From contig NZ_CP126969.1 in assembly GCF_030252165.1 (NCBI RefSeq), forward strand, positions 1,488,001 to 1,552,000: a stretch of 64,000 nucleotides of DNA, read 5' to 3'. Of the stretch, positions 1-64,000 are shown one piece after another. Every line of letters starts with the position of its first letter. The stretch's first letter is position 1. Both the position numbers and the translations under genes were made by a program. The notes beneath the pieces were generated by a model. It had not been told where the DNA came from, did no database searches, and was given only the letters and a program-made list of their open reading frames with translations. The DNA comes from Corynebacterium breve. GTDB taxonomy: Bacteria; Actinomycetota; Actinomycetes; Mycobacteriales; Mycobacteriaceae.

Positions 1-432
1 GTCGCAGCAATCGCCGAGGCGATCATCGAACCCATCGGCGTTCGCTTGGCGACGACTCCCCTGTCCCCGGATGAGCTATGCACTAGTTTGCGCGAGTTCC
101 TGCTCCATCACCGCGACGGTGCCGAAGTGGTAGCTGCTGCCATGTCACAGCCGCAATCCGCTGTGCGATTGAAAATATTTGAGGCTGTGACGTCGTCGAT
201 AAGCGAGTATTTTGACACCCAGATTCTCAGCCCCAGCGACATCGAAGCAGCAGCAACGGGCTTAACCCACCTGACCGTGGGTGCAGCCGCATTACACCAG
301 GCAGGTCTGCAGTTTGCCGAAGCGACCGGCGAGGAGTTCGACGCCGACAATGAATGGCAATCCCAGAATGCCGTCAGGTTGCTCTTAGCAGGTTTGCGAA
401 TGAAGGAACTCGAGAGCCAAAACGGTAAGTAA
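1..432 (+). CDS. TetR/AcrR-type regulator, C-terminal part (partial)
   Basis: The reading frame is open from the first base of the window to a TAA at 430-432, so the gene starts to the left and its DNA-binding domain is not visible. What remains is an all-helical, alanine-rich segment ending in QNAVRLLLAGLRMKE. This resembles the last helix of the ligand-binding and dimerisation domain of TetR-class repressors. The stop lies about 28 bases before the chosen glgX start, so the two genes may be cotranscribed, and the regulator may respond to a sugar or stress signal, but that is inference. The family call rests only on helical character and the C-terminal pattern. An exact copy of the iterated 12-mer GCTTATCGACGA (reverse strand, 193-204) lies inside this gene. 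Confidence 0.65.
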   Translation, partial: VAAIAEAIIEPIGVRLATTPLSPDELCTSLREFLLHHRDGAEVVAAAMSQPQSAVRLKIFEAVTSSISEYFDTQILSPSDIEAAATGLTHLTVGAAALHQAGLQFAEATGEEFDADNEWQSQNAVRLLLAGLRMKELESQNGK

Positions 433-459
433 TGCGATTTTCCACTAGCATTGCCAACT

Positions 460-2790
460 ATGACTAACGCGACTGCAGAAACTCCCCAGGTTTGGCCCGG
501 GGATGCCTATCCGCTCGGCTCAACCTACGACGGCGCAGGAACCAACTTCGCAATCTTTTCCAACATCGCCCACAAGGTGGAACTCTGCCTGATCGACCGC
601 GAGGAAAACGAGATCCGCGTTCCTCTGGAAGAGAAGGACAACTACGTCTGGCACGCTTACCTCCCTGGCGTTGTGCCGGGCCAGCGCTATGGATACCGCA
701 TTCATGGCCCTTGGGACCCAGCCAACGGCAAGCGTTGCGATCCAAACAAGCTTCTTGTCGATCCATACGCGCGAGCATTCGATGGCGAGTTCGACGGCGA
801 CCCATCCCTCTTCTCCTACGACGTTTTTGCCGACCCTCCGGGAAGCGGGCGCAACGAAGACGACTCGCTTGGCCACACCATGAAGTCCGTCGTTGTCAAC
901 CCGTTCTTCGACTGGGGTGACGACCGCGCTCCCAAGGTCCCAGCCCACGAAACCGTGATTTATGAAACTCACGTCAAGGGCATGACCGCCACTCACCCGG
1001 ACGTACCGGAGGAGATGCGCGGCACCTATGCCGGCATGGCGCACCCATCGGTGATCAACTACTTCAAAGATCTCGGCGTTACCTCGGTCGAGCTGATGCC
1101 GGTGCACCAGTTTCTCCAGGACGATCGCCTGCGCGATCTTGGTCTGCGCAACTACTGGGGCTACAACACCTTCGGCTTCTTTGCTCCCCAGCAGGATTAC
1201 GCTGCCGCAACCAAGCCAGGCGGCGCGGTGTCCGAATTCAAGGGCATGGTCCGCGCCTACCACGAGGCTGGAATCGAAATCATCCTCGACGTGGTGTACA
1301 ACCACACCGCCGAAGGCAACCACCTCGGCCCAACCATCGCATTCCGAGGCATCGACAACGAGGCGTACTACCGCTTGGTCGACGGCGACCGGTTCCACTA
1401 CATGGACTACACCGGCACGGGCAACTCCCTGAACGTGCGCGACCCGCACTCGCTGCAGCTCATCATGGATTCTTTGCGCTACTGGATCACAGAGATGCAC
1501 GTCGACGGCTTCCGCTTCGACTTGGCGTCCACCTTGGCGCGCGAGCTCGACGACGTCGATCGCCTTGCGACCTTCTTCGACCTGGTCCAGCAAGACCCTG
1601 TGGTGTCCCAGACAAAGCTCATCGCCGAGCCATGGGACATCGGCCACGACGGCTACCAGGTGGGCAACTTCCCAGCGCTCTGGAGCGAGTGGAACGGAAA
1701 GTACCGCGACACCATGCGCGACTTCTGGCGCGGCGAGCCTTCCACACTAGGTGAGTTCGCCTCCCGCCTGACCGGTTCTTCTGACCTGTACCAGCACAAC
1801 GGCCGCCGCCCAACCGCTTCGATCAACTTCATTACTGCTCACGATGGCTTTACGTTGAATGACCTAGTCAGCTACAACGAAAAGCACAATGAGGCGAACC
1901 ACGAAGACAATCGCGACGGCGAGTCCCACAACCGCTCCTGGAACCACGGCGTTGAAGGCCCCACCGACGATCCCGTCATCCTCGATCTGCGCGACCGTCA
2001 GCGACGCAACTTCTTGACCACTCTCTTGCTCTCCCAGGGCACCCCGATGATTTCGCACGGCGATGAGATTGGCCGCACCCAGGGCGGAAACAACAACGCC
2101 TACTGCCAGGACAGCGAAATCGCGTGGATGGATTGGGACCTACTGGAGAAGAACGCTGAGCTTCACGGCTTTACCCGCCGCCTATTGAAGATCCGTCAGC
2201 TGCACCCAGTGTTCCGCCGCCGCCGCTTCTTCGACGGAGGTCCTTTGGGTACCGACGTTCTCGATCGCGACATCGCTTGGCTTGTCCCAGACGGCCAGCT
2301 GATGACGCAGGGCGACTGGGACTTTGCCTTTGGCAAGGCCCTCATGGTCTACCTCAACGGTACCGCGATTGCAGAGTCCGACGAGCGAGGTCAGAAGATC
2401 GAGGACGATTCCTTCATCATGATGTTCAATGCTCACTACGAGGACATCGAGTTCACGATCCCTCCAAAGCACCTCGGCGCTAAGTGGCAGCTTCTCATCG
2501 ACACCACCGAGAAGACGGGCTACCCACTGGAACAGTCGGTTCACGAACCAGGTGACACCGTCACCGTCGAGTCCCGCTCTACCTTGGTACTCAAGCAGGT
2601 CGAACCGCCAATCTTCGACGAGCCCGACGACGAAGCAGAAAACGCTGAGAACGCTGAGCTTAGCGACGAAGCTCCTGTCGAAGAAGCTTCCGCCCCTGAG
2701 GCAGAGGCTCCTGCTGAGGCAGATGCTCCTGCTGAAGAAGAGGCCGCTGAAGCTGAGACACCAGCAGAGGAAGCCCAACCAGAGGAGTAA
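460..2790 (+). CDS. glgX: Glycogen debranching enzyme GlgX
   Basis: Cytoplasmic isoamylase-type GH13 enzyme that hydrolyses alpha-1,6 branches of phosphorylase-trimmed glycogen and releases maltodextrins for TreY/TreZ or degradation. An N-terminal CBM48-like region (about residues 10-150) precedes the barrel. Numbered from the ATG at 460, the catalytic residues are visible: DVVYNH, the nucleophile D354 in GFRFDLA, the acid/base E390 in IAEPWD, and H461-D462 in TAHDGF. An in-frame TTG at 451 is an alternative start; neither start has a clear ribosome binding site. The body matches the usual 700-720 residues. It is followed by an unusual tail of about 60 residues made almost only of Glu, Asp, Ala and Pro, with EAPAE-like repeats, which I do not regard as part of the standard family. 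Confidence 0.95.
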   Translation: MTNATAETPQVWPGDAYPLGSTYDGAGTNFAIFSNIAHKVELCLIDREENEIRVPLEEKDNYVWHAYLPGVVPGQRYGYRIHGPWDPANGKRCDPNKLLVDPYARAFDGEFDGDPSLFSYDVFADPPGSGRNEDDSLGHTMKSVVVNPFFDWGDDRAPKVPAHETVIYETHVKGMTATHPDVPEEMRGTYAGMAHPSVINYFKDLGVTSVELMPVHQFLQDDRLRDLGLRNYWGYNTFGFFAPQQDYAAATKPGGAVSEFKGMVRAYHEAGIEIILDVVYNHTAEGNHLGPTIAFRGIDNEAYYRLVDGDRFHYMDYTGTGNSLNVRDPHSLQLIMDSLRYWITEMHVDGFRFDLASTLARELDDVDRLATFFDLVQQDPVVSQTKLIAEPWDIGHDGYQVGNFPALWSEWNGKYRDTMRDFWRGEPSTLGEFASRLTGSSDLYQHNGRRPTASINFITAHDGFTLNDLVSYNEKHNEANHEDNRDGESHNRSWNHGVEGPTDDPVILDLRDRQRRNFLTTLLLSQGTPMISHGDEIGRTQGGNNNAYCQDSEIAWMDWDLLEKNAELHGFTRRLLKIRQLHPVFRRRRFFDGGPLGTDVLDRDIAWLVPDGQLMTQGDWDFAFGKALMVYLNGTAIAESDERGQKIEDDSFIMMFNAHYEDIEFTIPPKHLGAKWQLLIDTTEKTGYPLEQSVHEPGDTVTVESRSTLVLKQVEPPIFDEPDDEAENAENAELSDEAPVEEASAPEAEAPAEADAPAEEEAAEAETPAEEAQPEE

Positions 2791-2807
2791 TCCGGTGTGT
2801 CGGAGCC

Positions 2808-2843
2808 GCGGGTAGGATAAGCAGAACCACTTGTCCTACCCGC
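2808..2843 (+). terminator. 14-bp hairpin after glgX
   Basis: GCGGGTAGGATAAG (2808-2821) pairs with CTTGTCCTACCCGC (2830-2843). The only non-Watson-Crick position is a U-G wobble in RNA, and the loop is 8 bases. It sits between the glgX stop and the exonuclease ribosome binding site. There is no T tract after it, so it may be a weak terminator, an mRNA-stabilising hairpin or an operator rather than a classical intrinsic terminator. Confidence 0.5.
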
Positions 2844-2868
2844 ATTCCCCTTCAAGGAGCATGTCGAA

Positions 2869-4254
2869 GTGATTGCAGCTCACGGCGCATCCATCACCGT
2901 TACCAACCAAGCCATCCGCATTATCCCCTCGGATCTTGCGGCCTCGCTGCACGGTGTCCAGGCCGATATATCGATAGCGATCACCGATATCACCTCTGTG
3001 GGGCTCGTCCCTGGCGACGCTTGGGACAACAGTGTCCTGACGATCACGACTACTAAGGGTGAGACTTCGCTGAGTTTCGCGCCCAACACGTTGTCGGAGG
3101 CAGAACGCATCGCACAGTCCATTGAGGCCGCGCAACGGGGCGAAGCACCTGCAACCGATGCCACCTCGACGACAGTTTCGGGCATTCCGGGTTTCGATTT
3201 CGTGGCTTTCGACGTTGAGACCGCGAATGGTGAGTGGGGTTCGATCTGCCAAATTGGCTTAGTCCGGTTCATCGACGGCATTGCGACGGAACGCGCCTCG
3301 TGGCTGTGTACTCCCCCTCCGGGGTTGGACACCTTTGATCCCTACAATGTGGCGATCCACGGGATCACCGCCGATGCTGTCGCCGATGCCCCTTCCTTTG
3401 CCTCTCGTTTAGACCAGCTCGAGGAGTTCGTCGGCAAGCTCCCGATTGTGGCGCACAACGCGCAATTTGATGCCACCGCTTTGCGCGAAGCAGCCGTGGC
3501 TTCGAATAAGCCAGCGCCCACGATCATGTTCGCATGCACGCTGGCACAATCCCGCGCGGCGAAGTTGCACGTGGAAAACCACAAACTCCCGACTTTGGCT
3601 GAGGCTTTTGGGGTGGAGCTGCTCCAACACCACGATGCTGCAGCAGATGCCGCCGCGTGCGGTGAAATCATGGTTTTCTTGGCACAACAAGCTGGGCATT
3701 CCGGATCTGTCATGGAGTTTGTACACGCTACCGGTTTCACTCTGGGCGTGATCGAGTCGAATCGTGTGGTGCCTGTGCTGCGGGACCGTTCAGGTGCTGG
3801 TCGCGCGCTACAGGAATCCCGCGTGCAACAGCTCACCGAACAGCCCGAGAAGGTCGATGTGTCACCTGCGCCCGAGGTTTCTGGGGCAGGTACAGATCAA
3901 CCTTCTCGTCGAGGGCCCGCGCCGTGGCAGTCAGTGGCTACCCCCGATACCATCCCTGATCCTAATCCCGATGCGGATTCATCCAACCCGTTGTTCGGAC
4001 AAAACGTGACCCTGACTGGTGAGTTCGAGCCTTTTGACAAAGGAGCTCTGTGGTCTGGCATAGCCCATTTGGGCGGGCAGGTGGGCAAGAATGTGACGAA
4101 AAAGACCACAATTCTGGTCACCGGCGAATGGGCGACAATGACCTCGAAAGAAAAGCGCGCCCGCGAGTTGATTGACAAGGGCCAAGCTATTCAGATTTGG
4201 CCGGCAGACAAGCTGCTGTCGGTGCTCGGGCTCGATGAGGAACCACCTTTCTAG
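2869..4254 (+). CDS. DEDDh exonuclease with PH-like N-terminus and BRCT domain
   Basis: The central domain is a DnaQ/epsilon-type 3'-5' exonuclease. The DEDDh residues are visible: D115 and E117 in FDVETANG, D201 in NAQFD, and H255 with D260 in HDAAADAA. About 95 N-terminal residues form a beta-rich segment that looks like a small PH-type domain. Residues of about 372-461 form a BRCT module (VTLTGEFEPFDKG, LGGQVGKNVTKKTTILV). A variable Pro/Ser-rich linker joins the last two. The GTG start at 2869 follows AAGGAG (2854-2859) with good spacing; an ATG at 2861 is out of frame and stops at once. BRCT domains occur in NAD-dependent ligase and in some actinobacterial exonucleases, so a repair or proofreading role is likely, but the substrate cannot be deduced. 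Confidence 0.85.
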   Translation: MIAAHGASITVTNQAIRIIPSDLAASLHGVQADISIAITDITSVGLVPGDAWDNSVLTITTTKGETSLSFAPNTLSEAERIAQSIEAAQRGEAPATDATSTTVSGIPGFDFVAFDVETANGEWGSICQIGLVRFIDGIATERASWLCTPPPGLDTFDPYNVAIHGITADAVADAPSFASRLDQLEEFVGKLPIVAHNAQFDATALREAAVASNKPAPTIMFACTLAQSRAAKLHVENHKLPTLAEAFGVELLQHHDAAADAAACGEIMVFLAQQAGHSGSVMEFVHATGFTLGVIESNRVVPVLRDRSGAGRALQESRVQQLTEQPEKVDVSPAPEVSGAGTDQPSRRGPAPWQSVATPDTIPDPNPDADSSNPLFGQNVTLTGEFEPFDKGALWSGIAHLGGQVGKNVTKKTTILVTGEWATMTSKEKRARELIDKGQAIQIWPADKLLSVLGLDEEPPF

Positions 4255-4344
4255 GCCCAATTTCGGGCTGGAGGGAACCTTACTGAATATTGTGCAGTCT
4301 AAATGGGCATAACCTTTCCACTGACACATGTGAGGTGGTTGTCC

Positions 4345-4944
4345 ATGACAACACTGGCAGTTTCATCCCGGCCCGCGGTAGCTCCTTCCCTCCCGCTGCT
4401 TCCCCCGTTGCGTCTCCATCTGGAGCACAATCGCAAAACTAGCAACTCCCCGCCGTGGGGAAAATCCGCTGGTTTCCAAGAGCCTGTTCGCATCATGCTG
4501 TCCAAGCATCTATCGTGTGTTTTTCGCACCGCGAGTGGCCAGCTCTTTTCACAGAGTGACCTGGGCACTTACCAGCTCACCGCTCACCAGTTGTGGCGCT
4601 TGGCAGCCACTGAGATAATCGCAGGCCATTTGATCGGTGGCGAAACTGAGTTGCTCGTTCGTTGCTCAAGTGTCCTGCTGGGGCGTGCGACACCGCCAGG
4701 AATCGAGGTTTCCAGCGCGCATGCCTCCGGAGCCTCATGGCTTGGGCACCCTCGTACGTTTACCATTCTCCACCATCATTGTGTGCAGCTCCTGCAGCCC
4801 AAGATCGGTCTTGTCTATTCCTGGATAGTCATGCGCGAACGCCAACGGTTGTTCGTCTTCGACGCGCACCCCGAGGCAATCAGGAGTGTTCCAGGCCTCG
4901 GAGAACCAGTGGAATATGCCCACGGCTTCCCAGTGCTGCGATGA
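4345..4944 (+). CDS. Hypothetical protein, about 199 aa
   Basis: I do not recognise the family. The ATG at 4345 is preceded by GAGGTGG (4332-4338), which favours it over the in-frame ATG at 4303 that would add 14 residues. The protein has a Pro/Ser-rich start, then a mixed alpha/beta part (HQLWRLAATEIIAGHL, VYSWIVMRERQRLFVFD) with no obvious signal peptide or membrane span. It lies alone between the exonuclease gene and treY, both on the same strand. It is likely a real gene because of its ribosome binding site, its length and the lack of a better candidate in this stretch. Function unknown. Confidence 0.6.
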   Translation: MTTLAVSSRPAVAPSLPLLPPLRLHLEHNRKTSNSPPWGKSAGFQEPVRIMLSKHLSCVFRTASGQLFSQSDLGTYQLTAHQLWRLAATEIIAGHLIGGETELLVRCSSVLLGRATPPGIEVSSAHASGASWLGHPRTFTILHHHCVQLLQPKIGLVYSWIVMRERQRLFVFDAHPEAIRSVPGLGEPVEYAHGFPVLR

Positions 4945-5087
4945 CTTGGCACCACGTGTCGGCGGAAAATCATTAGTCTGGAACGTGACATTTTGTATTT
5001 GAAGTCTTAGCAACCGAACATGATTCGATTTGTGCACTGCGCCAGCTAGGCAAACACCAGCATTAGCAGTGCGAGGAGGAATTCCAC

Positions 5088-7610
5088 ATGCGCCGTCCCA
5101 TCACGTCTACCTACCGTTTGCAGCTACGTGGACCACAGGCAGACCCGGGTGGACGCGCTTTCGGGTTCGCAGAAGCTGAAGCACAGATCCCGTACTTGAA
5201 GGAACTGGGCGTCTCTCACTTGTACCTCTCCCCGATCCTCACCGCGCTTCCGGAATCGAACCACAACTACGATGTGATCGACCCGACTGAGATCAACCCA
5301 GAACTCGGTGGCATCGACGGGCTGCGTTCCCTCGCCAAAGCGGCACACGAGGAAGGCATGGGACTCATCGTCGATATCGTTCCAAACCACCTCGGCGTCG
5401 ATCAACCAAAACTGAACTCTTGGTGGTGGGATGTTCTGAAAAACGGCAAGGACTCCCACTTTGAGGCCTACTTTGATATTGACTGGCATGAGGACAACGG
5501 CGCAGGTGGCAAACTTGGCATGCCAGTTCTCGGCGCTGAGGGCGACGAGGACAAGTTGGAACTTCGCGTCGACGAAGAGCTCGACGAGATCGTCCTTGCC
5601 TACTACGACAACGTCTTCCCCGTAGCCCCCGACACTTGCGCCGGTGTAGACGACGACCCGATCGAAGTGTACGAGAAGCAGTCATACCGTCTGATGTACT
5701 GGCGTGACGGAGTCATTTCTTATCGACGATTCTTTTCCGTCAACGGGCTCGCCGGCATTCGCCAAGAAGATCCGTTGGTCTTTGAGCACTCCCACCGCGT
5801 GCTGCGCGAGATCATCGCTGAGGATCTCATCGACGGTGTGCGTGTTGACCATCCAGATGGACTTTCAGATCCTTTCGGTTATCTCAACCGACTACGTAGC
5901 CTGATTGGACCTGACCGCTGGCTGGTCGCCGAAAAGATCCTTGGCGTGACCGAGCCTCTCGATCCCCGCCTGGCGGTCGATGGCACCACCGGCTACGATG
6001 CATTACGCGAGTTTGACGGAGTCTTTGTCTCGCGCGATGCCGAAGACCACATGAGCATGCTGGCACTTCAGCAAACCGGTTCAACTTGGGACGAGCGCGC
6101 TATCGAAGCGACGGAACACCACCTCAAGCGTGAGGTTGCGCGCACCGAACTCGCCGCAGAAATCCGCAGGCTCGCCCGCGCCATCCGCCGTGACAACTTC
6201 TCCACGGCTGGCGCTTTTGTCTCCGACGAGGACCTCACTGCCACCATCGTGGACTTGGTGGCAGCAATGCCTGTCTATCGCGCCGACTACATCTCTTTGT
6301 CGCGCACCACCTCCACGGTTGTGGCGGATATGTCGCGCCGATTCCCTTCTCGTCGTGACGCACTGGATTTGATCGTTGCAGCTTTGCTGGCCAACGGCGA
6401 AGCGAAGATTCGTTTCGCGCAAGTATGTGGTGCCGTCATGGCCAAAGGCGTCGAGGACACGACCTTCTACCGCGCGGCACGACTCGTCGCATTGCAAGAG
6501 GTTGGCGGTGCACCGGGTCGCTTTGGTGTGTCGGCAGCAGAATTCCACCTCTTGCAGCAGGAACGCCAAACACTGTGGCCACACACCATGACCACCTTGT
6601 CCACGCACGACACCAAACGCAGCGAGGACACCCGCGCCCGCATCATCGAGCTCACGGAGTACCCCAACGCTTTTTCGGAACTGGTCAACCAAATCAGCGC
6701 CGTGGTTCCTTCCCCAGATCAGGCGACTGGCCACTTCCTCCTGCAGAACATTTTGGGCGTCTGGCCTGAAGACGGCGAGATTACCGACACTTTGCGGCAG
6801 CGACTGCACGACTACGCGATCAAGGCTGTACGTGAGGCAGGAGTACACACCGATTGGGTCGATCAAGACCAAGGATTTGAGCAGGCCATCATCGACTGGA
6901 TCGATGCTCTTCTCGACGGCCCTGCGACCTCCCAGATCACGGAGTTCGTCGCCAAGCTTCATCACGGCGCTGTTCAGGTGTCGCTGGGTCGCAAGATGCT
7001 GCAGATGATCGGCCCGGGTATCCCTGATACTTACCAGGGCCAGGAGTTCTTCGATTACTCGCTGGTTGATCCCGATAACCGGCGTTTCGTCGACTACACC
7101 GCGCGCAGCCAATGTCTAGAGCAACTCGACGAGGAAGGTGCGTTGGAACGCATTGTCCAAGAAGCTCGCGAAGCGATGGCCGAATCCGCCGGGCACGATC
7201 CTTACCCACACTTGAACCACTGGGCTGACCGTGCCAAGCAGGCTGTGGTGCACAAGGCGATGAAGCTTCGTCGTCAGTTGCCGGATACTTTCCTGCGCGG
7301 TGAGCACCAGGCCGTGTTCGGCGTAGGACCGGCAGAATCTCACCTGGTGGGCATCGCTCGTGGCGATGCTGACACCCCAGGAACCGAAGGCATCGGCGTG
7401 ATCGCGCTAGCTATCCGACGACCATTGAACCTGGACGACAATGGTGGTTGGCGTGGCACCACCGTCACCCTGCCGGAAGGCGACTGGACCGATCAGCTCA
7501 CCGGGCGCACATTCAGTGGCACGGTCTCGGTGTCTGAGATTCTGGAGTATCTGCCGACAGCGCTTCTGGTGGCGGATCGCTTGACGGTACTTCCGAACGT
7601 TAGCGTGTAG
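5088..7610 (+). CDS. treY: Maltooligosyl trehalose synthase TreY
   Basis: Cytoplasmic GH13 isomerase that converts the reducing-end alpha-1,4 bond of maltodextrins to an alpha,alpha-1,1 bond, giving maltooligosyl trehalose for TreZ. The opening SRITSTYRLQL-like segment (here ITSTYRLQLRG) is typical. The GH13 residues are visible: D96 in DIVPNH, nucleophile D254 in GVRVDHPDGL, acid/base E282 in LVAEKIL and D508 in STHDTKRSED. At 840 residues it is slightly longer than many homologues but complete. The ATG follows a strong GCGAGGAGG site. The alarmone synthetase starts 20 bases downstream, so the two may form one transcript. Trehalose in this group is both a compatible solute and the carrier of mycolates. 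Confidence 0.96.
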   Translation: MRRPITSTYRLQLRGPQADPGGRAFGFAEAEAQIPYLKELGVSHLYLSPILTALPESNHNYDVIDPTEINPELGGIDGLRSLAKAAHEEGMGLIVDIVPNHLGVDQPKLNSWWWDVLKNGKDSHFEAYFDIDWHEDNGAGGKLGMPVLGAEGDEDKLELRVDEELDEIVLAYYDNVFPVAPDTCAGVDDDPIEVYEKQSYRLMYWRDGVISYRRFFSVNGLAGIRQEDPLVFEHSHRVLREIIAEDLIDGVRVDHPDGLSDPFGYLNRLRSLIGPDRWLVAEKILGVTEPLDPRLAVDGTTGYDALREFDGVFVSRDAEDHMSMLALQQTGSTWDERAIEATEHHLKREVARTELAAEIRRLARAIRRDNFSTAGAFVSDEDLTATIVDLVAAMPVYRADYISLSRTTSTVVADMSRRFPSRRDALDLIVAALLANGEAKIRFAQVCGAVMAKGVEDTTFYRAARLVALQEVGGAPGRFGVSAAEFHLLQQERQTLWPHTMTTLSTHDTKRSEDTRARIIELTEYPNAFSELVNQISAVVPSPDQATGHFLLQNILGVWPEDGEITDTLRQRLHDYAIKAVREAGVHTDWVDQDQGFEQAIIDWIDALLDGPATSQITEFVAKLHHGAVQVSLGRKMLQMIGPGIPDTYQGQEFFDYSLVDPDNRRFVDYTARSQCLEQLDEEGALERIVQEAREAMAESAGHDPYPHLNHWADRAKQAVVHKAMKLRRQLPDTFLRGEHQAVFGVGPAESHLVGIARGDADTPGTEGIGVIALAIRRPLNLDDNGGWRGTTVTLPEGDWTDQLTGRTFSGTVSVSEILEYLPTALLVADRLTVLPNVSV

Positions 7611-7630
7611 TGGAGTAAGATCCACCTTCG

Positions 7631-8644
7631 ATGAGCGACAACACTATCGCCCGGCTGGGCTCCACCTACCACGAGTGGGTCAAAGCCCACCCGGACGCAG
7701 CCGACGATTTCCAAAAGGCCATCGAAGACACACTTTCCGACGCGGGTATCAACTACGACCGCGTCGTCGCACGCGTGAAGTCTTGGAAATCCCTCAAACA
7801 CAAAGCGCGTAAGACCACCGACAAAGGCGCACCGGTATATCCCGATCCGTGGAGCGATATCCATGACAAGATCGGCGTGCGCATTACCGTTTTGCACTCC
7901 ACCGACATCCCCGTGGTCCTGGACATTTTGGCGCACTCCTTCGATGTGATTCGCAGCATCGACAAGGCCTTGGAAACCAAGGTGTCCGGCGGATTCGGCT
8001 ACGGCTCCCACCACCTTGTGGTCACGGTGAACGAGGAATCGGAAGGCTTGCAAGACTATGTGGGAATCGATTTTGAGATCCAAGTCCGCACCGTCTTGCA
8101 GCACGCATGGGCCGAATTCGAGCACGACATTCGATACAAGCGTGGCCAAGGCGACATTGACCCACAGGTGGATCGCTCCTTCACTTTGGCCGCTGGGCTC
8201 ATCGAACTTGCCGATCAGCAGTTCGACCAAATCGCAGCGTTGCACGACCCAGAAACCCTGCGCCCGACCGACGAAGAAGTCGAGCTCACCGCCGAGACAC
8301 TTCCGGGTATTCTCGCGATGCTGGTGGGTACTCGCTTCCCTCGCTCGCGTTTTGAGCACTATCGCTGGCTTGAAGAGCTCCTAGTGCTCAACAACATCAC
8401 CACAGTCAGCCAGCTCACTGACTTGCTCAACGAGGCAGATATCGAGGCAGTCTCGTCCGCGATGAATTACCGCTTCGTGCCCGGCCAAGTACGCATTATC
8501 GACGACCTCCTGCTCAACCGATTCGGACGGGAGCACATCGAACGCACCGCCAAGACCGGCACTAATCCTGCGCAGCGGAAAGAGCGCCTCAAGCGACGTC
8601 TGAAACTCTTGCGGTCGGCGGGGAAATCGTCGCTAAGCGACTAG
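7631..8644 (+). CDS. Small alarmone synthetase (RelA/SpoT synthetase domain)
   Basis: Predicted (p)ppGpp synthetase without a hydrolase domain. The RelA_SpoT nucleotidyltransferase fold covers about residues 30-175: SWKSLKHKA, the D79-KIG-V-R84 motif, GYGSHHLVV, and E149 in FEIQVRTVLQHAWAEFEHD, a conserved position that catalysis needs. No HD hydrolase domain and no TGS/ACT regulatory domains are present. The C-terminal 150 residues are helical and end in a basic segment (RKERLKRRLKLLR) that I do not recognise; it could mediate oligomerisation or RNA contact. Corynebacteria are known to carry short RelS/RelP-like synthetases besides the long Rel, and some are inactive, so activity is not certain. 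The stop overlaps the convergent S4 gene by four bases (CTAG). Confidence 0.85.
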   Translation: MSDNTIARLGSTYHEWVKAHPDAADDFQKAIEDTLSDAGINYDRVVARVKSWKSLKHKARKTTDKGAPVYPDPWSDIHDKIGVRITVLHSTDIPVVLDILAHSFDVIRSIDKALETKVSGGFGYGSHHLVVTVNEESEGLQDYVGIDFEIQVRTVLQHAWAEFEHDIRYKRGQGDIDPQVDRSFTLAAGLIELADQQFDQIAALHDPETLRPTDEEVELTAETLPGILAMLVGTRFPRSRFEHYRWLEELLVLNNITTVSQLTDLLNEADIEAVSSAMNYRFVPGQVRIIDDLLLNRFGREHIERTAKTGTNPAQRKERLKRRLKLLRSAGKSSLSD

Positions 8645-9018
8645 CGGCCACGTAGCTCGTCGAGTTTGCGACGATCCCGCTTTGTTGGCCTGCCTGCGCC
8701 ACGGTCACGCCTAGGCATAGACGCGATGAGTTCTTTCGGCGGGGGCGGCGGAGAGTGGTCAATATAGCAGGTACGGGCGACAGGCGCCCCGACGCGCTTC
8801 TTGATCGTGGTGACCACCTCGAGGTCAACGTACCGATGGTCTTTCCAGATGTGAACCCGATCACCTGGGACTACCTGGGAAGCAGGTTTTACCGCCTCGT
8901 CGTTGAGCTTGATGTGCCCGGCGCGCACTGCTTGAGCGGCATCGCTGCGCGTTTTGTACATCCGAACGGCCCATGCCCACGCGTCGATGCGGACGGGGCC
9001 GTCGCTAGGTGCGGTCAT
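8641..9018 (-). CDS. S4-domain RNA-binding protein (HSP15-like)
   Basis: A 125-residue protein with an N-terminal S4 RNA-binding fold (RIDAWAWAVRMYKTRSDAAQAVRAGHIKLND), as in the heat-shock protein 15 / YrfH family, which binds rRNA on stalled 50S subunits. A linker with five consecutive prolines and a strongly basic tail (RRDRGAGRPTKRDRRK) follow. The length is usual for this family. The gene converges on the alarmone synthetase with a four-base stop overlap and lies 13 bases from the next minus-strand gene, so it is probably the second gene of a short operon with the small membrane protein upstream. Confidence 0.85.
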   Translation of the reverse strand: MTAPSDGPVRIDAWAWAVRMYKTRSDAAQAVRAGHIKLNDEAVKPASQVVPGDRVHIWKDHRYVDLEVVTTIKKRVGAPVARTCYIDHSPPPPPKELIASMPRRDRGAGRPTKRDRRKLDELRGR

Positions 9019-9031
9019 GCAGAAAGTGCGC

Positions 9032-9265
9032 CTAGTAGTTGTCGTGGTGGTTGATGATCTTCTGGACCTTCATGTAGTTAGACACGCCACCAACTACCGC
9101 GACAACAAGGCCGATTGCGATCCAGGTCCAGGAAGAGAAGAGCAGTGCCAAAGCGACACCGCCGACGACTCCGCCGCCAGCCCACACAACTGCGTTGCGG
9201 GAGTACTTTCGCACAGCTTCTTTGCGTGCTTCGATGGGATTAGGGTTTCGACGCTGCATAGTCAT
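9032..9265 (-). CDS. Small membrane protein, 77 aa
   Basis: A short protein with a basic N-terminus (MTMQRRNPNPIEARKEAVRKYSRN) followed by a long hydrophobic stretch (about residues 26-62) that can form two closely spaced transmembrane helices with a Gly-rich turn. It ends in a short hydrophilic tail. Two ATGs (9265 and 9259) are possible. A TAGTAT hexamer lies only a few bases upstream, which would fit a leaderless transcript with this as its -10 element. No function can be assigned. It sits directly upstream of the S4 gene and downstream of yigZ, all on the minus strand. Confidence 0.7.
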   Translation of the reverse strand: MTMQRRNPNPIEARKEAVRKYSRNAVVWAGGGVVGGVALALLFSSWTWIAIGLVVAVVGGVSNYMKVQKIINHHDNY

Positions 9266-9309
9266 AGCTCTATACTAAACACACGGTCCGACAAACACCG
9301 TGAACCAGG

Positions 9310-9957
9310 CTAGGACGCTTGCGTCTCAACCCACGCGTGCCCGGCATCTTGTGCACTGGCTTGGCCCTGGGTGACAGACGCTAGCTGTGCTTCGAGTTTT
9401 TCGCGCTGGCCTGGATCGTGCGCCAAGGTATAGGTGGCGTTCTCGCCGTAGTCGACCCCGACCACATCAATACCTAGATTGCGCAGATCGGCTTCAATGC
9501 GCCCAGCCTCACCGTGTGGAAGGTCTACGGTGACTAGATCTTTCAAGCTCCTACGTACTCGTTTCACCACCGGCAGTGCATCCACCACGGAGTTGGAGTA
9601 CGCATGTACGAGTCCGCCAGCGCCGAGCTTAATCCCACCGAAGTAGCGGATCACCACCACAGCAGCGTCCATCAGCCCTGAACCTTTAAGTGCATCGAGC
9701 ATGGGCTTGCCGGCTGTTCCGGAGGGTTCGCCATCATCACTAGAGCGTTCGACCGGGTTGGTGCCGTCAACATTGAAAACGTATGCGGAGCAGTGATGGC
9801 GCGCGTCCGGGAATTCCTCACGAGCCAGCGCAATGAAGTCACGAGCTTGTTCCTCGTCTTGGACGCGAGTGATCCAGGTGATAAAGCGAGAGCGCTTGAT
9901 CTCCCACTCGTAGGTGTAGATCTCGCCATCGCGAGGTAGCTCATATGAGGTCAACAT
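9310..9957 (-). CDS. YigZ/IMPACT family protein
   Basis: A conserved cytoplasmic protein of about 215 residues. The N-terminal IMPACT domain is clear (EIKRSRFITWITRV, ARHHCSAYVF, SSDDGEPSGTAGKPML, VVVIRYFGGIKLGAGGLVHAYS), and the C-terminal ferredoxin-like domain of unknown function is present. In other organisms IMPACT proteins influence translation control through Gcn2, but the bacterial role is not established. The ATG at 9957 is preferred here. A TTG at 9966 has a better spaced AGG and would add three residues. The gene is divergent from treZ with about 50 bases between the starts, so they may share a control region. Confidence 0.88.
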   Translation of the reverse strand: MLTSYELPRDGEIYTYEWEIKRSRFITWITRVQDEEQARDFIALAREEFPDARHHCSAYVFNVDGTNPVERSSDDGEPSGTAGKPMLDALKGSGLMDAAVVVIRYFGGIKLGAGGLVHAYSNSVVDALPVVKRVRRSLKDLVTVDLPHGEAGRIEADLRNLGIDVVGVDYGENATYTLAHDPGQREKLEAQLASVTQGQASAQDAGHAWVETQAS

Positions 9958-10010
9958 TGATTGCAAATCTTACCTGGCAGGGTGTCGAGTTTTTCCATAG
10001 CCTGGGAGCC

Positions 10011-11786
10011 ATGCCTGCTTTTGAACCATATTCAGTATGGGCTCCAATCGCCCACGATGTCCGTCTCCGAGTCTCCTCTGGCGAGTCACCAGAGGGATCC
10101 TTTGAAGGCCCCACCGATGGCGACACCCAAACCATCCAGCTGCACCGTGACGCACAGCGCTCTGGATGGTGGACGTGCGACACCATCGCACAACCAGGAG
10201 ATCGCTACGGTTACGAAGTCTTTGACGGCACCGCATGGTCCAAGCCGCTGCCCGATCCACGTACCACATCTCAGCCCGACGGTGTCCATGGCCGCTCGCA
10301 GGTGACCGACCCAGATTTCGAATGGTCCGATCAGCTGTGGACAGGACGTGGTCTTGCCGGCCAGGTGATTTACGAGCTCCACGTTGGTACGTTCACTCCG
10401 GAAGGAACGTTTGCTGGGGTCGTCGAAAAGCTTGATTACCTGCTAGAACTTGGCGTGACCACAATCGAGCTCATGCCCGTGCAGCCTTTCGGCGGCGAGC
10501 GCAACTGGGGCTACGACGGGGTCGACTGGTTCGCCGTGCAAGAAAGCTACGGCGGCGTGCAGGGCCTGAAAGAGCTTGTCGACGCCGCGCATAACAAGGG
10601 CATTGGCGTGATCATGGATGTGGTGTATAACCACTTCGGCGCCGACGGCAACTACAACGGATTCTTCGGCCCCTACACCGCCGGCGGCTCCACGGGCTGG
10701 GGCGAAGTGGTCAATATCTCCACGCACGGCTCTGACGAGGTGCGTCGCTTCATTTTGGACTCGGCATGCCAGTGGCTAGACGAATTCCATATCGACGGCC
10801 TGCGCCTTGATGCCGTGCACTCGTTGGACGATCGTGGCGCATTTTCCATCATGGAACAGATCCAGTTTGAGGCCGACGAGGTCGAAGCGCGCACCGGCAT
10901 CCCGCGCGTGATCATCGCGGAGAGCGACCTGAACGATCCTCGTTTGATCACCCCGACCGCGAACGGTGGCTACGGCTTGGCTGGACAGTGGGTTGACGAC
11001 ATCCACCACTGCCTTCACACCGTGGTCTCCGGCGAAAATCATGCATACTACGAGGATTTCGGCACAATTGAGTTGCTTGCCGATACGTTGCGTCATGGCT
11101 TCCGCTTCCGCAACAATTGGTCGGGGTTCCGCGGGCGGACGCATGGTCGTGAGCTCGACCTTTCCACTACCCCTCCGTGGCAGCTAGTCACCTACACCAC
11201 CACACACGACCAAACCGGTAACCGTGCCCGAGGCGATCGCCCATCACAGAATCTCACTCCGGCGCAGCAGGTACTCAAGGCGGCAGTGATCTACTTCGCG
11301 CCGTTTACCCCGATGCTGTTCATGGGTGAGGAATACGGCGCGTTGACCCCGTTCCCATTCTTCTGCTCGCATACCGACGATGAACTTAACCGCCTGACCC
11401 GCGAGGGCCGCTTTCGCGAGTTCGCGCGCTCGGGTTGGGAGCCGCACGAGGTCCCGGATCCCTCCGCGCCTGAAACCTTTGAATCGGCCAAGTTGGATTG
11501 GGAATTCACGGACGAGCAGAAGGCAATTTTCGACGCGTACTCGACTCTGCTGCAGCTTCGCCGCGACCTTGAACTGGGACGATCCGACCTACGCGATCTG
11601 CAAGTCGAGCACGGGCCGAACTGGCTTACCATGGGCTACGACGACGTTGTCCTGGCGGTGAACTTCAGCTCCACCGAGATCAGCCTGCCGGTGGGTGGGG
11701 ACTTGGTGTACTCGTTTACATCACCAACCGTCACCGAATCCTCCACCACCTTGGATGAGTGGGGATTCGCGATCATCGCGCGCTAA
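10011..11786 (+). CDS. treZ: Malto-oligosyltrehalose trehalohydrolase TreZ
   Basis: GH13 enzyme that releases trehalose from the maltooligosyl trehalose made by TreY. The N-terminal CBM48-like domain starts with EPYSVWAPIAHDVRL, and the barrel carries nucleophile D267 in DGLRLDAVHSL, acid/base E304 in IIAESDLND, and H399-D400 in TTHDQTGNRARGDR. I chose the ATG at 10011 because family members start just before the SVWAP motif. The longer open frame from 9945 would overlap the yigZ start. The length (591 residues) is normal. It is separated from treY by five genes but completes the same pathway. Confidence 0.95.
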   Translation: MPAFEPYSVWAPIAHDVRLRVSSGESPEGSFEGPTDGDTQTIQLHRDAQRSGWWTCDTIAQPGDRYGYEVFDGTAWSKPLPDPRTTSQPDGVHGRSQVTDPDFEWSDQLWTGRGLAGQVIYELHVGTFTPEGTFAGVVEKLDYLLELGVTTIELMPVQPFGGERNWGYDGVDWFAVQESYGGVQGLKELVDAAHNKGIGVIMDVVYNHFGADGNYNGFFGPYTAGGSTGWGEVVNISTHGSDEVRRFILDSACQWLDEFHIDGLRLDAVHSLDDRGAFSIMEQIQFEADEVEARTGIPRVIIAESDLNDPRLITPTANGGYGLAGQWVDDIHHCLHTVVSGENHAYYEDFGTIELLADTLRHGFRFRNNWSGFRGRTHGRELDLSTTPPWQLVTYTTTHDQTGNRARGDRPSQNLTPAQQVLKAAVIYFAPFTPMLFMGEEYGALTPFPFFCSHTDDELNRLTREGRFREFARSGWEPHEVPDPSAPETFESAKLDWEFTDEQKAIFDAYSTLLQLRRDLELGRSDLRDLQVEHGPNWLTMGYDDVVLAVNFSSTEISLPVGGDLVYSFTSPTVTESSTTLDEWGFAIIAR

Positions 11787-11800
11787 GCGTTTTGGCCTGG

Positions 11801-13084
11801 CTAACTTGCGACGATGAAGTCGTATTCAGGAGTACCTGGCTTGAGATGACGGCACTCGATCGCGGATCGCTCCATGCGGTCGAGCAACGGCTCTAGGTCG
11901 GTGGCGCTTTGCAGCTCAATACCAACGAGTGCGGCACCGGTCTCGCGGTTGTTCTTTTTCAGATACTCGAACAAGGCGATGTCGTCATTCGGGCCCAAGA
12001 TGTCGGTGAGGAAGACGCGCAGCTGGCCCGGTTCCTGTGGGAAGTTCACCAGGAAGTAGTGCTTGAGTCCGCGATACACCAAGGACCGTTCCATGATTTC
12101 CGCGTAGCGTAGGACATCGTTGTTGCCGCCTGAAATGATGCAGACGACAACGGAGCCCGGCGCGAATTTCATCTCGTCAAGTCCTGCGACCGAGAGCGCA
12201 CCGGCTGGCTCAGCGATGATGCCCTCGTTTTGATAGAGCTCCAGCATCTCGGAGCACACGGCGCCCTCCTCTGCACTGAGCAGGTGGATTCGTCCCTGAT
12301 TTTCCTCCACGATCCGGTAGTTCAGGTCGCCGGTGCGCTTGACCGACGCACCATCAACAAAGGTATCCACGTCAGTCAGGGTCACTGGGGAGCCGTTAGC
12401 GATCGCTGCCTGCAACGAGGCGGCGCCAGCCGGCTCGATGCCGACGATGGCCGTGCGTGGCGACATATCCGCAAGGTACGACACCACACCAGACAACAGG
12501 CCAGCCCCGCCGACTGGAACCATGATGGTGTCCAACGACTTACCCATACCAGTGAGCTGGGAAGAAATCTCCGCTGCCACGGTGCCCTGGCCAATGACGG
12601 TGTCCCGCGCATCGAATGGCTCAATCATGGTTGCCCCGCTGGCCTTCGCGTCGTCGCGAGCTGCCTGTGCGGCTTCGTCGAAGTTGTGGCCGGTAACGAC
12701 AAGCTCAACTTTGTCGCCGCCATGCACCAGGATGCGATCGCGCTTCTGCTTCGGGGTGGTGACAGGAACAAAGATCTTGCCTTCGATTCCGCGGGTCCTG
12801 CAGGCATAAGCAACACCTTGCGCGTGGTTGCCCGCTGAAGCCGCAACCACCCCGCGCTGTGCCTCTTCATCGGTGAGGTTCGCGATAGCAAAATAGGCGC
12901 CGCGGATCTTGTATGAGCGCACGTCCTGTAAGTCTTCGCGCTTGAGGTAGACCTCGATTCCGTGCTGCTCAGACAGTCGCGGGCAGTACTGCAAAGGTGT
13001 TGGTGCAATTACTGCTGAGATGTGCGCTTGGGCAACCTGGATGTCAGAGGCGTGGATCGGTTCAAACTCGTGCGGCTCACTCAT
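11801..13084 (-). CDS. ilvA: Threonine dehydratase IlvA
   Basis: PLP enzyme that deaminates L-threonine to 2-oxobutanoate, the first step of isoleucine synthesis. The PLP lysine is K59 in VRSYKIRGA, the substrate/phosphate loop appears as ASAGNHAQGVAYAC, and the glycine-rich PLP phosphate site as VPVGGAGLLSG. About 90 C-terminal residues (YFLVNFPQEPGQLRVFL onward) form a single ACT-like regulatory domain, as in the shorter allosteric corynebacterial enzyme rather than the two-domain E. coli form. ATG 13084 is preferred to TTG 13093. The gene is convergent with treZ, with only 14 bases between the stops. Confidence 0.95.
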   Translation of the reverse strand: MSEPHEFEPIHASDIQVAQAHISAVIAPTPLQYCPRLSEQHGIEVYLKREDLQDVRSYKIRGAYFAIANLTDEEAQRGVVAASAGNHAQGVAYACRTRGIEGKIFVPVTTPKQKRDRILVHGGDKVELVVTGHNFDEAAQAARDDAKASGATMIEPFDARDTVIGQGTVAAEISSQLTGMGKSLDTIMVPVGGAGLLSGVVSYLADMSPRTAIVGIEPAGAASLQAAIANGSPVTLTDVDTFVDGASVKRTGDLNYRIVEENQGRIHLLSAEEGAVCSEMLELYQNEGIIAEPAGALSVAGLDEMKFAPGSVVVCIISGGNNDVLRYAEIMERSLVYRGLKHYFLVNFPQEPGQLRVFLTDILGPNDDIALFEYLKKNNRETGAALVGIELQSATDLEPLLDRMERSAIECRHLKPGTPEYDFIVAS

Positions 13085-13133
13085 GGGAATCAAGTGTAGA
13101 CCCTCGAGTTGTATGTAGGGGTGTTGGCCTTCA

Positions 13134-13145
13134 GCTTATCGACGA
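13134..13145 (+). repeat. Intergenic copy of the iterated 12-mer GCTTATCGACGA
   Basis: One of eight exact copies I counted in the window; the others, at 193, 18821, 22875, 28345, 41551, 44167 and 52583 (either strand), lie inside genes. This one is in the divergent space between ilvA and the secreted protein gene, so coding constraint does not explain it. See the separate finding for variants. Confidence 0.6.
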
Positions 13146-13159
13146 TCCCCCACCAGCAA

Positions 13160-13181
13160 GTTCACCCTCAATTAACCTATC
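13160..13181 (+). promoter_or_regulatory. Tandem 11-mer repeat, possible operator
   Basis: GTTCACCCTCA is followed directly by ATTAACCTATC, two imperfect 11-base direct repeats. The layout and the TTCACC/TTAACC cores recall actinobacterial PHO-box units, but the second unit is degenerate. It lies about 100 bases upstream of the secreted protein start and could control that gene or the divergent ilvA. Weak evidence. Confidence 0.25.
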
Positions 13182-13283
13182 GGAGACATGACAGCTAACT
13201 GGAGGTCATATAACCATTACTTTCCTCAACTATAAATGAACGGCACCTGTTTAATTCCTGTCTGTTTTCCGAAAGGTTCCTCC

Positions 13284-15050
13284 GTGTCTTTCTCTCGTCG
13301 TCACGGCATTGCTGCGCTGGCAGCTCTCGCCACCGGCTTTGCGTTGGTTACTCCCGTTCAAGCTGCCATCGTCGCCACCCCATACGAGCACTCTGCACCT
13401 GACGCAGCCGTCAAGCTCGCCCCAATTGGCGCATACGACTCCGGCGTTTTCGATGCTTCCGCTGCAGAGATCGTGGCCTACCACGCAGGCTCCAAGCGCA
13501 TCCTGACCGTGAACGCTAACTCCGGTCAAATCGATGTTCTCGATGCATCCAATCCAGCCAAACCAACCAAGATCGGTGCAGTTTCCGGCGGTGCAGACAC
13601 CACCATCAACTCCGTTTCCGTTCGCGCGGACGGCCTCGCGGTTGCCACCGTCGAGCCTAACGCAGACAAGACCCTGCCTGGCTCCCTCATGTTCTTCGAC
13701 GCAGCATCCGACACCTTCGAGCAACTCGGCGCAGTCACGGTCGGTTCCTTGCCAGACATGGTCACCATCACCGAAGACGGCAAATACGCGCTCGTCGCAA
13801 ACGAAGGCGAACCAGCCGAGGACTACTCGGTTGACCCAGAGGGTTCCATCTCCGTCGTCGCGCTTAACGACGACGTCACCGCCTCCAAGCAGGGCGACGT
13901 TCGCACCGCGGACTTCAAGAAGTTCAACGGCACGCTAGCTGACAAGGGCGTACACATCTACGGCCAAGTTGGCGACTCTAAGACCGAGGCACAGAACATC
14001 GAGCCTGAGTACATCGCAGTCGACGGCGACACCGCTTACGCATCCCTACAGGAAAACAACGCGATCGCGGTCATCGACATCGAAACCGCCACCGTGACCG
14101 ACGTGTGGCCACTGCGATACATCGACCGCACAAAGGTCCCATTCGACGCGTCCGATCGCGACGAGGGCATCACCATCAAGAACTGGCCATTCAAGTCAAT
14201 CCGCCAGCCAGACTCTATCGGCGCATACAACGTTGACGGTCAGACCTACATCGTCACCGCAAACGAAGGCGACGCACGCGACTGGGAGGCATACTCCGAG
14301 GAAGCACGCCTGAAGGACTTGGGCAAGGACGGCAACCCTGACCTGTGCGAAGGATTCCAGGGTATGACGGCCGAAGAGATCGAGTTCTTCAAGTCCGACG
14401 CAGGCGCCGGCCGCCAGAACATCACCCTGGCGTTTGGCCTCAACGACGAGGGCACCTGCTACGAAGAGGTGTACAACTACGGTGGACGCAGCTTCTCCAT
14501 CTTCACTGCTAAAGGCGAGCTAGTCTACGAGTCTGGCTCCGAGTTTGAAGAAATCACCGCAAAGGCCATGCCGGACTGGTTCAACTCCAACCACACGGAG
14601 TCTAAGTTCGAGGGCCGTTCCGACGACAAGGGCCCTGAGCCAGAGGGACTCGTCCTCGGCCAGATCGGCGACCGCACCTACGCGTTCATCGGCTTCGAGC
14701 GCGTCGGCGGTGTCATTGTTTACGACATCACCGATCCAGCAAACTCCAAGTTTGTTACCTACCTAAACAACCGTGACTTCGGAATCTCCATGGAGGACTT
14801 CGAAGGCGACGACGCCGCGATTCGTGAGAACCTACCAAAGGCTGGCGACCTTGGACCTGAGGGCCTTGCGTTTATCCCAGCCGCTGACTCCCCGAACGGC
14901 AAAAACCTTGTCGTTGTTGGCAATGAAGTTTCCGGCACCACCACTGTTTACCAGGTGGATGCGCTGAATGAGGCTCCAGCACCAGGTTCTTCTACTTCTT
15001 CTGCGCTGTCTTCCGGTTCTTCCGTGTCTTCCCTGTCTTCTGCGCGCTAG
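13284..15050 (+). CDS. Secreted choice-of-anchor-I family protein
   Basis: Exported protein of 588 residues. A Sec signal peptide is clear: a basic start (SFSRRHG), a hydrophobic core (IAALAALATGFALV) and an AxA-type site near TPVQA. The mature part looks like a seven-bladed propeller with recurring blades (RILTVNANSGQIDVLDAS, YALVANEGEPAEDY, TYIVTANEGDARDWE, GRSFSIFTAKGELVYES, PEGLVLGQIGDRTYAFIGFERVGG), typical of the choice-of-anchor-I or phytase/esterase-like family. It ends in a low-complexity Ser tail (about 20 residues) without a membrane anchor, so it is probably released or loosely cell-wall bound. GTG 13284 follows GAAAGG at the right distance; the ATG at 13236 would put 16 residues before the signal peptide. 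Substrate unknown; a phosphoester is a guess. Confidence 0.85.
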   Translation: MSFSRRHGIAALAALATGFALVTPVQAAIVATPYEHSAPDAAVKLAPIGAYDSGVFDASAAEIVAYHAGSKRILTVNANSGQIDVLDASNPAKPTKIGAVSGGADTTINSVSVRADGLAVATVEPNADKTLPGSLMFFDAASDTFEQLGAVTVGSLPDMVTITEDGKYALVANEGEPAEDYSVDPEGSISVVALNDDVTASKQGDVRTADFKKFNGTLADKGVHIYGQVGDSKTEAQNIEPEYIAVDGDTAYASLQENNAIAVIDIETATVTDVWPLRYIDRTKVPFDASDRDEGITIKNWPFKSIRQPDSIGAYNVDGQTYIVTANEGDARDWEAYSEEARLKDLGKDGNPDLCEGFQGMTAEEIEFFKSDAGAGRQNITLAFGLNDEGTCYEEVYNYGGRSFSIFTAKGELVYESGSEFEEITAKAMPDWFNSNHTESKFEGRSDDKGPEPEGLVLGQIGDRTYAFIGFERVGGVIVYDITDPANSKFVTYLNNRDFGISMEDFEGDDAAIRENLPKAGDLGPEGLAFIPAADSPNGKNLVVVGNEVSGTTTVYQVDALNEAPAPGSSTSSALSSGSSVSSLSSAR

Positions 15051-15084
15051 TTCTGGGTTGATTTCTCTAGATCCCGAACGCTAA

Positions 15085-15143
15085 AACCCGAACGCCCTGG
15101 ATGGTTTCCTCTACGGAGGATTGCCATCCAGGGCGTTCGGGTT
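15085..15143. terminator. Bidirectional terminator with 20-bp perfect arms
   Basis: The arm at 15085-15104 (AACCCGAACGCCCTGGATGG) is the exact reverse complement of 15124-15143. The loop contains a second stem, TCCTC/GAGGA, closed by a C(UACG)G tetraloop. It lies between two convergent genes, with A-rich and T-containing flanks on both sides, so it can stop transcription from either direction. Confidence 0.9.
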
Positions 15144-15169
15144 CTGTGGTTCGGGAAGTAGCGGCGGGA

Positions 15170-16378
15170 CTAGCCGAATAGTTCCTTCGACGCGATCTCC
15201 GCGCCCTTCACCAGAGAATCCAGCTTCGCCCAAGCGATATCGCGATGAAGACGTCCACCCAGACCGCAGTCGGTGGAAGCGACCACGTTTTCTGGGCCAG
15301 CGGCCTCCGCGAACTGAATGATGCGGTCTGCAACCAAGCGTGGGTGCTCAACAGCGTTGGTCGAGTGCGAGATCACGCCTGGGTAGATCAAGGAGCCTTC
15401 AGGAAGCTTGCCATCTTGCCATACGCGCCACTCGTGGCCGTGGCGTGGCGAAGCACCCTCGAAAGAGTAGCCTCCAACCTCTGCACGCAGGATTTCGTCG
15501 ATAATGTCCTTGAACTCGACGTCGGTGGTGTGCGGTCCATGCCAAGATCCCCAGCAGATGTGCAGACGTGTCTGCTCCTTGGGCAGGTCTTTGAGGGCGG
15601 AGTTGATGGCATCGACGCGGATACGAAGCCATGCGCGGTAGTCCTCGATGGATGGTTCAGGGTTGATCTGATCCCAAGATTCGGCGAGGTCAGGCGCGTC
15701 GAGCTGCACGGTGAAACCTGCGTCGGTGATCGCCTTGTATTCGTGGGCCATCGCATCGGCGCATGCTTGGACCAACTCTTCGTCAGTTTCGTAGAACTCG
15801 TTCTTCAGACGAGCCGCGGATCCTGGGGAAAGAGCTGCGATGAAGCCGTCGTGTGCACCAGCCTTGTCCATGGAATTGCGGAGGAACTTCGCGTCAGCTT
15901 CGACATCTTCTTGGCCGATGTATGTGATCGGACCGGTGAACTTTGGGTTGCCCACCTTTGCGCGACCAGTGAAAATTCCAGAGTCTGGGTCCGAGTATGC
16001 GTCCGCGAAGATCTGACGATCACGACGGTCAGCAAAGCTGGTCAGCTCAATGTTGCCCGGGGTGGAACGCTTGATTTCCTGGGATGCCCAACGGTCCTCG
16101 TCGGTCATGGTCAAGCCACCGAGGCGGGAGAACGAGTAGTTCCACCATGCGCCGTAGTCGACCGCACCGGAAGTGATGTGGCCGTACTCGCCTTCGTTGA
16201 CGATGTCGATACCCAAATCGACCTGGCGCTGCACCACTTCGTCGGAAGCCTTCTGAAGAATGTCAAGGAACTCCGCGTCTTCGATGGTTCCTTCTGCGCG
16301 GCGAGTGTTCGCTTCCAGCAGTTCCGGTGTCCGTGGCAACGAACCGACGTGGGTCGTGCGGATCTTGTTTACTGACAT
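15170..16378 (-). CDS. MetE C-terminal-like cobalamin-independent methyltransferase family protein
   Basis: A 402-residue protein of the UROD/MetE-like barrel superfamily, equal to the catalytic half of MetE. It starts with IRTTHVGSLPR, typical of the short MetE-like group. Candidate zinc ligands are visible: H and C in RLHICWGSWHGPH, a Glu in the GGYSFEGA region, and C in ASTDCGLGG. The short form lacks the N-terminal duplicate barrel that helps bind polyglutamyl folate. It may therefore use another methyl donor or a corrinoid/folate variant, and true methionine synthase activity is not certain. The ATG at 16378 is preceded by GGAGG at good spacing; the longer frame to 16396 would run over that site. 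It is transcribed towards the strong terminator at 15085. Confidence 0.85.
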   Translation of the reverse strand: MSVNKIRTTHVGSLPRTPELLEANTRRAEGTIEDAEFLDILQKASDEVVQRQVDLGIDIVNEGEYGHITSGAVDYGAWWNYSFSRLGGLTMTDEDRWASQEIKRSTPGNIELTSFADRRDRQIFADAYSDPDSGIFTGRAKVGNPKFTGPITYIGQEDVEADAKFLRNSMDKAGAHDGFIAALSPGSAARLKNEFYETDEELVQACADAMAHEYKAITDAGFTVQLDAPDLAESWDQINPEPSIEDYRAWLRIRVDAINSALKDLPKEQTRLHICWGSWHGPHTTDVEFKDIIDEILRAEVGGYSFEGASPRHGHEWRVWQDGKLPEGSLIYPGVISHSTNAVEHPRLVADRIIQFAEAAGPENVVASTDCGLGGRLHRDIAWAKLDSLVKGAEIASKELFG

Positions 16379-16514
16379 GTGGTGTTCAGCCTCCAAAAGC
16401 TTTTTCGGTGTACAGGTTTGTCTGCCAGACCAGGGCTCCGGGTTTACAGGCTTGCACGAACCATACTAACGAAGTGCCGCTCCGCAACTGAACCGCACTG
16501 TCCATTTACATTCA

Positions 16515-18248
16515 TCAGCGGGGTTCGCGCACCCACGCGCCGATCACCCCTGGGATCACCGCAGGCCCATCACCGAGGAGCGCCTTCAGATTCCCCTCGC
16601 GTTCAACCGCGCTGGTCACCCCCTTGACGGCGCCGGATTTTCCGCTCCGGTTTTTGCCACGACCACCACCCATCATTCCCGCAGGCATCATTCCGGCGCG
16701 AGCACCGCTTGTCGACGACCCCTGTGCTCCACCCGCCACTGCGCCAGGGAGGGCGAGGTTTCCGGGCGCGGGGTTCGTCGTCAAGCCTCGTGCTATAGGT
16801 GTGTGGGCAGTACCGTTCGCCCCTGTGGATACCGCAGGTGCACCAAAGGAACCGGGGCGCGCAGTCTGCGGTGCTCCTAGCGTGCCGGGAACAGCGGGGC
16901 GAAGTGATGCCTGTGGCCCGTGGCCTGACCTCGTTGAAGTGCCTGGCGCGAAACCTCCGACTGGCAGCCCTCGAGTTGTGTTTGATTCCAACGGCGAGCG
17001 TGCGTTTGGCCCCGTCATGGCGGAAGCACCTCGCGGAGATGCGCCGGCACCTAGAGGTACCCCTCCGAGACCTAGTTGAGCTGGGGCGGTGGAAACTGCG
17101 CCGTGTGGCGACAGAGTGCCGGTGGGCAGCGCCGTATTGGTTACTCCCGGGTTGAGCGACGGCGGCATCGACACTGCTGGTGCCGATGCGGTTACCGTTG
17201 GTGTGTTGCCCGCGGCGATCGACTGCAGATGGTCCATGCCTTGTCGTTGAAACTCGCTTGCGAGATCTTGCGGATTGGTGATGCGGGCGGCCTCGCCGAA
17301 TCCGACAGCTTCCATCGCTTGCTGCACTACTTCGGGGAGCACGATTTGTTCAAAGGTTGGAGTCTCCGGAACAGAAGGCGCCGAAACGTTGATCGCGCCG
17401 CCCGGTTGCTCCATTGGCGGCAGCAACTGAGTGATAACGGGTACCGATGGCGTCAAAGCGGTTGTCAGCATCGCGGGGAATGCGTTAAGGAAAGTTTGCT
17501 CAAAGGCAAGCCCCGATGCTCCAGGCAACATGGCTTTGGTCAGCGCCGCGGAAACCACAGTCTGCCCCATCGCGAGAGCGCCAGTGCCTAGGTTTGCGGT
17601 GTGTCCACCCATCACTCCTGTGTTGACGCCGAAGGCTAGGCCGGTGTTTTGCAAACGGGTGACATAGTCAATTGCATTCGCGATCGCCTCTGTTTCCGCC
17701 GAGCTTTGGAGGTTGGCGAGGACCTCGGTGAGTTCGTTCGCTGCGTCCACTGCCTTGCTGGACAAGGCCGTCCACTCACTTGTCATCGTCGATGGCATCC
17801 CAAAGTTGGTTGCATGCATTTGCGACGACAACGCCTCGAGAGAGATCGGTCTTCCAGCAGCGGGCAATGCTGCGGTGAAGTGCTCTGTCTCGGTGTTAAG
17901 CGTTTCGGGATTGATGATCTCGTTGTACTCTTTGACCTGCGACGCGAGTCCGACCGCTCCCATAAGCTCCGCGATCTTCACGTCGCCGCTGACGAAACTC
18001 GTCAGATTCGCGCGGAGCACCGAAGCCGCGTTGTTGAATCTATCCGCGTACGCGCGCATCGCAGCCGCAGATTCAGACGCCAAGTACCCCGAATGCATTT
18101 CCCCGGCTCGGTCAAGACCAGAGACGGTGGAGAAGGCTGTTGGCGTTGGAAATGCATTGACTCGGTTTGCACCATCGAGAACGCTTATTAGCGATGTTAA
18201 CCCGCTGACTGCACTCGCAACGTCAGAAGGTATCAAGTTTGTTGCCAT
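16515..18248 (-). CDS. PPE/EspB-like protein, possible type VII secretion-related
   Basis: A 577-residue protein with no recognised enzyme motif. Residues of about 1-230 are predicted mainly helical (AMRAYADRFNNAASVLRANL, AIDYVTRLQNTGLAF). Residues of about 230-330 are Ala/Pro-rich, and 330-520 are a low-complexity Gly/Pro/Ala/Ser linker. The end has a Met/Gly-rich stretch (MMPAGMMGGGRG), a basic patch, and a final block (LLGDGPAVIPGVIGAW). A helical N-terminus, a long disordered Gly/Pro linker and an MMGGG-type C-terminus form a pattern I associate with PPE or EspB-like substrates of actinobacterial ESX systems. No classical Sec signal is present. It follows a DUF3558-like lipoprotein gene by 22 bases in the same operon. 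No ESX core gene is in the window. The function is inference only. Confidence 0.55.
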   Translation of the reverse strand: MATNLIPSDVASAVSGLTSLISVLDGANRVNAFPTPTAFSTVSGLDRAGEMHSGYLASESAAAMRAYADRFNNAASVLRANLTSFVSGDVKIAELMGAVGLASQVKEYNEIINPETLNTETEHFTAALPAAGRPISLEALSSQMHATNFGMPSTMTSEWTALSSKAVDAANELTEVLANLQSSAETEAIANAIDYVTRLQNTGLAFGVNTGVMGGHTANLGTGALAMGQTVVSAALTKAMLPGASGLAFEQTFLNAFPAMLTTALTPSVPVITQLLPPMEQPGGAINVSAPSVPETPTFEQIVLPEVVQQAMEAVGFGEAARITNPQDLASEFQRQGMDHLQSIAAGNTPTVTASAPAVSMPPSLNPGVTNTALPTGTLSPHGAVSTAPAQLGLGGVPLGAGASPRGASAMTGPNARSPLESNTTRGLPVGGFAPGTSTRSGHGPQASLRPAVPGTLGAPQTARPGSFGAPAVSTGANGTAHTPIARGLTTNPAPGNLALPGAVAGGAQGSSTSGARAGMMPAGMMGGGRGKNRSGKSGAVKGVTSAVEREGNLKALLGDGPAVIPGVIGAWVREPR

Positions 18249-18270
18249 TATTTCCCCCGAAGTGTTTGAT

Positions 18271-18894
18271 CTAGATTTTGTACAGGTTTTCCAAGATTTC
18301 TAGCGACTGATTGCAAAGACTGAAAAGATCCGTGCCAGAACGGCCATTGCTCACCTCAACCCACAGTGTTCCTCGGTGCGTCTCCACGTAAGATCCACAG
18401 GCGGTTCCGTCGAATGGTCGATTCTCGACTACTACTGCGTTTTTGAGCACTGTTGAACTCATCCCTTCTTGCATTCGAGCTTGCCGCTCCACTTCTTTGG
18501 ATGAAGCAAGCAATCCTGCAACAACTATGGAATCCGGAAATGGTGCCACACTGTCAGACTCAAGTCCGCATCCGAGAACTTGTCCCCCGTGAGCAGGAAT
18601 GGTAACCCCGTCCGTCGTAAACCCGATGGCTGCGAACTCGTCGGCAGAGATCTCCTTGCAAGGGTCGAAGAGGACAGGCAGGGTCTCCTCTGGATCGAAA
18701 GGGCCGATTTCTAAATCGCCGCTGGCAAAATGAAATGCATCGGTCGACGCGTCTGCGCCTGAACTAGCGTCGACGACGTCAGCCCCCTCCTGTCCACTGG
18801 TGTGGGTTGGGGCGGGTTGGTCGTCGATAAGCGATGTGCAGCTTGCCAGCACCCCCGTACTGAGCAAGCAAGCGATGATTGCTGTGCGTTTCAT
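18271..18894 (-). CDS. DUF3558-like lipoprotein
   Basis: A 207-residue lipoprotein. The signal peptide MKRTAIIACLLSTGVLASC ends in a lipobox (LASC), so the mature protein starts with a lipidated Cys. An acidic Ser/Ala linker follows. The folded part begins with LFDPCKEISADEFAAIGF and ends with a second conserved Cys (LCNQSLEILENL), matching the DPC...C layout of DUF3558 proteins found on actinobacterial envelopes. It is the first gene of a two-gene unit with the PPE/EspB-like gene and is transcribed towards it. The role is unknown; in related organisms such lipoproteins often occur near secretion or lipoglycan genes. An exact copy of the 12-mer is at 18821. Confidence 0.75.
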   Translation of the reverse strand: MKRTAIIACLLSTGVLASCTSLIDDQPAPTHTSGQEGADVVDASSGADASTDAFHFASGDLEIGPFDPEETLPVLFDPCKEISADEFAAIGFTTDGVTIPAHGGQVLGCGLESDSVAPFPDSIVVAGLLASSKEVERQARMQEGMSSTVLKNAVVVENRPFDGTACGSYVETHRGTLWVEVSNGRSGTDLFSLCNQSLEILENLYKI

Positions 18895-18970
18895 TTTTCA
18901 CCCCCGCGAAAATCAATCAGCTACTCAAGCAAAGCACAATCGGCGAAGATTTGCAGTGTGAGCAGTAAAA

Positions 18971-19001
18971 ACCCGGCGAGGGAAACTATCCATCGCCGGG
19001 T
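18971..19001 (-). terminator. Intrinsic terminator of dnaE
   Basis: ACCCGGCGA (18971-18979) and TCGCCGGGT (18993-19001) form a 9-bp stem. On the minus strand the stem is followed by TTTTTACT, a classical U tract. It lies 15 bases beyond the dnaE stop. Confidence 0.9.
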
Positions 19002-19015
19002 ATTCGCACTAAAGG

Positions 19016-22000
19016 TTAGCCCAGAATTCCGGCTCCCATAGTCGCCTTCAGATCGCCCATAAGGCTGCCCGAACGCTCGACGCGGAGGTGGTCGCCAAGG
19101 ACCATTAGTTGTGACTGATCGCCATGGATCAAGTTGAGGTAGACATCGGTGTCACCTGGATTATTTGCCAGCACGTTCTTCAATTTCGCAATGTTTTCCA
19201 TGGTGCACTGATCGGTGCGCATCGTCAGACGAAGCGGAAGTCCTGCACCGTTACCGGGGCCAAGATCTGGCGCGTGAACGCCGTCGCCGAAAACACTCAT
19301 GCGGTCGTCGCGGATCGTGATGTGCGCCTTGATGACGACGATATTGTCCTCAGCGATGAGACTGCCGTACATCGCGAAGACCTTGTTAAACAGCAACACC
19401 TCAACCTGCGCTCCGTGGTGGTCTTCCAAGGTAACGATTGCCCACGGCGAACCGTCCTTCTTGGAATAGCGTTTGTCCACAGAGGAAATGATGCCCGCGA
19501 TGGTCACTTCGGTGCCGTGGCGGAGTTCACCGGACAGAATTCGAGGCAGAGAAGTGTCGGTCTGGGCATCGAGGGCCTCCTCGTAGCCGTCCAACGGGTG
19601 ACCGGAAACGTACATGCCCAGCATCTCGCGTTCGAGGGTGAGCTTGTGTTTGCGGTCCCATTCTTCCTCGGGCACCTCGATGGTGAAGGCTGAGCTGGCT
19701 GCGGAATCGTCACCGCCGAAGCCCGCGAAGAGATCGAACTGGCCCTTGTCCGCTGCTTTCTTGGTGGTGAGCACCGAATCGACGGCGTCCTCTTGCACTA
19801 GCATGAGCCCCTTGCGGGAGTGGCCCAGCGAGTCAAAGGCGCCCGCCTTGATCAGTGATTCCGTGATGCGCTTGTTGCATGGGAGGAGGTCAATCTTGTC
19901 TAGGTAGTCCGAGAAGTTGGAGAAGTCTCCTTTGGTGCGGCGGGATTCCTTGATAGATTCGACAACCTCTCGGCCGACGTTGCGGATCGCGGCCAGACCA
20001 TAGCGGATGTCTTCGCCTACAGCCATAAAGTCCTGCTCGGACTCGTTGATATCCGGCTGGAGCACGCGGATTCCTAGGTGACGGCAGTCAGACAAGTAGA
20101 TCGCGGACTTGTCCTTCTTGTCACCCACCGAGGTCAAGAGTGCTGCCATGTACTCAGCGGCATAGTTCGCCTTGAGATACGCCGTCCAGTACGAGACCAG
20201 CGCGTAGCCCGCAGCGTGGGACTTGTTAAACGCGTAGGAAGCGAACGGCTCGATTGTGCCCCACAGCGCGTCAACGGCCTCCTTGGAGTAGCCGTTGTTG
20301 AACATGCCGCCCGAGAACTTCTCATATTCCTTTGCCAGTACTTCCGGCTTCTTCTTACCCATCGCCTTTCGAAAGCCGTCTGCTTCACCAGCGGTGTAGT
20401 CAGCGAGCTTTCGGGAGATCTCCATGATCTGCTCCTGGTACACGATCAGACCGTAGGTCTCATCCAGGATTTCCTTCAGCGGCTCTTCCAGCTCAGGGTG
20501 AATCGGAGTAATCGGCTTACGCCCGTTTTTGCGGTCTGCATAGTCCCAGTGAGCATTGACACCCATCGGGCCTGGTCGGTAGAGCGCCAACGACGCGACG
20601 ATATCGTTAAAGCCGGTTGGTTTCATTCGCTTGAGCAGCTCTTGCATGCCACCACCGTCGAGCTGGAACACGCCCAAGGTATCGCCGCGACCAAGCAATT
20701 CGTATACCGCAGGGTCGTTGGTTTCCAACGCTTCTAGGTCAATGAGTTCATCACGGTTCTTCTTGATATTCTCCACCGCATCACCCAGCACGGTGAGGTT
20801 GCGCAGACCAAGGAAGTCCATCTTCAAAAGGCCAATAGACTCACACGCCGGGTAATCCCAGCCAGTGATAATCGCACCGTCGGCAGGGCGCTTCCACATC
20901 GGGATGTGTTCCATCAAAGGTACCGATGCCATAATCACCGCACAGGCATGGACGCCCGCCTGACGGACAACGCCTTCGAGGCCACGTGCTGTCTCGTAGA
21001 TCTTCGCCACGTCGGGATCGGTTTCGATCATGTTGCGCACTTCGGTGGCTTCACCGTAGCGCGGATGCTCAGGGTCGGTGATACCCGACAACGGAATATC
21101 TTTTGCCATGATCGCGGGCGGCAGCGCGGCGTTGATTCGGTCAGCCATCGAGAATCCAGGTTGCCCAAAGTTCACCTTCGCAGCGTCCTTCAGCGCCTGC
21201 TTTGTCTTCACGGTACCGAACGTGATCACCTGGGCGATTTTGTCTTCACCCCAACGCTCGGCGGCATAGGTGATCATCTCGCCACGGCGACGATCGTCAA
21301 AGTCGATATCGATATCGGGTGCGGATGGTCGTTCTGGGTTCAAGAACCTCTCGAAGAGAAGACCGTGCTCCATCGGGTCAATGTTGGTGATCGTTAGCGC
21401 ATATGCAACCAGAGAACCTGCCGCAGAACCACGACCAGGTCCGACGCGGATACCGATAGAACGGGCGTGCTTGATGATCTCTGCGACGATGAGGAAGTAG
21501 GACGGATAGCCCTTTCCATCAATAACTTCAATCTCGTATTCCGCACGGTCGAGGTAATCCTGCGGAACCTCGGCACCGTCGAATCGATCGCGTAGGCCGT
21601 CCATAACCTCGTGATGCAACCAGGTCGTTGGTGTGTACCCCTCTGGAACGTCCGCAATCGGCATGCGGTCGTGTGTGTGCTCTTCCCAGATCTCGCCGTA
21701 GTCGCTGACGCGCTCAGCGATCCACAGGGTGTTGTCACAAGCGTCGGGCACATCATCGTCCCACAGCTCACGCATTTGCTCAGCAGGCTTGATGTAGTAG
21801 CCGGTACCGTCGAATTTGAAACGGTCAGGATCCAAAAGCGTCTTGCCGGTCTGCACGCACAGCATGGCCTCGTGCGCCGGTGCCTGGGATTCCAGCACGT
21901 AGTGGCAATCGTTGGTCACCACCGGCGGCAGGTCCAGCGCCTTGCCGATACGCAGCAGGTCATCACGCACGCGCTTCTCAATGGACAGGCCATGGTCCAT

Positions 22001-22576
22001 GAGCTCCAGGAAGAAGTTGTCGCGACCGTAAATGTCCTGCCACATCGCCGCCGCCTCCAGCGCCTCGTCGTACTGGCCTAGGCGCAGGCGGGTCTGCACG
22101 TCACCGGATGGGCACCCGGTGGTGGCGATAATGCCGTCAGCGTGTTCTGCGATCAGCTCCGCATCCATGCGAGGCCACTTACCCAGCTGACCTTCATACG
22201 ACGCCAGCGACGAAAGCTTGAACAGGTTGCGCAGGCCTGTCACATTTTCCGCGATCATGGTCTGGTGCAAGTACGCGCCGGAGGCGGACACGTCATCACG
22301 CTTCTGATCCGGGGTGCCCCACAAAACACGCTTTTTGTTGAGTCGCGATTCCGGGGCAAGATACGCCTCGATACCGATGATCGGCTTGATATCTGCTGCT
22401 GTCATCGCGCGGTAGAACGCATCGGAGCCGAACATATTGCCGTGATCTGTCATTCCCACCGCGGTCATACCCTGGCGGGAGACTTCGTCGGCAAGCATAT
22501 CCACCTTGCACATTCCATCAAGCATGGAAAATTCGGTGTGATTGTGCAGGTGGACGAACGACGAGTTTTTGGCCAT
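19016..22576 (-). CDS. dnaE: DNA polymerase III alpha subunit DnaE
   Basis: Catalytic subunit of the replicative polymerase, about 1186 residues. The N-terminal PHP domain starts with [15 protein letters not shown] and shows further metal-site motifs ([19 protein letters not shown]). The polymerase active-site acidic residues are D421 and D423 in [11 protein letters not shown], and [13 protein letters not shown] is typical. The C-terminal part contains an OB domain ([32 protein letters not shown]). The length and PHP domain fit DnaE1 rather than the mutagenic DnaE2. ATG 22576 is chosen; an in-frame GTG at 22582 is possible. The gene is 40 bases downstream of the OGG/DnaB-like gene on the same strand and ends at a good terminator. 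Confidence 0.97.
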
Positions 22577-22615
22577 GCCCACGAGTCTAGCCCAGCTGTC
22601 AACCGCGCAAGTTTC

Positions 22616-23929
22616 CTACCGTTTCCCCAGGTCAACGACCCTTCCGAAGTGTAAAGCGTTACCCAGAATTACACTCCTGTTATTGACCACGTCGTACACA
22701 TCGATCTCGCCGGCCCGCTGATGGTCAGGTTGTTCAAGGTCAGGCCGTTCTACGCGCAGGAAGGCATCGACGCGCTCCGGCGGGTTCGCTTGTTCCCAAC
22801 GTGCCAGCTGCGCCACGCCATGCCTCGGGGCAGGCACGCTTGCTTGACGACGACTGCCCTGCCGTCCACGCCGATCGTCGATAAGCACGTCAGCGCGCGA
22901 CTCTGGATCCGGCGCATTGAGAATTCGCACCTTCCCAGGTATCAGTGGCGCTTTGTCCACCATGGTGCCAAAGCGTGTGGCATTGTCGCGGTTGGTCAGA
23001 TCCGCAGGTGGAATTCCTGTGACGCCGGCAATCAGCAGCGCCCACGCGGTGCCAGTGTCTAGGTCGGTGATGTAATCCACCGTGACGCCTCGGCGCGCGT
23101 TCCCCAGCGCGACGGTGCGCAAGAAGGAGGACACGCCCGAGTTAGTTTCGCCGTACACAAGGCAGACAGTCCCTGGCTGCAGCGGGCCGAACTTCTTGTC
23201 CAGGGTGGCAAGTCCCCACGTGGTCGGCGCTGGGCGGGCAACACCAAGGAGGTGCGCCAGGATGCGGCTAGTATCCCCGGTGAACACGGTTTCCTCAGAT
23301 TCCAGTGGGGCGTAGAGCAGTGCGAGTTCGATGTCAGCTGGATCGTGGTGCTCCCCCGCCCACGAGTACAAGGTGTCGATATAGCGCCCGTATGCAGCGG
23401 CGGACCACGGACCAGCAGGGTCGATCGCGACACCCGCGCGATTGAGCAAGGTGGCCACCCGGCTATCGAGGATGAAAGCGCCGGCGGTGACCTGGGTGAG
23501 AAAACGCGTGAAAATCGCTGGCCCGATATGGCTAAACGTGTTGCGCGAACCAGTGCGGAACATCGAGTATGCGGCCTGGACGTCGTCGTGGGCTCGTTCT
23601 GCGATCACGCGTAACTGCTCACGAGCTTCCTTCGGCTTCAAAGCGTTCAGGCGTGCCTTGTTATTGCGCATGCTGGATCCGGAATAGGCTGCGATGACCC
23701 CCATCATGAGCTCCGTCGCCGCCGCTGCGTCCTCGTGCGCGTGAGCCGCGAGGCGCGAGAGGTCGTCGTAAGCTACCGAAGTCGCTTTGAAATTCACCGG
23801 GATTTTGGCTGATTTCAGCAATCGATTCATCCCGGCGCGGTTGATGGGCATGGCGTCGGCCACCGGTGTTCGCCCGATATGGACGGCGAGCCAGGCGGGC
23901 AATGGAGGATTCGCGGTATCGTCAGTCAC
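22616..23929 (-). CDS. OGG-fold-like / degenerate DnaB-like protein
   Basis: A 437-residue protein with two parts. Residues of about 1-215 are helical and contain GPAIFTRFLTQVTAGAFILDSRVATLLNRAG followed by a Trp-Tyr-rich helix; this recalls an 8-oxoguanine glycosylase-type fold without a clear catalytic Lys. Residues of about 235-435 align with the RecA-like C-terminal domain of replicative helicase DnaB: FGPLQPGTVCLVYGE, a P-loop position G260-ETNS-G265-V266-S-S, ADVLIDD as a Walker B remnant, VAQLARWEQ, and an end block (AGEIDVYDVVNNRSVIL) like the last DnaB strands. The essential Walker A Lys is Val266, so ATP hydrolysis is doubtful. It is upstream of dnaE in the same direction, suggesting a replication-linked role, which is inference. 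Confidence 0.6.
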   Translation of the reverse strand: MTDDTANPPLPAWLAVHIGRTPVADAMPINRAGMNRLLKSAKIPVNFKATSVAYDDLSRLAAHAHEDAAAATELMMGVIAAYSGSSMRNNKARLNALKPKEAREQLRVIAERAHDDVQAAYSMFRTGSRNTFSHIGPAIFTRFLTQVTAGAFILDSRVATLLNRAGVAIDPAGPWSAAAYGRYIDTLYSWAGEHHDPADIELALLYAPLESEETVFTGDTSRILAHLLGVARPAPTTWGLATLDKKFGPLQPGTVCLVYGETNSGVSSFLRTVALGNARRGVTVDYITDLDTGTAWALLIAGVTGIPPADLTNRDNATRFGTMVDKAPLIPGKVRILNAPDPESRADVLIDDRRGRQGSRRQASVPAPRHGVAQLARWEQANPPERVDAFLRVERPDLEQPDHQRAGEIDVYDVVNNRSVILGNALHFGRVVDLGKR

Positions 23930-23975
23930 GCGTATTGATCGTAGCTTTCGCCCGCAACATGTAAGGTCTAGCCCT

Positions 23976-24842
23976 GTGATCTATGGATTTCTGGCTTATC
24001 TAATCTGGGGTTTCTTCCCAGCGTTCTTCCCCCTGCTTAAACCAGCAGGCGCCGTGGAGATCCTTTCACACCGCATCGTGTGGACCGCGGTACTGATGTG
24101 CATCGTGCTTACCGTGCGCAAGGGCTGGTCCGAGCTGCGCCGTGCCGACGCAAGAACCTGGGGACTCCTGGTCCTTGCGGGCTTCTTGATTTCCTCCAAC
24201 TGGGGAATCTACGTCATCGCTGTGAACTCAGGGCACGTCGCCGATGCTGCTTTGGGATACTTCATCAACCCACTATTCTCCGTGCTGCTGGGCGTGGTGT
24301 TCCTCCGCGAACGCCTGCGCCACCTGCAAGTGTTCGCCGTGGGTATCGCCGCCGTGGGGGTCATCTGGCTCCTTGTATTCTCCGAGCAGCCCCCAGTGTT
24401 GGCGCTTGGCATGACCATCACTTTCGGCATTTACGGCCTGGTTAAGAAACAGGTCAAGGTTTCCGCACAAGCATCCGTCGCCGCCGAAACACTTACCATG
24501 CTTCCCCTTGCTTTGGGCTACCTAACGTGGCTTGAATCCTCCGGTCAGGGAACCTTCTTCAGCGAAGGCCCCACCCACACCGGTCTCATGGTTCTGTCCG
24601 GCGCGATCACCGCCGCGCCACTGATTCTCTACGGCATGGGTGCCAAGCACATGAACCTTACGACCATCGGCATGTTGCAGTACATCACGCCAACCATGCA
24701 GATGCTATGGGCTGTGTTCGTCATGCAAGAATACTTGTCGACGAGCCGCTGGGTCGGATTCACCATCATCTGGATCGCGGTGATCTTGTATCTTTGGGAC
24801 ATCCTGCACCGGAGGAAGAAGATGGCGCGGGCCAGCGCCTAA
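23976..24842 (+). CDS. rarD: RarD/EamA-type membrane transporter
   Basis: Inner membrane protein of the drug/metabolite transporter superfamily with about ten transmembrane helices, 288 residues. RarD hallmarks are clear: the start VIYGFLAYLIWGFFPAFFPLL, HRIVWTAVLM, SSNWGIYVIAVNSGHVADAALGYFINPLFSVLLG and LYGMGAKHMNLTTIGMLQYITPT. The substrate is unknown. GTG 23976 follows AAGG by about nine bases and leaves a 46-base gap to the divergent gene. The open frame from 23787 would run into that gene and is rejected. The stop overlaps the convergent membrane protein gene by four bases. Confidence 0.9.
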   Translation: MIYGFLAYLIWGFFPAFFPLLKPAGAVEILSHRIVWTAVLMCIVLTVRKGWSELRRADARTWGLLVLAGFLISSNWGIYVIAVNSGHVADAALGYFINPLFSVLLGVVFLRERLRHLQVFAVGIAAVGVIWLLVFSEQPPVLALGMTITFGIYGLVKKQVKVSAQASVAAETLTMLPLALGYLTWLESSGQGTFFSEGPTHTGLMVLSGAITAAPLILYGMGAKHMNLTTIGMLQYITPTMQMLWAVFVMQEYLSTSRWVGFTIIWIAVILYLWDILHRRKKMARASA

Positions 24843-25402
24843 TCAACCACCACAGGGCTTACACCAAAGAGCCCCCACGCCGCGTCCGGTGGGAGGGCTT
24901 CGACGGTAGCTACGGCGGGGTCGTCGTCAAGCATGCGCAACACATCAGGCACATCCCACACGACAACCCCATTGAACGTATCGGGAGTAGGCACGTTGCC
25001 AATCCCCGACAGCGATGCCGCGATGCGATCGAGTTCTCGCGTGAACACGTCGGCGCGGGTCTCGCCCGAAGTTGGCTCTGGCAGGCTGCGCGCCGGCGCC
25101 GAGGCCACGGTCATCGCGTTGACTCGACCGACCGGTTCCAAGACTTCTGCAGCGTCGTCGGGGCCTAACGGCTGGGCGAAAGTCACCAAGGCGAATGAGT
25201 TTTCTTCACCCCGCAAGGCCGCCAGGGAGTCCTCGGCGCGCTGTTCGTAGGCACTAAAACTCTCCCCCGGATCCTGGCCCAGTTGGTCGCCGTTGATCAA
25301 TGGAGGCGGCGGGGTGCGCATGCCTAACAACACGATAAGCCCGATGAAAAACGCGACGGCACCCACCGCGAAGCTCACCCGTGCTCGATCGAAGCTACTC
25401 AT
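24839..25402 (-). CDS. Membrane-anchored protein of unknown function
   Basis: A 187-residue protein with one N-terminal transmembrane anchor (about residues 9-28, [18 protein letters not shown]) and an extracytoplasmic domain of mixed alpha/beta type ([60 protein letters not shown]). I do not recognise a family. Its start overlaps the rluD stop by four bases (ATGA type), so it is the last gene of an lspA-rluD operon and is probably translated by coupling. It could help envelope assembly, since lspA processes lipoproteins, but this is only context. Confidence 0.75.
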
Positions 25403-26325
25403 CCCCGCATCACGTCAAGTGCATGCTGTAAATCGGCCGGATATGGGCTTTCCACTTCCATCCATACCCCTGTCCGTGGATGTTCAAAGCCCAGGCGCGT
25501 CGCATGCAGCCACTGACGATTGAGCCCGAGTTTCTTCGCCAGGTTCGGATCTGAGCCGTACATCGGATCACCGCAGCATGGATGCCCCAGGGCCGACATG
25601 TGCACTCGGATTTGGTGAGTGCGGCCGGTTTCTAGGTGGACCTCGATCAGACTCGCTTCGCGAAAAGCCTCGAGTACCTTGTAATGCGTCACGGCGGGCT
25701 TGCCGTCAGAGGTCACGGCAAATTTCCAGCCCGACGAAGGATGCCTGCCAATCGGCGCATCAACCGTGCCCTCAATCGGATCCGGGAGTCCTTGAACCAG
25801 CGCGTGATAGGTCTTTTGCACGGTGCGGTCTTTAAACGCCTTCTTCAGCACCGAGTAGCCCAGCTCACTAGCAGCAACGACCATGATGCCAGAGGTGCCC
25901 ACGTCCAAACGTTGCACAATGCCTTTTCGCTCTGGAGGTCCAGAGGTAGAAACCCTGACGCCAGCAGCGGCTAGGCCACCGACAACTGTCGGCCCCTCCC
26001 AGCCCACCGTTGGATGTGCTGCAACGCCAACGGGCTTATTCAGCGCAATCACGTCACGATCGGAATAAATAATGTCCAATCCCGGAACAAGTTCTTCTTT
26101 GGGCATCGGTGGGCCCTTGGGTTCCGGAAGTGTGACCTCAATCTGTTGACCGTCGGCGAGGCGTTCGGACTTAGTTACTTCGTTGCCGTCAACTAACACC
26201 TCACCATCGGCTGCGAGCTCGGCAGCGATTGTTCTGGACACTCCGAAAAGCTTCGCCACGGCCGCGTCTACGCGCATTCCGACAAGCCCCTCGGGAACGG
26301 GCAGGCTGCGAAAATCTCCTGTCAC
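25399..26325 (-). CDS. rluD: RluD-family pseudouridine synthase
   Basis: Converts uridines to pseudouridine in 23S rRNA. An N-terminal S4 domain ([29 protein letters not shown]) precedes the RluA-type catalytic domain. The catalytic Asp is D141 in [13 protein letters not shown], and [14 protein letters not shown] is the family signature. The length of 308 residues is normal. The gene sits in the frequent actinobacterial order lspA-rluD, overlapping lspA by four bases upstream and the membrane protein by four bases downstream. Exact target uridines cannot be told from sequence. Confidence 0.93.
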
Positions 26326-26885
26326 CTCGCTGCCTCCCCCGCCGCCTGTGCGCGCTTTTCTGCGCGGGGCTCTTCGATCATCACCGAGGCCACGAAGATG
26401 ATCACACCGACGGTGATCGCTGCGTCGGCTAGGTTAAACACCGCGAAGCTGCCCACCGAGATGTAGTCAACGACATGGCCAAACCAGAAGCCAGGTTCGC
26501 GGAACAACCGGTCACATAGGTTGCCCAGCGCACCACCTGCGAGTAACGCCAAACCAACCGCCTGGCCAAGGTAGCGAACCTTCGGCGCTGCGATCAGCAC
26601 GCCGACCACGAAGACAAGCTGAATCGTGGTGATCAGCCACGTGGAATCCTGCCCCATAGAAAAGGCAGCGCCCGGGTTAAATAGGAGGAAGAATCGGAAC
26701 CAATCGCCGATCACGGGCACAGGAACGCCAGGCTCCAACCACCCCAGCATGATCTGCTTGACCAGCTGGTCCAGTGCGGCGACGACAATAATGACAGCGA
26801 CCATCAGACCGACGAAGCGCCGTCGCTTCTGGGCCCGAGTCTGGCTGTCTGAATTTATGTCCGGTGTCCTACTTTCCTCGACCAT
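26322..26885 (-). CDS. lspA: Lipoprotein signal peptidase LspA
   Basis: Inner membrane aspartyl protease that removes signal peptides from lipid-modified prolipoproteins such as the four seen in this window. Four transmembrane helices are predicted. The catalytic Asp pair is D125 in GNLCDRLFR and D154 in [14 protein letters not shown]. At 187 residues it is longer than the usual 160-170 because of a hydrophilic N-terminal extension (about 20 residues) and a charged C-terminal tail ([10 protein letters not shown]). It is the first gene of the lspA-rluD operon. Confidence 0.95.
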
Positions 26886-27013
26886 CGCTCACTACCTTAG
26901 TGCGGTTGTGCTGGTTTACACCTAATCCTGCGGCAATTGGTCTTTTGTGTGTCGCTGGCTGTGGATTGGGCAGGTGGTCGTCGACAAGCTTCCTTGCGGT
27001 AGGTTGAGTACTT

Positions 27014-27973
27014 GTGAAACTTCGTCGCATCGCAATTTCCTTGGCCGTTTTGAGTGTTGGAGCCGTTTCGGCGTGCAGCGCGGAGCCCGATCCTTTGGCA
27101 GAAATCCCTGCTTTTGCTGTCGATGTGGCGCGGGTAGAGCTCCTCGATGCTGGCAAAGACGCCAAGCTTCTCGCGTATGAGGACATCAATGATGAAGACG
27201 ATGCACCTGCCACGCAGCGCACCGTCGAAGTGTCCGAAGGGTTTGAGCAAAACGTCGTGGCAGCCGAGGCTGTTGACCCCGAATCTCCAGAAGGCACCGA
27301 CACCTCTACTTTGACCCTGCCGTTGAGCGTGACGACGACCTCCGCGCCTGTTGCTGGCGACGGCGAAGTAGAGGCCACGCGCGCGGTGCATTTCACCGCG
27401 GGCTCTCCGACGCATACCACGGCTACGCTCAACGACGAACTGGAATCCAACGAGGGATTCCTGATGGATTGGCGTGGCAACAACCAGGGCCGCATCAGTA
27501 CTGTGAAGCTGCTCGCACCAGAAGACGGAGCTGACGAAGGTCGAGCCATCGTGGAGGCCGGGTTGATGAACATCCTGAGCACTGCGGTGGTTTTTCCTTC
27601 CGAACCGGTCGGCGTAGGCGGCTCCTGGTCGGTGGAGTCGCGCGTGACCGGGGATTCGACCATGTTGCGCACCACCACCTACACCGTCACGGCAATCGAC
27701 GGTGGCACGGTTGACCTCGACGTGCAGATTGAGCAACGCCCATCCCAGGCGTCATTGTCATTCGACGAGTCCGAGGCACCCGAGCTTGCCGGGCAATCCC
27801 TCACCGTCGAAAGCTCCACCACGCGCTCTCAGGGCGCTTTGACCATCGACTTGTCCCAACCCCTGCCCGTCGACGGCGAGATCGCTAGCACCACACGCGT
27901 CGTCTACGCAGGCGAGGATGACAACTTCCGCATCGTGCAGGACCAAGCCAACATGGTGGCCTACGCGGAATAG
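27014..27973 (+). CDS. Lipoprotein, DUF6263-like
   Basis: A 319-residue lipoprotein with signal peptide KLRRIAISLAVLSVGAVSAC and lipobox VSAC. The mature part is beta-rich and threonine-rich (TLPLSVTTTSAPVAGDGEVEATRAVHF, VGVGGSWSVESRV, TTTYTVTAIDGGTVDLDVQ, STTRVVYAGEDD). It resembles surface lipoproteins annotated as DUF6263, with no enzyme motif. GTG 27014 lies just upstream of the signal sequence, and AGGTTGAG precedes it. It is divergent from lspA, whose product would process it. Several long open frames on the opposite strand here are shadows. Confidence 0.75.
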   Translation: MKLRRIAISLAVLSVGAVSACSAEPDPLAEIPAFAVDVARVELLDAGKDAKLLAYEDINDEDDAPATQRTVEVSEGFEQNVVAAEAVDPESPEGTDTSTLTLPLSVTTTSAPVAGDGEVEATRAVHFTAGSPTHTTATLNDELESNEGFLMDWRGNNQGRISTVKLLAPEDGADEGRAIVEAGLMNILSTAVVFPSEPVGVGGSWSVESRVTGDSTMLRTTTYTVTAIDGGTVDLDVQIEQRPSQASLSFDESEAPELAGQSLTVESSTTRSQGALTIDLSQPLPVDGEIASTTRVVYAGEDDNFRIVQDQANMVAYAE

Positions 27974-28085
27974 TATTGCGCAGCCCCTGAAGGGTCTACT
28001 ATTGGAGTGTTCTTGGTTCGCGTTTTCCAAGTGGAATTCGCTGGACCCCACGTATGACTGACCATATGACTCAAGGAGGCATATC

Positions 28086-29788
28086 GTGGTCGCACCAGCA
28101 CATTTCAATATCGACGGCGTGTCCTTTTCCTACCCAGGCGGAAACCGGGTTCTTACCGACATCGCATTTGCGGTTCCCTCTGGTTCCGTCACCGGCCTCA
28201 TCGGCGAAAACGGCGCCGGTAAGTCCACGCTCCTCTCGCTGATTTCCGGCGATCTCACCCCAGATGTCGGCCAGATCATCACCCCGGAGGTGACTGGCTT
28301 CATTGCGCAGGAAACTTCGCTGCCGTTTTCCTCCCCGCTTCAGCGCTTATCGACGAAGCCGTCGATGAACTGCGCGCAGTTGAACGTTCTATCACCGAAC
28401 TCTCCGAGAAGATGGCCGAGGACCCGGACGCTCAAGGAGTCGCTGAGCAGTTCGACGTGGCACTCGCACGCGCGGAATCTTCCGGCGTGTGGGAACTCGA
28501 CACCCGCATCGACACGGTCCTTGCCGGCCTTGGCCTAGCAAATGTTGACCTTTCGACCCCGCTCGGCGAGATGTCGGGCGGCCAGCGTCGTCGTTTCGCA
28601 CTTGCCACGCTGCTATTGCGCCCGGTAGACGGAATGGTACTCGACGAGCCCACCAACCACCTTGACGACGAAGCCGTCGACTTCCTCGTCGGCGAGCTCG
28701 AAGCATTCAATGGACCTGTGCTGGTTGCGTCGCACGACCGCTATTTCCTCGATGTCGCCTGCGATGGTCTTGTGGACCTTGACCCCGGACTGGGACACGA
28801 AGGCGGATTTGGCGAGGAAACCCGCCAGGGCAACCGCTTCACCGGCTCGTTCACCGACTACCTCAAGGCACGTGAGGCGCGCCGCAACCGCTGGGCCAGT
28901 GACTACGCCGCCCAAGAGCACGAGCGTGCCCGTTTGGAAAAGTCGGCGGACCAGACCGCTGAGGAAGTCTTCCACTCGCAGGAAAACAAGACCGAAACAC
29001 GAGCTGCAGCAAAGTTCTATGCCGACCGTGCTGCGAAAACCGTTGGTAACCGCATTCGTGGCGCGAAGAACCGCCTTGAGGACCTCGAACGCAATGCCCT
29101 TCCGAAGCCGCCGGAGCGCCTGCGCTTCCACGGCATTCCTGAGCACACGGCGACAAGTTTGGGTGAGCCTGCGGTAGCGACCAAGGATTTAGCAGTTGAA
29201 GAACGTCTTGCTCCGCTAAGCATCAAAGTTCAGCCGGGCGATCAACTCTTAGTCGAAGGCCCGAACGGTTCGGGAAAGTCGACTTTGCTCAAGATCATCG
29301 ACGGTGAGCTAACAGGCTTTATGGGTGAGCTGCGCATTCCCGAAGATGTCACGATCTCCCGCCTCGAGCAGGACGATCAATGGGAAGACCTCTCGATCAC
29401 GGCGCAAGAGGCTTTCGACCGCTTCACCAAATCTGTCAAAGGTACCCCGGCGTCGCTCGTGGATATGGGACTGATGACTGAGGAGCAAGCAGCTACACCG
29501 CTCAATGATTTGTCGTTGGGCCAGCGTCGTCGCGTGTCCTTAGGCATCATCTTGGCCTGCCCGCCGGACCTGTTGCTTCTCGACGAGCCCACGAACCACC
29601 TTTCACTCGCGTTGGCCGAGGAACTAGAGGCTGCCCTACTTGATTTCCCCGGCACGGTCATCATGACTAGCCACGACCGCTGGATTCGTCGTCGGTGGCG
29701 CCAGCGCATCGAGAAAAAAGACAATCGCGCCACGATCCTCACATTGAAAACCTTGTGGTCTTCTGAGGTGTGGCGCGACGAAGAGTAA
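28086..29788 (+). pseudogene. ABC-F family ATPase, frameshifted
   Basis: Together the two frames encode a complete duplicated ABC-F ATPase of the antibiotic-resistance or translation-factor type. The first frame starts at GTG 28086 after AAGGAGG (28073-28079) and contains Walker A of domain 1 (GENGAGKST). After about FIAQETSLPFSS it loses homology. The next frame, open from before 28337 to 29788, continues with LIDEAVDELRAVERSITELSEKM, the signature LGEMSGGQRRR, Walker B MVLDEPTNHLDD, the coiled linker, domain 2 Walker A GPNGSGKST, LSLGQRRR and LLLLDEPTNHLS. One base is missing near 28333-28340, most simply one C from the CCCC run. A natural mutation, a sequencing error or, less likely, programmed frameshifting are all possible. 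An exact 12-mer copy (28345-28356) lies a few bases after the break. Confidence 0.85.
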
Positions 29789-29808
29789 TTCGCTGAGCTT
29801 GCGCTAGC

Positions 29809-30453
29809 TTACTGAGCTGGCGCTCCCTCAGCTGGCTGTTCTGCAGGTGCTTCCGCAGGCTGTTCCGCCGGTGCTTCTGCAGGCGCTTCTTCGACCGGGC
29901 CAGCGTCGCCGCCAGCCTGGCACATGGCCGGAACCTGTTCAGGGGTCACGGTGTTCGTGATCAGGGTGCATGCCCACGACTGGGATAGCTTCCACGCGCC
30001 ATCTTCGTAGATGAACTCGACGTTTTCTGCGAGCTGGGTTGCCTGATCGGGCTGGGTGAAGTTCACGGTAGCCAGAACGGAGTTTGGCGCGTAGCCAGGC
30101 AGGACTGGATCAACTACCTGGAAGTCTGCACCGGACTCTTCTTTCGAAATGGTCATGGTGTCGAACAGCTCTGGGGCGGTTTCCCCACCCTGAACGCTGC
30201 TCACGCGCTCTTCCATCGGAAGGCTGGAGTCAGTCGCACGCGCCAGGACCTCGTTAAGGTCTGCTGCGGTTGGCTGTTCCGGTGCAGGCGTTGCGGTATC
30301 GCTGCTACCTGTGTCACCAGCCTCGGTGGACCCGGTGGCCCGGGTCGTGGATTCACCGTTGCCGGTAGTAGGTTCTTCGTCGCTCGAGCAAGCGGCGAGG
30401 CTGACTGCAACACCGAATGCTGCGATCAGTGCAGTAATCTTGGTCGGTTTCAC
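29809..30453 (-). CDS. Lipoprotein with MTB12-like domain
   Basis: A 214-residue lipoprotein. The signal peptide KPTKITALIAAFGVAVSLAAC ends in lipobox LAAC. A Ser/Thr/Gly-rich spacer is followed by a folded domain (ADLNEVLARATDSSLPMEERVSSVQGG, NSVLATVNF, VEFIYEDGAWKLSQSWAC) resembling the low-molecular-weight antigen MTB12 family of mycolate bacteria. The C-terminus is a repeat tail of EAPAEQPA units, about 28 residues. The GTG at 30453 follows AAGGAG by about six bases; the open frame extends upstream but without a ribosome binding site. It is divergent from the asparaginase gene and convergent with the ABC-F gene. Function unknown. Confidence 0.8.
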   Translation of the reverse strand: MKPTKITALIAAFGVAVSLAACSSDEEPTTGNGESTTRATGSTEAGDTGSSDTATPAPEQPTAADLNEVLARATDSSLPMEERVSSVQGGETAPELFDTMTISKEESGADFQVVDPVLPGYAPNSVLATVNFTQPDQATQLAENVEFIYEDGAWKLSQSWACTLITNTVTPEQVPAMCQAGGDAGPVEEAPAEAPAEQPAEAPAEQPAEGAPAQ

Positions 30454-30561
30454 GTCTTCTCCTTGAGCTTCGTAGAGGGCACCATAGGATTGGGACGCCT
30501 CACACGTCTGAATGCCATACACGTTACCGTTTCGTGATGTGAACGCCAAAGCGACCCGCGT

Positions 30562-31506
30562 ATGGCAAGCTGGAAAACTATGCAACCAGCTGGGTCAATC
30601 GGGAAAGTATTCATTATTGCGACGGGTGGAACCATCGCGTCCACTCAGAATAGCTCAGGCGCATGTGTCCCAACGTTGCACCGCGCGCAGTTGGTCGAAC
30701 GCGCTGGAGCTCATTACCCAACCACCGGCATCGACTCCGCGTTCCTGGATTCCTCTGACATGCCGCTTGCCGATATCGATGAGTTAGTCGTCGCCACTCG
30801 ACGCGCTCTAGCCGACCCGGAGATTGTTGGGGTGGTGATTACTCACGGCACCGATTCGTTGGCGGACACGGCGCTGGCGCTCGACCTCATGCACTCTGAT
30901 CCTCGGCCCGTCATTCTCACAGGGGCGCAACGCCCTGCCGATCACCCCGCGCCTGACGGTCCACGCAACCTGCGCGAGTCCATCGAGCTTGCAGCCGACC
31001 CTTCCGCCCGAAACCGTGGCGTCTTGGTTCGCTTTGGTGGCCGCACCTTGCCCGCACGAGGCGTGATCAAACGCCACACCTCTGATCTTGATGCATTCCA
31101 CGCCACTTCCCCTCTCCCGCTGAGTCGCCCCGCTCCCCTAGCCCCTGTGCAGTTGAGCAGCGTAGATGTTGTCATCGTCTCGGCGTGGGCGGGCGCTAGC
31201 GAGACTGCACTTCGCGCGATCGCCTCTACTCGGCCCGACGGCGTCGTCGTTGCAGCCATGGGTTCCGGAAACGTCTCCACCGCGATGGGTCACGTCCTAA
31301 CCGGCATGCTTAACGACGACACCCCCGTCGTCATCTCCACCCAGCTGCCCGAAGGGGAAGTCACATTTGACTATGGCGGCGCTGGCGGTGGCCACACGCT
31401 CGGCGCGCTGGGCGCCATCCCGGCTGGCTATCTGCGCCCGCACCAGGCACGCATCGCGCTCACTGCCGCCTTGGCTGCCGGCATAGATCCCGCGAGTTTG
31501 TTCTAA
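30562..31506 (+). CDS. ansA: Asparaginase family protein
   Basis: Cytoplasmic L-asparaginase type enzyme hydrolysing L-asparagine to aspartate and ammonia. The first active-site Thr is in IIATGGTIAST, and the second motif is VVITHGTDSLADTALALDL, with Thr, Asp and a downstream region (VILTGAQRPADHPAPDGPRNL). No signal peptide is present, so it is the cytoplasmic type. The length of 314 residues is typical. An internal ATG at 30580 with GGAAA upstream is an alternative start. The gene ends in a four-base overlap with convergent dinB. An amino acid permease related to asparagine permeases lies 1.4 kb away, which fits a role in asparagine use. Confidence 0.88.
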   Translation: MASWKTMQPAGSIGKVFIIATGGTIASTQNSSGACVPTLHRAQLVERAGAHYPTTGIDSAFLDSSDMPLADIDELVVATRRALADPEIVGVVITHGTDSLADTALALDLMHSDPRPVILTGAQRPADHPAPDGPRNLRESIELAADPSARNRGVLVRFGGRTLPARGVIKRHTSDLDAFHATSPLPLSRPAPLAPVQLSSVDVVIVSAWAGASETALRAIASTRPDGVVVAAMGSGNVSTAMGHVLTGMLNDDTPVVISTQLPEGEVTFDYGGAGGGHTLGALGAIPAGYLRPHQARIALTAALAAGIDPASLF

Positions 31507-32894
31507 TCCGCGTTATTGGGTGACCAATCGTCCCACGCCAGTGAATCCACCGGATCGGCGTGGGTGAGCAATGGGTCGTCGGCAAGCACATTAACGATGC
31601 GACCTGGCCCCGTGGCGCGCGTCTCGAATCTCACCGTCACCCGCCCATGTCCTGCACCCTGCACCCAGCCGTGCCCATACTCGGGATGATAAACGTCCTG
31701 GGTCGCGCGCCACTGTCCCGGCGCGTCGGCAGGAGTGATGTCAACGGCAATAGTGTCGGCGCTGGTGTCGTGATCGCTCACGCCCGACTCATAATCTCTG
31801 TCTGGTGACAATGGTCGCTTGATCTCTTGGTCTAGCTCCGGGAAGAGCACATGCTGCAACGCTTCTTCCAAACCCGAGTAGCTCACACCCACTAGGCGGA
31901 TCGGGCCTACTTCACCCGGATAACGCACAAGTTTGTATGCCGTTGCAAGAAGCGTATCCGCGTCGTCGGTGGCATACGGGAGCGTGGCTGCTCGCGACTC
32001 GATGCGAAAGTCCGCCATTCGCAGCTTCACCGACACGGTTCGAGCTCCGCGCCCATCTTTGAGCAGCCGACGGTGCGATTCTTGGGCCGCTCGCGCCAAG
32101 GCGGCATCGACCTCAGCGGGTGTGGTCAGGTCCTGCGGATAGGTGTGCTCCGACGAGATTTGCTTTGCCTCTGCCCGAGGTGCAACGGGGCGATCGTCAT
32201 GTCCTCGAGCAAGTTGCCACAATTGCTTGCCAACAACCCCGCCCAGCGCAATTTCCACTTCTTTCTCGCTGAGGTCCGCGAAGTCGCCGATCGTCTCCAC
32301 GCCCATCGTCGTCAATTTTTGGCGAGTCACGGGACCGACACCCCACAAATCACCCACGGGCAGCGGCCGCAGAATCTCCAGCTGACGGTCTGGGTCGATG
32401 ACAAACACGCCATCCGGCTTGGCTAGATCCGAGGAGATTTTGGCGTATTGCTTGCCCGAGCCCGCCCCAATCGAGGCGGGAAGACCGGTTTCTGCCTTGA
32501 TCTCCGCGCGCAGGTTGTTTGCCCAGTCGGTCACCTCGGCGACGCTTGCTCCAACCAGCTCTTGTGGTTCCATGAACGCTTCATCAATGGACAGCTGTTC
32601 GACAATGTCCACATGGCGCGACACGATTTCAAAAACACGCTTTGAAGCAGTCGAGTAGACAGCCCGTCTGGGAGTAACCAACACTGCCCTGGGCCCGACC
32701 AAACGTGCGGCTTGGTGCGTGGGCATCGCAGAGCGTGCGCCAAACTTCCGGGCCTCATAGCTCGCACCGGCAACGACGCCGCGTCCGCTGACTCCGGCGA
32801 CTAACACTGGGCGTCCTCGCAGCGTGGGGCGCGTGAGCTGTTCGCAGGATGCGTAGAAGGCATCCATGTCGATGTGTAAGACCCAGCGCCGCAT
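31503..32894 (-). CDS. dinB: DNA polymerase IV DinB
   Basis: Y-family translesion polymerase. Catalytic acidic residues appear in LHIDMDAFYASCEQ (N-terminus) and LSIDEAFME, with a typical palm/finger region (GRGVVAGASYEARKFGARSAMP). The helix-hairpin-helix part (GVGPVTRQKLTTMGVETIGDFADLS) and the little-finger domain follow, and the protein ends with about 100 extra residues. At 463 residues it is complete and longer than the E. coli enzyme. No LexA-type palindrome is seen directly upstream; a short GGAGCTA/TAGCTCC inverted repeat lies between the permease stop and this gene (about 32900-32930) and may end the permease transcript. Confidence 0.93.
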   Translation of the reverse strand: MRRWVLHIDMDAFYASCEQLTRPTLRGRPVLVAGVSGRGVVAGASYEARKFGARSAMPTHQAARLVGPRAVLVTPRRAVYSTASKRVFEIVSRHVDIVEQLSIDEAFMEPQELVGASVAEVTDWANNLRAEIKAETGLPASIGAGSGKQYAKISSDLAKPDGVFVIDPDRQLEILRPLPVGDLWGVGPVTRQKLTTMGVETIGDFADLSEKEVEIALGGVVGKQLWQLARGHDDRPVAPRAEAKQISSEHTYPQDLTTPAEVDAALARAAQESHRRLLKDGRGARTVSVKLRMADFRIESRAATLPYATDDADTLLATAYKLVRYPGEVGPIRLVGVSYSGLEEALQHVLFPELDQEIKRPLSPDRDYESGVSDHDTSADTIAVDITPADAPGQWRATQDVYHPEYGHGWVQGAGHGRVTVRFETRATGPGRIVNVLADDPLLTHADPVDSLAWDDWSPNNAD

Positions 32895-32915
32895 AGGAGC
32901 TAGTCTATCGCTGTC

Positions 32916-34357
32916 CTATAGCTCCACCGCTTCAGCTTGGCCGACCGCTAGTTCTTCGGCGGCGCGGGCGCGCGACCCTGCGGTGAGGTACCAGCCGATC
33001 ACAAATAGCGGCACAAGGACAACAACTGCCGTGATCAAAGTGTAGGTGCCCACTGGACGATCGAAGCCCATGAGAACCAGCACACCGACCAAGAACGTCA
33101 CGACGATCACATCTCCCCACACACCGAGCGGAGCGCGGTACTCATGCTGTTCGACCAGCCCGCGCTTTACCGCACGCAGGTAGCCAACGTGGGAAAGACA
33201 AATCATGATCCACATGCCCAAAATGCCGATGGCACCAAGATTGAGCACGATCTCAAACGCCTGGTTGGGAACCACGTAGTTCAAAATGATGCCGAAGACG
33301 AACATCGCGCTAGTTAACCACACGCCCCCTGCTGGTACGCCACTATTCGACATCGTACCCAGGAACTTTGGCGCCAGACCAGACACCGCAAGTGGTTTCA
33401 GAATGCGCGCGGTGGCGTACAAACCGGCGTTCACTGATGACAACGCCGCGGTAAGCACGACAAGGTTCATAATGTCGGCTGCATAAGGCACGCCAAGGGC
33501 GTTCATAAATGTGACAAAGGGCGACTCATCCGCCTTGTACACATGGCTTGGCAGCAAGAGTGCCAACAGCAGCACGGAACCGACGTAGAAAAACACGATG
33601 CGGATGACTGTCGCGTTGATCGCCTTAGGAATTTCCCTGCGCGGGTTCTCCGTCTCGCCAGCGGTCACACCGATCATATCGATGCCCGCGTAGGCGAAGA
33701 TCACGCCTTGTGTCATCACGATCAGTGGCAGCACACCGTTGGGGAACCACCCATCTTCGCTCAAGGCTGTAAGACCGGGCTCGTAGCCACCAACGTTGTG
33801 ACCCGAGACCAAGAGGATAACGCCGACAATCATGAACACCACAAGTGCGCCAACCTTGATCACGGCAAACCAAAACTCGGCTTCACCGAATAGGCGCACT
33901 CCCAGGAGATTCACACCCAAGACAATTACGAGGGCGATTGCCACCAGTACCCATTGGGGAATCCCTTGGAAGATCGGCCAGAAATGCAGATAGATGGCGA
34001 TTGCTGTGAGCTCAGTGATTCCTACGGTCACCCAGGCCATAAAGTAAATCCAGCCCGCGAAGTACGCCGCCTTCTGCCCTAGAAATTCGCGGGCATAGGA
34101 GGCAAAGGAGCCCGACGTTGGGCGATGCACCACCATTTCGCCAAGGCTGCGCAGCATAAGGTATCCGATGATTCCGCACACTGCATAGACGATTGCAAGG
34201 CCGGGTCCGCCAACGTTGAGGCGTCCGCCTGCTCCGAGGAACAGGCCCGTGCCTAATGCCCCGCCCAGGGCGATCATTTGGATGTGCCGGTGCCCGAGTC
34301 CTGAGTTATAGCCCGCAGTTTCTTTGCGGTGAAGAGCATCATTGGTCGTGGTCATAG
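32916..34357 (-). CDS. Amino acid permease (APC family, AnsP-like)
   Basis: Inner membrane transporter with about 12 transmembrane helices, 480 residues. The APC/AAT signature at the start (HIQMIALGGALGTGLFLGAG) and motifs PTSGSFASYAREF, GVTAGETENPRREIPKAIN and AALSSVNAGLYATARIL are clear. The pattern is closest to the asparagine/GABA/proline-type bacterial permeases, so with the nearby asparaginase I think asparagine is the likely substrate, but sequence alone does not prove it. ATG 34357 gives MTTTNDALHRKE. No clear ribosome binding site precedes it, and a leaderless start is possible. Confidence 0.85.
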
Positions 34358-34400
34358 AAAAATCTAAGCACACACTAGACCAAGAGGTCTACTTTGGGCC

Positions 34401-35229
34401 CTATGGTCGTCGCAAAGCAACTGCCACGACGATGAGCAACATGCCGACCATCTCCGGCGCCGTGAGCCACTGCTGCAGGGCAATCGCCCCGACCAGCGCT
34501 GCGACTACCGGCAGGATCGCCTGCATGACCGCGAAACTCGCCGCCCCCGCCATGCGCAGGACCACTTGGTCGATGGAGTACGGGATCGCGGCTGAAAGTA
34601 TTCCCAGTGCGAGAGCAAGCGCCGAGATGATAAGCGGGTTTTGATCACCGTCATACGGCCAACCACACGGCAACCAGGGGCAGGGAAAGTACCGCCGCCC
34701 ACGAGAACCCGACTGCTGTCGACGATCGCGATGTGGCGGTATCTGCCGCAATTCGGTTGCCCACAACGATGTACCCTGCCCACAACGCACCCGCTGCGAG
34801 CGCTAACACAATGCCGAGCCCGTTGGTGGTCCACGTTGCCCCGGAAATCACAAGCACGCCCGCGCCCGCAAGGAGCAACGCCAGCCAGTCTCGGCCGGTA
34901 CGCGAACCGAATGCAGCTACCGCAATGGGCCCGAGAAATTCGATGGCCACCGCAGTGCCCAGCGGGATGCGTGCGATGGCTTCGTAGAAGGTCATGTTCA
35001 TCGCCAACGTCACCACGCCAAAGATGGCTGCGCTGCGCCCGATCGGGCCGACAAAGTCGCGCAGCGCAGGCCTGTTGATCACGATCAAGACCAACGCTGC
35101 GGCCGAGATCCGCATCCACGCCACCACCAGGGGCGGGAACGTAGCGAAAAGCCCCACTGCGATGGCAGCCCCGGCGTACAAAGACGTTCCCGAGGCCACC
35201 AGCAGAGCGGGGGCTTTCAGTCGCTGCAT
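34401..35229 (-). pseudogene. EamA/RhtA-type exporter, frameshifted
   Basis: The first frame (ATG 35229) encodes six or seven helices of an EamA/RhtA exporter: MQRLKAPALLVASGTSLYAG, NMTFYEAIARIPLGTAVAIEFLGPIAVA, GIVLALAAGALWAGYIVVGNR. It stops at 34651, after PLVAVWLAV. A second frame, open to 34401, continues with ALALALGILSAAIPYSIDQVVLR and the final helices. The frames join at about 34655-34665, where one extra base (or two missing bases) in GGCCGTATGAC breaks the gene. Joined, the protein would have about 275 residues and ten helices, normal for the family. It follows ileS by six bases. With the ABC-F gene it is the second single-base break in the window. Confidence 0.8.
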
Positions 35230-35235
35230 CAGCGG

Positions 35236-38200
35236 TTATGCGTTCTTCGCCACGGTAGCGGTCACACCGGCGACAACGTCGTGGACGTCGCCTTCTAGTG
35301 CAGCTGTGGTCACAGTGAAGTCGGTGGCCAAGGTTTCAGCGGCAATGCGGTCTGCGTGGCGACGAGCCCACGCCTCCTTCTCTGCAGGGACGCTGAGCAC
35401 CGCGGTGATGCGGTCGGAGACCTCGAAGCCAGAAGCCTTACGCGCATCCTGCAGTCCACGAATAACGTCGGCTGCCCAGCCTTCCGCCTCGAGTTCCTCG
35501 GTGAGCTCCATGTCCAAAACGACAAGGCCATCGAGGCCGTCGATGCGTGCGGTGGACTCTGGATCCTCCGCGACGAGTCGCTCGGTGTAGAGCTCAGGGG
35601 TCAAGACGATGTCGCCGTCGACGACTACGTTTTCACCGTCGCGGGTGTAGTTGCCGGTCTTGACGTTCTTGATTGCGCGCTGCACGTCGCGGCCCAGGGT
35701 TGGGCCAGCAACCTTCGCATTGACGACGACCTCGAAGGTACCCACCGAGTCAACGTCGTCGGTAAGCTGCACGTCCTTAACGTTGACCTCGTCGCGCAGA
35801 ATATTTGTAAACGGCTCTAGCTGTGCCGAGTTAGGCAAAGCCACGGTGAGCTTTGGCAGAGGCAGACGGTTACGCAGCTTGTGGGCCTTGCGTACCGACG
35901 ACGCCGCTGAGCACACACCACGGGTGGCATCCATCGAGGCAACCAGGTCGGCGTCAGCTGGGAAATCAGCTGCGTTCGGGTAGTCGGTCAGGTGCACGGA
36001 GCGCTCGCCGGTGAGACCGCGCCAGATGACCTCGGTGACGTATGGCAGCAGTGGAGCTGCAACACGCGTGAGAACTTCCAGCACTGTGTAAAGAGTATTG
36101 AATGCCTCAGGGTGCTTCTCCTGGCCCTCCCAGAAACGATCGCGGGAACGACGCACGTACCAGTTGGTCAGCGCATCTGCGAACAGGCGCACCTGCTCGC
36201 AGGCACCGGAGATGTCGGTGGTGCTCAGTGCCTGTTCGACGTCCACGACAAGGTCGTGGAGTTTTGCCAGGATGTAGCGGTCAAGCACGTGCTCGGAATC
36301 TGTCGACCAGGTTGCTTCCTCTGAGGAGTACAGCTGCAGGAAAGTGTAGGCGTTCCAGATCGGCAGGATCGCCTGGCGCACGCCGTCACGGATGCCTTGT
36401 TCGGTGACGATCAGGTTGCCGCCGCGCAGGATTGGGCTGGACATGAGGAACCAACGCATCGCGTCGGAGCCGTCGCGGTCAAAGACTTCGTTGACGTTCG
36501 GGTAATTACCCTTGGACTTACTCATCTTCTGGCCGTCGTCGCCAAGCACGATGCCGTGCGCGACTACCTGCTTGAACGCAGGGCGGTCGAACAGCGCGGT
36601 GGACAAGACGTGGAGCAGGTAGAACCATCCGCGGGTCTGGCCGATGTACTCCACGATAAAGTCCGCTGGGTGGTGCTGGTCGAACCATTCTTTGTTTTCA
36701 AACGGGTAGTGGAACTGCGCGAATGGCATAGAGCCAGAGTCGAACCACACGTCGAGGACGTCGGTGACGCGGCGCATGGTGGATTTCCCGGTTGGGTCAT
36801 CTGGGTTCGGGCGAGTCAGCTCATCGATGTACGGGCGGTGCAGGGACTCTGGGCGCACACCGAAATCACGCTCTAGCTCATCGAGGGAGCCGTAGACGTC
36901 GGTGCGCGGGTACTCAGGGTCGTCGGACTGCCACACCGGGATTGGTGAACCCCAGTAGCGGGTACGCGAAATGTTCCAGTCGCGGGCGTTTTGCAGCCAC
37001 TTGCCAAACTGGCCGTCACGGATGTGCTCTGGAACCCACTCGATCTGCTCGTGGTTGAGCTCGACCATGCGGTCGCGGAACTCGGACACCTTGACAAACC
37101 ATGACGGCAGAGCCATGTAGATTAGCGGCTCGCCGGAGCGCCAGGAGTGTGGGTAGGAGTGGACGATCGTCTGGTGGCGCAGGACACGGTTCTTCGCCTT
37201 TAGATCGCGGATGATGTCCTTGTTCGCGTCGAATACCAGCTGGCCTTCATAATCCGGTGCCAGGCTGGTGAACTTACCGTCCATGTCCACCGGAATGACC
37301 AATTCGATACCGTACTTTTCGCAGGTAAGCATATCGTCTTCACCGAAGGCAGGCGCCTGGTGGACGATGCCGGTACCGTCCTCGGTGGTGACGTAATCCG
37401 CCAGGATGATCTTGAACGCATTGTCCTGATCGGCAAAGTAATCGAAAATCGGCGTGTATTGGATGCCTTCCAGTTCGGTGCCCTGGAAAGTCGCCACGAT
37501 CTCGGACTCCTTGCCAAATTCCTTCGCGTACGCGCCGACCAGTGGGCTTGCCAGCAGGACCTTTTCACCGCGGAAGCCTTCGACACCGTCCTCGCCAATC
37601 TTGATCAACGAGTACTCCACCTCAGGGTGAACCGCCAAGGCGAGGTTGGATGGAAGAGTCCACGGGGTCGTCGTCCAGGCAATTGCTGCAGCGCCTGCTA
37701 GCTCTGGGTGCGCATTCCACGTCTTTTCACCGGTGGTACCGGTTTCAGCACCGGTGAAAGGCATGGTGACGGTGAGCGTTGGGTCCTGGCGCTCGCGGTA
37801 GGAATCGTCCAGGCGGGTCTCCTGGTTGGACAGTGGGGTGTGCTCGGCCCAGGAGTATGGCAAAACGCGGAAGCCCTGGTAGATCAGGCCCTTGTCGTAG
37901 AGCTCCTTGAACGCCCAGATCACGGACTCCATGTAGTTCATGTCCATGGTCTTGTAACCATTGTCAAAGTCCACCCAGCGCGCTTGGCGGGTGACGTATT
38001 CTTTCCACTCTTCGGTGTACTCAAGCACAGACTTTGCGCAGTACTCGTTGAACTTGGCCAGACCCATTTCCTCGATCTCGCCTTTGTCCTTGATACCCAG
38101 CTGCTTTTCGGCTTCGAGCTCAGCGGGCAGGCCGTGGGTATCCCAGCCGAAGACGCGAGGGACATGGTAGCCCTTCATCGTGCGGAAACGCGGGATAATG

Positions 38201-38427
38201 TCTTTGACATAGCCGGTCAGAAGGTGGCCGTAGTGTGGAAGGCCGTTGGCAAACGGTGGGCCGTCGTAGAAGACGTACTCTTCGTCGTCCTTGCGGTTTT
38301 CTAGCGAGGCCTGGAAAGTGTTGTCTTCCTTCCAAAACTTCAGTACTTCTTGTTCCATCTCAGGGAACTTTGAGCTTCCCCCGGTCAAATCAACCTTGGG
38401 GTACACACCACCGACTGGGTTGGACAT
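35236..38427 (-). CDS. ileS: Isoleucyl-tRNA synthetase IleS
   Basis: Class I synthetase charging tRNA-Ile, 1063 residues, the long actinobacterial form. The HIGH motif is HYGH in [17 protein letters not shown], and the KMSKS motif is in [19 protein letters not shown]. The editing domain lies between, and the C-terminal anticodon-binding and extension region ends in [12 protein letters not shown]. Translation starts at ATG 38427, and a GAAGGAAGG sequence is 14 bases upstream. The gene is controlled by an actinobacterial T-box leader described separately. The frameshifted EamA gene follows directly. Confidence 0.97.
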
Positions 38428-38655
38428 CGCGCTGGTCCGATCCTTCCTTCACGCTGCAGATACTTAACTGCAGGGACGCTTGCGCGCGGTACCACCCTGC
38501 TTGGGCTGCGCTGGTGCGCTGCCCCACTTCGTTTCTGTGGTGAAGGAGGTGACGTCTCCTGTCCGTCCGGTTCTACTGAGCTTGTCGCTGTTCTTCCGGA
38601 AACGCTCCCCGGTGATGGCCGGATCACTGCGCGTTATGGCTGTGTAGCCTCAACG
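38428..38655 (-). promoter_or_regulatory. T-box riboswitch leader of ileS
   Basis: The minus strand upstream of ileS carries the T-box sequence GGGTGGTACCGCG (within 38484-38498), which pairs with the tRNA acceptor end. Further upstream is a specifier-like loop, GGCCATCACCGG, with the Ile codon ATC at 38614-38616, followed by GGGGAGC and GGAAGAAC elements usual for this class. No U-tract terminator lies between the T-box and ileS. This fits the translational type known for actinobacterial ileS leaders, in which uncharged tRNA-Ile frees the ribosome binding site. A TATACT hexamer at 38662-38667 is a good -10 candidate. Confidence 0.93.
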
Positions 38656-38747
38656 CCTGCGAGTATACACTGCGGCTTTGCTTGACGACGATTCCCCGGC
38701 CAGCCTGTTGGGCTCACGGAGGCTCAAGTCGGCTTAGGCAACAACAA

Positions 38748-38778
38748 AGCGCCTGACCACGCGGGGCGGTCAGGCGCT
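38748..38778 (-). terminator. Intrinsic terminator after wag31
   Basis: AGCGCCTGACC (38748-38758) pairs perfectly with GGTCAGGCGCT (38768-38778), an 11-bp stem with a 9-base loop. On the minus strand it is followed by TTGTTGTT, a U-rich tail, and it begins 13 bases after the wag31 stop. It separates the division cluster from the ileS promoter. Confidence 0.9.
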
Positions 38779-38791
38779 ACGTTTACAAGTT

Positions 38792-39817
38792 TTACTTGTT
38801 TTGGCCGGAGTCTCCATTAGGTGCGGAGGATCCGCGAGTCTCCAGCTCCTCCAGCTGGGAAGCCAGGAGGGTCTTCAGGCGAGTGCGGTACTCGCGCTCG
38901 AAGGTGCGCAGTTCCCCGATGCGGGTTTCCAGAGCGGTCTGCTGCTGCTTCACCGTGTTCATAATTTCGGTGTGCTTCTTCTCAGCGTCAGCCTGGAGCT
39001 GTGCTGCCTTCTCCTCTGCCTGGCGAATTTGTGCCTCAGCGCGGGAGTTAGCGTCGTTGATGGTCTGCTCTGCCTGCTTCTCTGCGTCCTCAACGAGGGT
39101 CTTCGCACGAGTTTCGGCAGCTTGGGTGGTCTCTGCCGCCTGCTTCTCAGCCGCTGCGAGCTGGCTCTTCGAGCGAGAGTCTGCGTCTGCAAGCTGCCTG
39201 GTCGCCTTGGCCTCTGCCTCGTTCAGCTGCTTTTCTGCAGCTTCGCGAGCCTCGTCCAGCATGGACTTGGACTCAGCCTGCGCCTCGGAAGTCAGACGAT
39301 CCGACATTTCCTGTGCAAGGCCAAGGACCTTCGCAGCCTGAATGTGGGTCTCCGCGTTTGCGGTGTCTGGCTTCGCAGCTGCGGCCGCGCCGCCAGCGAA
39401 AGCTGCTGCCTGTGGCTGAGACTTAGCAGCGTTAGCTGCCTCCTCGCGAGCCTTCGCTGCATCCTGCTTCGCGTTCTTAGCTTCGTCTTCAGCCTTCGCC
39501 TTGGCGTCCTGTGCCTGCTTCAGCTTGTTGTCATACTCGGCACGCAACTTCTCTTCGATCTGCTTGCGTACTGCAGCTTCGTCGACGTCGGACTTGCCTG
39601 AAGCCACTGCTCCAGCACCAGTTGCGCCGCCTGCCTTGAGCTGGCTATCGAGGTCTTCGACGCGTGCGCGCAGGTCGTCATTCTCGTCCTGCAGTTGGGC
39701 CAGGGTGTCTTCAACCAAGTCCAAGAACTGGTCGACTTCATCCTCGTTGTAGCCCCGCTTGCCGATTGGTGGCTTGCTGAAAGCGACATTGTGCACGTCT
39801 GCTGGTGTCAGCGGCAT
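38792..39817 (-). CDS. wag31: Polar growth protein Wag31/DivIVA
   Basis: Cytoplasmic coiled-coil protein that marks cell poles and directs apical peptidoglycan synthesis in mycolate actinobacteria. The N-terminal DivIVA lipid-binding domain is clear: [38 protein letters not shown]. Most of residues 70-320 is a long Ala/Glu/Lys/Gln heptad coiled coil, interrupted by a Gly/Ala linker around residue 125. It ends in [10 protein letters not shown] plus a short polar tail. The length of 341 residues is close to the usual range. GAAGGGAA precedes the ATG. It ends at the terminator at 38748. Confidence 0.96.
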
Positions 39818-40127
39818 AAGCGTTCCCTTCGAGTCTATGTTTCCCTTTCCAAACAGAGCATTTGTCGCTCTCCACTATGCGCGCGGCACAGCGATGAAAA
39901 GGTGTTTAGTACATCTTAGTTCATTTCTAATTGTTACATCTTCCAAGTCTAGTCATGACGTGACTCGGAAGGCACAACACTTACCCTTTATCTTTACCGT
40001 AGGTTCAGAGTTTCAACCACTCTCCCACCTGAAAGAACGCCCTAATCAATACACCTAAGCTCGCTCGGGATTACCCCCGATAGTGGTTAAGTTGCCAAGT
40101 TGTAATCTTCAAAACTGGCGTTTCACG
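39818..40127. other. Intergenic region upstream of wag31
   Basis: 310 bases without a gene between yggT and wag31. It is AT-rich around 39895-39950 and should hold the wag31 promoter on the minus strand; a TAAGAT hexamer near 39913-39918 (minus strand) is a possible -10, but I see no convincing -35. A short TCGGG/CCCGA stem is near 40067-40082. No RNA gene is recognisable. Confidence 0.5.
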
Positions 40128-40415
40128 TTAGAAGACGATTCGGATAATGGCACCGAGAATAGACAACGCGAAGAACAACACCAGAACGCTCAGATCCAGT
40201 GCCACTCCTCCCATCCGCATCGGCGGGATGATTCGTCGCAAAGCCTTAATCGGTGGGTCCGTGACAACAAAGAAGAACTCGGCAATCACCATAAACCAGC
40301 TCGGCGGTGCGAACTGACGGGAAAAAGACTGCACCATTTCAATCAGAATGCGCACGATAACGATGAGGGCGTAAATCCTCACGATCGCGTATAAAATCGC
40401 TCCAAGCATGCTCAC
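40128..40415 (-). CDS. YggT family membrane protein
   Basis: A 95-residue integral membrane protein with two hydrophobic helices joined by a conserved segment (FFFVVTDPPIKALRRIIPP), the YggT signature. The start shown is GTG 40415; ATG 40409 two codons later is equally possible. YggT proteins occur in the sepF-yggT-divIVA order in many Gram-positive bacteria, which suggests a role in division or osmotic adaptation, but no reaction is known. It follows sepF on the same strand, separated by a hairpin. Confidence 0.9.
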   Translation of the reverse strand: MSMLGAILYAIVRIYALIVIVRILIEMVQSFSRQFAPPSWFMVIAEFFFVVTDPPIKALRRIIPPMRMGGVALDLSVLVLFFALSILGAIIRIVF

Positions 40416-40451
40416 GAGTGCTTAGCCTACCTATTTCTGTGTTAAACGACG

Positions 40452-40497
40452 AACGCCCTGATTTCCCGGCTTGTGCACGAAAGAAATCTAGGGCGTT
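40452..40497. terminator. Hairpin between sepF and yggT
   Basis: AACGCCCT (40452-40459) with ATTTC pairs with GAAAT and AGGGCGTT (40490-40497), with a small internal bulge. On the minus strand it lies just after the sepF stop and is followed by a short U-containing stretch (CGTCGTTTAAC). It shares its AACGCCCT core with the strong terminator at 15085, so the two may come from one terminator family. Confidence 0.65.
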
Positions 40498-40550
40498 GGG
40501 TTCCGACCGTTACCGTCGATCCAAGACTGAACCGCAGCTCAGCGAGGTCT

Positions 40551-41018
40551 TTAGCGGAGCTTAGCTGCGCGCTCCAATTCGAGAGTGGTGATGCGGGCGT
40601 TTTCTGGAACGATCGCGAAGACTCGACGATCAGTGTCACTGTATCGCGTTAGATTGTGCATCTGGCCACGAAGTGCGAAGCACAGGCCTGCCGAGAAATC
40701 GACAACTGCCTTGCGCGCATCGCGGTCCAGCTCCGTCAAGTCCATCACAACTGCGTCGCCGTCGCGGAAAGGTTCGCCAATTTCCTTTGCCTCATCGTAA
40801 GAGCGCAGCGCCACTGCGACCACAGCAGGTGCGTATGCGCGTGGTGCGCGCTCGACAGGCTCAACGCGGTCAGCGCCGTAGGAAAAGGACCGCTCTGCTA
40901 CCGGCTCGTAAGCTGCAGATCCGTCGTCTTGGTAACGAGGTTCATCGTAGTAAGCGTCATCTTCAGGGCCGTATGGTGCGAATCCGAAGAATTCCTTGGC
41001 GCTTTTCATAATAGACAT
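40551..41018 (-). CDS. sepF: Cell division protein SepF
   Basis: FtsZ-binding membrane anchor of 155 residues. The N-terminal amphipathic helix (MSIMKSAKEFFGF) binds membrane, followed by an acidic Tyr/Asp linker (PEDDAYYDEPRYQDD). The conserved SepF core is visible: VVAVALRSYDEAKEIGEPFRDGDAVVMDLTEL, ARKAVVDFSAGLCFALRG and RVFAIVPENARIT. In actinobacteria without FtsA, SepF is the essential anchor of the Z ring. It lies between yggS and yggT in the usual order. Confidence 0.95.
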   Translation of the reverse strand: MSIMKSAKEFFGFAPYGPEDDAYYDEPRYQDDGSAAYEPVAERSFSYGADRVEPVERAPRAYAPAVVAVALRSYDEAKEIGEPFRDGDAVVMDLTELDRDARKAVVDFSAGLCFALRGQMHNLTRYSDTDRRVFAIVPENARITTLELERAAKLR

Positions 41019-41073
41019 GTGGCCACTCCTAAAGGTCGATCATTTTGGCGGTCGGTGCGCTGTTATCTGACCG

Positions 41074-41793
41074 TTAGCCTACGTGGCGCGCGCCAAGCAC
41101 TCCGGTTCCGACACGCACGATATCGCTTCCTTCAGCAATTGCTTTTTCGAAATCCCCCGACATTCCCGCCGAGAGTTTCATCGACCGGCCGAGGCTTTCA
41201 CCGAAGCGGTCCGCAAGCTCTCTCGCCTGCGCAAACACCTCCACGGGGTCGGTGTCTAAAGGCGGTACAACCATGATTCCGTCGAATCGCAAATGCTCTG
41301 TCTCTTCGACTAATGCAGCCAATTCATCCACATCATCAAGTGGGACTCCCCCGCGCGTGGGATCGTTATCCATTGACACTTGAATCAGACTTGGCAATTG
41401 GCCCGCTTCGCGGTCGCCTCGCTCGATCGCCAGCCCCACCCCTCGGTTGAGCCCCTCGGCCAACCGCACGGTATCTAGGGAGTGCACCTCATGTGCCCAA
41501 CGCGCAACAGCATTGGCCTTCTTGGTCTGGATTTGGCCGATCATCGCAATGCTTATCGACGACTCCCCGCGCGCTTTCAACTCTTCCGCTTTCGCACGGG
41601 CTTCCTGTTCGCGGTTTTCTCCCACCAAGTCCACACCTAGCTGACCTAGTATTTCAATGTCCTCCACCGGGTGAAATTTGGTGACCGGTAGCAGCTTTAC
41701 GCTTCCAGCCGTTCTGCCAGCAGCCTTTTCTGCGGCGCGGATGGTTTCCATCACTGAGTTCAGGTTGGCGGAGATGTCCTCGAAGCGGGTCAT
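41074..41793 (-). CDS. YggS family PLP homeostasis protein
   Basis: A 239-residue PLP-binding protein of the YggS/PROSC/PLPBP family, which balances vitamin B6 and keto acid pools and has no known enzyme activity of its own. The PLP lysine is in VKLLPVTKFHPVEDI, and the barrel motifs FDGIMVVPP and SAGMSGDFEKAIAEGSDIVRVGTGVLGAR are typical. It starts two bases before the end of the pgeF gene region on the same strand and is probably translated from the ftsZ-pgeF-yggS-sepF transcript. An exact 12-mer copy is at 41551. Confidence 0.93.
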   Translation of the reverse strand: MTRFEDISANLNSVMETIRAAEKAAGRTAGSVKLLPVTKFHPVEDIEILGQLGVDLVGENREQEARAKAEELKARGESSISIAMIGQIQTKKANAVARWAHEVHSLDTVRLAEGLNRGVGLAIERGDREAGQLPSLIQVSMDNDPTRGGVPLDDVDELAALVEETEHLRFDGIMVVPPLDTDPVEVFAQARELADRFGESLGRSMKLSAGMSGDFEKAIAEGSDIVRVGTGVLGARHVG

Positions 41794-41795
41794 CG

Positions 41796-42527
41796 CTACG
41801 CCTCCTTGCCGGTAAGCCAGACGACGCCTGCTTGCCTTCCAGTGGTGCCCTCGCGGCGGTAGGAAAAGAAGTCCTCGTCGGTAATCGTGTCCCTTGGGTC
41901 GGCATCGATGTTGGTAATGCCCATTCCCATTAGTTGGCGGACCAATCCTGCGCGCACGTCGATGCCTGGGGTGCCTTGCTTTGTTGTTGCGCGTGAGCCT
42001 GGGAGATGCTGTTCCACATCGGCAGCCATAGATTCCGGCACCTCGTAGGATTCACCAGCTGCGGCCGGCCCCAGGATGACCTGAATATTCTGCGGTTTAG
42101 CCCCCAATTCAATCATTTTGTTCACCGTGTTCGGGATGATTCCGTTACGAGCACCCATTCGGCCGGCGTGGGCTACTGCTGCAACACCGTTCGAATGGTC
42201 CGCAAGTAGAACTGGAACGCAATCGGCCACGAGGACGCACAGCGCCAAACCTGGTGTGGTGGTCACTAAGGCATCGGTCGCTTCTACGGGTGTGTCCTGT
42301 GCCTTGTTGACCACTGTGACGTTGTTGGTGTGGAGTTGTTCCATCCACACAAAGTTCTCCTGCGGCAGGTCGAGGATCTGGGCTAGGCGGGCCCGGTTGT
42401 CGGCAACGGCCTGCGGATCATCGCCGACGTGGTCACCAAGGTTGAAGGAGGCGTACGGGGATTGGGAAACCCCGCCTGCACGGGTGGTAAACACCATGCG
42501 GACGGGGCGATTTTCTAACTGCGACAT
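41796..42527 (-). CDS. pgeF: PgeF-type peptidoglycan editing / polyphenol oxidase family protein
   Basis: A 243-residue copper/zinc-dependent family protein (DUF152, YfiH/PgeF), which in other bacteria removes wrong amino acids (L-Ser at position 1) from peptidoglycan precursors. Conserved motifs: FTTRAGGVSQSPYASFNLGDHVGDD, the QLHTNNV histidine, LCVLVADCVPVLLAD with the metal Cys, and VAHAGRMGARNGI. ATG 42527 follows GGAG (six-base spacing). The longer open frame to 42590 would overlap ftsZ and is rejected. It is directly downstream of ftsZ. Confidence 0.93.
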   Translation of the reverse strand: MSQLENRPVRMVFTTRAGGVSQSPYASFNLGDHVGDDPQAVADNRARLAQILDLPQENFVWMEQLHTNNVTVVNKAQDTPVEATDALVTTTPGLALCVLVADCVPVLLADHSNGVAAVAHAGRMGARNGIIPNTVNKMIELGAKPQNIQVILGPAAAGESYEVPESMAADVEQHLPGSRATTKQGTPGIDVRAGLVRQLMGMGITNIDADPRDTITDEDFFSYRREGTTGRQAGVVWLTGKEA

Positions 42528-42552
42528 GTTCTCCAGGCTAGCGCAGCGTGGC

Positions 42553-43773
42553 TTAGCGCATGAAGCTTGGCACGTCCAAGTCGTCGTCATCGTCGCGGCG
42601 ACGTCGGTTGCCGCGGTCGGAGCGAGTCTCCGACGGGGTGAACAGGCCAGTGCTGCGTGGCTCCTGGCGGTAGCGCACAGGCTCTTCTACCTCTGCGACT
42701 TCCTCTTCGCGGGCGCGCTCGTCGAAAAGCGATCCCCGAGAAGGCGCTGGTGTAGCAGCCTCGGACTGCGGCGCCGCTGGCTCAGCTTCGACATCAGGTT
42801 GCGCGTTGCCTGTTGGCAAGGCGTTTGCCTTCTCGTCGAAACCGGTAGCGATAATGGTCACGCGGACCTCGTCGCCCAGGTTGTCATCGATGATGGTGCC
42901 GAAGATGATGTTGGCATCGTCGTCAGCCTTCTCCTCAACGATGGATGCTGCGTTGTTCACTTCCATCAGGCCAAGATCGGAACCACCGGCAACGGAAATC
43001 AGTACGCCCTTGGCGCCTTCCATGGTGGATTCTAAAAGTGGCGAATTGATCGCCTGAAGGGTTGCATCCATGACGCGGTTGTCGCCGCGGGAAGAGCCAA
43101 CACCCATCAGTGCGGAACCAGCGTCTGCCATGACGGAGCGCACATCGGCAAAGTCGACGTTGATCATTCCTGGGATCGTGATCAGGTTGGTGATGCCCTG
43201 CACACCGTTGTACAAAACCTCGTCGGCCGCACGGAAGGCTTCCATCATGGACAGCTCCTGGTCGCCAAGCTGCAGGAGGCGGTCGTTAGGAATGACGATG
43301 ACGGTATCGCAGACTTCCTTAAGGGTCTCGATGCCAGCCATTGCCTGACGGGTACGACGCTTGCCCTCGAAGGAGAACGGGCGGGTGACAACGCCGATGG
43401 TCAGCGCCCCCATCTTCTTTGCAATGCCAGCGACAACTGGAGCAGCGCCGGTACCCGTGCCACCGCCCTCGCCTGCGGTAACGAAGACCATATCCGAGCC
43501 CTTCAGCGACTCTTCGATCTCACTTTTGTGGTCTTCTGCGGAGGTACGACCCACGTCAGGATTAGCGCCTGCACCAAGGCCACGTGTTGCTTCACGGCCG
43601 ATATCGAGCTTGGTGTCGGCATCGGTGAACAGTAGCGCTTGGGAGTCAGTGTTGATGGCAACGAACTCGACGCCCTTGAGGCCCTCTTCGATCATGCGGT
43701 TCACCGCATTGACTCCGCCGCCGCCGACACCGACGACGCGGATCATGGCGAGGTAGTTGTTCGGAGATGTCAT
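42553..43773 (-). CDS. ftsZ: Cell division protein FtsZ
   Basis: Tubulin-like GTPase that builds the division ring. Motifs: the N-terminal [19 protein letters not shown], the tubulin signature [15 protein letters not shown], the T7 loop [11 protein letters not shown], and the C-terminal conserved peptide DLDVPSFMR that SepF binds. A disordered linker of about 80 residues joins the GTPase core to it. The length of 406 residues is normal. It is the first gene after a 195-base gap from ftsQ that probably contains its own promoter on the minus strand, since ftsZ is made in excess. Confidence 0.98.
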
Positions 43774-43968
43774 GTGAGAATGCTCGCCTTTCAGAACATA
43801 AATGGAAAATCTTTGTACGCAGTTAGTGGGAGGCCCGTTGTAAGGCCAACCGGACTGCTTCCATCATGTCGAAGATTCTACAGAAATCAGGTTTATTTAA
43901 CCGGCGTGTCGAGACCCTCAACCTCAACTTTAGACTTTTAACCTGGGGAAATGCCGAAGCCTCTCCGA

Positions 43969-44661
43969 CTAGCGCACGCCAATCATGGCAGGGTTCGAAA
44001 CATCAAACTCCTGGCCCTCGCGTTCGAGCACCGTGTCTAGCGCGATGGCCTTGTCGTGGTTGTCCTCCGACGCGCCCCATGTGACACGACGCCCATCATC
44101 GATCAAGACTTCGTAGTTAAACTGGTCACGAACTTCCAACGCGGTCACCCTGCGACGTGTTTCTTCGCTTATCGACGAAGCGATGTCCGTTGCGTTCTTC
44201 CGCGCCTGTTCTTCGCCACTTCCGTCGCCGGTGATTTCGATCGCTTCAGCTGGTGGCTCGGCAACGACAAAGTCTTCGCCCTCCGCATTAATCAAATGCG
44301 TACCGTCGGCCTCCGAGAGAAAAGCAACGGCTTCGTGTTCCGTGATATTGATATCCAAGCTCGATGGCCAGCCACGTGACACAGTCACCGATTTCACCCA
44401 TGGCATTCCCGCCACGCCGGAAGCGGCCGCCCCGACATCGACCTGCGCTAGGATCTCTCCCTCGGCGACTCCGGCTGCCTCCACCACCTGCTCCTGGGGC
44501 AGATGGTCGTTACCGGTCACCTTGTATTCGCGCACGGTAAAAAGTGGCGTGAACATGACAACCACGGCCACAACGGCAACTAGTGCGAGTGCGATCGCGG
44601 CTGCAATCCAGGCCTTCTTGCGCGAGGGGCGAACGGGTTCGGAACGGGCAACGGTGGACAT
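43969..44661 (-). CDS. ftsQ: Cell division protein FtsQ
   Basis: Bitopic membrane protein of the divisome. Residues of about 18-40 form the single transmembrane helix, followed by a POTRA domain (FTVREYKVTGNDHLPQEQVVEAAGV) and the FtsQ domain (SWPSSLDINITEHEAVAFL, VTALEVRDQFNYEVLIDDGRRV). The length of 230 residues is usual for corynebacteria. It lies five bases downstream of murC, as in most dcw clusters. An exact 12-mer copy is at 44167. Confidence 0.95.
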   Translation of the reverse strand: MSTVARSEPVRPSRKKAWIAAAIALALVAVVAVVVMFTPLFTVREYKVTGNDHLPQEQVVEAAGVAEGEILAQVDVGAAASGVAGMPWVKSVTVSRGWPSSLDINITEHEAVAFLSEADGTHLINAEGEDFVVAEPPAEAIEITGDGSGEEQARKNATDIASSISEETRRRVTALEVRDQFNYEVLIDDGRRVTWGASEDNHDKAIALDTVLEREGQEFDVSNPAMIGVR

Positions 44662-44666
44662 GGCGA

Positions 44667-46139
44667 TTACTTCTCCGCCAAGTTGTTCAGGATTTCGTCG
44701 GCAAGCATGGTGACAGAGCCTGCGCCCATCGTGAGGACTAGATCGCCCGCGTTGACCAGCTCTCGAACTACTAGTGGAGCTTGGAGAAATTCCTTCTCAA
44801 ACCTCACCTCGGTTGTTTCTGTGTTGATGCGCTCGGTGATGATCCGGGAGTCAACGCCTTCCACCGGCGCTTCGCGTGCGCCGAAGATGTCGAGGACTAC
44901 GGCGGCGTCGGCAAGCGAAAGCGTCTCAGCAAACTCAGCAGCGAACTCGATGGTGCGCGAGTACAGGTGGGGCTGGAAGCACACAACAACGCGGGAGCCG
45001 TTACCCTCTGCGTCAACTTTGGCGCGGGCAGCAGTAAGAACGGCTTCGACCTCGGTCGGGTGATGCGCATAATCGTCGTAGACACGAGTACCAGCGTAGG
45101 GGCCTTCGGCGACCTCCCCGCGATATTCAAAGCGACGGCGCACACCGGTAAATTCGCTCAAGCCCTCGACCATGCGCATCGGCTCGGCGTCGGCAAGGAC
45201 GCCGGCAAGAAGTGCGGCGGCCGAATTAAGCACCATGTGGCGACCAGGAATCTGCAGTTGGTACGTCAACGAGGCAGCAGGGGCTACCGTGTTTAGGCTC
45301 ACAGTGACTTCGGTTGCCTCGGCAGTAACCTCCTCATCAGTGATCACAACCCCAGGAGTGATCTCGCGGTGGCGCTCACACGCCTCCAGAGTGCCGTAGC
45401 CCAGCACAGCCACGCCTCGCTCCTGCGCGCGCTTGCCGCAGGCGGCGGCTTCGTCGTCATCAAGGCAGACAACAAGGTGGCCGTCCTCGGTGACGCGATC
45501 GGCGAACTCGTCAAAGACCTGGAAGTACGCCTCGCGCGTGCCAAAGTAATCCAGGTGATCCGGCTCGATGTTGGTGATCACCGCAACGTCCGGCTTGTAG
45601 CGCAGCAGCGACGCATCGGACTCGTCGGCCTCAGCCACAAAGGCGGAGCCCGAGCCGTGGTGTGCATTTGTTCCTGCGCGGTTGAGCTGCCCACCGATAG
45701 CAAACGATGGGTCCTCGCCTGCCTGTTGCAACGCGACGACCGCCATCGAGGTAGTAGACGTCTTTCCGTGCGTACCCGCGAAGAGTACTTGTGTGTAGCC
45801 CTCCATCAGCTCGCCAAGCAAGTCGGAACGTCGAATGACCGGGATGTTCTCCTGCGCGGCGCGCACGAGTTCGGGATTGTCCTTCGGGATGGCTGCGAAG
45901 CTGGTCACAACGACAGTCGGCAGCTCACCTGCGAGTTCAAGATTAGCGGCATCGTGACCGATAGCGATCTTTGCGCCTTGCCCCATCAGGGCACGCACCG
46001 GGCGGGAGTCCTTGACGTCGGAGCCGGTGACCACGCTGCCGCGGTCGAGGAGAATGCGCGCGACTCCCGACATGCCCGAGCCACCAATACCAATCAGATG
46101 AACTCGCGACAGGTCGATGTCAGTGCCGGTGGTAGTCAC
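44667..46139 (-). CDS. murC: UDP-N-acetylmuramate-L-alanine ligase MurC
   Basis: ATP-dependent cytoplasmic ligase adding L-Ala to UDP-MurNAc. Motifs: [19 protein letters not shown] (nucleotide/UDP site), ATP loop [13 protein letters not shown], and [17 protein letters not shown] choose GTG 46139 because AAGGAG (46149-46154) lies nine bases upstream; the longer frame from a TTG at 46166 would swallow that site. The product has 490 residues. A heptamer tandem repeat lies between the murG stop and this gene. Confidence 0.97.
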
Positions 46140-46190
46140 AGTGAGGGTCTCCTTGTTCTGGGTCAATTGGGTCTATCCAGTGCCTTGTGG

Positions 46191-46217
46191 CAGTGCTCAG
46201 TGCTCAGTGCTCAGTAC
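46191..46217. repeat. Tandem CAGTGCT heptamer repeat
   Basis: CAGTGCT occurs three times in direct tandem, followed by the near-copy CAGTACT, ending just at the murG stop. It fills part of the murG-murC spacer, which is otherwise short or absent between mur genes. Copy number may vary by slippage between strains. Confidence 0.9.
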
Positions 46218-47291
46218 TTAACGCTTAGCGCCGTCAACGATCTTCTGTGCGATTTCAGCCGCAACGTTACCTGCACCAGTGTCCTTCAGCGCTTTACGCA
46301 TCGCATCGTAAGTGTTCTGATCAGACAAGATGTTGACTACGTTCTCCACCAGCACGTCTCCGGTGAAATCAGCATCGTCGATGCAACGCGCGGCGCCCGC
46401 TTCCACAACGTGGACGGAGTTCAGCCCCTGTTCGCCGTTGCCATGAGGAAGTGGGACGTACACCGCAGGAAGTCCCGCCGCAGATACTTCTGCCACAGTC
46501 ATTGCACCTGAGCGGCACACCACGACGTCCGCCACCGCGTACGCAGCTTCCATGTCTTCGATGTATGGCACGGCGGTATAGCCAGAGTGTGGCTCCGGCG
46601 CATCATTTTTCTGCCCGTATGCGTGCAATACTTGGTAGCCCGCCGCGTCGAGGCGGCCGACGGCATCAGCCACGGCATCATTAATACGCACGGCGCCCTG
46701 GGACCCACCCGTTACCAAAACGGTCTTCTTATTCGGATCCAGGTTCCACTGGGCATACCCTCGCGCCGCTTTCACACCGTCTGGATCGGCACCCACGCCG
46801 GGGCGGACTGGAATACCAATGACCTCGCCCTTCATTCCCGAATTGGCCACTGCATTAAAGCCAGTACCGCCGAGGCGCACGCCTAGTTTATTCGCCATGC
46901 CCGCGAGCGCGTTGGTTTCATGAATATAGAACGGGATGCGCAGCGATGCCGCCGCCATGTATGCCGAAGCAGACACGTATCCACCGGTACCAAACACCAC
47001 ATCGGCGTTCGCGTCTCGCAGCACCTTGCGGGCTTGCCCTACCGACTTTGCGATTTTGAAAGGCAGCGCAAGAAGTTTCAGAGGCTGCTTCCGCGGCACC
47101 GGCACTGGATCGATCAGGGCGAGCTCAAATCCACGAGCTGGAACAATCGACGTTTCCAAACCCTTAGGGGTGCCGAGTGCGCTGACGGTTACACCGTGGT
47201 CGTCGCGAAGTACTTCACCCACAGCCAATGCAGGTTCAATGTGACCGGCGGTGCCTCCGCCTGCAAGAACTACTGTTAAGTTGTCAGCCAT
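46218..47291 (-). CDS. murG: UDP-N-acetylglucosamine transferase MurG
   Basis: Peripheral GT28 enzyme that adds GlcNAc to lipid I, giving lipid II at the inner membrane. Motifs: VVLAGGGTAGHIEPALAV (N-terminal glycine loop), HETNALAGMANKLG, VTGGSQGAVRIND, and VCRSGAMTVAEVSAAGLPAVYVPLPHGNGEQ for UDP-GlcNAc. The ATG at 47291 follows AAGGTGA; the frame to 47315 would add eight residues. The length of 357 is normal. Confidence 0.97.
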   Translation of the reverse strand: MADNLTVVLAGGGTAGHIEPALAVGEVLRDDHGVTVSALGTPKGLETSIVPARGFELALIDPVPVPRKQPLKLLALPFKIAKSVGQARKVLRDANADVVFGTGGYVSASAYMAAASLRIPFYIHETNALAGMANKLGVRLGGTGFNAVANSGMKGEVIGIPVRPGVGADPDGVKAARGYAQWNLDPNKKTVLVTGGSQGAVRINDAVADAVGRLDAAGYQVLHAYGQKNDAPEPHSGYTAVPYIEDMEAAYAVADVVVCRSGAMTVAEVSAAGLPAVYVPLPHGNGEQGLNSVHVVEAGAARCIDDADFTGDVLVENVVNILSDQNTYDAMRKALKDTGAGNVAAEIAQKIVDGAKR

Positions 47292-47356
47292 GAGTGTTGT
47301 CACCTTCTGAATCATTAGTGGCAGCTAGGTACTGCGCGCGGTAAAGCTATTACAGA

Positions 47357-48880
47357 TTAGCGCCGATCTTGGTTGCGTCCACCACGAGGGTTGTGACGTC
47401 GTTCGCTACGGTTCGAAGGTACCCGACCGGAACGCGCGGCAGGGGCCCGACGAGGGCGCTCCGGCTTCACTGTCTCACGTGCAGCACCGCGACGCTTGTC
47501 GACGACGCGCTCGCCCTTCGTAGGCCGCGGGCGGACAGTGACTGGCTTGCCAAACCGGTCTGGCTGTTCGTCGTTACGCTTCTCAGCACGCTCAGCTACC
47601 TGGACTGGGGCCTTGGGCTCTGGGATGCCCAACGCACGATCGAACAATGGGCGACCGTGGTTCTGCATCGAAGAAACAGCATCTGGCTCATGGCGGGCAA
47701 CGGATGCAAGCAGGCCCATCGAAGTCAGCGTGATAATGGCCGAGGTACCGCCCGCAGAGATCAGGGGCAGCTGAATACCAGTCACTGGCAGCAGACCGAC
47801 GACGTATCCGATGTTGATGAATGCCTGGACAACCACTCCAGCAGTCAATGTGCCCGCGAGCAACGCTTGATACTGGTTCGCTGCGCGACGGGCTGTCCGG
47901 AAACCGAACCAGCCGAGACCGAGGAACAGCAAGATGACAAGCGAGCCACCCCATAGCCCCAGTTCCTCGCCGATCACGGCGAAAATGAAGTCGTTTTTCG
48001 CTTCAGGGAGGTAGAACCACTTCGCCCGCGATTGGCCCAAACCGACGCCGAAAAATGATCCATCGGCCAAGGAGAGGAACCCCTGGTACGACTGAAAAGC
48101 AGCGCCTTGGGTATCTTCAAAGTTACCGACGAAGGCATCAAAAAACGTGTGGAAACGGGCCGAACGGAATCCGCCTGCCGCCATCAAAAGAAAAACAGCA
48201 ACAGCACCGAATGCCGCGACCACCGCAATGAACACCCATGACACACCGGCAAACAACAACACAAACCCGACAACAATGGCGAAGGCGATGGCCATGCCGA
48301 TGTCACCCTGAAGTGCGATGAGGATGATGCACAAGCTTGCGACAAGGATAAAGGGACCAAAGCCGTTCTTCCAGCCGAGGCTTCGTGGGTCTTTGTTCGC
48401 CAACAAGCTTGCGCCCCAGATGGCGATTGCCACCTTTGCCACTTCGGAGGGCTGGAGCTGGAAGCCTGGCAACGCGATCCAGGACTGAGAACCTACAGAA
48501 TCACGGCCGGTACCGATGCCGGGGATCAAGACGGCGATCAACAAGACGAACGAGATCAACATGATCCAAGGAGCCCAGAGACGAACACGTTCAGGCGAGA
48601 CTTTGAGTGCGGCCCAAAAACCAACTAATCCGATTGCGACCATGATGGCTTGTTTGACTGGCTGCGCCCAAACTGTCTGATCGTCGATTACTGACCATGT
48701 CATGGACGAGCTCATCACCATGATTACGCCTAAAAAGGCAAGCACTAAGACGATCGAGCGAATTGCGATGTAGTCGAGCAAGGGTTGCTGATTCATCCAG
48801 TGGGCGGCTCGCTCAATCCCCCGCGCCACGCCCGATCGTGCCGGGGCTGGCTTCGTCGAACGGTCGCGAGTTGCAGTCAT
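47357..48880 (-). CDS. ftsW: Septal peptidoglycan polymerase FtsW
   Basis: SEDS-family glycosyltransferase polymerising lipid II with FtsI. About ten transmembrane helices; SEDS motifs include SWIALPGFQLQPSEVAKVAI, LQGDIGMAIAFA, GVGLGQSRAKWFYLPEAKNDFIFAVIGEELG and TGIQLPLISAGGTS. The C-terminal 95 residues form a very basic Arg/Pro-rich cytoplasmic tail (RPRRAPAARSGR and similar), longer than in E. coli and common in actinobacteria. The total length is 507 residues. It lies between murD and murG in the normal order. Confidence 0.96.
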   Translation of the reverse strand: MTATRDRSTKPAPARSGVARGIERAAHWMNQQPLLDYIAIRSIVLVLAFLGVIMVMSSSMTWSVIDDQTVWAQPVKQAIMVAIGLVGFWAALKVSPERVRLWAPWIMLISFVLLIAVLIPGIGTGRDSVGSQSWIALPGFQLQPSEVAKVAIAIWGASLLANKDPRSLGWKNGFGPFILVASLCIILIALQGDIGMAIAFAIVVGFVLLFAGVSWVFIAVVAAFGAVAVFLLMAAGGFRSARFHTFFDAFVGNFEDTQGAAFQSYQGFLSLADGSFFGVGLGQSRAKWFYLPEAKNDFIFAVIGEELGLWGGSLVILLFLGLGWFGFRTARRAANQYQALLAGTLTAGVVVQAFINIGYVVGLLPVTGIQLPLISAGGTSAIITLTSMGLLASVARHEPDAVSSMQNHGRPLFDRALGIPEPKAPVQVAERAEKRNDEQPDRFGKPVTVRPRPTKGERVVDKRRGAARETVKPERPRRAPAARSGRVPSNRSERRHNPRGGRNQDRR

Positions 48881-48888
48881 GGTGGGGT

Positions 48889-50307
48889 TTACCCTTCTTC
48901 AGGTTCAGGGATGATGGCGTTGGCTCGGGCGGCTTGTGCGAAGACATCTCCGCGGTGTGCCATGCCCGTATACATATCTAAACTTGCCGCGGCCGGTGCA
49001 AGCAGTACCGAATCGCCGGATTTCACCTCATGTGCCACAAATTTCACAACTTCAGCCATTGCTTCGTCCGGATCCGTGGACTCAGACACGAGAACAGGCA
49101 CATTCGGAGCGATCCGGGCAAAAGCGTCTGCAAGGATCTCGCGATCGATGCCAAGCAATCCGACGGCCCTAAACTGATCCTTGTGCGCCTCAATCAGCGG
49201 ATCAATGGCAGCGCCTTTCAGCTGCCCGCCTGCGATCCACGCAATTGTGCCCGCACCTTCCAACGCTGAGTGAGCTGCATGCGGGTTGGTGGCCTTGGAG
49301 TTATCTACCCACTGGACTCCCCCAGCGCGATGCACAACTGCGCCGCGGTGCCCGTCAACCTGGAAGTTGCGCAGTGCCTGCTCAATGTCTTCCGGTGTGG
49401 CTCCCTGGCTGCGTGCTACGGCTGCGGCAGCTAGCGCGTCAAACACCCCAGCCTGCCCCGGGGGCTCGATGCCTTCTGCGGAGGCGATGCGAGTCCAGAT
49501 GTCCGCGTGGGATTCGGTAATAAAGCCGTCAACCACACCAATCTGACCGGTTTCCGGTTGGTTCAGTGTAAAGCCGATGATGTCGTCGCGCCCCGTCGCG
49601 TGGACCCACTGCAGAACAAATTCATCGTCTACTCCAGCGACCGCGATCGGCGCTTGGAGCACCTTCGCCTTGGCATCGGCATACGCTTCGAAAGAACCGT
49701 GCCAGTCAATGTGATCGTCGGCAAGGTTAAGCAAAACACCCGCATCAGGGATGAGTTCGCTAGACCAGTGCAGCTGGAAACTCGACAGCTCAGCGACCAG
49801 AATGTCTACTCGCTCATCGCTCGTCAGCGCGTCAGACACCGCCAAACCGATGTTTCCACATGCAACAGCGGTGAGGCCGGTGCGCTCTCCTGCCTGAGTC
49901 ATCATGGAAGCGAGCATGCCGGTGGTCGTCGTCTTGCCATTTGTACCAGTGACGACAAGCCACGTCCGCGGTGCGCCGAACACCCCGGCTCGATCAAGCC
50001 TGAAGCACAGCTCCACATCGCCGATGACCTCGATGCCCGCAGAAATCGCTTCGACGAGCAAGGGCGAGTCTGGTCGCCAGCCCGGCGAGGTAACCACGAG
50101 CGAATAGTTTTGCAGGCTTTCGCGGGCCTCAGACACCGTGACGGTGGGAGCGCCGGTGATGTCACGCACGTTGTTGCGGCTGACCTCGTTATCGTCAGCC
50201 ACGGTAAACGTCACTCCTAGATCGGCGAGCAGGCGTGCTGCACCGAGGCCAGAAACACCTGCACCGGCGACTAGAACATGACCAGTAAGGAAGCCAGGCA
50301 AGGTCAT
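48889..50307 (-). CDS. murD: UDP-N-acetylmuramoylalanine-D-glutamate ligase MurD
   Basis: Adds D-Glu to UDP-MurNAc-L-Ala. Motifs: VLVAGAGVSGLGAARLL, ATP loop VVTGTNGKTTTTGMLASM, LNLADDHIDWHGSFEAY, and VDNSKATNPHAAHSAL. ATG 50307 shares one base with the mraY stop (TGATG), so translation is probably coupled; the longer open frame to 50421 overlaps mraY. The product has 472 residues, normal for the family. It lies nine bases upstream of ftsW. Confidence 0.96.
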   Translation of the reverse strand: MTLPGFLTGHVLVAGAGVSGLGAARLLADLGVTFTVADDNEVSRNNVRDITGAPTVTVSEARESLQNYSLVVTSPGWRPDSPLLVEAISAGIEVIGDVELCFRLDRAGVFGAPRTWLVVTGTNGKTTTTGMLASMMTQAGERTGLTAVACGNIGLAVSDALTSDERVDILVAELSSFQLHWSSELIPDAGVLLNLADDHIDWHGSFEAYADAKAKVLQAPIAVAGVDDEFVLQWVHATGRDDIIGFTLNQPETGQIGVVDGFITESHADIWTRIASAEGIEPPGQAGVFDALAAAAVARSQGATPEDIEQALRNFQVDGHRGAVVHRAGGVQWVDNSKATNPHAAHSALEGAGTIAWIAGGQLKGAAIDPLIEAHKDQFRAVGLLGIDREILADAFARIAPNVPVLVSESTDPDEAMAEVVKFVAHEVKSGDSVLLAPAAASLDMYTGMAHRGDVFAQAARANAIIPEPEEG

Positions 50308-51413
50308 CACAGGCTCACCCCTGTGGAGGTAAACCACTCGGCGTAGAAAATAGCCAAGCCGAGCGCCACAGCCGCACCGGTGATCAACCAGAAGCGGATC
50401 ACAACGGTGGTTTCTGCCCAACCGCCATTTTCAAAGTGGTGGTGGAACGGAGCCATGCGGAACACGCGCTTACCGGTAGAACGGAACGCGATCACCTGGA
50501 TCACAACGGATGCGGCTTCGATGACGAATAGCGCACCAATAATCACCATGAGCAAGTGAGTGTGGCTGGTAACGGAAAGACCCGCTACCAGTCCGCCAAG
50601 AGCTAGCGAGCCGGTATCGCCCATGAAGATCTTTGCCGGGGAGGCGTTCCACCAGAGGAAGCCGGCGCAGGCACCCATGCCTGCGACCGCCAATACTGCT
50701 AGATCCAGCGGGTCACGCACGTTGTAGCAGCCCGGTGAAGCGGCAAGTGCACATGAGTTGCGGAATTGCCAGAATGTAATCAGGGTGTACGCGCCCATTA
50801 CTAGTGTGGTCGAGCCTGCTGCGAGCCCATCAAGGCCATCGGTGAGGTTCACCGCGTTCGACCACGCTGCAATGAGAAGATAAATAAAGATGAGGAATAC
50901 GATGGTGCCGATAACACCACCTCCGAACGCAAGATCGAGCGTATCGATATCGCGCACGAAGCTAAGCATGGTCGAGGCGGGAGTTAATCCGTTCTCGTCT
51001 GGGAACTGCAGTACCAAGATGCCGAAGATTATCGCGATGGCAAGCTGACCGACTAGTTTGGCGGTTTTGTTCAAACCAAGGTTTCGCCCCATGTACAACT
51101 TGATGAAGTCGTCGGCGAACCCGAGGGCGCCCAACGAGAGGGTCAGCCCCAGTACTAATAGACCGGATGCTGTGAACCCACCGCGCCCAACGGCCATCGA
51201 CCAAAACCCGGCTGCTAGATAAGCAACCGTAATGCCGAGCAAAATAGCGATGCCACCCATGGTCGGAGTGCCGCGCTTACGCAGGTGAGACTTAGGACCG
51301 TCTTCACGGATCTCCTGCCCGATGCCTTGGCGGGAGAAGTACTTGATCAGCATCGGAGTAGCGAAGATCGCCACAAGGAAGCTGACGATTCCCGCGATAA
51401 TAATCTGTGTCAC
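50307..51413 (-). CDS. mraY: Phospho-MurNAc-pentapeptide transferase MraY
   Basis: Integral membrane enzyme with ten helices that transfers phospho-MurNAc-pentapeptide to undecaprenyl phosphate, giving lipid I. Conserved sites are visible: [16 protein letters not shown], the metal-binding Asp pair in [30 protein letters not shown], and [12 protein letters not shown] with the HHHFE-containing [11 protein letters not shown] near the end. The length of 368 residues is usual. It overlaps murD by one base and lies six bases from murF. Confidence 0.97.
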
Positions 51414-51419
51414 AACGGC

Positions 51420-52958
51420 CTACCTTGTGTTCCTTTTCTCATCCAGTAGCGCTTCAGCTACCCGCCACAGCCCCAACGCATTGGAGGCCTTGACCAATAC
51501 AACGTCTTTGTCTTTCCTAGCGTGCCAGTTCTCTTCCCCGGCAGGCGCCGTAGAAAGGATACCCCGCACGACATCGGTTGCATCCTCGACATCGTGTGCC
51601 AGTTTGGTAACAATCCCTCGTGAGATCGCTTGGCGTGCCAAGGCTTCTTCGACTTCACCCTGCCCTACGACGACAAGATCGCTAACCCGGTACCGGGCAA
51701 GCTCGTCGCCTAAGGCTCGATGTTGTTCCAGGGAATCATTTCCAAGTTCGCCCATCTCGCCAAGCACGGCGATGGAACGAGCTCCCGGGCGCCCCGCTGC
51801 GGTATAACCTAATGCCGCGATGCCGGCGCGCATCGATTCCGGATTGGCATTGTAGGCGTCGTTGATGATGGTGACTCCGTCTGCGCGAGTGTTCACGTCC
51901 ATGCGGTTTGCCGATGTATTGCGGGCTGCAGATAATGCCTCTGCAACCTCCGCCGCAGTCATGCCGGCTTGGATCCCCACTGCTGCCGCTGCTAGCGCAT
52001 TGGACACCTGATGGGCGCCGAATACGTTGAGGCGCACATTCTGTGGCGGGTTGTTCGGGGTGTGCATCACGAAAGAAGCACGCGCGACGTCGTCAAGCTC
52101 GATGTCGGTGGCGTAAAAGTCCGCGTTACGCACGTGCGGAGTGGCCGCCGAATAGAATACGACCTTCGCCTTGGTGCGGGTTGCCATCGAAGCGACAAAT
52201 GGATCGTCCGCGTTCAAGATGGCCAGGCCACCATCGGCAGCGTTAGGTAGGGCTTCCACAAGCTCGCCCTTGGCCTGGGCGATATTCTCGCGAGAGCCGA
52301 ATTCACCCAAGTGTGCCGAGCCAACATTGAGGACGACACCCACGGTGGGCGGGGCGATCGTCGCCAAGTGTGCAATATGGCCGATACCACGCGCCGACAT
52401 CTCAGCCACGAGGAATTTCGTCTGCTCAGAGCAGCGCAGCGCGGTATACGGGTGCCCGATCTCGTTGTTAAAAGAGCCCGGAGGCGCCACTGTCTGACCC
52501 TGGCGCGACAGCACAGCCGCGATCAGATCTTTGGTCGAGGTCTTGCCTGCGGAGCCGGTCACACCAGTAATCATGAGTCCATGCTTATCGACGAGCTCCC
52601 GCGACACGTAAGCCGCGAGCTTGCTCATCGCTTGGACGACTGCGGTAACGGAACCGTCAGGGTCATTAGTGGCAAGGTCAGAGTTGTCATTCTCGTTTCG
52701 TTCAGCCGGTGGGACGATAACAGCAGGTACGCCTACCTCTCGTGCCGCGAGCACGCCGACAGCCCCCTGCTCCACGGCCTTGTGGGCGAAATCGTGGCCG
52801 TCGACCTTTGCGCCAGCAAGAGCTACGAAAAGTCCGCCTTCGGATACCTTGCGAGAGTCAAACTCAACAAAACCAGTGACTTTGGCATGCGGATCTTCAG
52901 CGTCGGCAACGTAACCGCCAACGATGTCGGCGATGTCGGTTAAGCCAAGCGGAATCAT
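51420..52958 (-). CDS. murF: UDP-MurNAc-tripeptide D-Ala-D-Ala ligase MurF
   Basis: Adds D-Ala-D-Ala to the UDP-MurNAc tripeptide, completing the pentapeptide. Motifs: the N-terminal FDSRKVSEGGLFVAL, ATP loop ITGVTGSAGKTSTKDLIA, NNEIGHPYTAL, NVGSAHLGEFGSRENIAQAKGEL, and INDAYNANPESM. The length of 512 residues is typical for corynebacteria. It lies 18 bases downstream of murE. An exact copy of the iterated 12-mer is at 52583-52594. Confidence 0.97.
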   Translation of the reverse strand: MIPLGLTDIADIVGGYVADAEDPHAKVTGFVEFDSRKVSEGGLFVALAGAKVDGHDFAHKAVEQGAVGVLAAREVGVPAVIVPPAERNENDNSDLATNDPDGSVTAVVQAMSKLAAYVSRELVDKHGLMITGVTGSAGKTSTKDLIAAVLSRQGQTVAPPGSFNNEIGHPYTALRCSEQTKFLVAEMSARGIGHIAHLATIAPPTVGVVLNVGSAHLGEFGSRENIAQAKGELVEALPNAADGGLAILNADDPFVASMATRTKAKVVFYSAATPHVRNADFYATDIELDDVARASFVMHTPNNPPQNVRLNVFGAHQVSNALAAAAVGIQAGMTAAEVAEALSAARNTSANRMDVNTRADGVTIINDAYNANPESMRAGIAALGYTAAGRPGARSIAVLGEMGELGNDSLEQHRALGDELARYRVSDLVVVGQGEVEEALARQAISRGIVTKLAHDVEDATDVVRGILSTAPAGEENWHARKDKDVVLVKASNALGLWRVAEALLDEKRNTR

Positions 52959-52976
52959 GATTGGTGCCTTCTTTCC

Positions 52977-54506
52977 CTAGTTCTTTCCCCGTCCATAGTG
53001 CCCCAAAGCACGGCGCACTTCTTCGCGATCATCAAAGTGGTGTGTCGTGTCGCCCACGATCTGCCCTACCTCGTGTCCCTTGCCCGTCACGATCACTGCG
53101 TCTCCAGCTTGCGCCCATTGAATCAAATGGTCAATTGCAGAGGCACGCGATGGAATCTCGCGGATGACGACATCAAGGTTCTCCTCGGCTTTTGCCTGTC
53201 GTGCGCCCGCCACTACAGCTTCGCGGATCAGCGCTGGATTCTCGCTTCGCGGGTTATCGTCGGTGATGATCACAAGGTCCGCGCGACGCGCCGCCTCAGC
53301 GCCCATGATCGGGCGCTTTGTTGCGTCACGATCACCTCCCGCGCCCACGACAACTCCGACGCGGCCATCGACCTGAAAACGCAATGTGTCTAGGACGGCA
53401 GCCACAGCAGCCGGCTTGTGCGCATAGTCCACAACCGCGACAAAGTCCTGTCCCTCATCGATGCGCTCCATTCGACCTGGAACACCTGCTTTTTCCACGC
53501 CCCGCAGGAAGCTATCTACGTCGATGTCTGCGACATAAGCCATTGTGGTCGCTAGTGCTGCGTTGGCAATATTGAAATCACCGGGCAAAGACAAGTGCGC
53601 CTTGTGAGCCCAGTTACCAATGGTGAATTCGATATCTTGCGCGCCGGTGGGATCAAGTTTGATGCGTCGCGCGCTGCAGGTGACCGCACGCTGCCCTTTG
53701 GTGCCCACGGTTGCTGGTTGGTCGATACGCTTGGCAAGGGTCTCGCCCCAGTCGTCGTCAATGCAGATGACGCTGCGCTCAGCGGACCACGGTGCGGCAG
53801 GATCGAAGAGCTTCGCCTTGGTTTCGAAGTACTCCTCCATCGTCGGGTGGAAATCCAGATGGTCCTGCGAGAGATTAGTAAAGCCCGCGACGGCAAAGCG
53901 AGTACCATCGACGCGTCCCAAGCTAATCGCGTGCGACGAGACTTCCATCACGACGTGGGTGACTCCTTCGTCCACCATCATGCGGAAAAGGGTCTGAAGC
54001 ATCGGGGCTTCAGGCGTGGTGAGCTTCGTCGGGACCAAACGGCCGTCGATGCGCGTGCCGGTGGTACCAATAATGCCGACCTTATATCCCGCAGCCAGAA
54101 GGCCTGCTTCGAGAAGGTATGTGGTGGTGGTCTTCCCCGACGTGCCAGTGACACCCAAAATGGTCAGATCCTGAGAAGGGTGCCCGTAGATCTCGGCAGA
54201 TACGGCACCAAGGATCTCACGCACATTGTCGACGACCAAGACGGGGCGTTCTTCCCCAGCCTCCTGCAAAATAGTAAGCCCGGCGTCGTCGGTGAGAATG
54301 GCTCCGGCGGCACTGGTAGCTGCGTACGATGCGCCATGGACACGCGTGCCTGGAAGCGCTGCGAACAGGCCTCCCGGCTCGACCTCGGCACCGTTCAAAC
54401 TCACTGATTCGATCAGCAAAGGGTTATCAGGAGCATTCTCGGTGCGTGCTTCCGCAAGCTTGGCAAGATCCTGCAGCGAGGGCGTGTAGTTTGGTGTGTT
54501 CGCCAC
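52977..54506 (-). CDS. murE: UDP-MurNAc-L-Ala-D-Glu-2,6-diaminopimelate ligase MurE
   Basis: Adds meso-diaminopimelate to the UDP-MurNAc dipeptide. ATP loop GVTGTSGKTTTTYLLEAGL, MEVSSHAISLGRVDG, DYAHKPAAVAAVL, and the DNPR motif (TDDNPRSENPA) that selects meso-DAP rather than L-Lys, so the peptidoglycan is of the DAP type expected for this group. GTG start at 54506; 509 residues. It lies between ftsI and murF in the usual order. Confidence 0.97.
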   Translation of the reverse strand: MANTPNYTPSLQDLAKLAEARTENAPDNPLLIESVSLNGAEVEPGGLFAALPGTRVHGASYAATSAAGAILTDDAGLTILQEAGEERPVLVVDNVREILGAVSAEIYGHPSQDLTILGVTGTSGKTTTTYLLEAGLLAAGYKVGIIGTTGTRIDGRLVPTKLTTPEAPMLQTLFRMMVDEGVTHVVMEVSSHAISLGRVDGTRFAVAGFTNLSQDHLDFHPTMEEYFETKAKLFDPAAPWSAERSVICIDDDWGETLAKRIDQPATVGTKGQRAVTCSARRIKLDPTGAQDIEFTIGNWAHKAHLSLPGDFNIANAALATTMAYVADIDVDSFLRGVEKAGVPGRMERIDEGQDFVAVVDYAHKPAAVAAVLDTLRFQVDGRVGVVVGAGGDRDATKRPIMGAEAARRADLVIITDDNPRSENPALIREAVVAGARQAKAEENLDVVIREIPSRASAIDHLIQWAQAGDAVIVTGKGHEVGQIVGDTTHHFDDREEVRRALGHYGRGKN

Positions 54507-54558
54507 GACTGGAATCCTTTCTTACGTAGAGGTCTATTAGGGAGATGGGGTAACGGCC

Positions 54559-56553
54559 CTATTGTTCTTGTAAAACGATTGTGTCCGCTTCTGGACTCAT
54601 CGGAATGTTGTCCCGATTTATTAGCCAGGAAGCGATTTCTCGGAAAACTGGTGCAGAAGACTGACCTCCTGCACCGCCTTCCAGCGGCCCGCGCTGTGGC
54701 TCGTCGAGCATGACCGCAACCACAAAGCGAGGATCATCCGACGGCGCAATGCCAGCGAAGGTAATCCAGAATTTGTCCTGCGAGTAAGCACCAGTGTCGG
54801 GGTCTACCTTTTGGGCAGTTCCCGTCTTACCAGCCAGTTGGTATCCCTCGATGCCCTGCCCTTGAGCAGTACCCGAGTTAAAACCAGCGGGATCCTCTTG
54901 GAAAACTGAGCGGAACATATCGACAGTAGTCTTTGCAGTCTCAGGGCTGACAACCTGGGTACGTTCGGCTTCGGGCTGCTCGACTGGCTCGCCGTTTTCG
55001 TCCACAACTGACTCAATGATCCTGGGTTCGATGCGCTCACCATCATTCGCCAGAGCTTGGTAGACGCTGGCCATCTGCAACGTTGTCCAGCTCATGCCCT
55101 GTCCAATGGGCAAGTTGGCAAAAGTTCCACCCGACCATTGTTCGAGTGCTGGCGACAGGCCCGCAGACTCATTGGGCAATTCGATGCCGGTCGGCTGACC
55201 AATGCCAAACGCATCTAGGTAGCGTGCATACTTCTCTTCGCCCAGCTCCTGCGCCAGCATGAGCGTGCCAACGTTCGATGACTTACCGAAGATGCCTGCA
55301 GTGGTGTAGGGCAAGTCGCCGTGGACCCACGCATCATTCACGGTCACACCAGACATTTGGATCGAGCCTGGAACGGTATGTACCTCGTCAGCAGTGGTGA
55401 TGCCCTCTTCGATGGCCGCAGCTGCGGTGATGATCTTTGCTACCGAGCCAGGTTCGAAAGGATGAGAAATGGAAGGGTTTTCAAAGTTCTTTCCCTTGTC
55501 CAGCTGCTTTTCCAGGTCGCCGTTGGGATCGATGGTGTCGGTATTAGCCATCGCGAGAACTTCTCCCGTGGCAACATCCAGAACGACCGCCTCGGCAGAT
55601 TTAGCCCCCGAGTTTGCTTTGGACTGTTCAAGAAGCTGCTGCACATAGGTTTGCAAATCCAAGTCAACAGTCAAAGTCACGTTAGAGCCATGTATCGCAG
55701 GAACAGCATCGCGTAGGGTCCCAGGGATCGGCTGACCGTTCGCCGAGACATCCTCGGTGGAGCGCCCGTTAATGCCCGTTAGGATAGAATCGCCCGACGC
55801 TTCGAGCCCGAACTGTCCTTGGCCGTCCATCGATACCTTGCCAATAATGTTCTCTCCGATAGCCCCGTTTGGGTACTGCCGGATGTCTTGATGGTCAGAA
55901 GCTACGCCGTGAAATTCACCTGCCACCCTCTCCGCGACATCAGGGTCAACGTTGCGCACCAACACTTCGTAGTGTGTATCGGCGTGGAGCTTGTCTAGGA
56001 TTTCGTCGGAGTCAACATCTCCCGAGGCTTCCCTGCTGCTCTCGCCTCCCTCTTCGATCAACTTGGGGATTTCTGTCGCCATCGTGCGCAGACGATCTTC
56101 CACCTTGGCATCAAGCTGGCTGTCTATCGTCTTGGCATCGATTCCTTCGATTTCCATCGCCTGACGCTCTTGAGTGGTGAGTTCCTTGCGAAGAACAATC
56201 GGCGACACTGTAAGGGAGCGAGCCTGCATGGTGTAGGCCATCTGTTTGCCTTCACGGTCAGTGATTTCACCTCGACGGGCCGGATCAACATAAACACGTG
56301 AGCGCTGTAGTTCAGCTGCAGCCGAGAGATCGGGACCCCACACAACTTGCACCCACGCCAGGCGACCGATCAGCAAAGCTGCTACGGCGACGAACGCTAC
56401 AAGCATGATCGTTAGTCGTCGTGAAGTAATCGGCTTTTGCAGGCCCTGGGCACCCGATGAAGTTCTGGCGGGTCGGCCAGTGGTGTGTCCATCTCTGGTG
56501 CCGGCAGATGCTTTTCTCGTCCGAGAGCGCTGCGACTCTTGAGGTCTATTCAC
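54559..56553 (-). CDS. ftsI: Septal transpeptidase FtsI (PBP3-type)
   Basis: Class B penicillin-binding protein crosslinking septal peptidoglycan with FtsW. An Arg/Ser/Thr-rich cytoplasmic tail of about 48 residues is followed by one membrane helix (LTIMLVAFVAVAALLIGRLAW), the non-catalytic PBP dimer domain (about 90-300) and the transpeptidase domain. The catalytic Ser is S370 in the SVAK tetrad, SxN is S425-S426-N427, and KTG is K576-T-G. The GTG start at 56553 has AGGTGAG about nine bases upstream. The length of 664 is usual; there is no PASTA repeat. Confidence 0.96.
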   Translation of the reverse strand: MNRPQESQRSRTRKASAGTRDGHTTGRPARTSSGAQGLQKPITSRRLTIMLVAFVAVAALLIGRLAWVQVVWGPDLSAAAELQRSRVYVDPARRGEITDREGKQMAYTMQARSLTVSPIVLRKELTTQERQAMEIEGIDAKTIDSQLDAKVEDRLRTMATEIPKLIEEGGESSREASGDVDSDEILDKLHADTHYEVLVRNVDPDVAERVAGEFHGVASDHQDIRQYPNGAIGENIIGKVSMDGQGQFGLEASGDSILTGINGRSTEDVSANGQPIPGTLRDAVPAIHGSNVTLTVDLDLQTYVQQLLEQSKANSGAKSAEAVVLDVATGEVLAMANTDTIDPNGDLEKQLDKGKNFENPSISHPFEPGSVAKIITAAAAIEEGITTADEVHTVPGSIQMSGVTVNDAWVHGDLPYTTAGIFGKSSNVGTLMLAQELGEEKYARYLDAFGIGQPTGIELPNESAGLSPALEQWSGGTFANLPIGQGMSWTTLQMASVYQALANDGERIEPRIIESVVDENGEPVEQPEAERTQVVSPETAKTTVDMFRSVFQEDPAGFNSGTAQGQGIEGYQLAGKTGTAQKVDPDTGAYSQDKFWITFAGIAPSDDPRFVVAVMLDEPQRGPLEGGAGGQSSAPVFREIASWLINRDNIPMSPEADTIVLQEQ

Positions 56554-56643
56554 GGCCGCGTCTCACCTGCCTACTTCCTACTGTTCCTCACGTTTTCGGG
56601 TTACTCCACGTCTCAGTTTCACCCTACTAAGACTATTCAGTTT

Positions 56644-57420
56644 CTAGAACTGAGAAGGCACGTTCGGGGCATACGGAGCGAGGGCCGGTCCTGCTGCCGG
56701 CGCGTCTGGCTGCGGGGCTTCCGAATCAGGCGCTGGGGACTCAGGTCCAGTTGGAGCCAACTGGTTGCCTTGTGGTCGAGTCTCCAGTGCATCCGAAATC
56801 TCGTTAGTCGCCTCCGGATCGCTGGATGCTCGGCTTGGGCGTACCGGGGCTCCATTAACGTCAATGATAGGTTGCGTTGCTGGATCAGCTGGGCGACTCT
56901 CGGCAACAGAGCCGTCGTTTTCCACATTGACAATGCCTGGGTTTACAGGAAGAACCATTCCAGCTTCGCTTGCACGTCGAGCGATCTCTGCAGATGACTG
57001 AAGATCTTCAAGGTCACGATTCAACGTTTCCACTTCATTATTCAACTGTTCTTCAGTGACCTGCAGCTCCTGTACTGCAAAAGTCTGCTGCGTTGACAGC
57101 GCAGACAAAAACATCGCCGTCAAGATCCCTACGATCAGCAACGGGAGAGCAATCACTGACACTGCAGTGAAACGACGACGAACTTCGGTCGTCGGCTGCG
57201 CAACACGACGCCCTCGTACCGAGACAACCTGCTTCGACCCCAACCGTCGCGGCTGGCGAGGCACGTGAGGGGTGATGCGTTTTTGATATCCCGAAGGCAC
57301 AGCACGACTAGGTGCCGGGGTTTCCACCGCAGCGCGGCCTCGTGGCTCGACATCGCGGTCGAGTAGCGCTGCAGACGCGCCGGAGTCGTACCCGGTGGTG
57401 AGGTCTCGGCTGGCTCCCAT
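56644..57420 (-). CDS. ftsL: FtsL-like cell division protein
   Basis: A 258-residue bitopic protein in the FtsL position between rsmH and ftsI. A basic cytoplasmic part (about 1-83) precedes one transmembrane helix (84-108) and a heptad coiled coil (about 111-150, ELQVTEEQLNNEVETLNRDLEDLQSS), the part that binds FtsB/DivIC-type partners. ARRASEAGMVLPVNPG follows. The last 100 residues are an acidic Pro/Ala/Glu-rich tail. E. coli FtsL is about 120 residues; long tails are common in actinobacteria. Sequence identity in this family is low, so position and topology carry the call. Confidence 0.85.
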   Translation of the reverse strand: MGASRDLTTGYDSGASAALLDRDVEPRGRAAVETPAPSRAVPSGYQKRITPHVPRQPRRLGSKQVVSVRGRRVAQPTTEVRRRFTAVSVIALPLLIVGILTAMFLSALSTQQTFAVQELQVTEEQLNNEVETLNRDLEDLQSSAEIARRASEAGMVLPVNPGIVNVENDGSVAESRPADPATQPIIDVNGAPVRPSRASSDPEATNEISDALETRPQGNQLAPTGPESPAPDSEAPQPDAPAAGPALAPYAPNVPSQF

Positions 57421-57488
57421 GGTGCTGGTGTCCCTTCAGTGTTGTTCAGCGGGTGGCAAGTAGTAGATGACTGGAGGCTGGTCGATGG

Positions 57489-58514
57489 CTAGGTGTCTGC
57501 GATTTTCTCGATACCCCGCACTCTGACGGGCGCGGCACGTGGATTCTCTTCGATTTCTGCTTGGGAAGCTTTTTCGGCGCCACTTGTAATAGCCCGGAAC
57601 TTCGGTGCCGTGCCAGGAAGATCCATAGGAAGACCCGGTGGCGTCTTCGAAGCAGTGAGCTCACCAAACGCTGTCTTTACGATTTTGTCCTCGAGTGACT
57701 GGTAGCTCATGAACACTGCCCTGCCACCAATTCCCAAAGCATCTGCAACGACAGGGATGACATTCTTGACGGCATCGAGTTCACCGTTGACTTCGATGCG
57801 CAGCGCTTGGAAAGTGCGCTTGGCCGGGTGCCCACCCGTTCGCCTGGTAGCGGCCGGGATTGTGTCGTAAAGCAACTCCACCAGACGACCAGAGCGGGAA
57901 AATGGCTCCTTCTCGCGTTCTTTCAGCACCGCGCTAGCGATTTTTCCTGCGAATCGCTCATCACCATAGGTTTTGAGGATGCGTGCCAAGTCGCCATGAC
58001 TGTAGGTGTTCAAAACATCCGCAGCAGTCATTCCTGCTGTCGGATCCATGCGCATATCCAAAGGAGCATCTGTGCGGTAGGCAAAGCCACGCTCCTCCTG
58101 ATCGAGCTGCATCGACGAAACACCGAGGTCGAACAGCGCACCGGCGACACCGTGGGTACGGGCGACGGAAAAAACTTCTTGGTCTCGCTCCGCGAGTGCT
58201 TCGCCGATATCGTCGAAACGAGCCTGGACAGTACTAAAACGGTCTGCAAAAGGTGCCAACCGCTCGGTCGCATCTCGTAGTGCATTCGGATCGCGATCGA
58301 CACCGATGACTCTTACCTGGGGAAAGGTGCGAAGAAAGTGCTCCGTGTGCCCTCCCGCGCCCAGGGTGCCATCGATAATCACTGCGTTGCCTGCAAATTT
58401 TTCCACCGCAGGTGCAAGCAGATCGGTCATTCGGTCCCGCAGCACGGGCACATGCCCATGGTTCGCGGTGATATCGAAATCCATCTCTGCTGGTTTCGGT
58501 TCTTTGTGAGCCAT
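57489..58514 (-). CDS. rsmH: 16S rRNA (cytosine-1402-N4)-methyltransferase RsmH
   Basis: SAM-dependent enzyme methylating C1402 of 16S rRNA in the decoding centre. Motifs: [15 protein letters not shown], the SAM loop [59 protein letters not shown], and [18 protein letters not shown] 58514 has AAGGGGG about 12 bases upstream; GTG 58526 would add four residues but sits on that site. It keeps the mraZ-rsmH-ftsL order. Confidence 0.95.
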
Positions 58515-58705
58515 GATGTCATGCACCCCCTTCTTGGCTGCCAGGTCGATTACTCGTCTACGTCTCTGTGTCCACTGCGCTTATGCGCTCGCGGGGAACG
58601 TATAGGGCCCTACTCGAAGCGGTCATTCTGATATCGGGGAAGTACACCAGAACAACTCACGCTTCGAGCAGAGTCCTTACACGTTCTCCACCAGGGGCAG
58701 CTGTC

Positions 58706-59140
58706 TTACAGCAGTCCGGCGAGAATGTCGTCGTCATCCGCTGCAGCAAATGCAGCTTCAGTCTCTGCCTGATACTGAGCCCAGGACTCTGCGTCCCAAA
58801 TCTCAAGAAAATCAACGGAACCGATCACAACGCACTCTTTGGAGAGATTTGCGTATTCACGATGCGCCGGAGACAAGGTGATTCGACCGGACCCGTCTGG
58901 AGTTTGTTCATCCGCGCTCGCTGCGAGGTTTCGAATGAACGCACGTGCCTGTGGGTTCGTACGAGAAACAGCTGCAGCTTTTCGTGCTCGTGCCGCAAAT
59001 GCCTCCCGCGGAAAGACCGCTAGTGAGTGGTCTTGCCCTTTAGTCACCATCAACCCATCGGCGAGGTCCTCACGAAACTTCGCTGGAAGGGTCAATCTGC
59101 CTTTGTCGTCGAGCTTCGGCGTGTAGGTACCGAGAAACAT
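58706..59140 (-). CDS. mraZ: Transcriptional regulator MraZ
   Basis: DNA-binding protein with two tandem SpoVT/AbrB-like half-domains; DxxxR motifs are visible in [15 protein letters not shown] and [14 protein letters not shown]. In E. coli MraZ represses its own dcw cluster by binding GTGGG-type direct repeats. A complete triplet array of these repeats lies about 100 bases upstream here, so autoregulation is likely. GAGGAAAGG precedes the ATG. It is the first gene of the dcw cluster; the gap to rsmH is 191 bases. Confidence 0.96.
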
Positions 59141-59239
59141 CCCGGGCCCACCTTTCCTCTACTCGTCAACTCCGGAGTGATCTTCTAACGACTCCCTCGG
59201 TAAAACGCTGGATGCGCCTCCACTTGTTCGCCGCTGTGC

Positions 59240-59264
59240 CCCACTTTAACCCACTTTGCCCCAC
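59240..59264 (-). promoter_or_regulatory. MraZ operator: three GTGGG repeats at 10-bp period
   Basis: CCCAC at 59240-59244, 59250-59254 and 59260-59264 on the plus strand reads as three GTGGG direct repeats on the minus strand, each separated by exactly five bases. This matches the reported E. coli MraZ operator of three TGGGN repeats with five-base spacers. It lies about 100 bases upstream of the mraZ start. Confidence 0.9.
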
Positions 59265-59477
59265 AAACACCACACGCCCACCGATTTTTCTTCGACTTAT
59301 CGAAGTTTTCGCAGCTAGATATCGTTTATTTTGGTGGCGCGGTTTCCCGTAAGCGTACGCCAACGGCTCCCCCTTGAGTCACATTTGCCACTTTTAGCCC
59401 CACTGGAACCAGTACTTACCATTACCCCGTCAAGGATTTCTCGGCCTTCACCTGCGGTTATTCGACACTGCAAGAAA

Positions 59478-59515
59478 GTGGGGCGAAGTGGGTGAACCCG
59501 GTGGGGCAAAGTGGG
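59478..59515 (+). promoter_or_regulatory. Second GTGGG array, opposite orientation
   Basis: GTGGG at 59478, 59488, 59501 and 59511 on the plus strand form two 10-bp-period pairs with a 13-base step between them. The unit pattern equals the mraZ operator but points the other way and lies about 340 bases from the mraZ start. No plus-strand gene follows. Confidence 0.75.
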
Positions 59516-59640
59516 GACGACATATCCCGGCGGCCTGAGCGGAGCCGGAAGCGCAGCTCGCAGAGCTTTGCACAGACTGGAACCGCACCCCCTTTCAGGG
59601 GAGCCCAAGCGACACGCCGGAGAGTCGCACCATAAGAAAA

Positions 59641-59677
59641 AGGTCGCCCCCTCGCATATCAAGCGAGGGGGCGACCT
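59641..59677 (-). terminator. Intrinsic terminator after the DUF3040 gene
   Basis: AGGTCGCCCCCTCGC (59641-59655) pairs perfectly with 59663-59677, a 15-bp stem with a 7-base loop. On the minus strand it is followed by TTTTTCTT. It begins about 45 bases after the DUF3040 stop. Confidence 0.95.
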
Positions 59678-59722
59678 AAAGTTCAGCCGTCTAGTTATTC
59701 AACTAGTTTCAAACCGGTATTT

Positions 59723-60115
59723 CTACTGACCTTCGAAGCGGCGGCGGAAGTTCTCTTCCATTCGCAAACCCACTCCACTACGACCGCCCTGGCCGCCAGT
59801 GGCCGGATGCGCACGCTGCGGAGCCACTCCTTGCGGAGCCTTGAGAATCCACACACCGCCAGCGAACATCACGATAAAACCAACAACGCTGAGAGCGATG
59901 AACCAAAAGCTCATTTGCGAGAGCGCCACGCCCGCGATCAGCAAAACCAAACCTAGAACGATAAGCGCAGACCCACGAAGCGTTGCCCGGCCCGAAGGAA
60001 TTCCACCGCCAAGGGGCTCACGCCCAGATACTGACGCGCCAAACTTTGGGTCATCTGCTAGCAGCGACTGCTCGATTTCCCGGAGCGCGCGCTGCTCCTG
60101 CTCTGAAAGGGCCAC
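59723..60115 (-). CDS. DUF3040 family membrane protein
   Basis: A 130-residue protein with the DUF3040 start ALSEQEQRALREIEQSLLADDPKF, two transmembrane helices (about 49-68 and 71-92: ALIVLGLVLLIAGVALSQ, WFIALSVVGFIVMFAGGVW), and a Gly/Arg-rich cytoplasmic tail. The family is common next to the dcw cluster in actinobacteria and has no known function. CCGGGAGGAATT-like bases precede the ATG. It ends at a strong terminator that separates it from the mraZ control region. Confidence 0.9.
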   Translation of the reverse strand: MALSEQEQRALREIEQSLLADDPKFGASVSGREPLGGGIPSGRATLRGSALIVLGLVLLIAGVALSQMSFWFIALSVVGFIVMFAGGVWILKAPQGVAPQRAHPATGGQGGRSGVGLRMEENFRRRFEGQ

Positions 60116-60243
60116 AATTCCTCCCGGCGGTAGTGATTGGTCCTTGATTAATTCTCTAACCTCTTCAACGTATAGGGTATCCCGTTTGTTCCCCGAAGTG
60201 AAAGCCCGCCTACACCTTCTCCCGCCCCGTACCGGTGCCTGGT

Positions 60244-60711
60244 CTATGCAGCTTCTGCCACCGCACCCCCACCAGAGATTGGATAGCCCGAGTCGCCGTA
60301 AACTGCATGACCGTAGAAAGCTCCTGCAAGTGAGATAAGGCGCTGAGTATCAAGCCGACTCGGTCGATCCTCAATCCCTAATGCCACACGACCGCGCAGT
60401 GCCGAGAAGGATGAAAACTCTCCTGCCCAATGAGCTCCTTCGCCCCCGGTCAACCTGAGCTTGTCCCACGCATTCGTCGGCAAGCGCTTTTTGCGAGCTA
60501 GAACCGTAGACCTGGCGCTTATGGCGCCTGCAGTCCGCAGAGCGGCACGGTACGCATCTTCAAGCGCGAGGTCAGTGCGGCCCTGGTCAAAGTGGGCACG
60601 GGCAGCATCGAGCAACGCTTCCGCGTCACGAAGGAAGCGATCCTCCTTGGCCGAACGGCGAGTAGCGCCGACCACCGCGCCTGTTGTTGCCGAAATTACG
60701 CTGCCTGCCAT
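60244..60711 (-). CDS. HEPN-domain protein (SAV_6107-like)
   Basis: A 155-residue protein with a helical HEPN-type core: LRDAEALLDAARAHFDQGRTDLALEDAYRAALRTAGAISARS followed by KRLPTNAWDKLRLTGGEGAHWAGEFSSFSALRGR. This matches the SAV_6107 family found beside the dcw cluster in actinobacteria. HEPN proteins are often RNases or toxin parts, but the Rx4-6H motif is not evident here, so nuclease activity is doubtful. ATG 60711 follows AAGGAG by about six bases; the frame to 60870 crosses the likely operator. A perfect LexA-type palindrome lies 67 bases upstream. Confidence 0.75.
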   Translation of the reverse strand: MAGSVISATTGAVVGATRRSAKEDRFLRDAEALLDAARAHFDQGRTDLALEDAYRAALRTAGAISARSTVLARKKRLPTNAWDKLRLTGGEGAHWAGEFSSFSALRGRVALGIEDRPSRLDTQRLISLAGAFYGHAVYGDSGYPISGGGAVAEAA

Positions 60712-60777
60712 GTCCCTCTCCTTTTCTTTCGCTGTGCCAATAACATAAAACATGCGTTCGACATCCCGACAGCCCTT

Positions 60778-60793
60778 TAGAACATATGTTCTA
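60778..60793. promoter_or_regulatory. LexA-like SOS palindrome
   Basis: TAGAACATATGTTCTA is a perfect 16-bp palindrome whose core GAACATATGTTC equals the actinobacterial SOS box core (GAAC-N4-GTTC). It lies in the 191-base space between the divergent HEPN and GNAT genes, 67 bases from the HEPN start and 110 from the GNAT start. No other perfect copy was noticed in the window. Confidence 0.65.
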
Positions 60794-60902
60794 GATATTC
60801 CCTGTTTACGCAGCTCTCCCGCCACTTGGATTTGCGAAAGCGTGGCAAACAGCCGGTTCAAAACCAACACATCAAGGGCCTGAGCATGGTTCGATAGAAG
60901 CT

Positions 60903-61496
60903 GTGACTGTATCGATTCGACGACTAACGGGCCCCGAATTTTCGGTGCTTGCTCCGCGACTAGTCGATATTTACATGGATGCGATGGGATATTCCGCGGG
61001 GATCAGAACTCAAAGGATCCGCGTATGGCGCTCGGAAATCACCCACCCCGGATTCACCGCTCTAATCGCGGTGCAAGATAGCGTGATCATCGGGGTTGCA
61101 TATGGGTTTCTCGGCAGCCCCGACCATTGGTGGGATCGGCAACTACGACGCGGCTTCCTAGAGGCAGGCGGTCCCACACCTGAGCAAAGAGAACTCTTGG
61201 AAAGCTACTTCGAAATCGCCGAGATTCACGTCACCCCTGCGCTTCAAGTGCGTGGAATCGGGAGGAATTTGCTTACCCAACTACTCTGGAATGCTCCCGC
61301 CCGTCACGCGCTGCTATCTACGCCTGAAGTTAAAGATGAAAAGAACGCAGCGTTCGGCCTCTACAGGTCGATGGGTTTTACCGACGTATTGAGAGACTTC
61401 TACTACCAGGGCGACAATCGACCTTTCGCCGTACTGGGGCGCCCACTCCCCCTTCCAGATCAAACGCACTCGCCCCGCAATCGAAGACTTCTCTAA
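60903..61496 (+). CDS. GNAT family acetyltransferase
   Basis: A 197-residue protein of the GCN5-related N-acetyltransferase fold. The acetyl-CoA site is visible in IAEIHVTPALQVRGIGRNLLTQLLW, with a preceding beta-rich segment (FTALIAVQDSVIIGVAYGFLG) and a C-terminal motif (NAAFGLYRSMGFTDVLRDF). Members beside the dcw cluster in corynebacteria have no known substrate. The GTG start at 60903 lies 12 bases after AAGCT-like bases, with no strong ribosome binding site. It is divergent from the HEPN gene and upstream of the isoprenyl synthase gene. Confidence 0.85.
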   Translation: MTVSIRRLTGPEFSVLAPRLVDIYMDAMGYSAGIRTQRIRVWRSEITHPGFTALIAVQDSVIIGVAYGFLGSPDHWWDRQLRRGFLEAGGPTPEQRELLESYFEIAEIHVTPALQVRGIGRNLLTQLLWNAPARHALLSTPEVKDEKNAAFGLYRSMGFTDVLRDFYYQGDNRPFAVLGRPLPLPDQTHSPRNRRLL

Positions 61497-61609
61497 GCCC
61501 GATACAAAGCGCAACGATCAGAGTTCCGGGCTAGACACCGGTTAGGGAAACCACAGTAGGTATCCTAAGAGGCAACCATTTTTGCAGCACTACCAAGGAG
61601 ACTTCGACC

Positions 61610-62713
61610 GTGAGCGCCTCGCAGGATCTTCAGCAGCTACACATTCATGACGTCCCGCAGGCCGCACACCGTGAACTCGAAGCGTTTTTCCAACAGCGCA
61701 CGGATGCGATTACCGCAATCGGTCAACCCGTGACTGATGCTGTGCAGTATCTCCATGACTTCGTCCTTGGTGGCGGCAAGCGTGTTCGCCCCCTCTATGG
61801 TTGGGCGGGCTTTGTCGGTGGCGGAGGGTTAGAAAACTCCGTCGAAGATCCCGCTGCAGTCTTGCGCGCAGTGAGCTCTTTGGAATTTATCCAGGCCTGC
61901 GCACTGATCCACGATGACATCATCGATTCCTCCGACACCCGGCGCGGAAATCCCACCGTCCATCGCGCGGTAGAAGCCACCCATAAGGAAGCCAAGTGGT
62001 CTGGCGACCCGTTCCACTACGGAGTGTCCACCGCGATTCTTGTCGGCGACCTTGCTCTCATTTGGGCGGAGGACATGTGGCGCTACTCTGGGTTGTCTCC
62101 TGAAGCCCTCGAACGCGCAGCCGAACCCTGGCGGGGTATGCGCACCGAGGTGATCGGCGGGCAGCTCCTCGACATTTCGCTGGAAGCCACTGGTGATGAA
62201 GACCCAGCAATGGCCAACGCTGTCAACCGGTTCAAAACCGCCGCATACACAATCGAACGCCCACTTCACCTCGGGGCGGCAATCGCTGGAGCACCCGCAG
62301 CTACCATCGCAGCGTTCCGCGGTTACGGCCACGACATCGGTATCGCCTACCAGCTTCGCGACGACCTCCTCGGCGTCTTCGGCGACCCCAAGGTCACCGG
62401 TAAGCCCGCCGGCGACGATCTACGCGAAGGCAAACGCACCGTCCTTCTCGCGCTAGCTTTACAGCACGCCGATGCGCACGACCCTCAAGCTGCCGCAGAG
62501 CTACGAGCAGGGGTCGGACAGACTTCTGACCCGGCTACGCTTTCTCGCCTCGCCACCATCATCGCGGAAACTGGCGCAGTAGACCAAGTAGAAAAGCACA
62601 TTTCCACCCTGACTTCGTCCGGCCTGAAATACCTCACCGAGGCTGGCGTTGACGCAGAGGTTTCCGAAGCCTTGCGCGATCTTGCGATCCGCTCCACGGA
62701 GCGCCACAAGTAA
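61610..62713 (+). CDS. idsA: Polyprenyl (GGPP-type) diphosphate synthase
   Basis: Makes linear isoprenyl diphosphates, probably geranylgeranyl diphosphate, for menaquinone, carotenoid or decaprenyl lipid synthesis. The first aspartate-rich motif is HDDIIDSSDTRRG and the second is YQLRDDLLGVFGD; GGGKRVRPLYGWAG near the start is typical. The length of 367 residues fits the corynebacterial IdsA class. GTG 61610 follows AAGGAG (61595-61600) by nine bases. It overlaps the mannosyltransferase gene by one base (TAATG), so the two are cotranscribed, tying isoprenoid and lipoglycan synthesis together. Confidence 0.92.
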   Translation: MSASQDLQQLHIHDVPQAAHRELEAFFQQRTDAITAIGQPVTDAVQYLHDFVLGGGKRVRPLYGWAGFVGGGGLENSVEDPAAVLRAVSSLEFIQACALIHDDIIDSSDTRRGNPTVHRAVEATHKEAKWSGDPFHYGVSTAILVGDLALIWAEDMWRYSGLSPEALERAAEPWRGMRTEVIGGQLLDISLEATGDEDPAMANAVNRFKTAAYTIERPLHLGAAIAGAPAATIAAFRGYGHDIGIAYQLRDDLLGVFGDPKVTGKPAGDDLREGKRTVLLALALQHADAHDPQAAAELRAGVGQTSDPATLSRLATIIAETGAVDQVEKHISTLTSSGLKYLTEAGVDAEVSEALRDLAIRSTERHK

Positions 62714-64000
62714 TGCTGGACAGACTAGCGCGACTCTCCCCGACCTGGCTCGGACTCACCGGCACCATTTTGCTCGCACTCGGCTCCTTCGGCGCCGGTG
62801 CCACCCGCAACCGCGGCGGTGTTATCTCAGCATTAGGTCTTGAGTTTCTCACATTCGGCCACGGCAAGGGCATCATGGAGATCGTCTTGTTCGTGGGAAT
62901 CGCTTTACTCATTGGCGCATGGGTCCTGCTGGGGCGCACTGTTGTCGTCGACAAGCCTGCGGGAAGCAGCGAACGCTTCACGACGACCAAACGGGCCATG
63001 TGGATATGGATCGCGCCTTTGGCAGCAGCGGCACCGGTTTTGTCCCGTGATGTTTATTCGTATCTGATGCAGGGTGCGATGGTGCGCGACGGTTTTGATC
63101 CCTACACCGAAGGCGCAGCTGTCAATCCCGGGCCGTACCTGCTTGAGGTGTCCCACGACTGGCGCAACACCACCACTCCCTATGGTCCACTGCACTTGTG
63201 GATCGGCGAGGGCGTAACCACCTTGGTCGGTGATAATGTCATCGCCGGGCTCATTGTGTACAAGATTATCTCGATCGCTGGATTCGCGGCAATCGCATGG
63301 GCGGTGCCAAGAATCGCGCAAAAGCTCGGCGGGGATCCAACCATGGCGCTGTGGCTGGGCGTGGCTAATCCGGTAATGGTTCTGCACATGATCGGCGGCA
63401 TGCACAACGAGTCGATCATGGTCGGGTTGGTCTCAGTTGGCCTGCTCGCTGCCTTGAACCGTCACTTTGTCAGCAGCGTGGTGTTGATCTCCGTTGCAGT
63501 CTCCTTGAAGGCAACAGCGGCGATCGCATTGCCGTTTGTGGTGTGGATCGCGACAAACCATTACGCCCCGAAATCGGCCACCTTTGCGCGTCGTATCTTC
63601 GCGTTTGTTGCGTCAGGTTTCATTGGCGTGGTGCTGACTTTCCTTGTCGTTGGCATCGTTACCTGGGCGTCGGGCTCGTCGTGGGGTTGGCTAGCCGAAA
63701 TCTCCGGCAATTCCAAGGTAGTCAATCCACTCTCGGCCCCTACGTTCATCGCCGATCGTGTAACACCGTTTCTGCAGCTTTTCGACGAGCGTTTCCCCTA
63801 CAACACAGTTCTTGGTGTAACGAGGACCGTGGGATCCATCCTGATGCTGACGGGATTGGTCATCGTCTGGTGGTTCTTCCGCCACAACGATCGCCGCGCC
63901 ATCATGGGCACCACGCTGGCCTACCAGGTGGCGTATACGTTCAACGCTGTCGCACTGCCTTGGTACTACGCATCGGTGATCACCCTGATTGGAACATTCC
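62713..64000 (+). CDS. mptB: Alpha-1,6-mannosyltransferase MptB, N-terminal part (partial)
   Basis: Polyprenyl-phosphomannose-dependent GT-C enzyme that extends the mannan core of lipomannan. The frame starts at ATG 62713, sharing one base with the previous stop, and is still open at the window edge (429 codons seen). Many hydrophobic helices alternate with short loops. The GT-C catalytic-type motif is in the first large loop (VLSRDVYSYLMQGAMVRDGFDPY), followed by TTPYGPLHLWIG and HMIGGMHNESIMVG, typical of MptA/MptB. Closely similar MptA and MptB are hard to separate; the position beside the prenyl synthase supports MptB. Confidence 0.88.
   Translation, partial: MLDRLARLSPTWLGLTGTILLALGSFGAGATRNRGGVISALGLEFLTFGHGKGIMEIVLFVGIALLIGAWVLLGRTVVVDKPAGSSERFTTTKRAMWIWIAPLAAAAPVLSRDVYSYLMQGAMVRDGFDPYTEGAAVNPGPYLLEVSHDWRNTTTPYGPLHLWIGEGVTTLVGDNVIAGLIVYKIISIAGFAAIAWAVPRIAQKLGGDPTMALWLGVANPVMVLHMIGGMHNESIMVGLVSVGLLAALNRHFVSSVVLISVAVSLKATAAIALPFVVWIATNHYAPKSATFARRIFAFVASGFIGVVLTFLVVGIVTWASGSSWGWLAEISGNSKVVNPLSAPTFIADRVTPFLQLFDERFPYNTVLGVTRTVGSILMLTGLVIVWWFFRHNDRRAIMGTTLAYQVAYTFNAVALPWYYASVITLIGTF

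Follow-up and report, generated by a model that had tools for sequence, protein, structure and literature searches.

In this work, we asked why one short word recurs so often in a part of the Corynebacterium breve chromosome. The stretch of DNA analysed, called the window throughout, is 64,000 nucleotides long and corresponds to positions 1,488,001-1,552,000 of a genome that is one contig of 2,567,397 bases (2.57 Mb); the closest named relatives of the MurC protein encoded in it belong to Corynebacterium species, the top one being C. bouchesdurhonense with 76% identity. A sequence-only reading of the window had pointed to the 12-mer GCTTATCGACGA and to a wider family with the ten fixed bases TCGTCG-N2-AAGC, and had offered an uptake signal, an architecture or segregation signal and a nucleoid-protein site as possible explanations. 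That observation was right, and understated, and we think it likely that TCGTCG-N2-AAGC is a DNA uptake sequence that occurs in dialects. Among the matches listed for the open-licence literature, judged by titles and abstract openings, there was neither a paper on such a motif in Corynebacterium nor one describing members of the genus as naturally competent; preprints and most subscription papers fall outside that collection.

A motif search of the window located 37 core sites of the form TCGTCG-N2-AAGC, so that the family first put at about 30 members is real and was counted too low. All eight exact copies of GCTTATCGACGA, which are the core sites with an AT centre, lie where they had been reported, on the plus strand at 193..204, 18821..18832 and 22875..22886 and on the minus strand at 13134..13145, 28345..28356, 41551..41562, 44167..44178 and 52583..52594. 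The same holds for the four copies that had been described as differing by G for A, with an AC centre (26978..26989 and 62945..62956, plus; 16707..16718 and 47494..47505, minus), and for the GC, TC and AA centres listed at the time. The GC sites are all on the plus strand (3428..3439, 22485..22496, 31576..31587, 44695..44706 and 60474..60485), the TC sites are at 16775..16786 and 24921..24932 (plus) and 22842..22853 and 38680..38691 (minus), and the AA sites at 10420..10431 and 42719..42730 (plus) and 63777..63788 (minus). The remaining core sites have the centres CC (44..55, minus; 6946..6957 and 36536..36547, plus), CT (2658..2669, minus; 8627..8638, plus), TT (13862..13873 and 31308..31319, both minus), CA (34407..34418 and 40233..40244, both plus), AG (29575..29586, minus), GT (35756..35767, plus), CG (62353..62364, minus) and TG (62975..62986, minus). 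Two couples form close inverted pairs, 22842 with 22875 and 62945 with 62975, and the site at 16775 lies 68 bp from that at 16707 in the opposite orientation. The sites at 13134, 26978 and 38680, which had been placed between genes, are noncoding in our gene calls as well.

The 37 core sites in the window compare with 0.32 expected from dinucleotide shuffles, in which the maximum was 2 in 100 shuffles, and the excess extends over the whole chromosome. The complete genome contains 254 exact copies of GCTTATCGACGA, 128 on one strand and 126 on the other, with none of the reversed control. The ten-base motif TCGTCGNNAAGC occurs 1,515 times (748 and 767 by strand; reversed control 15), which amounts to a density of about one per 1.7 kb genome-wide. 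For the analyses that follow, a sample of 464 kb was used, consisting of the window and twenty 20-kb stretches spaced at 130 kb. When over-represented words of lengths 8 to 12 were ranked in this sample, words of the motif came top of every list, and the exact 12-mer was observed 39 times against 0.8 expected under an order-5 Markov model.

It had been suggested that part of the wider family might reflect codon bias, and a more general explanation of this kind would be that the motif is a by-product of codon or protein-sequence bias, or a signal acting at the RNA level. Our gene calls come from a codon-score script that assigns 83.5% of the sample as coding and misses some genes, so that some of the sites called noncoding may be coding. 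With these calls, 192 of the sites in the 464-kb sample lie in genes, 52 are intergenic and 2 straddle a gene border. The 109 of 192 coding sites that fall in one antisense frame, commonly encoding xLxDD/E, are what one would cite in favour of a coding or RNA-level origin. However, synonymous codon shuffling leaves just 11.0 +/- 3.0 copies (maximum 21 in 50 shuffles) against the 192 real ones, a 17-fold excess, and the 52 noncoding copies stand against 0.2 in mononucleotide shuffles. The coding sites also occupy all six frames, with 70 in sense and 122 in antisense orientation, and no positional preference inside genes was seen in the sample. An origin in codon use, protein sequence or RNA is thus extremely improbable, and codon bias does not account for the wider family; the earlier view that coding alone is insufficient was borne out, and the excess over both the Markov and the codon-shuffled expectation, checked on the 464-kb sample rather than on the whole genome, holds. 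The motif is a feature of the DNA itself.

The motif is sharply defined. In the 464-kb sample, 246 perfect copies contrast with 187 copies summed over all 30 one-base variants, the commonest of which reaches at most 27 copies, and the gap has to be 2, since gaps of 0, 1, 3, 4 and 5 give 5, 5, 9, 2 and 16 copies versus 246. The two centre bases are loose, AT (39) and AC (31) being the most frequent and GG (1) the least. Conserved positions continue into a 5' arm, where G is preferred at -9 and -3, C at -7 and G again at -4, -1 and 0, and T is rare at position -6 (12 of 245 sites); downstream of AAGC, a purine is frequent. Over the 12 upstream bases, G makes up 0.40-0.49 and C 0.20-0.27, both in noncoding sites (n=54) and in all six reading-frame classes, three of which have at least 20 sites. 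The recognised unit is thus likely to be a DNA site that is asymmetric and about 24 bp long, in which the G-rich 5' arm is followed by TCGTCG, by two loose bases, by AAGC and often by a purine. This anatomy bears on the proposal that the copies are remnants of a dispersed mobile repeat of the REP or MITE type. Such an origin could be read into a single tandem array with a period of 93 bp, located in stretch L021, that holds four motif copies, but the flanks past the short arm look unrelated between copies, the array and overlapping pairs excepted, and the centre dinucleotide varies, so that descent from a mobile repeat is scarcely credible.

A short asymmetric motif with a G-rich 5' arm and a very high copy number could also be a Chi-like recombination hot spot or a replication-oriented architecture signal of the KOPS or AIMS type. 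Architecture and segregation signals predict a bias with the direction of replication, and in the 246 sites of the 464-kb sample there is no replication-strand bias, the leading strand carrying 122 of them and the lagging strand 124. Across the sampled stretches, the sign of the GC skew switches at about 2.3 and 1.1 Mb, and the sites on the two replication arms number, by strand, 52/63 and 61/70 (Fisher p 0.90). The orientation is balanced across the genus too, 22,186 forward and 22,409 reverse copies being the totals for the 140 genomes that have 100 copies or more. The extent of about 24 bp and the lineage-specific spellings described below also speak against a signal of the Chi, KOPS or AIMS kind, and we regard it as very unlikely; the architecture or segregation option of the sequence-only reading is therefore disfavoured. 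Spacing between sites is close to exponential. Pairs less than 60 bp apart are inverted in 11 of 12 cases, and their number represents only a mild excess (12 versus 7.9 at random).

We compared the division-gene region of the window with eleven named loci, not all of which align at every site, and the eight coding sites of this region are mostly not common to other species. Within the class I tRNA synthetase gene (35236-38427), the site at 35756 occurs in none of the 10 species aligned there, and that at 36536 is identical in 1 of 10, a metagenome-assembled genome (MAG). The site at 42719 in the ftsZ gene (42553-43773) is common to C. bouchesdurhonense, that at 44695 inside murC to C. lactis, and that at 52583 in the gene at 51420-52958 to C. 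tuscaniense, so that these four coding sites each occur in one other species; the last of them encodes V-D-K, and most other species differ there. Because the coding sites are mostly unshared, these alignments indicate that orthologous sites turn over between species and do not reflect a fixed gene function.

An uptake sequence would be expected to be scarce in recently acquired DNA, and on this point the observations are mixed. The tenth of 2-kb windows lowest in GC holds 11 of the 246 sites and is depleted (p 0.003); against this, genes of atypical codon usage show no shortage of sites, with 0.56 sites per kb in the lowest fifth versus 0.34 in the highest. Eight Corynebacterium phage records (470,401 bases) are poor in the motif, with 7 CGTCGNNAAGC sites, four of which look like one site common to four related phages. 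A plasmid search with one window gene gave no match.

The motif is widespread in the genus. Using the reversed motif as a control, we counted copies in 242 Corynebacterium genomes, and in 138 of these the TCGTCG motif is present in 100 copies or more and outnumbers the control fivefold or more; 59 genomes have at least 300 copies, and 61 are within twice the control. Of the named species, all 11 were searched, with 170 copies in C. bouchesdurhonense, 331 in C. tuscaniense, 326 in C. gallinarum, 386 in C. lactis, 135 in C. ulceribovis, 396 in C. sp. p3-SID1145 and 95 in a MAG, and low counts in C. suicordis (7), C. sp. ACRQK (8), C. sp. HMSC08A12 (8) and Ca. C. intestinavium (18). Within a family-wide draw of 301 genomes the motif is confined to Corynebacterium, the 271 genomes from 30 other genera being near control, with a maximum of about 2.6-fold by eye.

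Related spellings came to light in a search of stretches from 20 other genomes (17, plus G069, G070 and G237) for the words enriched in each. In four genomes with a GC content near 70% (G055, G070, G069 and G237), the core is the same but its first T is relaxed; over 80 kb of G070 the first base is T in 11 copies, C in 19, G in 10 and A in 5, and no other single variant exceeds 4. In G075 the centre dinucleotide is mostly AG. The seemingly motif-free genomes G001, G096 and G106 carry CATCG-N2-AAGC, mostly with an NC centre, together with a G-rich arm. Of the 242 genomes, 14 hold 300 copies or more of CATCG-NC-AAGC, with counts of 307-754 and controls no higher than 11. In 13 of them, TCGTCG copies number no more than 45, the exception being G023 with 136 TCGTCG and 487 CATCG copies, and the 59 TCGTCG-rich genomes have at most 53 copies of CATCG-NC-AAGC. 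Among genomes rich in either, the two main spellings are thus mutually exclusive, with G023 as the one exception. A further word, CGCGNCGTCAT, is present in 661 copies in G012 (control 9), the runner-up among the 66 genomes searched having 64. In the same 66 genomes, GGTGGCGTCGA occurs 215 times in G048 (control 5), 130 times in G213, 124 times in G230 and 105 times in G075, and in 30-60 copies in many of the other 62, where reversed controls give 0-10. The reversed word therefore serves poorly as a background in this case, and GGTGGCGTCGA in G048 is the least certain dialect. The dialects have a CRTC core in common and also the G-rich arm, except for that of G012.

A protein tree of 20 genomes was built from three genes in or beside the pilus locus, the first of which is absent in one genome and the third in two. 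Of the ten CGTCG-type genomes, eight fall together in a single clade (support 0.93) and the remaining two, G005 and G055, pair elsewhere (0.885), and the three CATCG genomes group with the motif-free G042 (split support 0.999); in this 20-genome tree, the spellings group by clade. At the thresholds used, neither main dialect fits 87 of the 242 genomes. The word search gave no clear motif in seven of these, G042, G131, G142, G018, G011, G206 and G241, and in the last of these it returned only DnaA-box-like repeats. Weak signals were obtained in G007, G053 and G120.

The distribution of spellings has to be weighed against what is, in our opinion, the main rival, namely that a nucleoid-associated or chromosome-organising protein binds the motif, which selection on chromosome structure would then maintain. 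The dense occurrence over the chromosome in both orientations would suit such a site. However, a nucleoid-protein site does not predict several mutually exclusive spellings in one genus, the absence of the motif from many relatives or the turnover of individual sites, and we consider it unlikely. An uptake sequence fits best, since density, sharpness, strand balance, the flanking arm and the lineage-specific spellings all match it. The motif would thus work like an uptake sequence, preferential uptake being the defining property of such sequences and one that we predict here.

Genes of the ComEC, ComEA and Tad types, which DNA uptake would call for, occur in nearly every genome searched for them. 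ComEC was found in 241 of 242 Corynebacterium genomes and ComEA in 242 of 242 (over the cut-off in 231). A Tad-type ATPase was sought in a chosen set of 30 TCGTCG-rich and 30 TCGTCG-poor genomes and is encoded by all 60. In the motif-rich genome G090, which is C. lactis to judge by its counts, ComEC appears as two matches, which could mean a broken gene. In the C. breve genome, comEC (545 aa) is located just before holA, and comEA lies 7 kb off with thiamine genes in between. Its ComEC scores 77 bits against a cut-off of 190 for the full ComEC/Rec2 model, with only the middle part matched and the end unmatched, and is above the cut-offs of the ComEC_N-term and Pfam Competence domain models; this partial match to the full model slightly reduces our confidence in an uptake function. 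ComEA is just under its cut-off (52.3 versus 53.1) and above that of Pfam HHH_3. The Tad-type cluster of this genome encodes an Ssd/TadZ-type protein, an ATPase, a T2SSF protein, a 67-aa protein with a Flp-like ...GMSTIEY site that belongs to Pfam DUF4244, and two TadE-like proteins, one of which scores under its cut-off.

No gene was found to be present or absent in step with the motif, and ComEC, ComEA and Tad genes are also present in motif-poor genomes, including G042 inside the CATCG group; nor was a motif-specific Tad pilin seen among the pilin genes of 20 genomes. ComEC, ComEA and the Tad ATPase are all universal or nearly so, and their occurrence was dropped as a correlate of the motif. 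Because motif-poor genomes have the same genes, these indicate possible uptake and not the reader of the motif. A weaker match to the Tad ATPase (E above 1e-47, mostly over just a part of the profile) was obtained in 16 of the 30 TCGTCG-low genomes (at most 25 copies) versus 0 of the 30 rich ones (at least 312); 7 of the 30 low genomes carry at least 100 CATCG copies, none of them among the 16. This difference was set aside and not used, because the four genomes with such a match that are in the tree, G007, G048, G142 and G241, form one clade and still have Tad-type clusters.

The closest known counterpart is the DNA uptake sequence (DUS) of the Neisseriaceae. As described in the sources cited, it is a 10-12 bp motif present in hundreds to thousands of copies on both strands, with clade-specific dialects that have a conserved core and follow phylogeny (PMC3630211); it forms inverted pairs at close spacing (PMC2397512) and within genes is more often antisense (PMC2346458). 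The Corynebacterium motif resembles the DUS so described in copy number, in its presence on both strands, in clade dialects with a conserved core, in close inverted pairs and in the antisense excess in genes. In contrast to the DUS, its sequence is unrelated, its core is bipartite with two free bases and it has a G-rich arm, and the host is a high-GC Gram-positive organism with a mycolic-acid envelope. The receptor of the Neisseria DUS is ComP, whereas the Corynebacterium counterpart is only predicted. The uptake signal sequences (USS) of the Pasteurellaceae, with their Hin and Apl types (PMC1626085), are another close kind, again with an unrelated sequence; the flanks of the USS are AT-rich, whereas the Corynebacterium motif has a G-rich 5' flank and a bias that lies mainly on one side. 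For the machinery, a close likeness is the actinobacterium Micrococcus luteus, for which Flp pili and tad genes together with comEA and comEC are described as needed for transformation; it belongs to the same phylum and has the same kinds of genes, but needs two tad clusters, and the main text of that paper is without the term "uptake sequence" (PMC4322843).

How such a system could work may be outlined as follows. A predicted surface receptor would recognise the tag on free DNA, so that DNA from close kin would be preferred over foreign DNA, and a Tad pilin or a ComEA-like protein may be what binds the tag. The envelope of Corynebacterium contains mycolic acids, and the pilus would pull DNA through this outer layer, after which ComEA and ComEC may pass one strand into the cell. 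Recombination would then exchange resident alleles for tagged ones, so that tags could build up by biased import, and differing spellings might act as barriers to exchange between lineages. To our knowledge, abundant uptake sequences have otherwise been described for two Gram-negative families. On a broader scale and with somewhat more reserve, we think it probable that there is a genus-wide uptake-sequence system, a third independent invention of the kind found in Neisseria and Haemophilus and the first in Gram-positive mycolic-acid bacteria, which operates via Tad/Flp pili and ComEA/ComEC and whose dialects limit exchange mainly to the own group. It would comprise at least three dialects and probably four: CGTCG-N2-AAGC in its T-first, relaxed and AG-centred forms, CATCG-NC-AAGC, CGCGNCGTCAT and perhaps GGTGGCGTCGA.

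If a genus-wide system of this kind exists, most of the genus would be naturally transformable. The natural transformability of Corynebacterium becomes directly testable, and a candidate tag for the transforming DNA is at hand, namely TCGTCGATAAGC together with the G-rich arm. Such a system would also be a striking case of convergence, by an unrelated sequence and in an actinobacterial genus, which would suggest that cells with a mycolic-acid barrier evolve the same form of self-tagging.

In C. breve, comEC and comEA, two candidate DNA-uptake genes, lie 7 kb apart (L129, a stretch covering G000:C1:1712001-1732000; positions 9714-19216), and are separated by thiamine genes on the opposite strand, encoding a kinase of the ThiD type and an oxidase of the ThiO type. 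In several other Corynebacterium genomes, for example G001, comEC adjoins comEA. Among the 242 genomes searched, a ComEC match was absent from G185 alone, a 90% complete genome which contains 98 copies of CATCG-NC-AAGC, another spelling of the motif in the genus, and 19 of TCGTCG. Two ComEC matches each were found in genomes G014, G090 and G229, and internal stops were present within the ComEC match of G123 and within the ComEA match of G007, a motif-poor genome. These irregular matches could reflect either broken competence genes or draft errors. In the clade formed by G007, G241, G142 and G048, tadB and tadC of the Tad-type pilus look fused, forming one frame of 349-380 aa (stretches L171-L174), and the N terminus of the TadE-like pilin differs from that in most other genomes.

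A second over-represented 12-mer family, around TGCTGTTGCAAA(GT), has 10-11 copies in the 464 kb of C. breve sequence comprising the window and twenty 20-kb samples (L009-L028). This family may represent the end of an insertion sequence, with a possible resemblance to IS6-family ends.

Sites of the likely uptake sequence also occur in close groups. Four TCGTCGGTAAGC sites, all in the same orientation, lie within a tandem array with a period of 93 bp at positions 18040-18330 of sample L021, and inverted pairs are located in the window at 22842/22875 (33 bp apart) and 62945/62975 (30 bp apart). Both pairs could form hairpins. In Neisseria, according to one published account, inverted uptake-sequence pairs serve as terminators (PMC2397512), and by analogy the two C. 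breve pairs may additionally act in this way.
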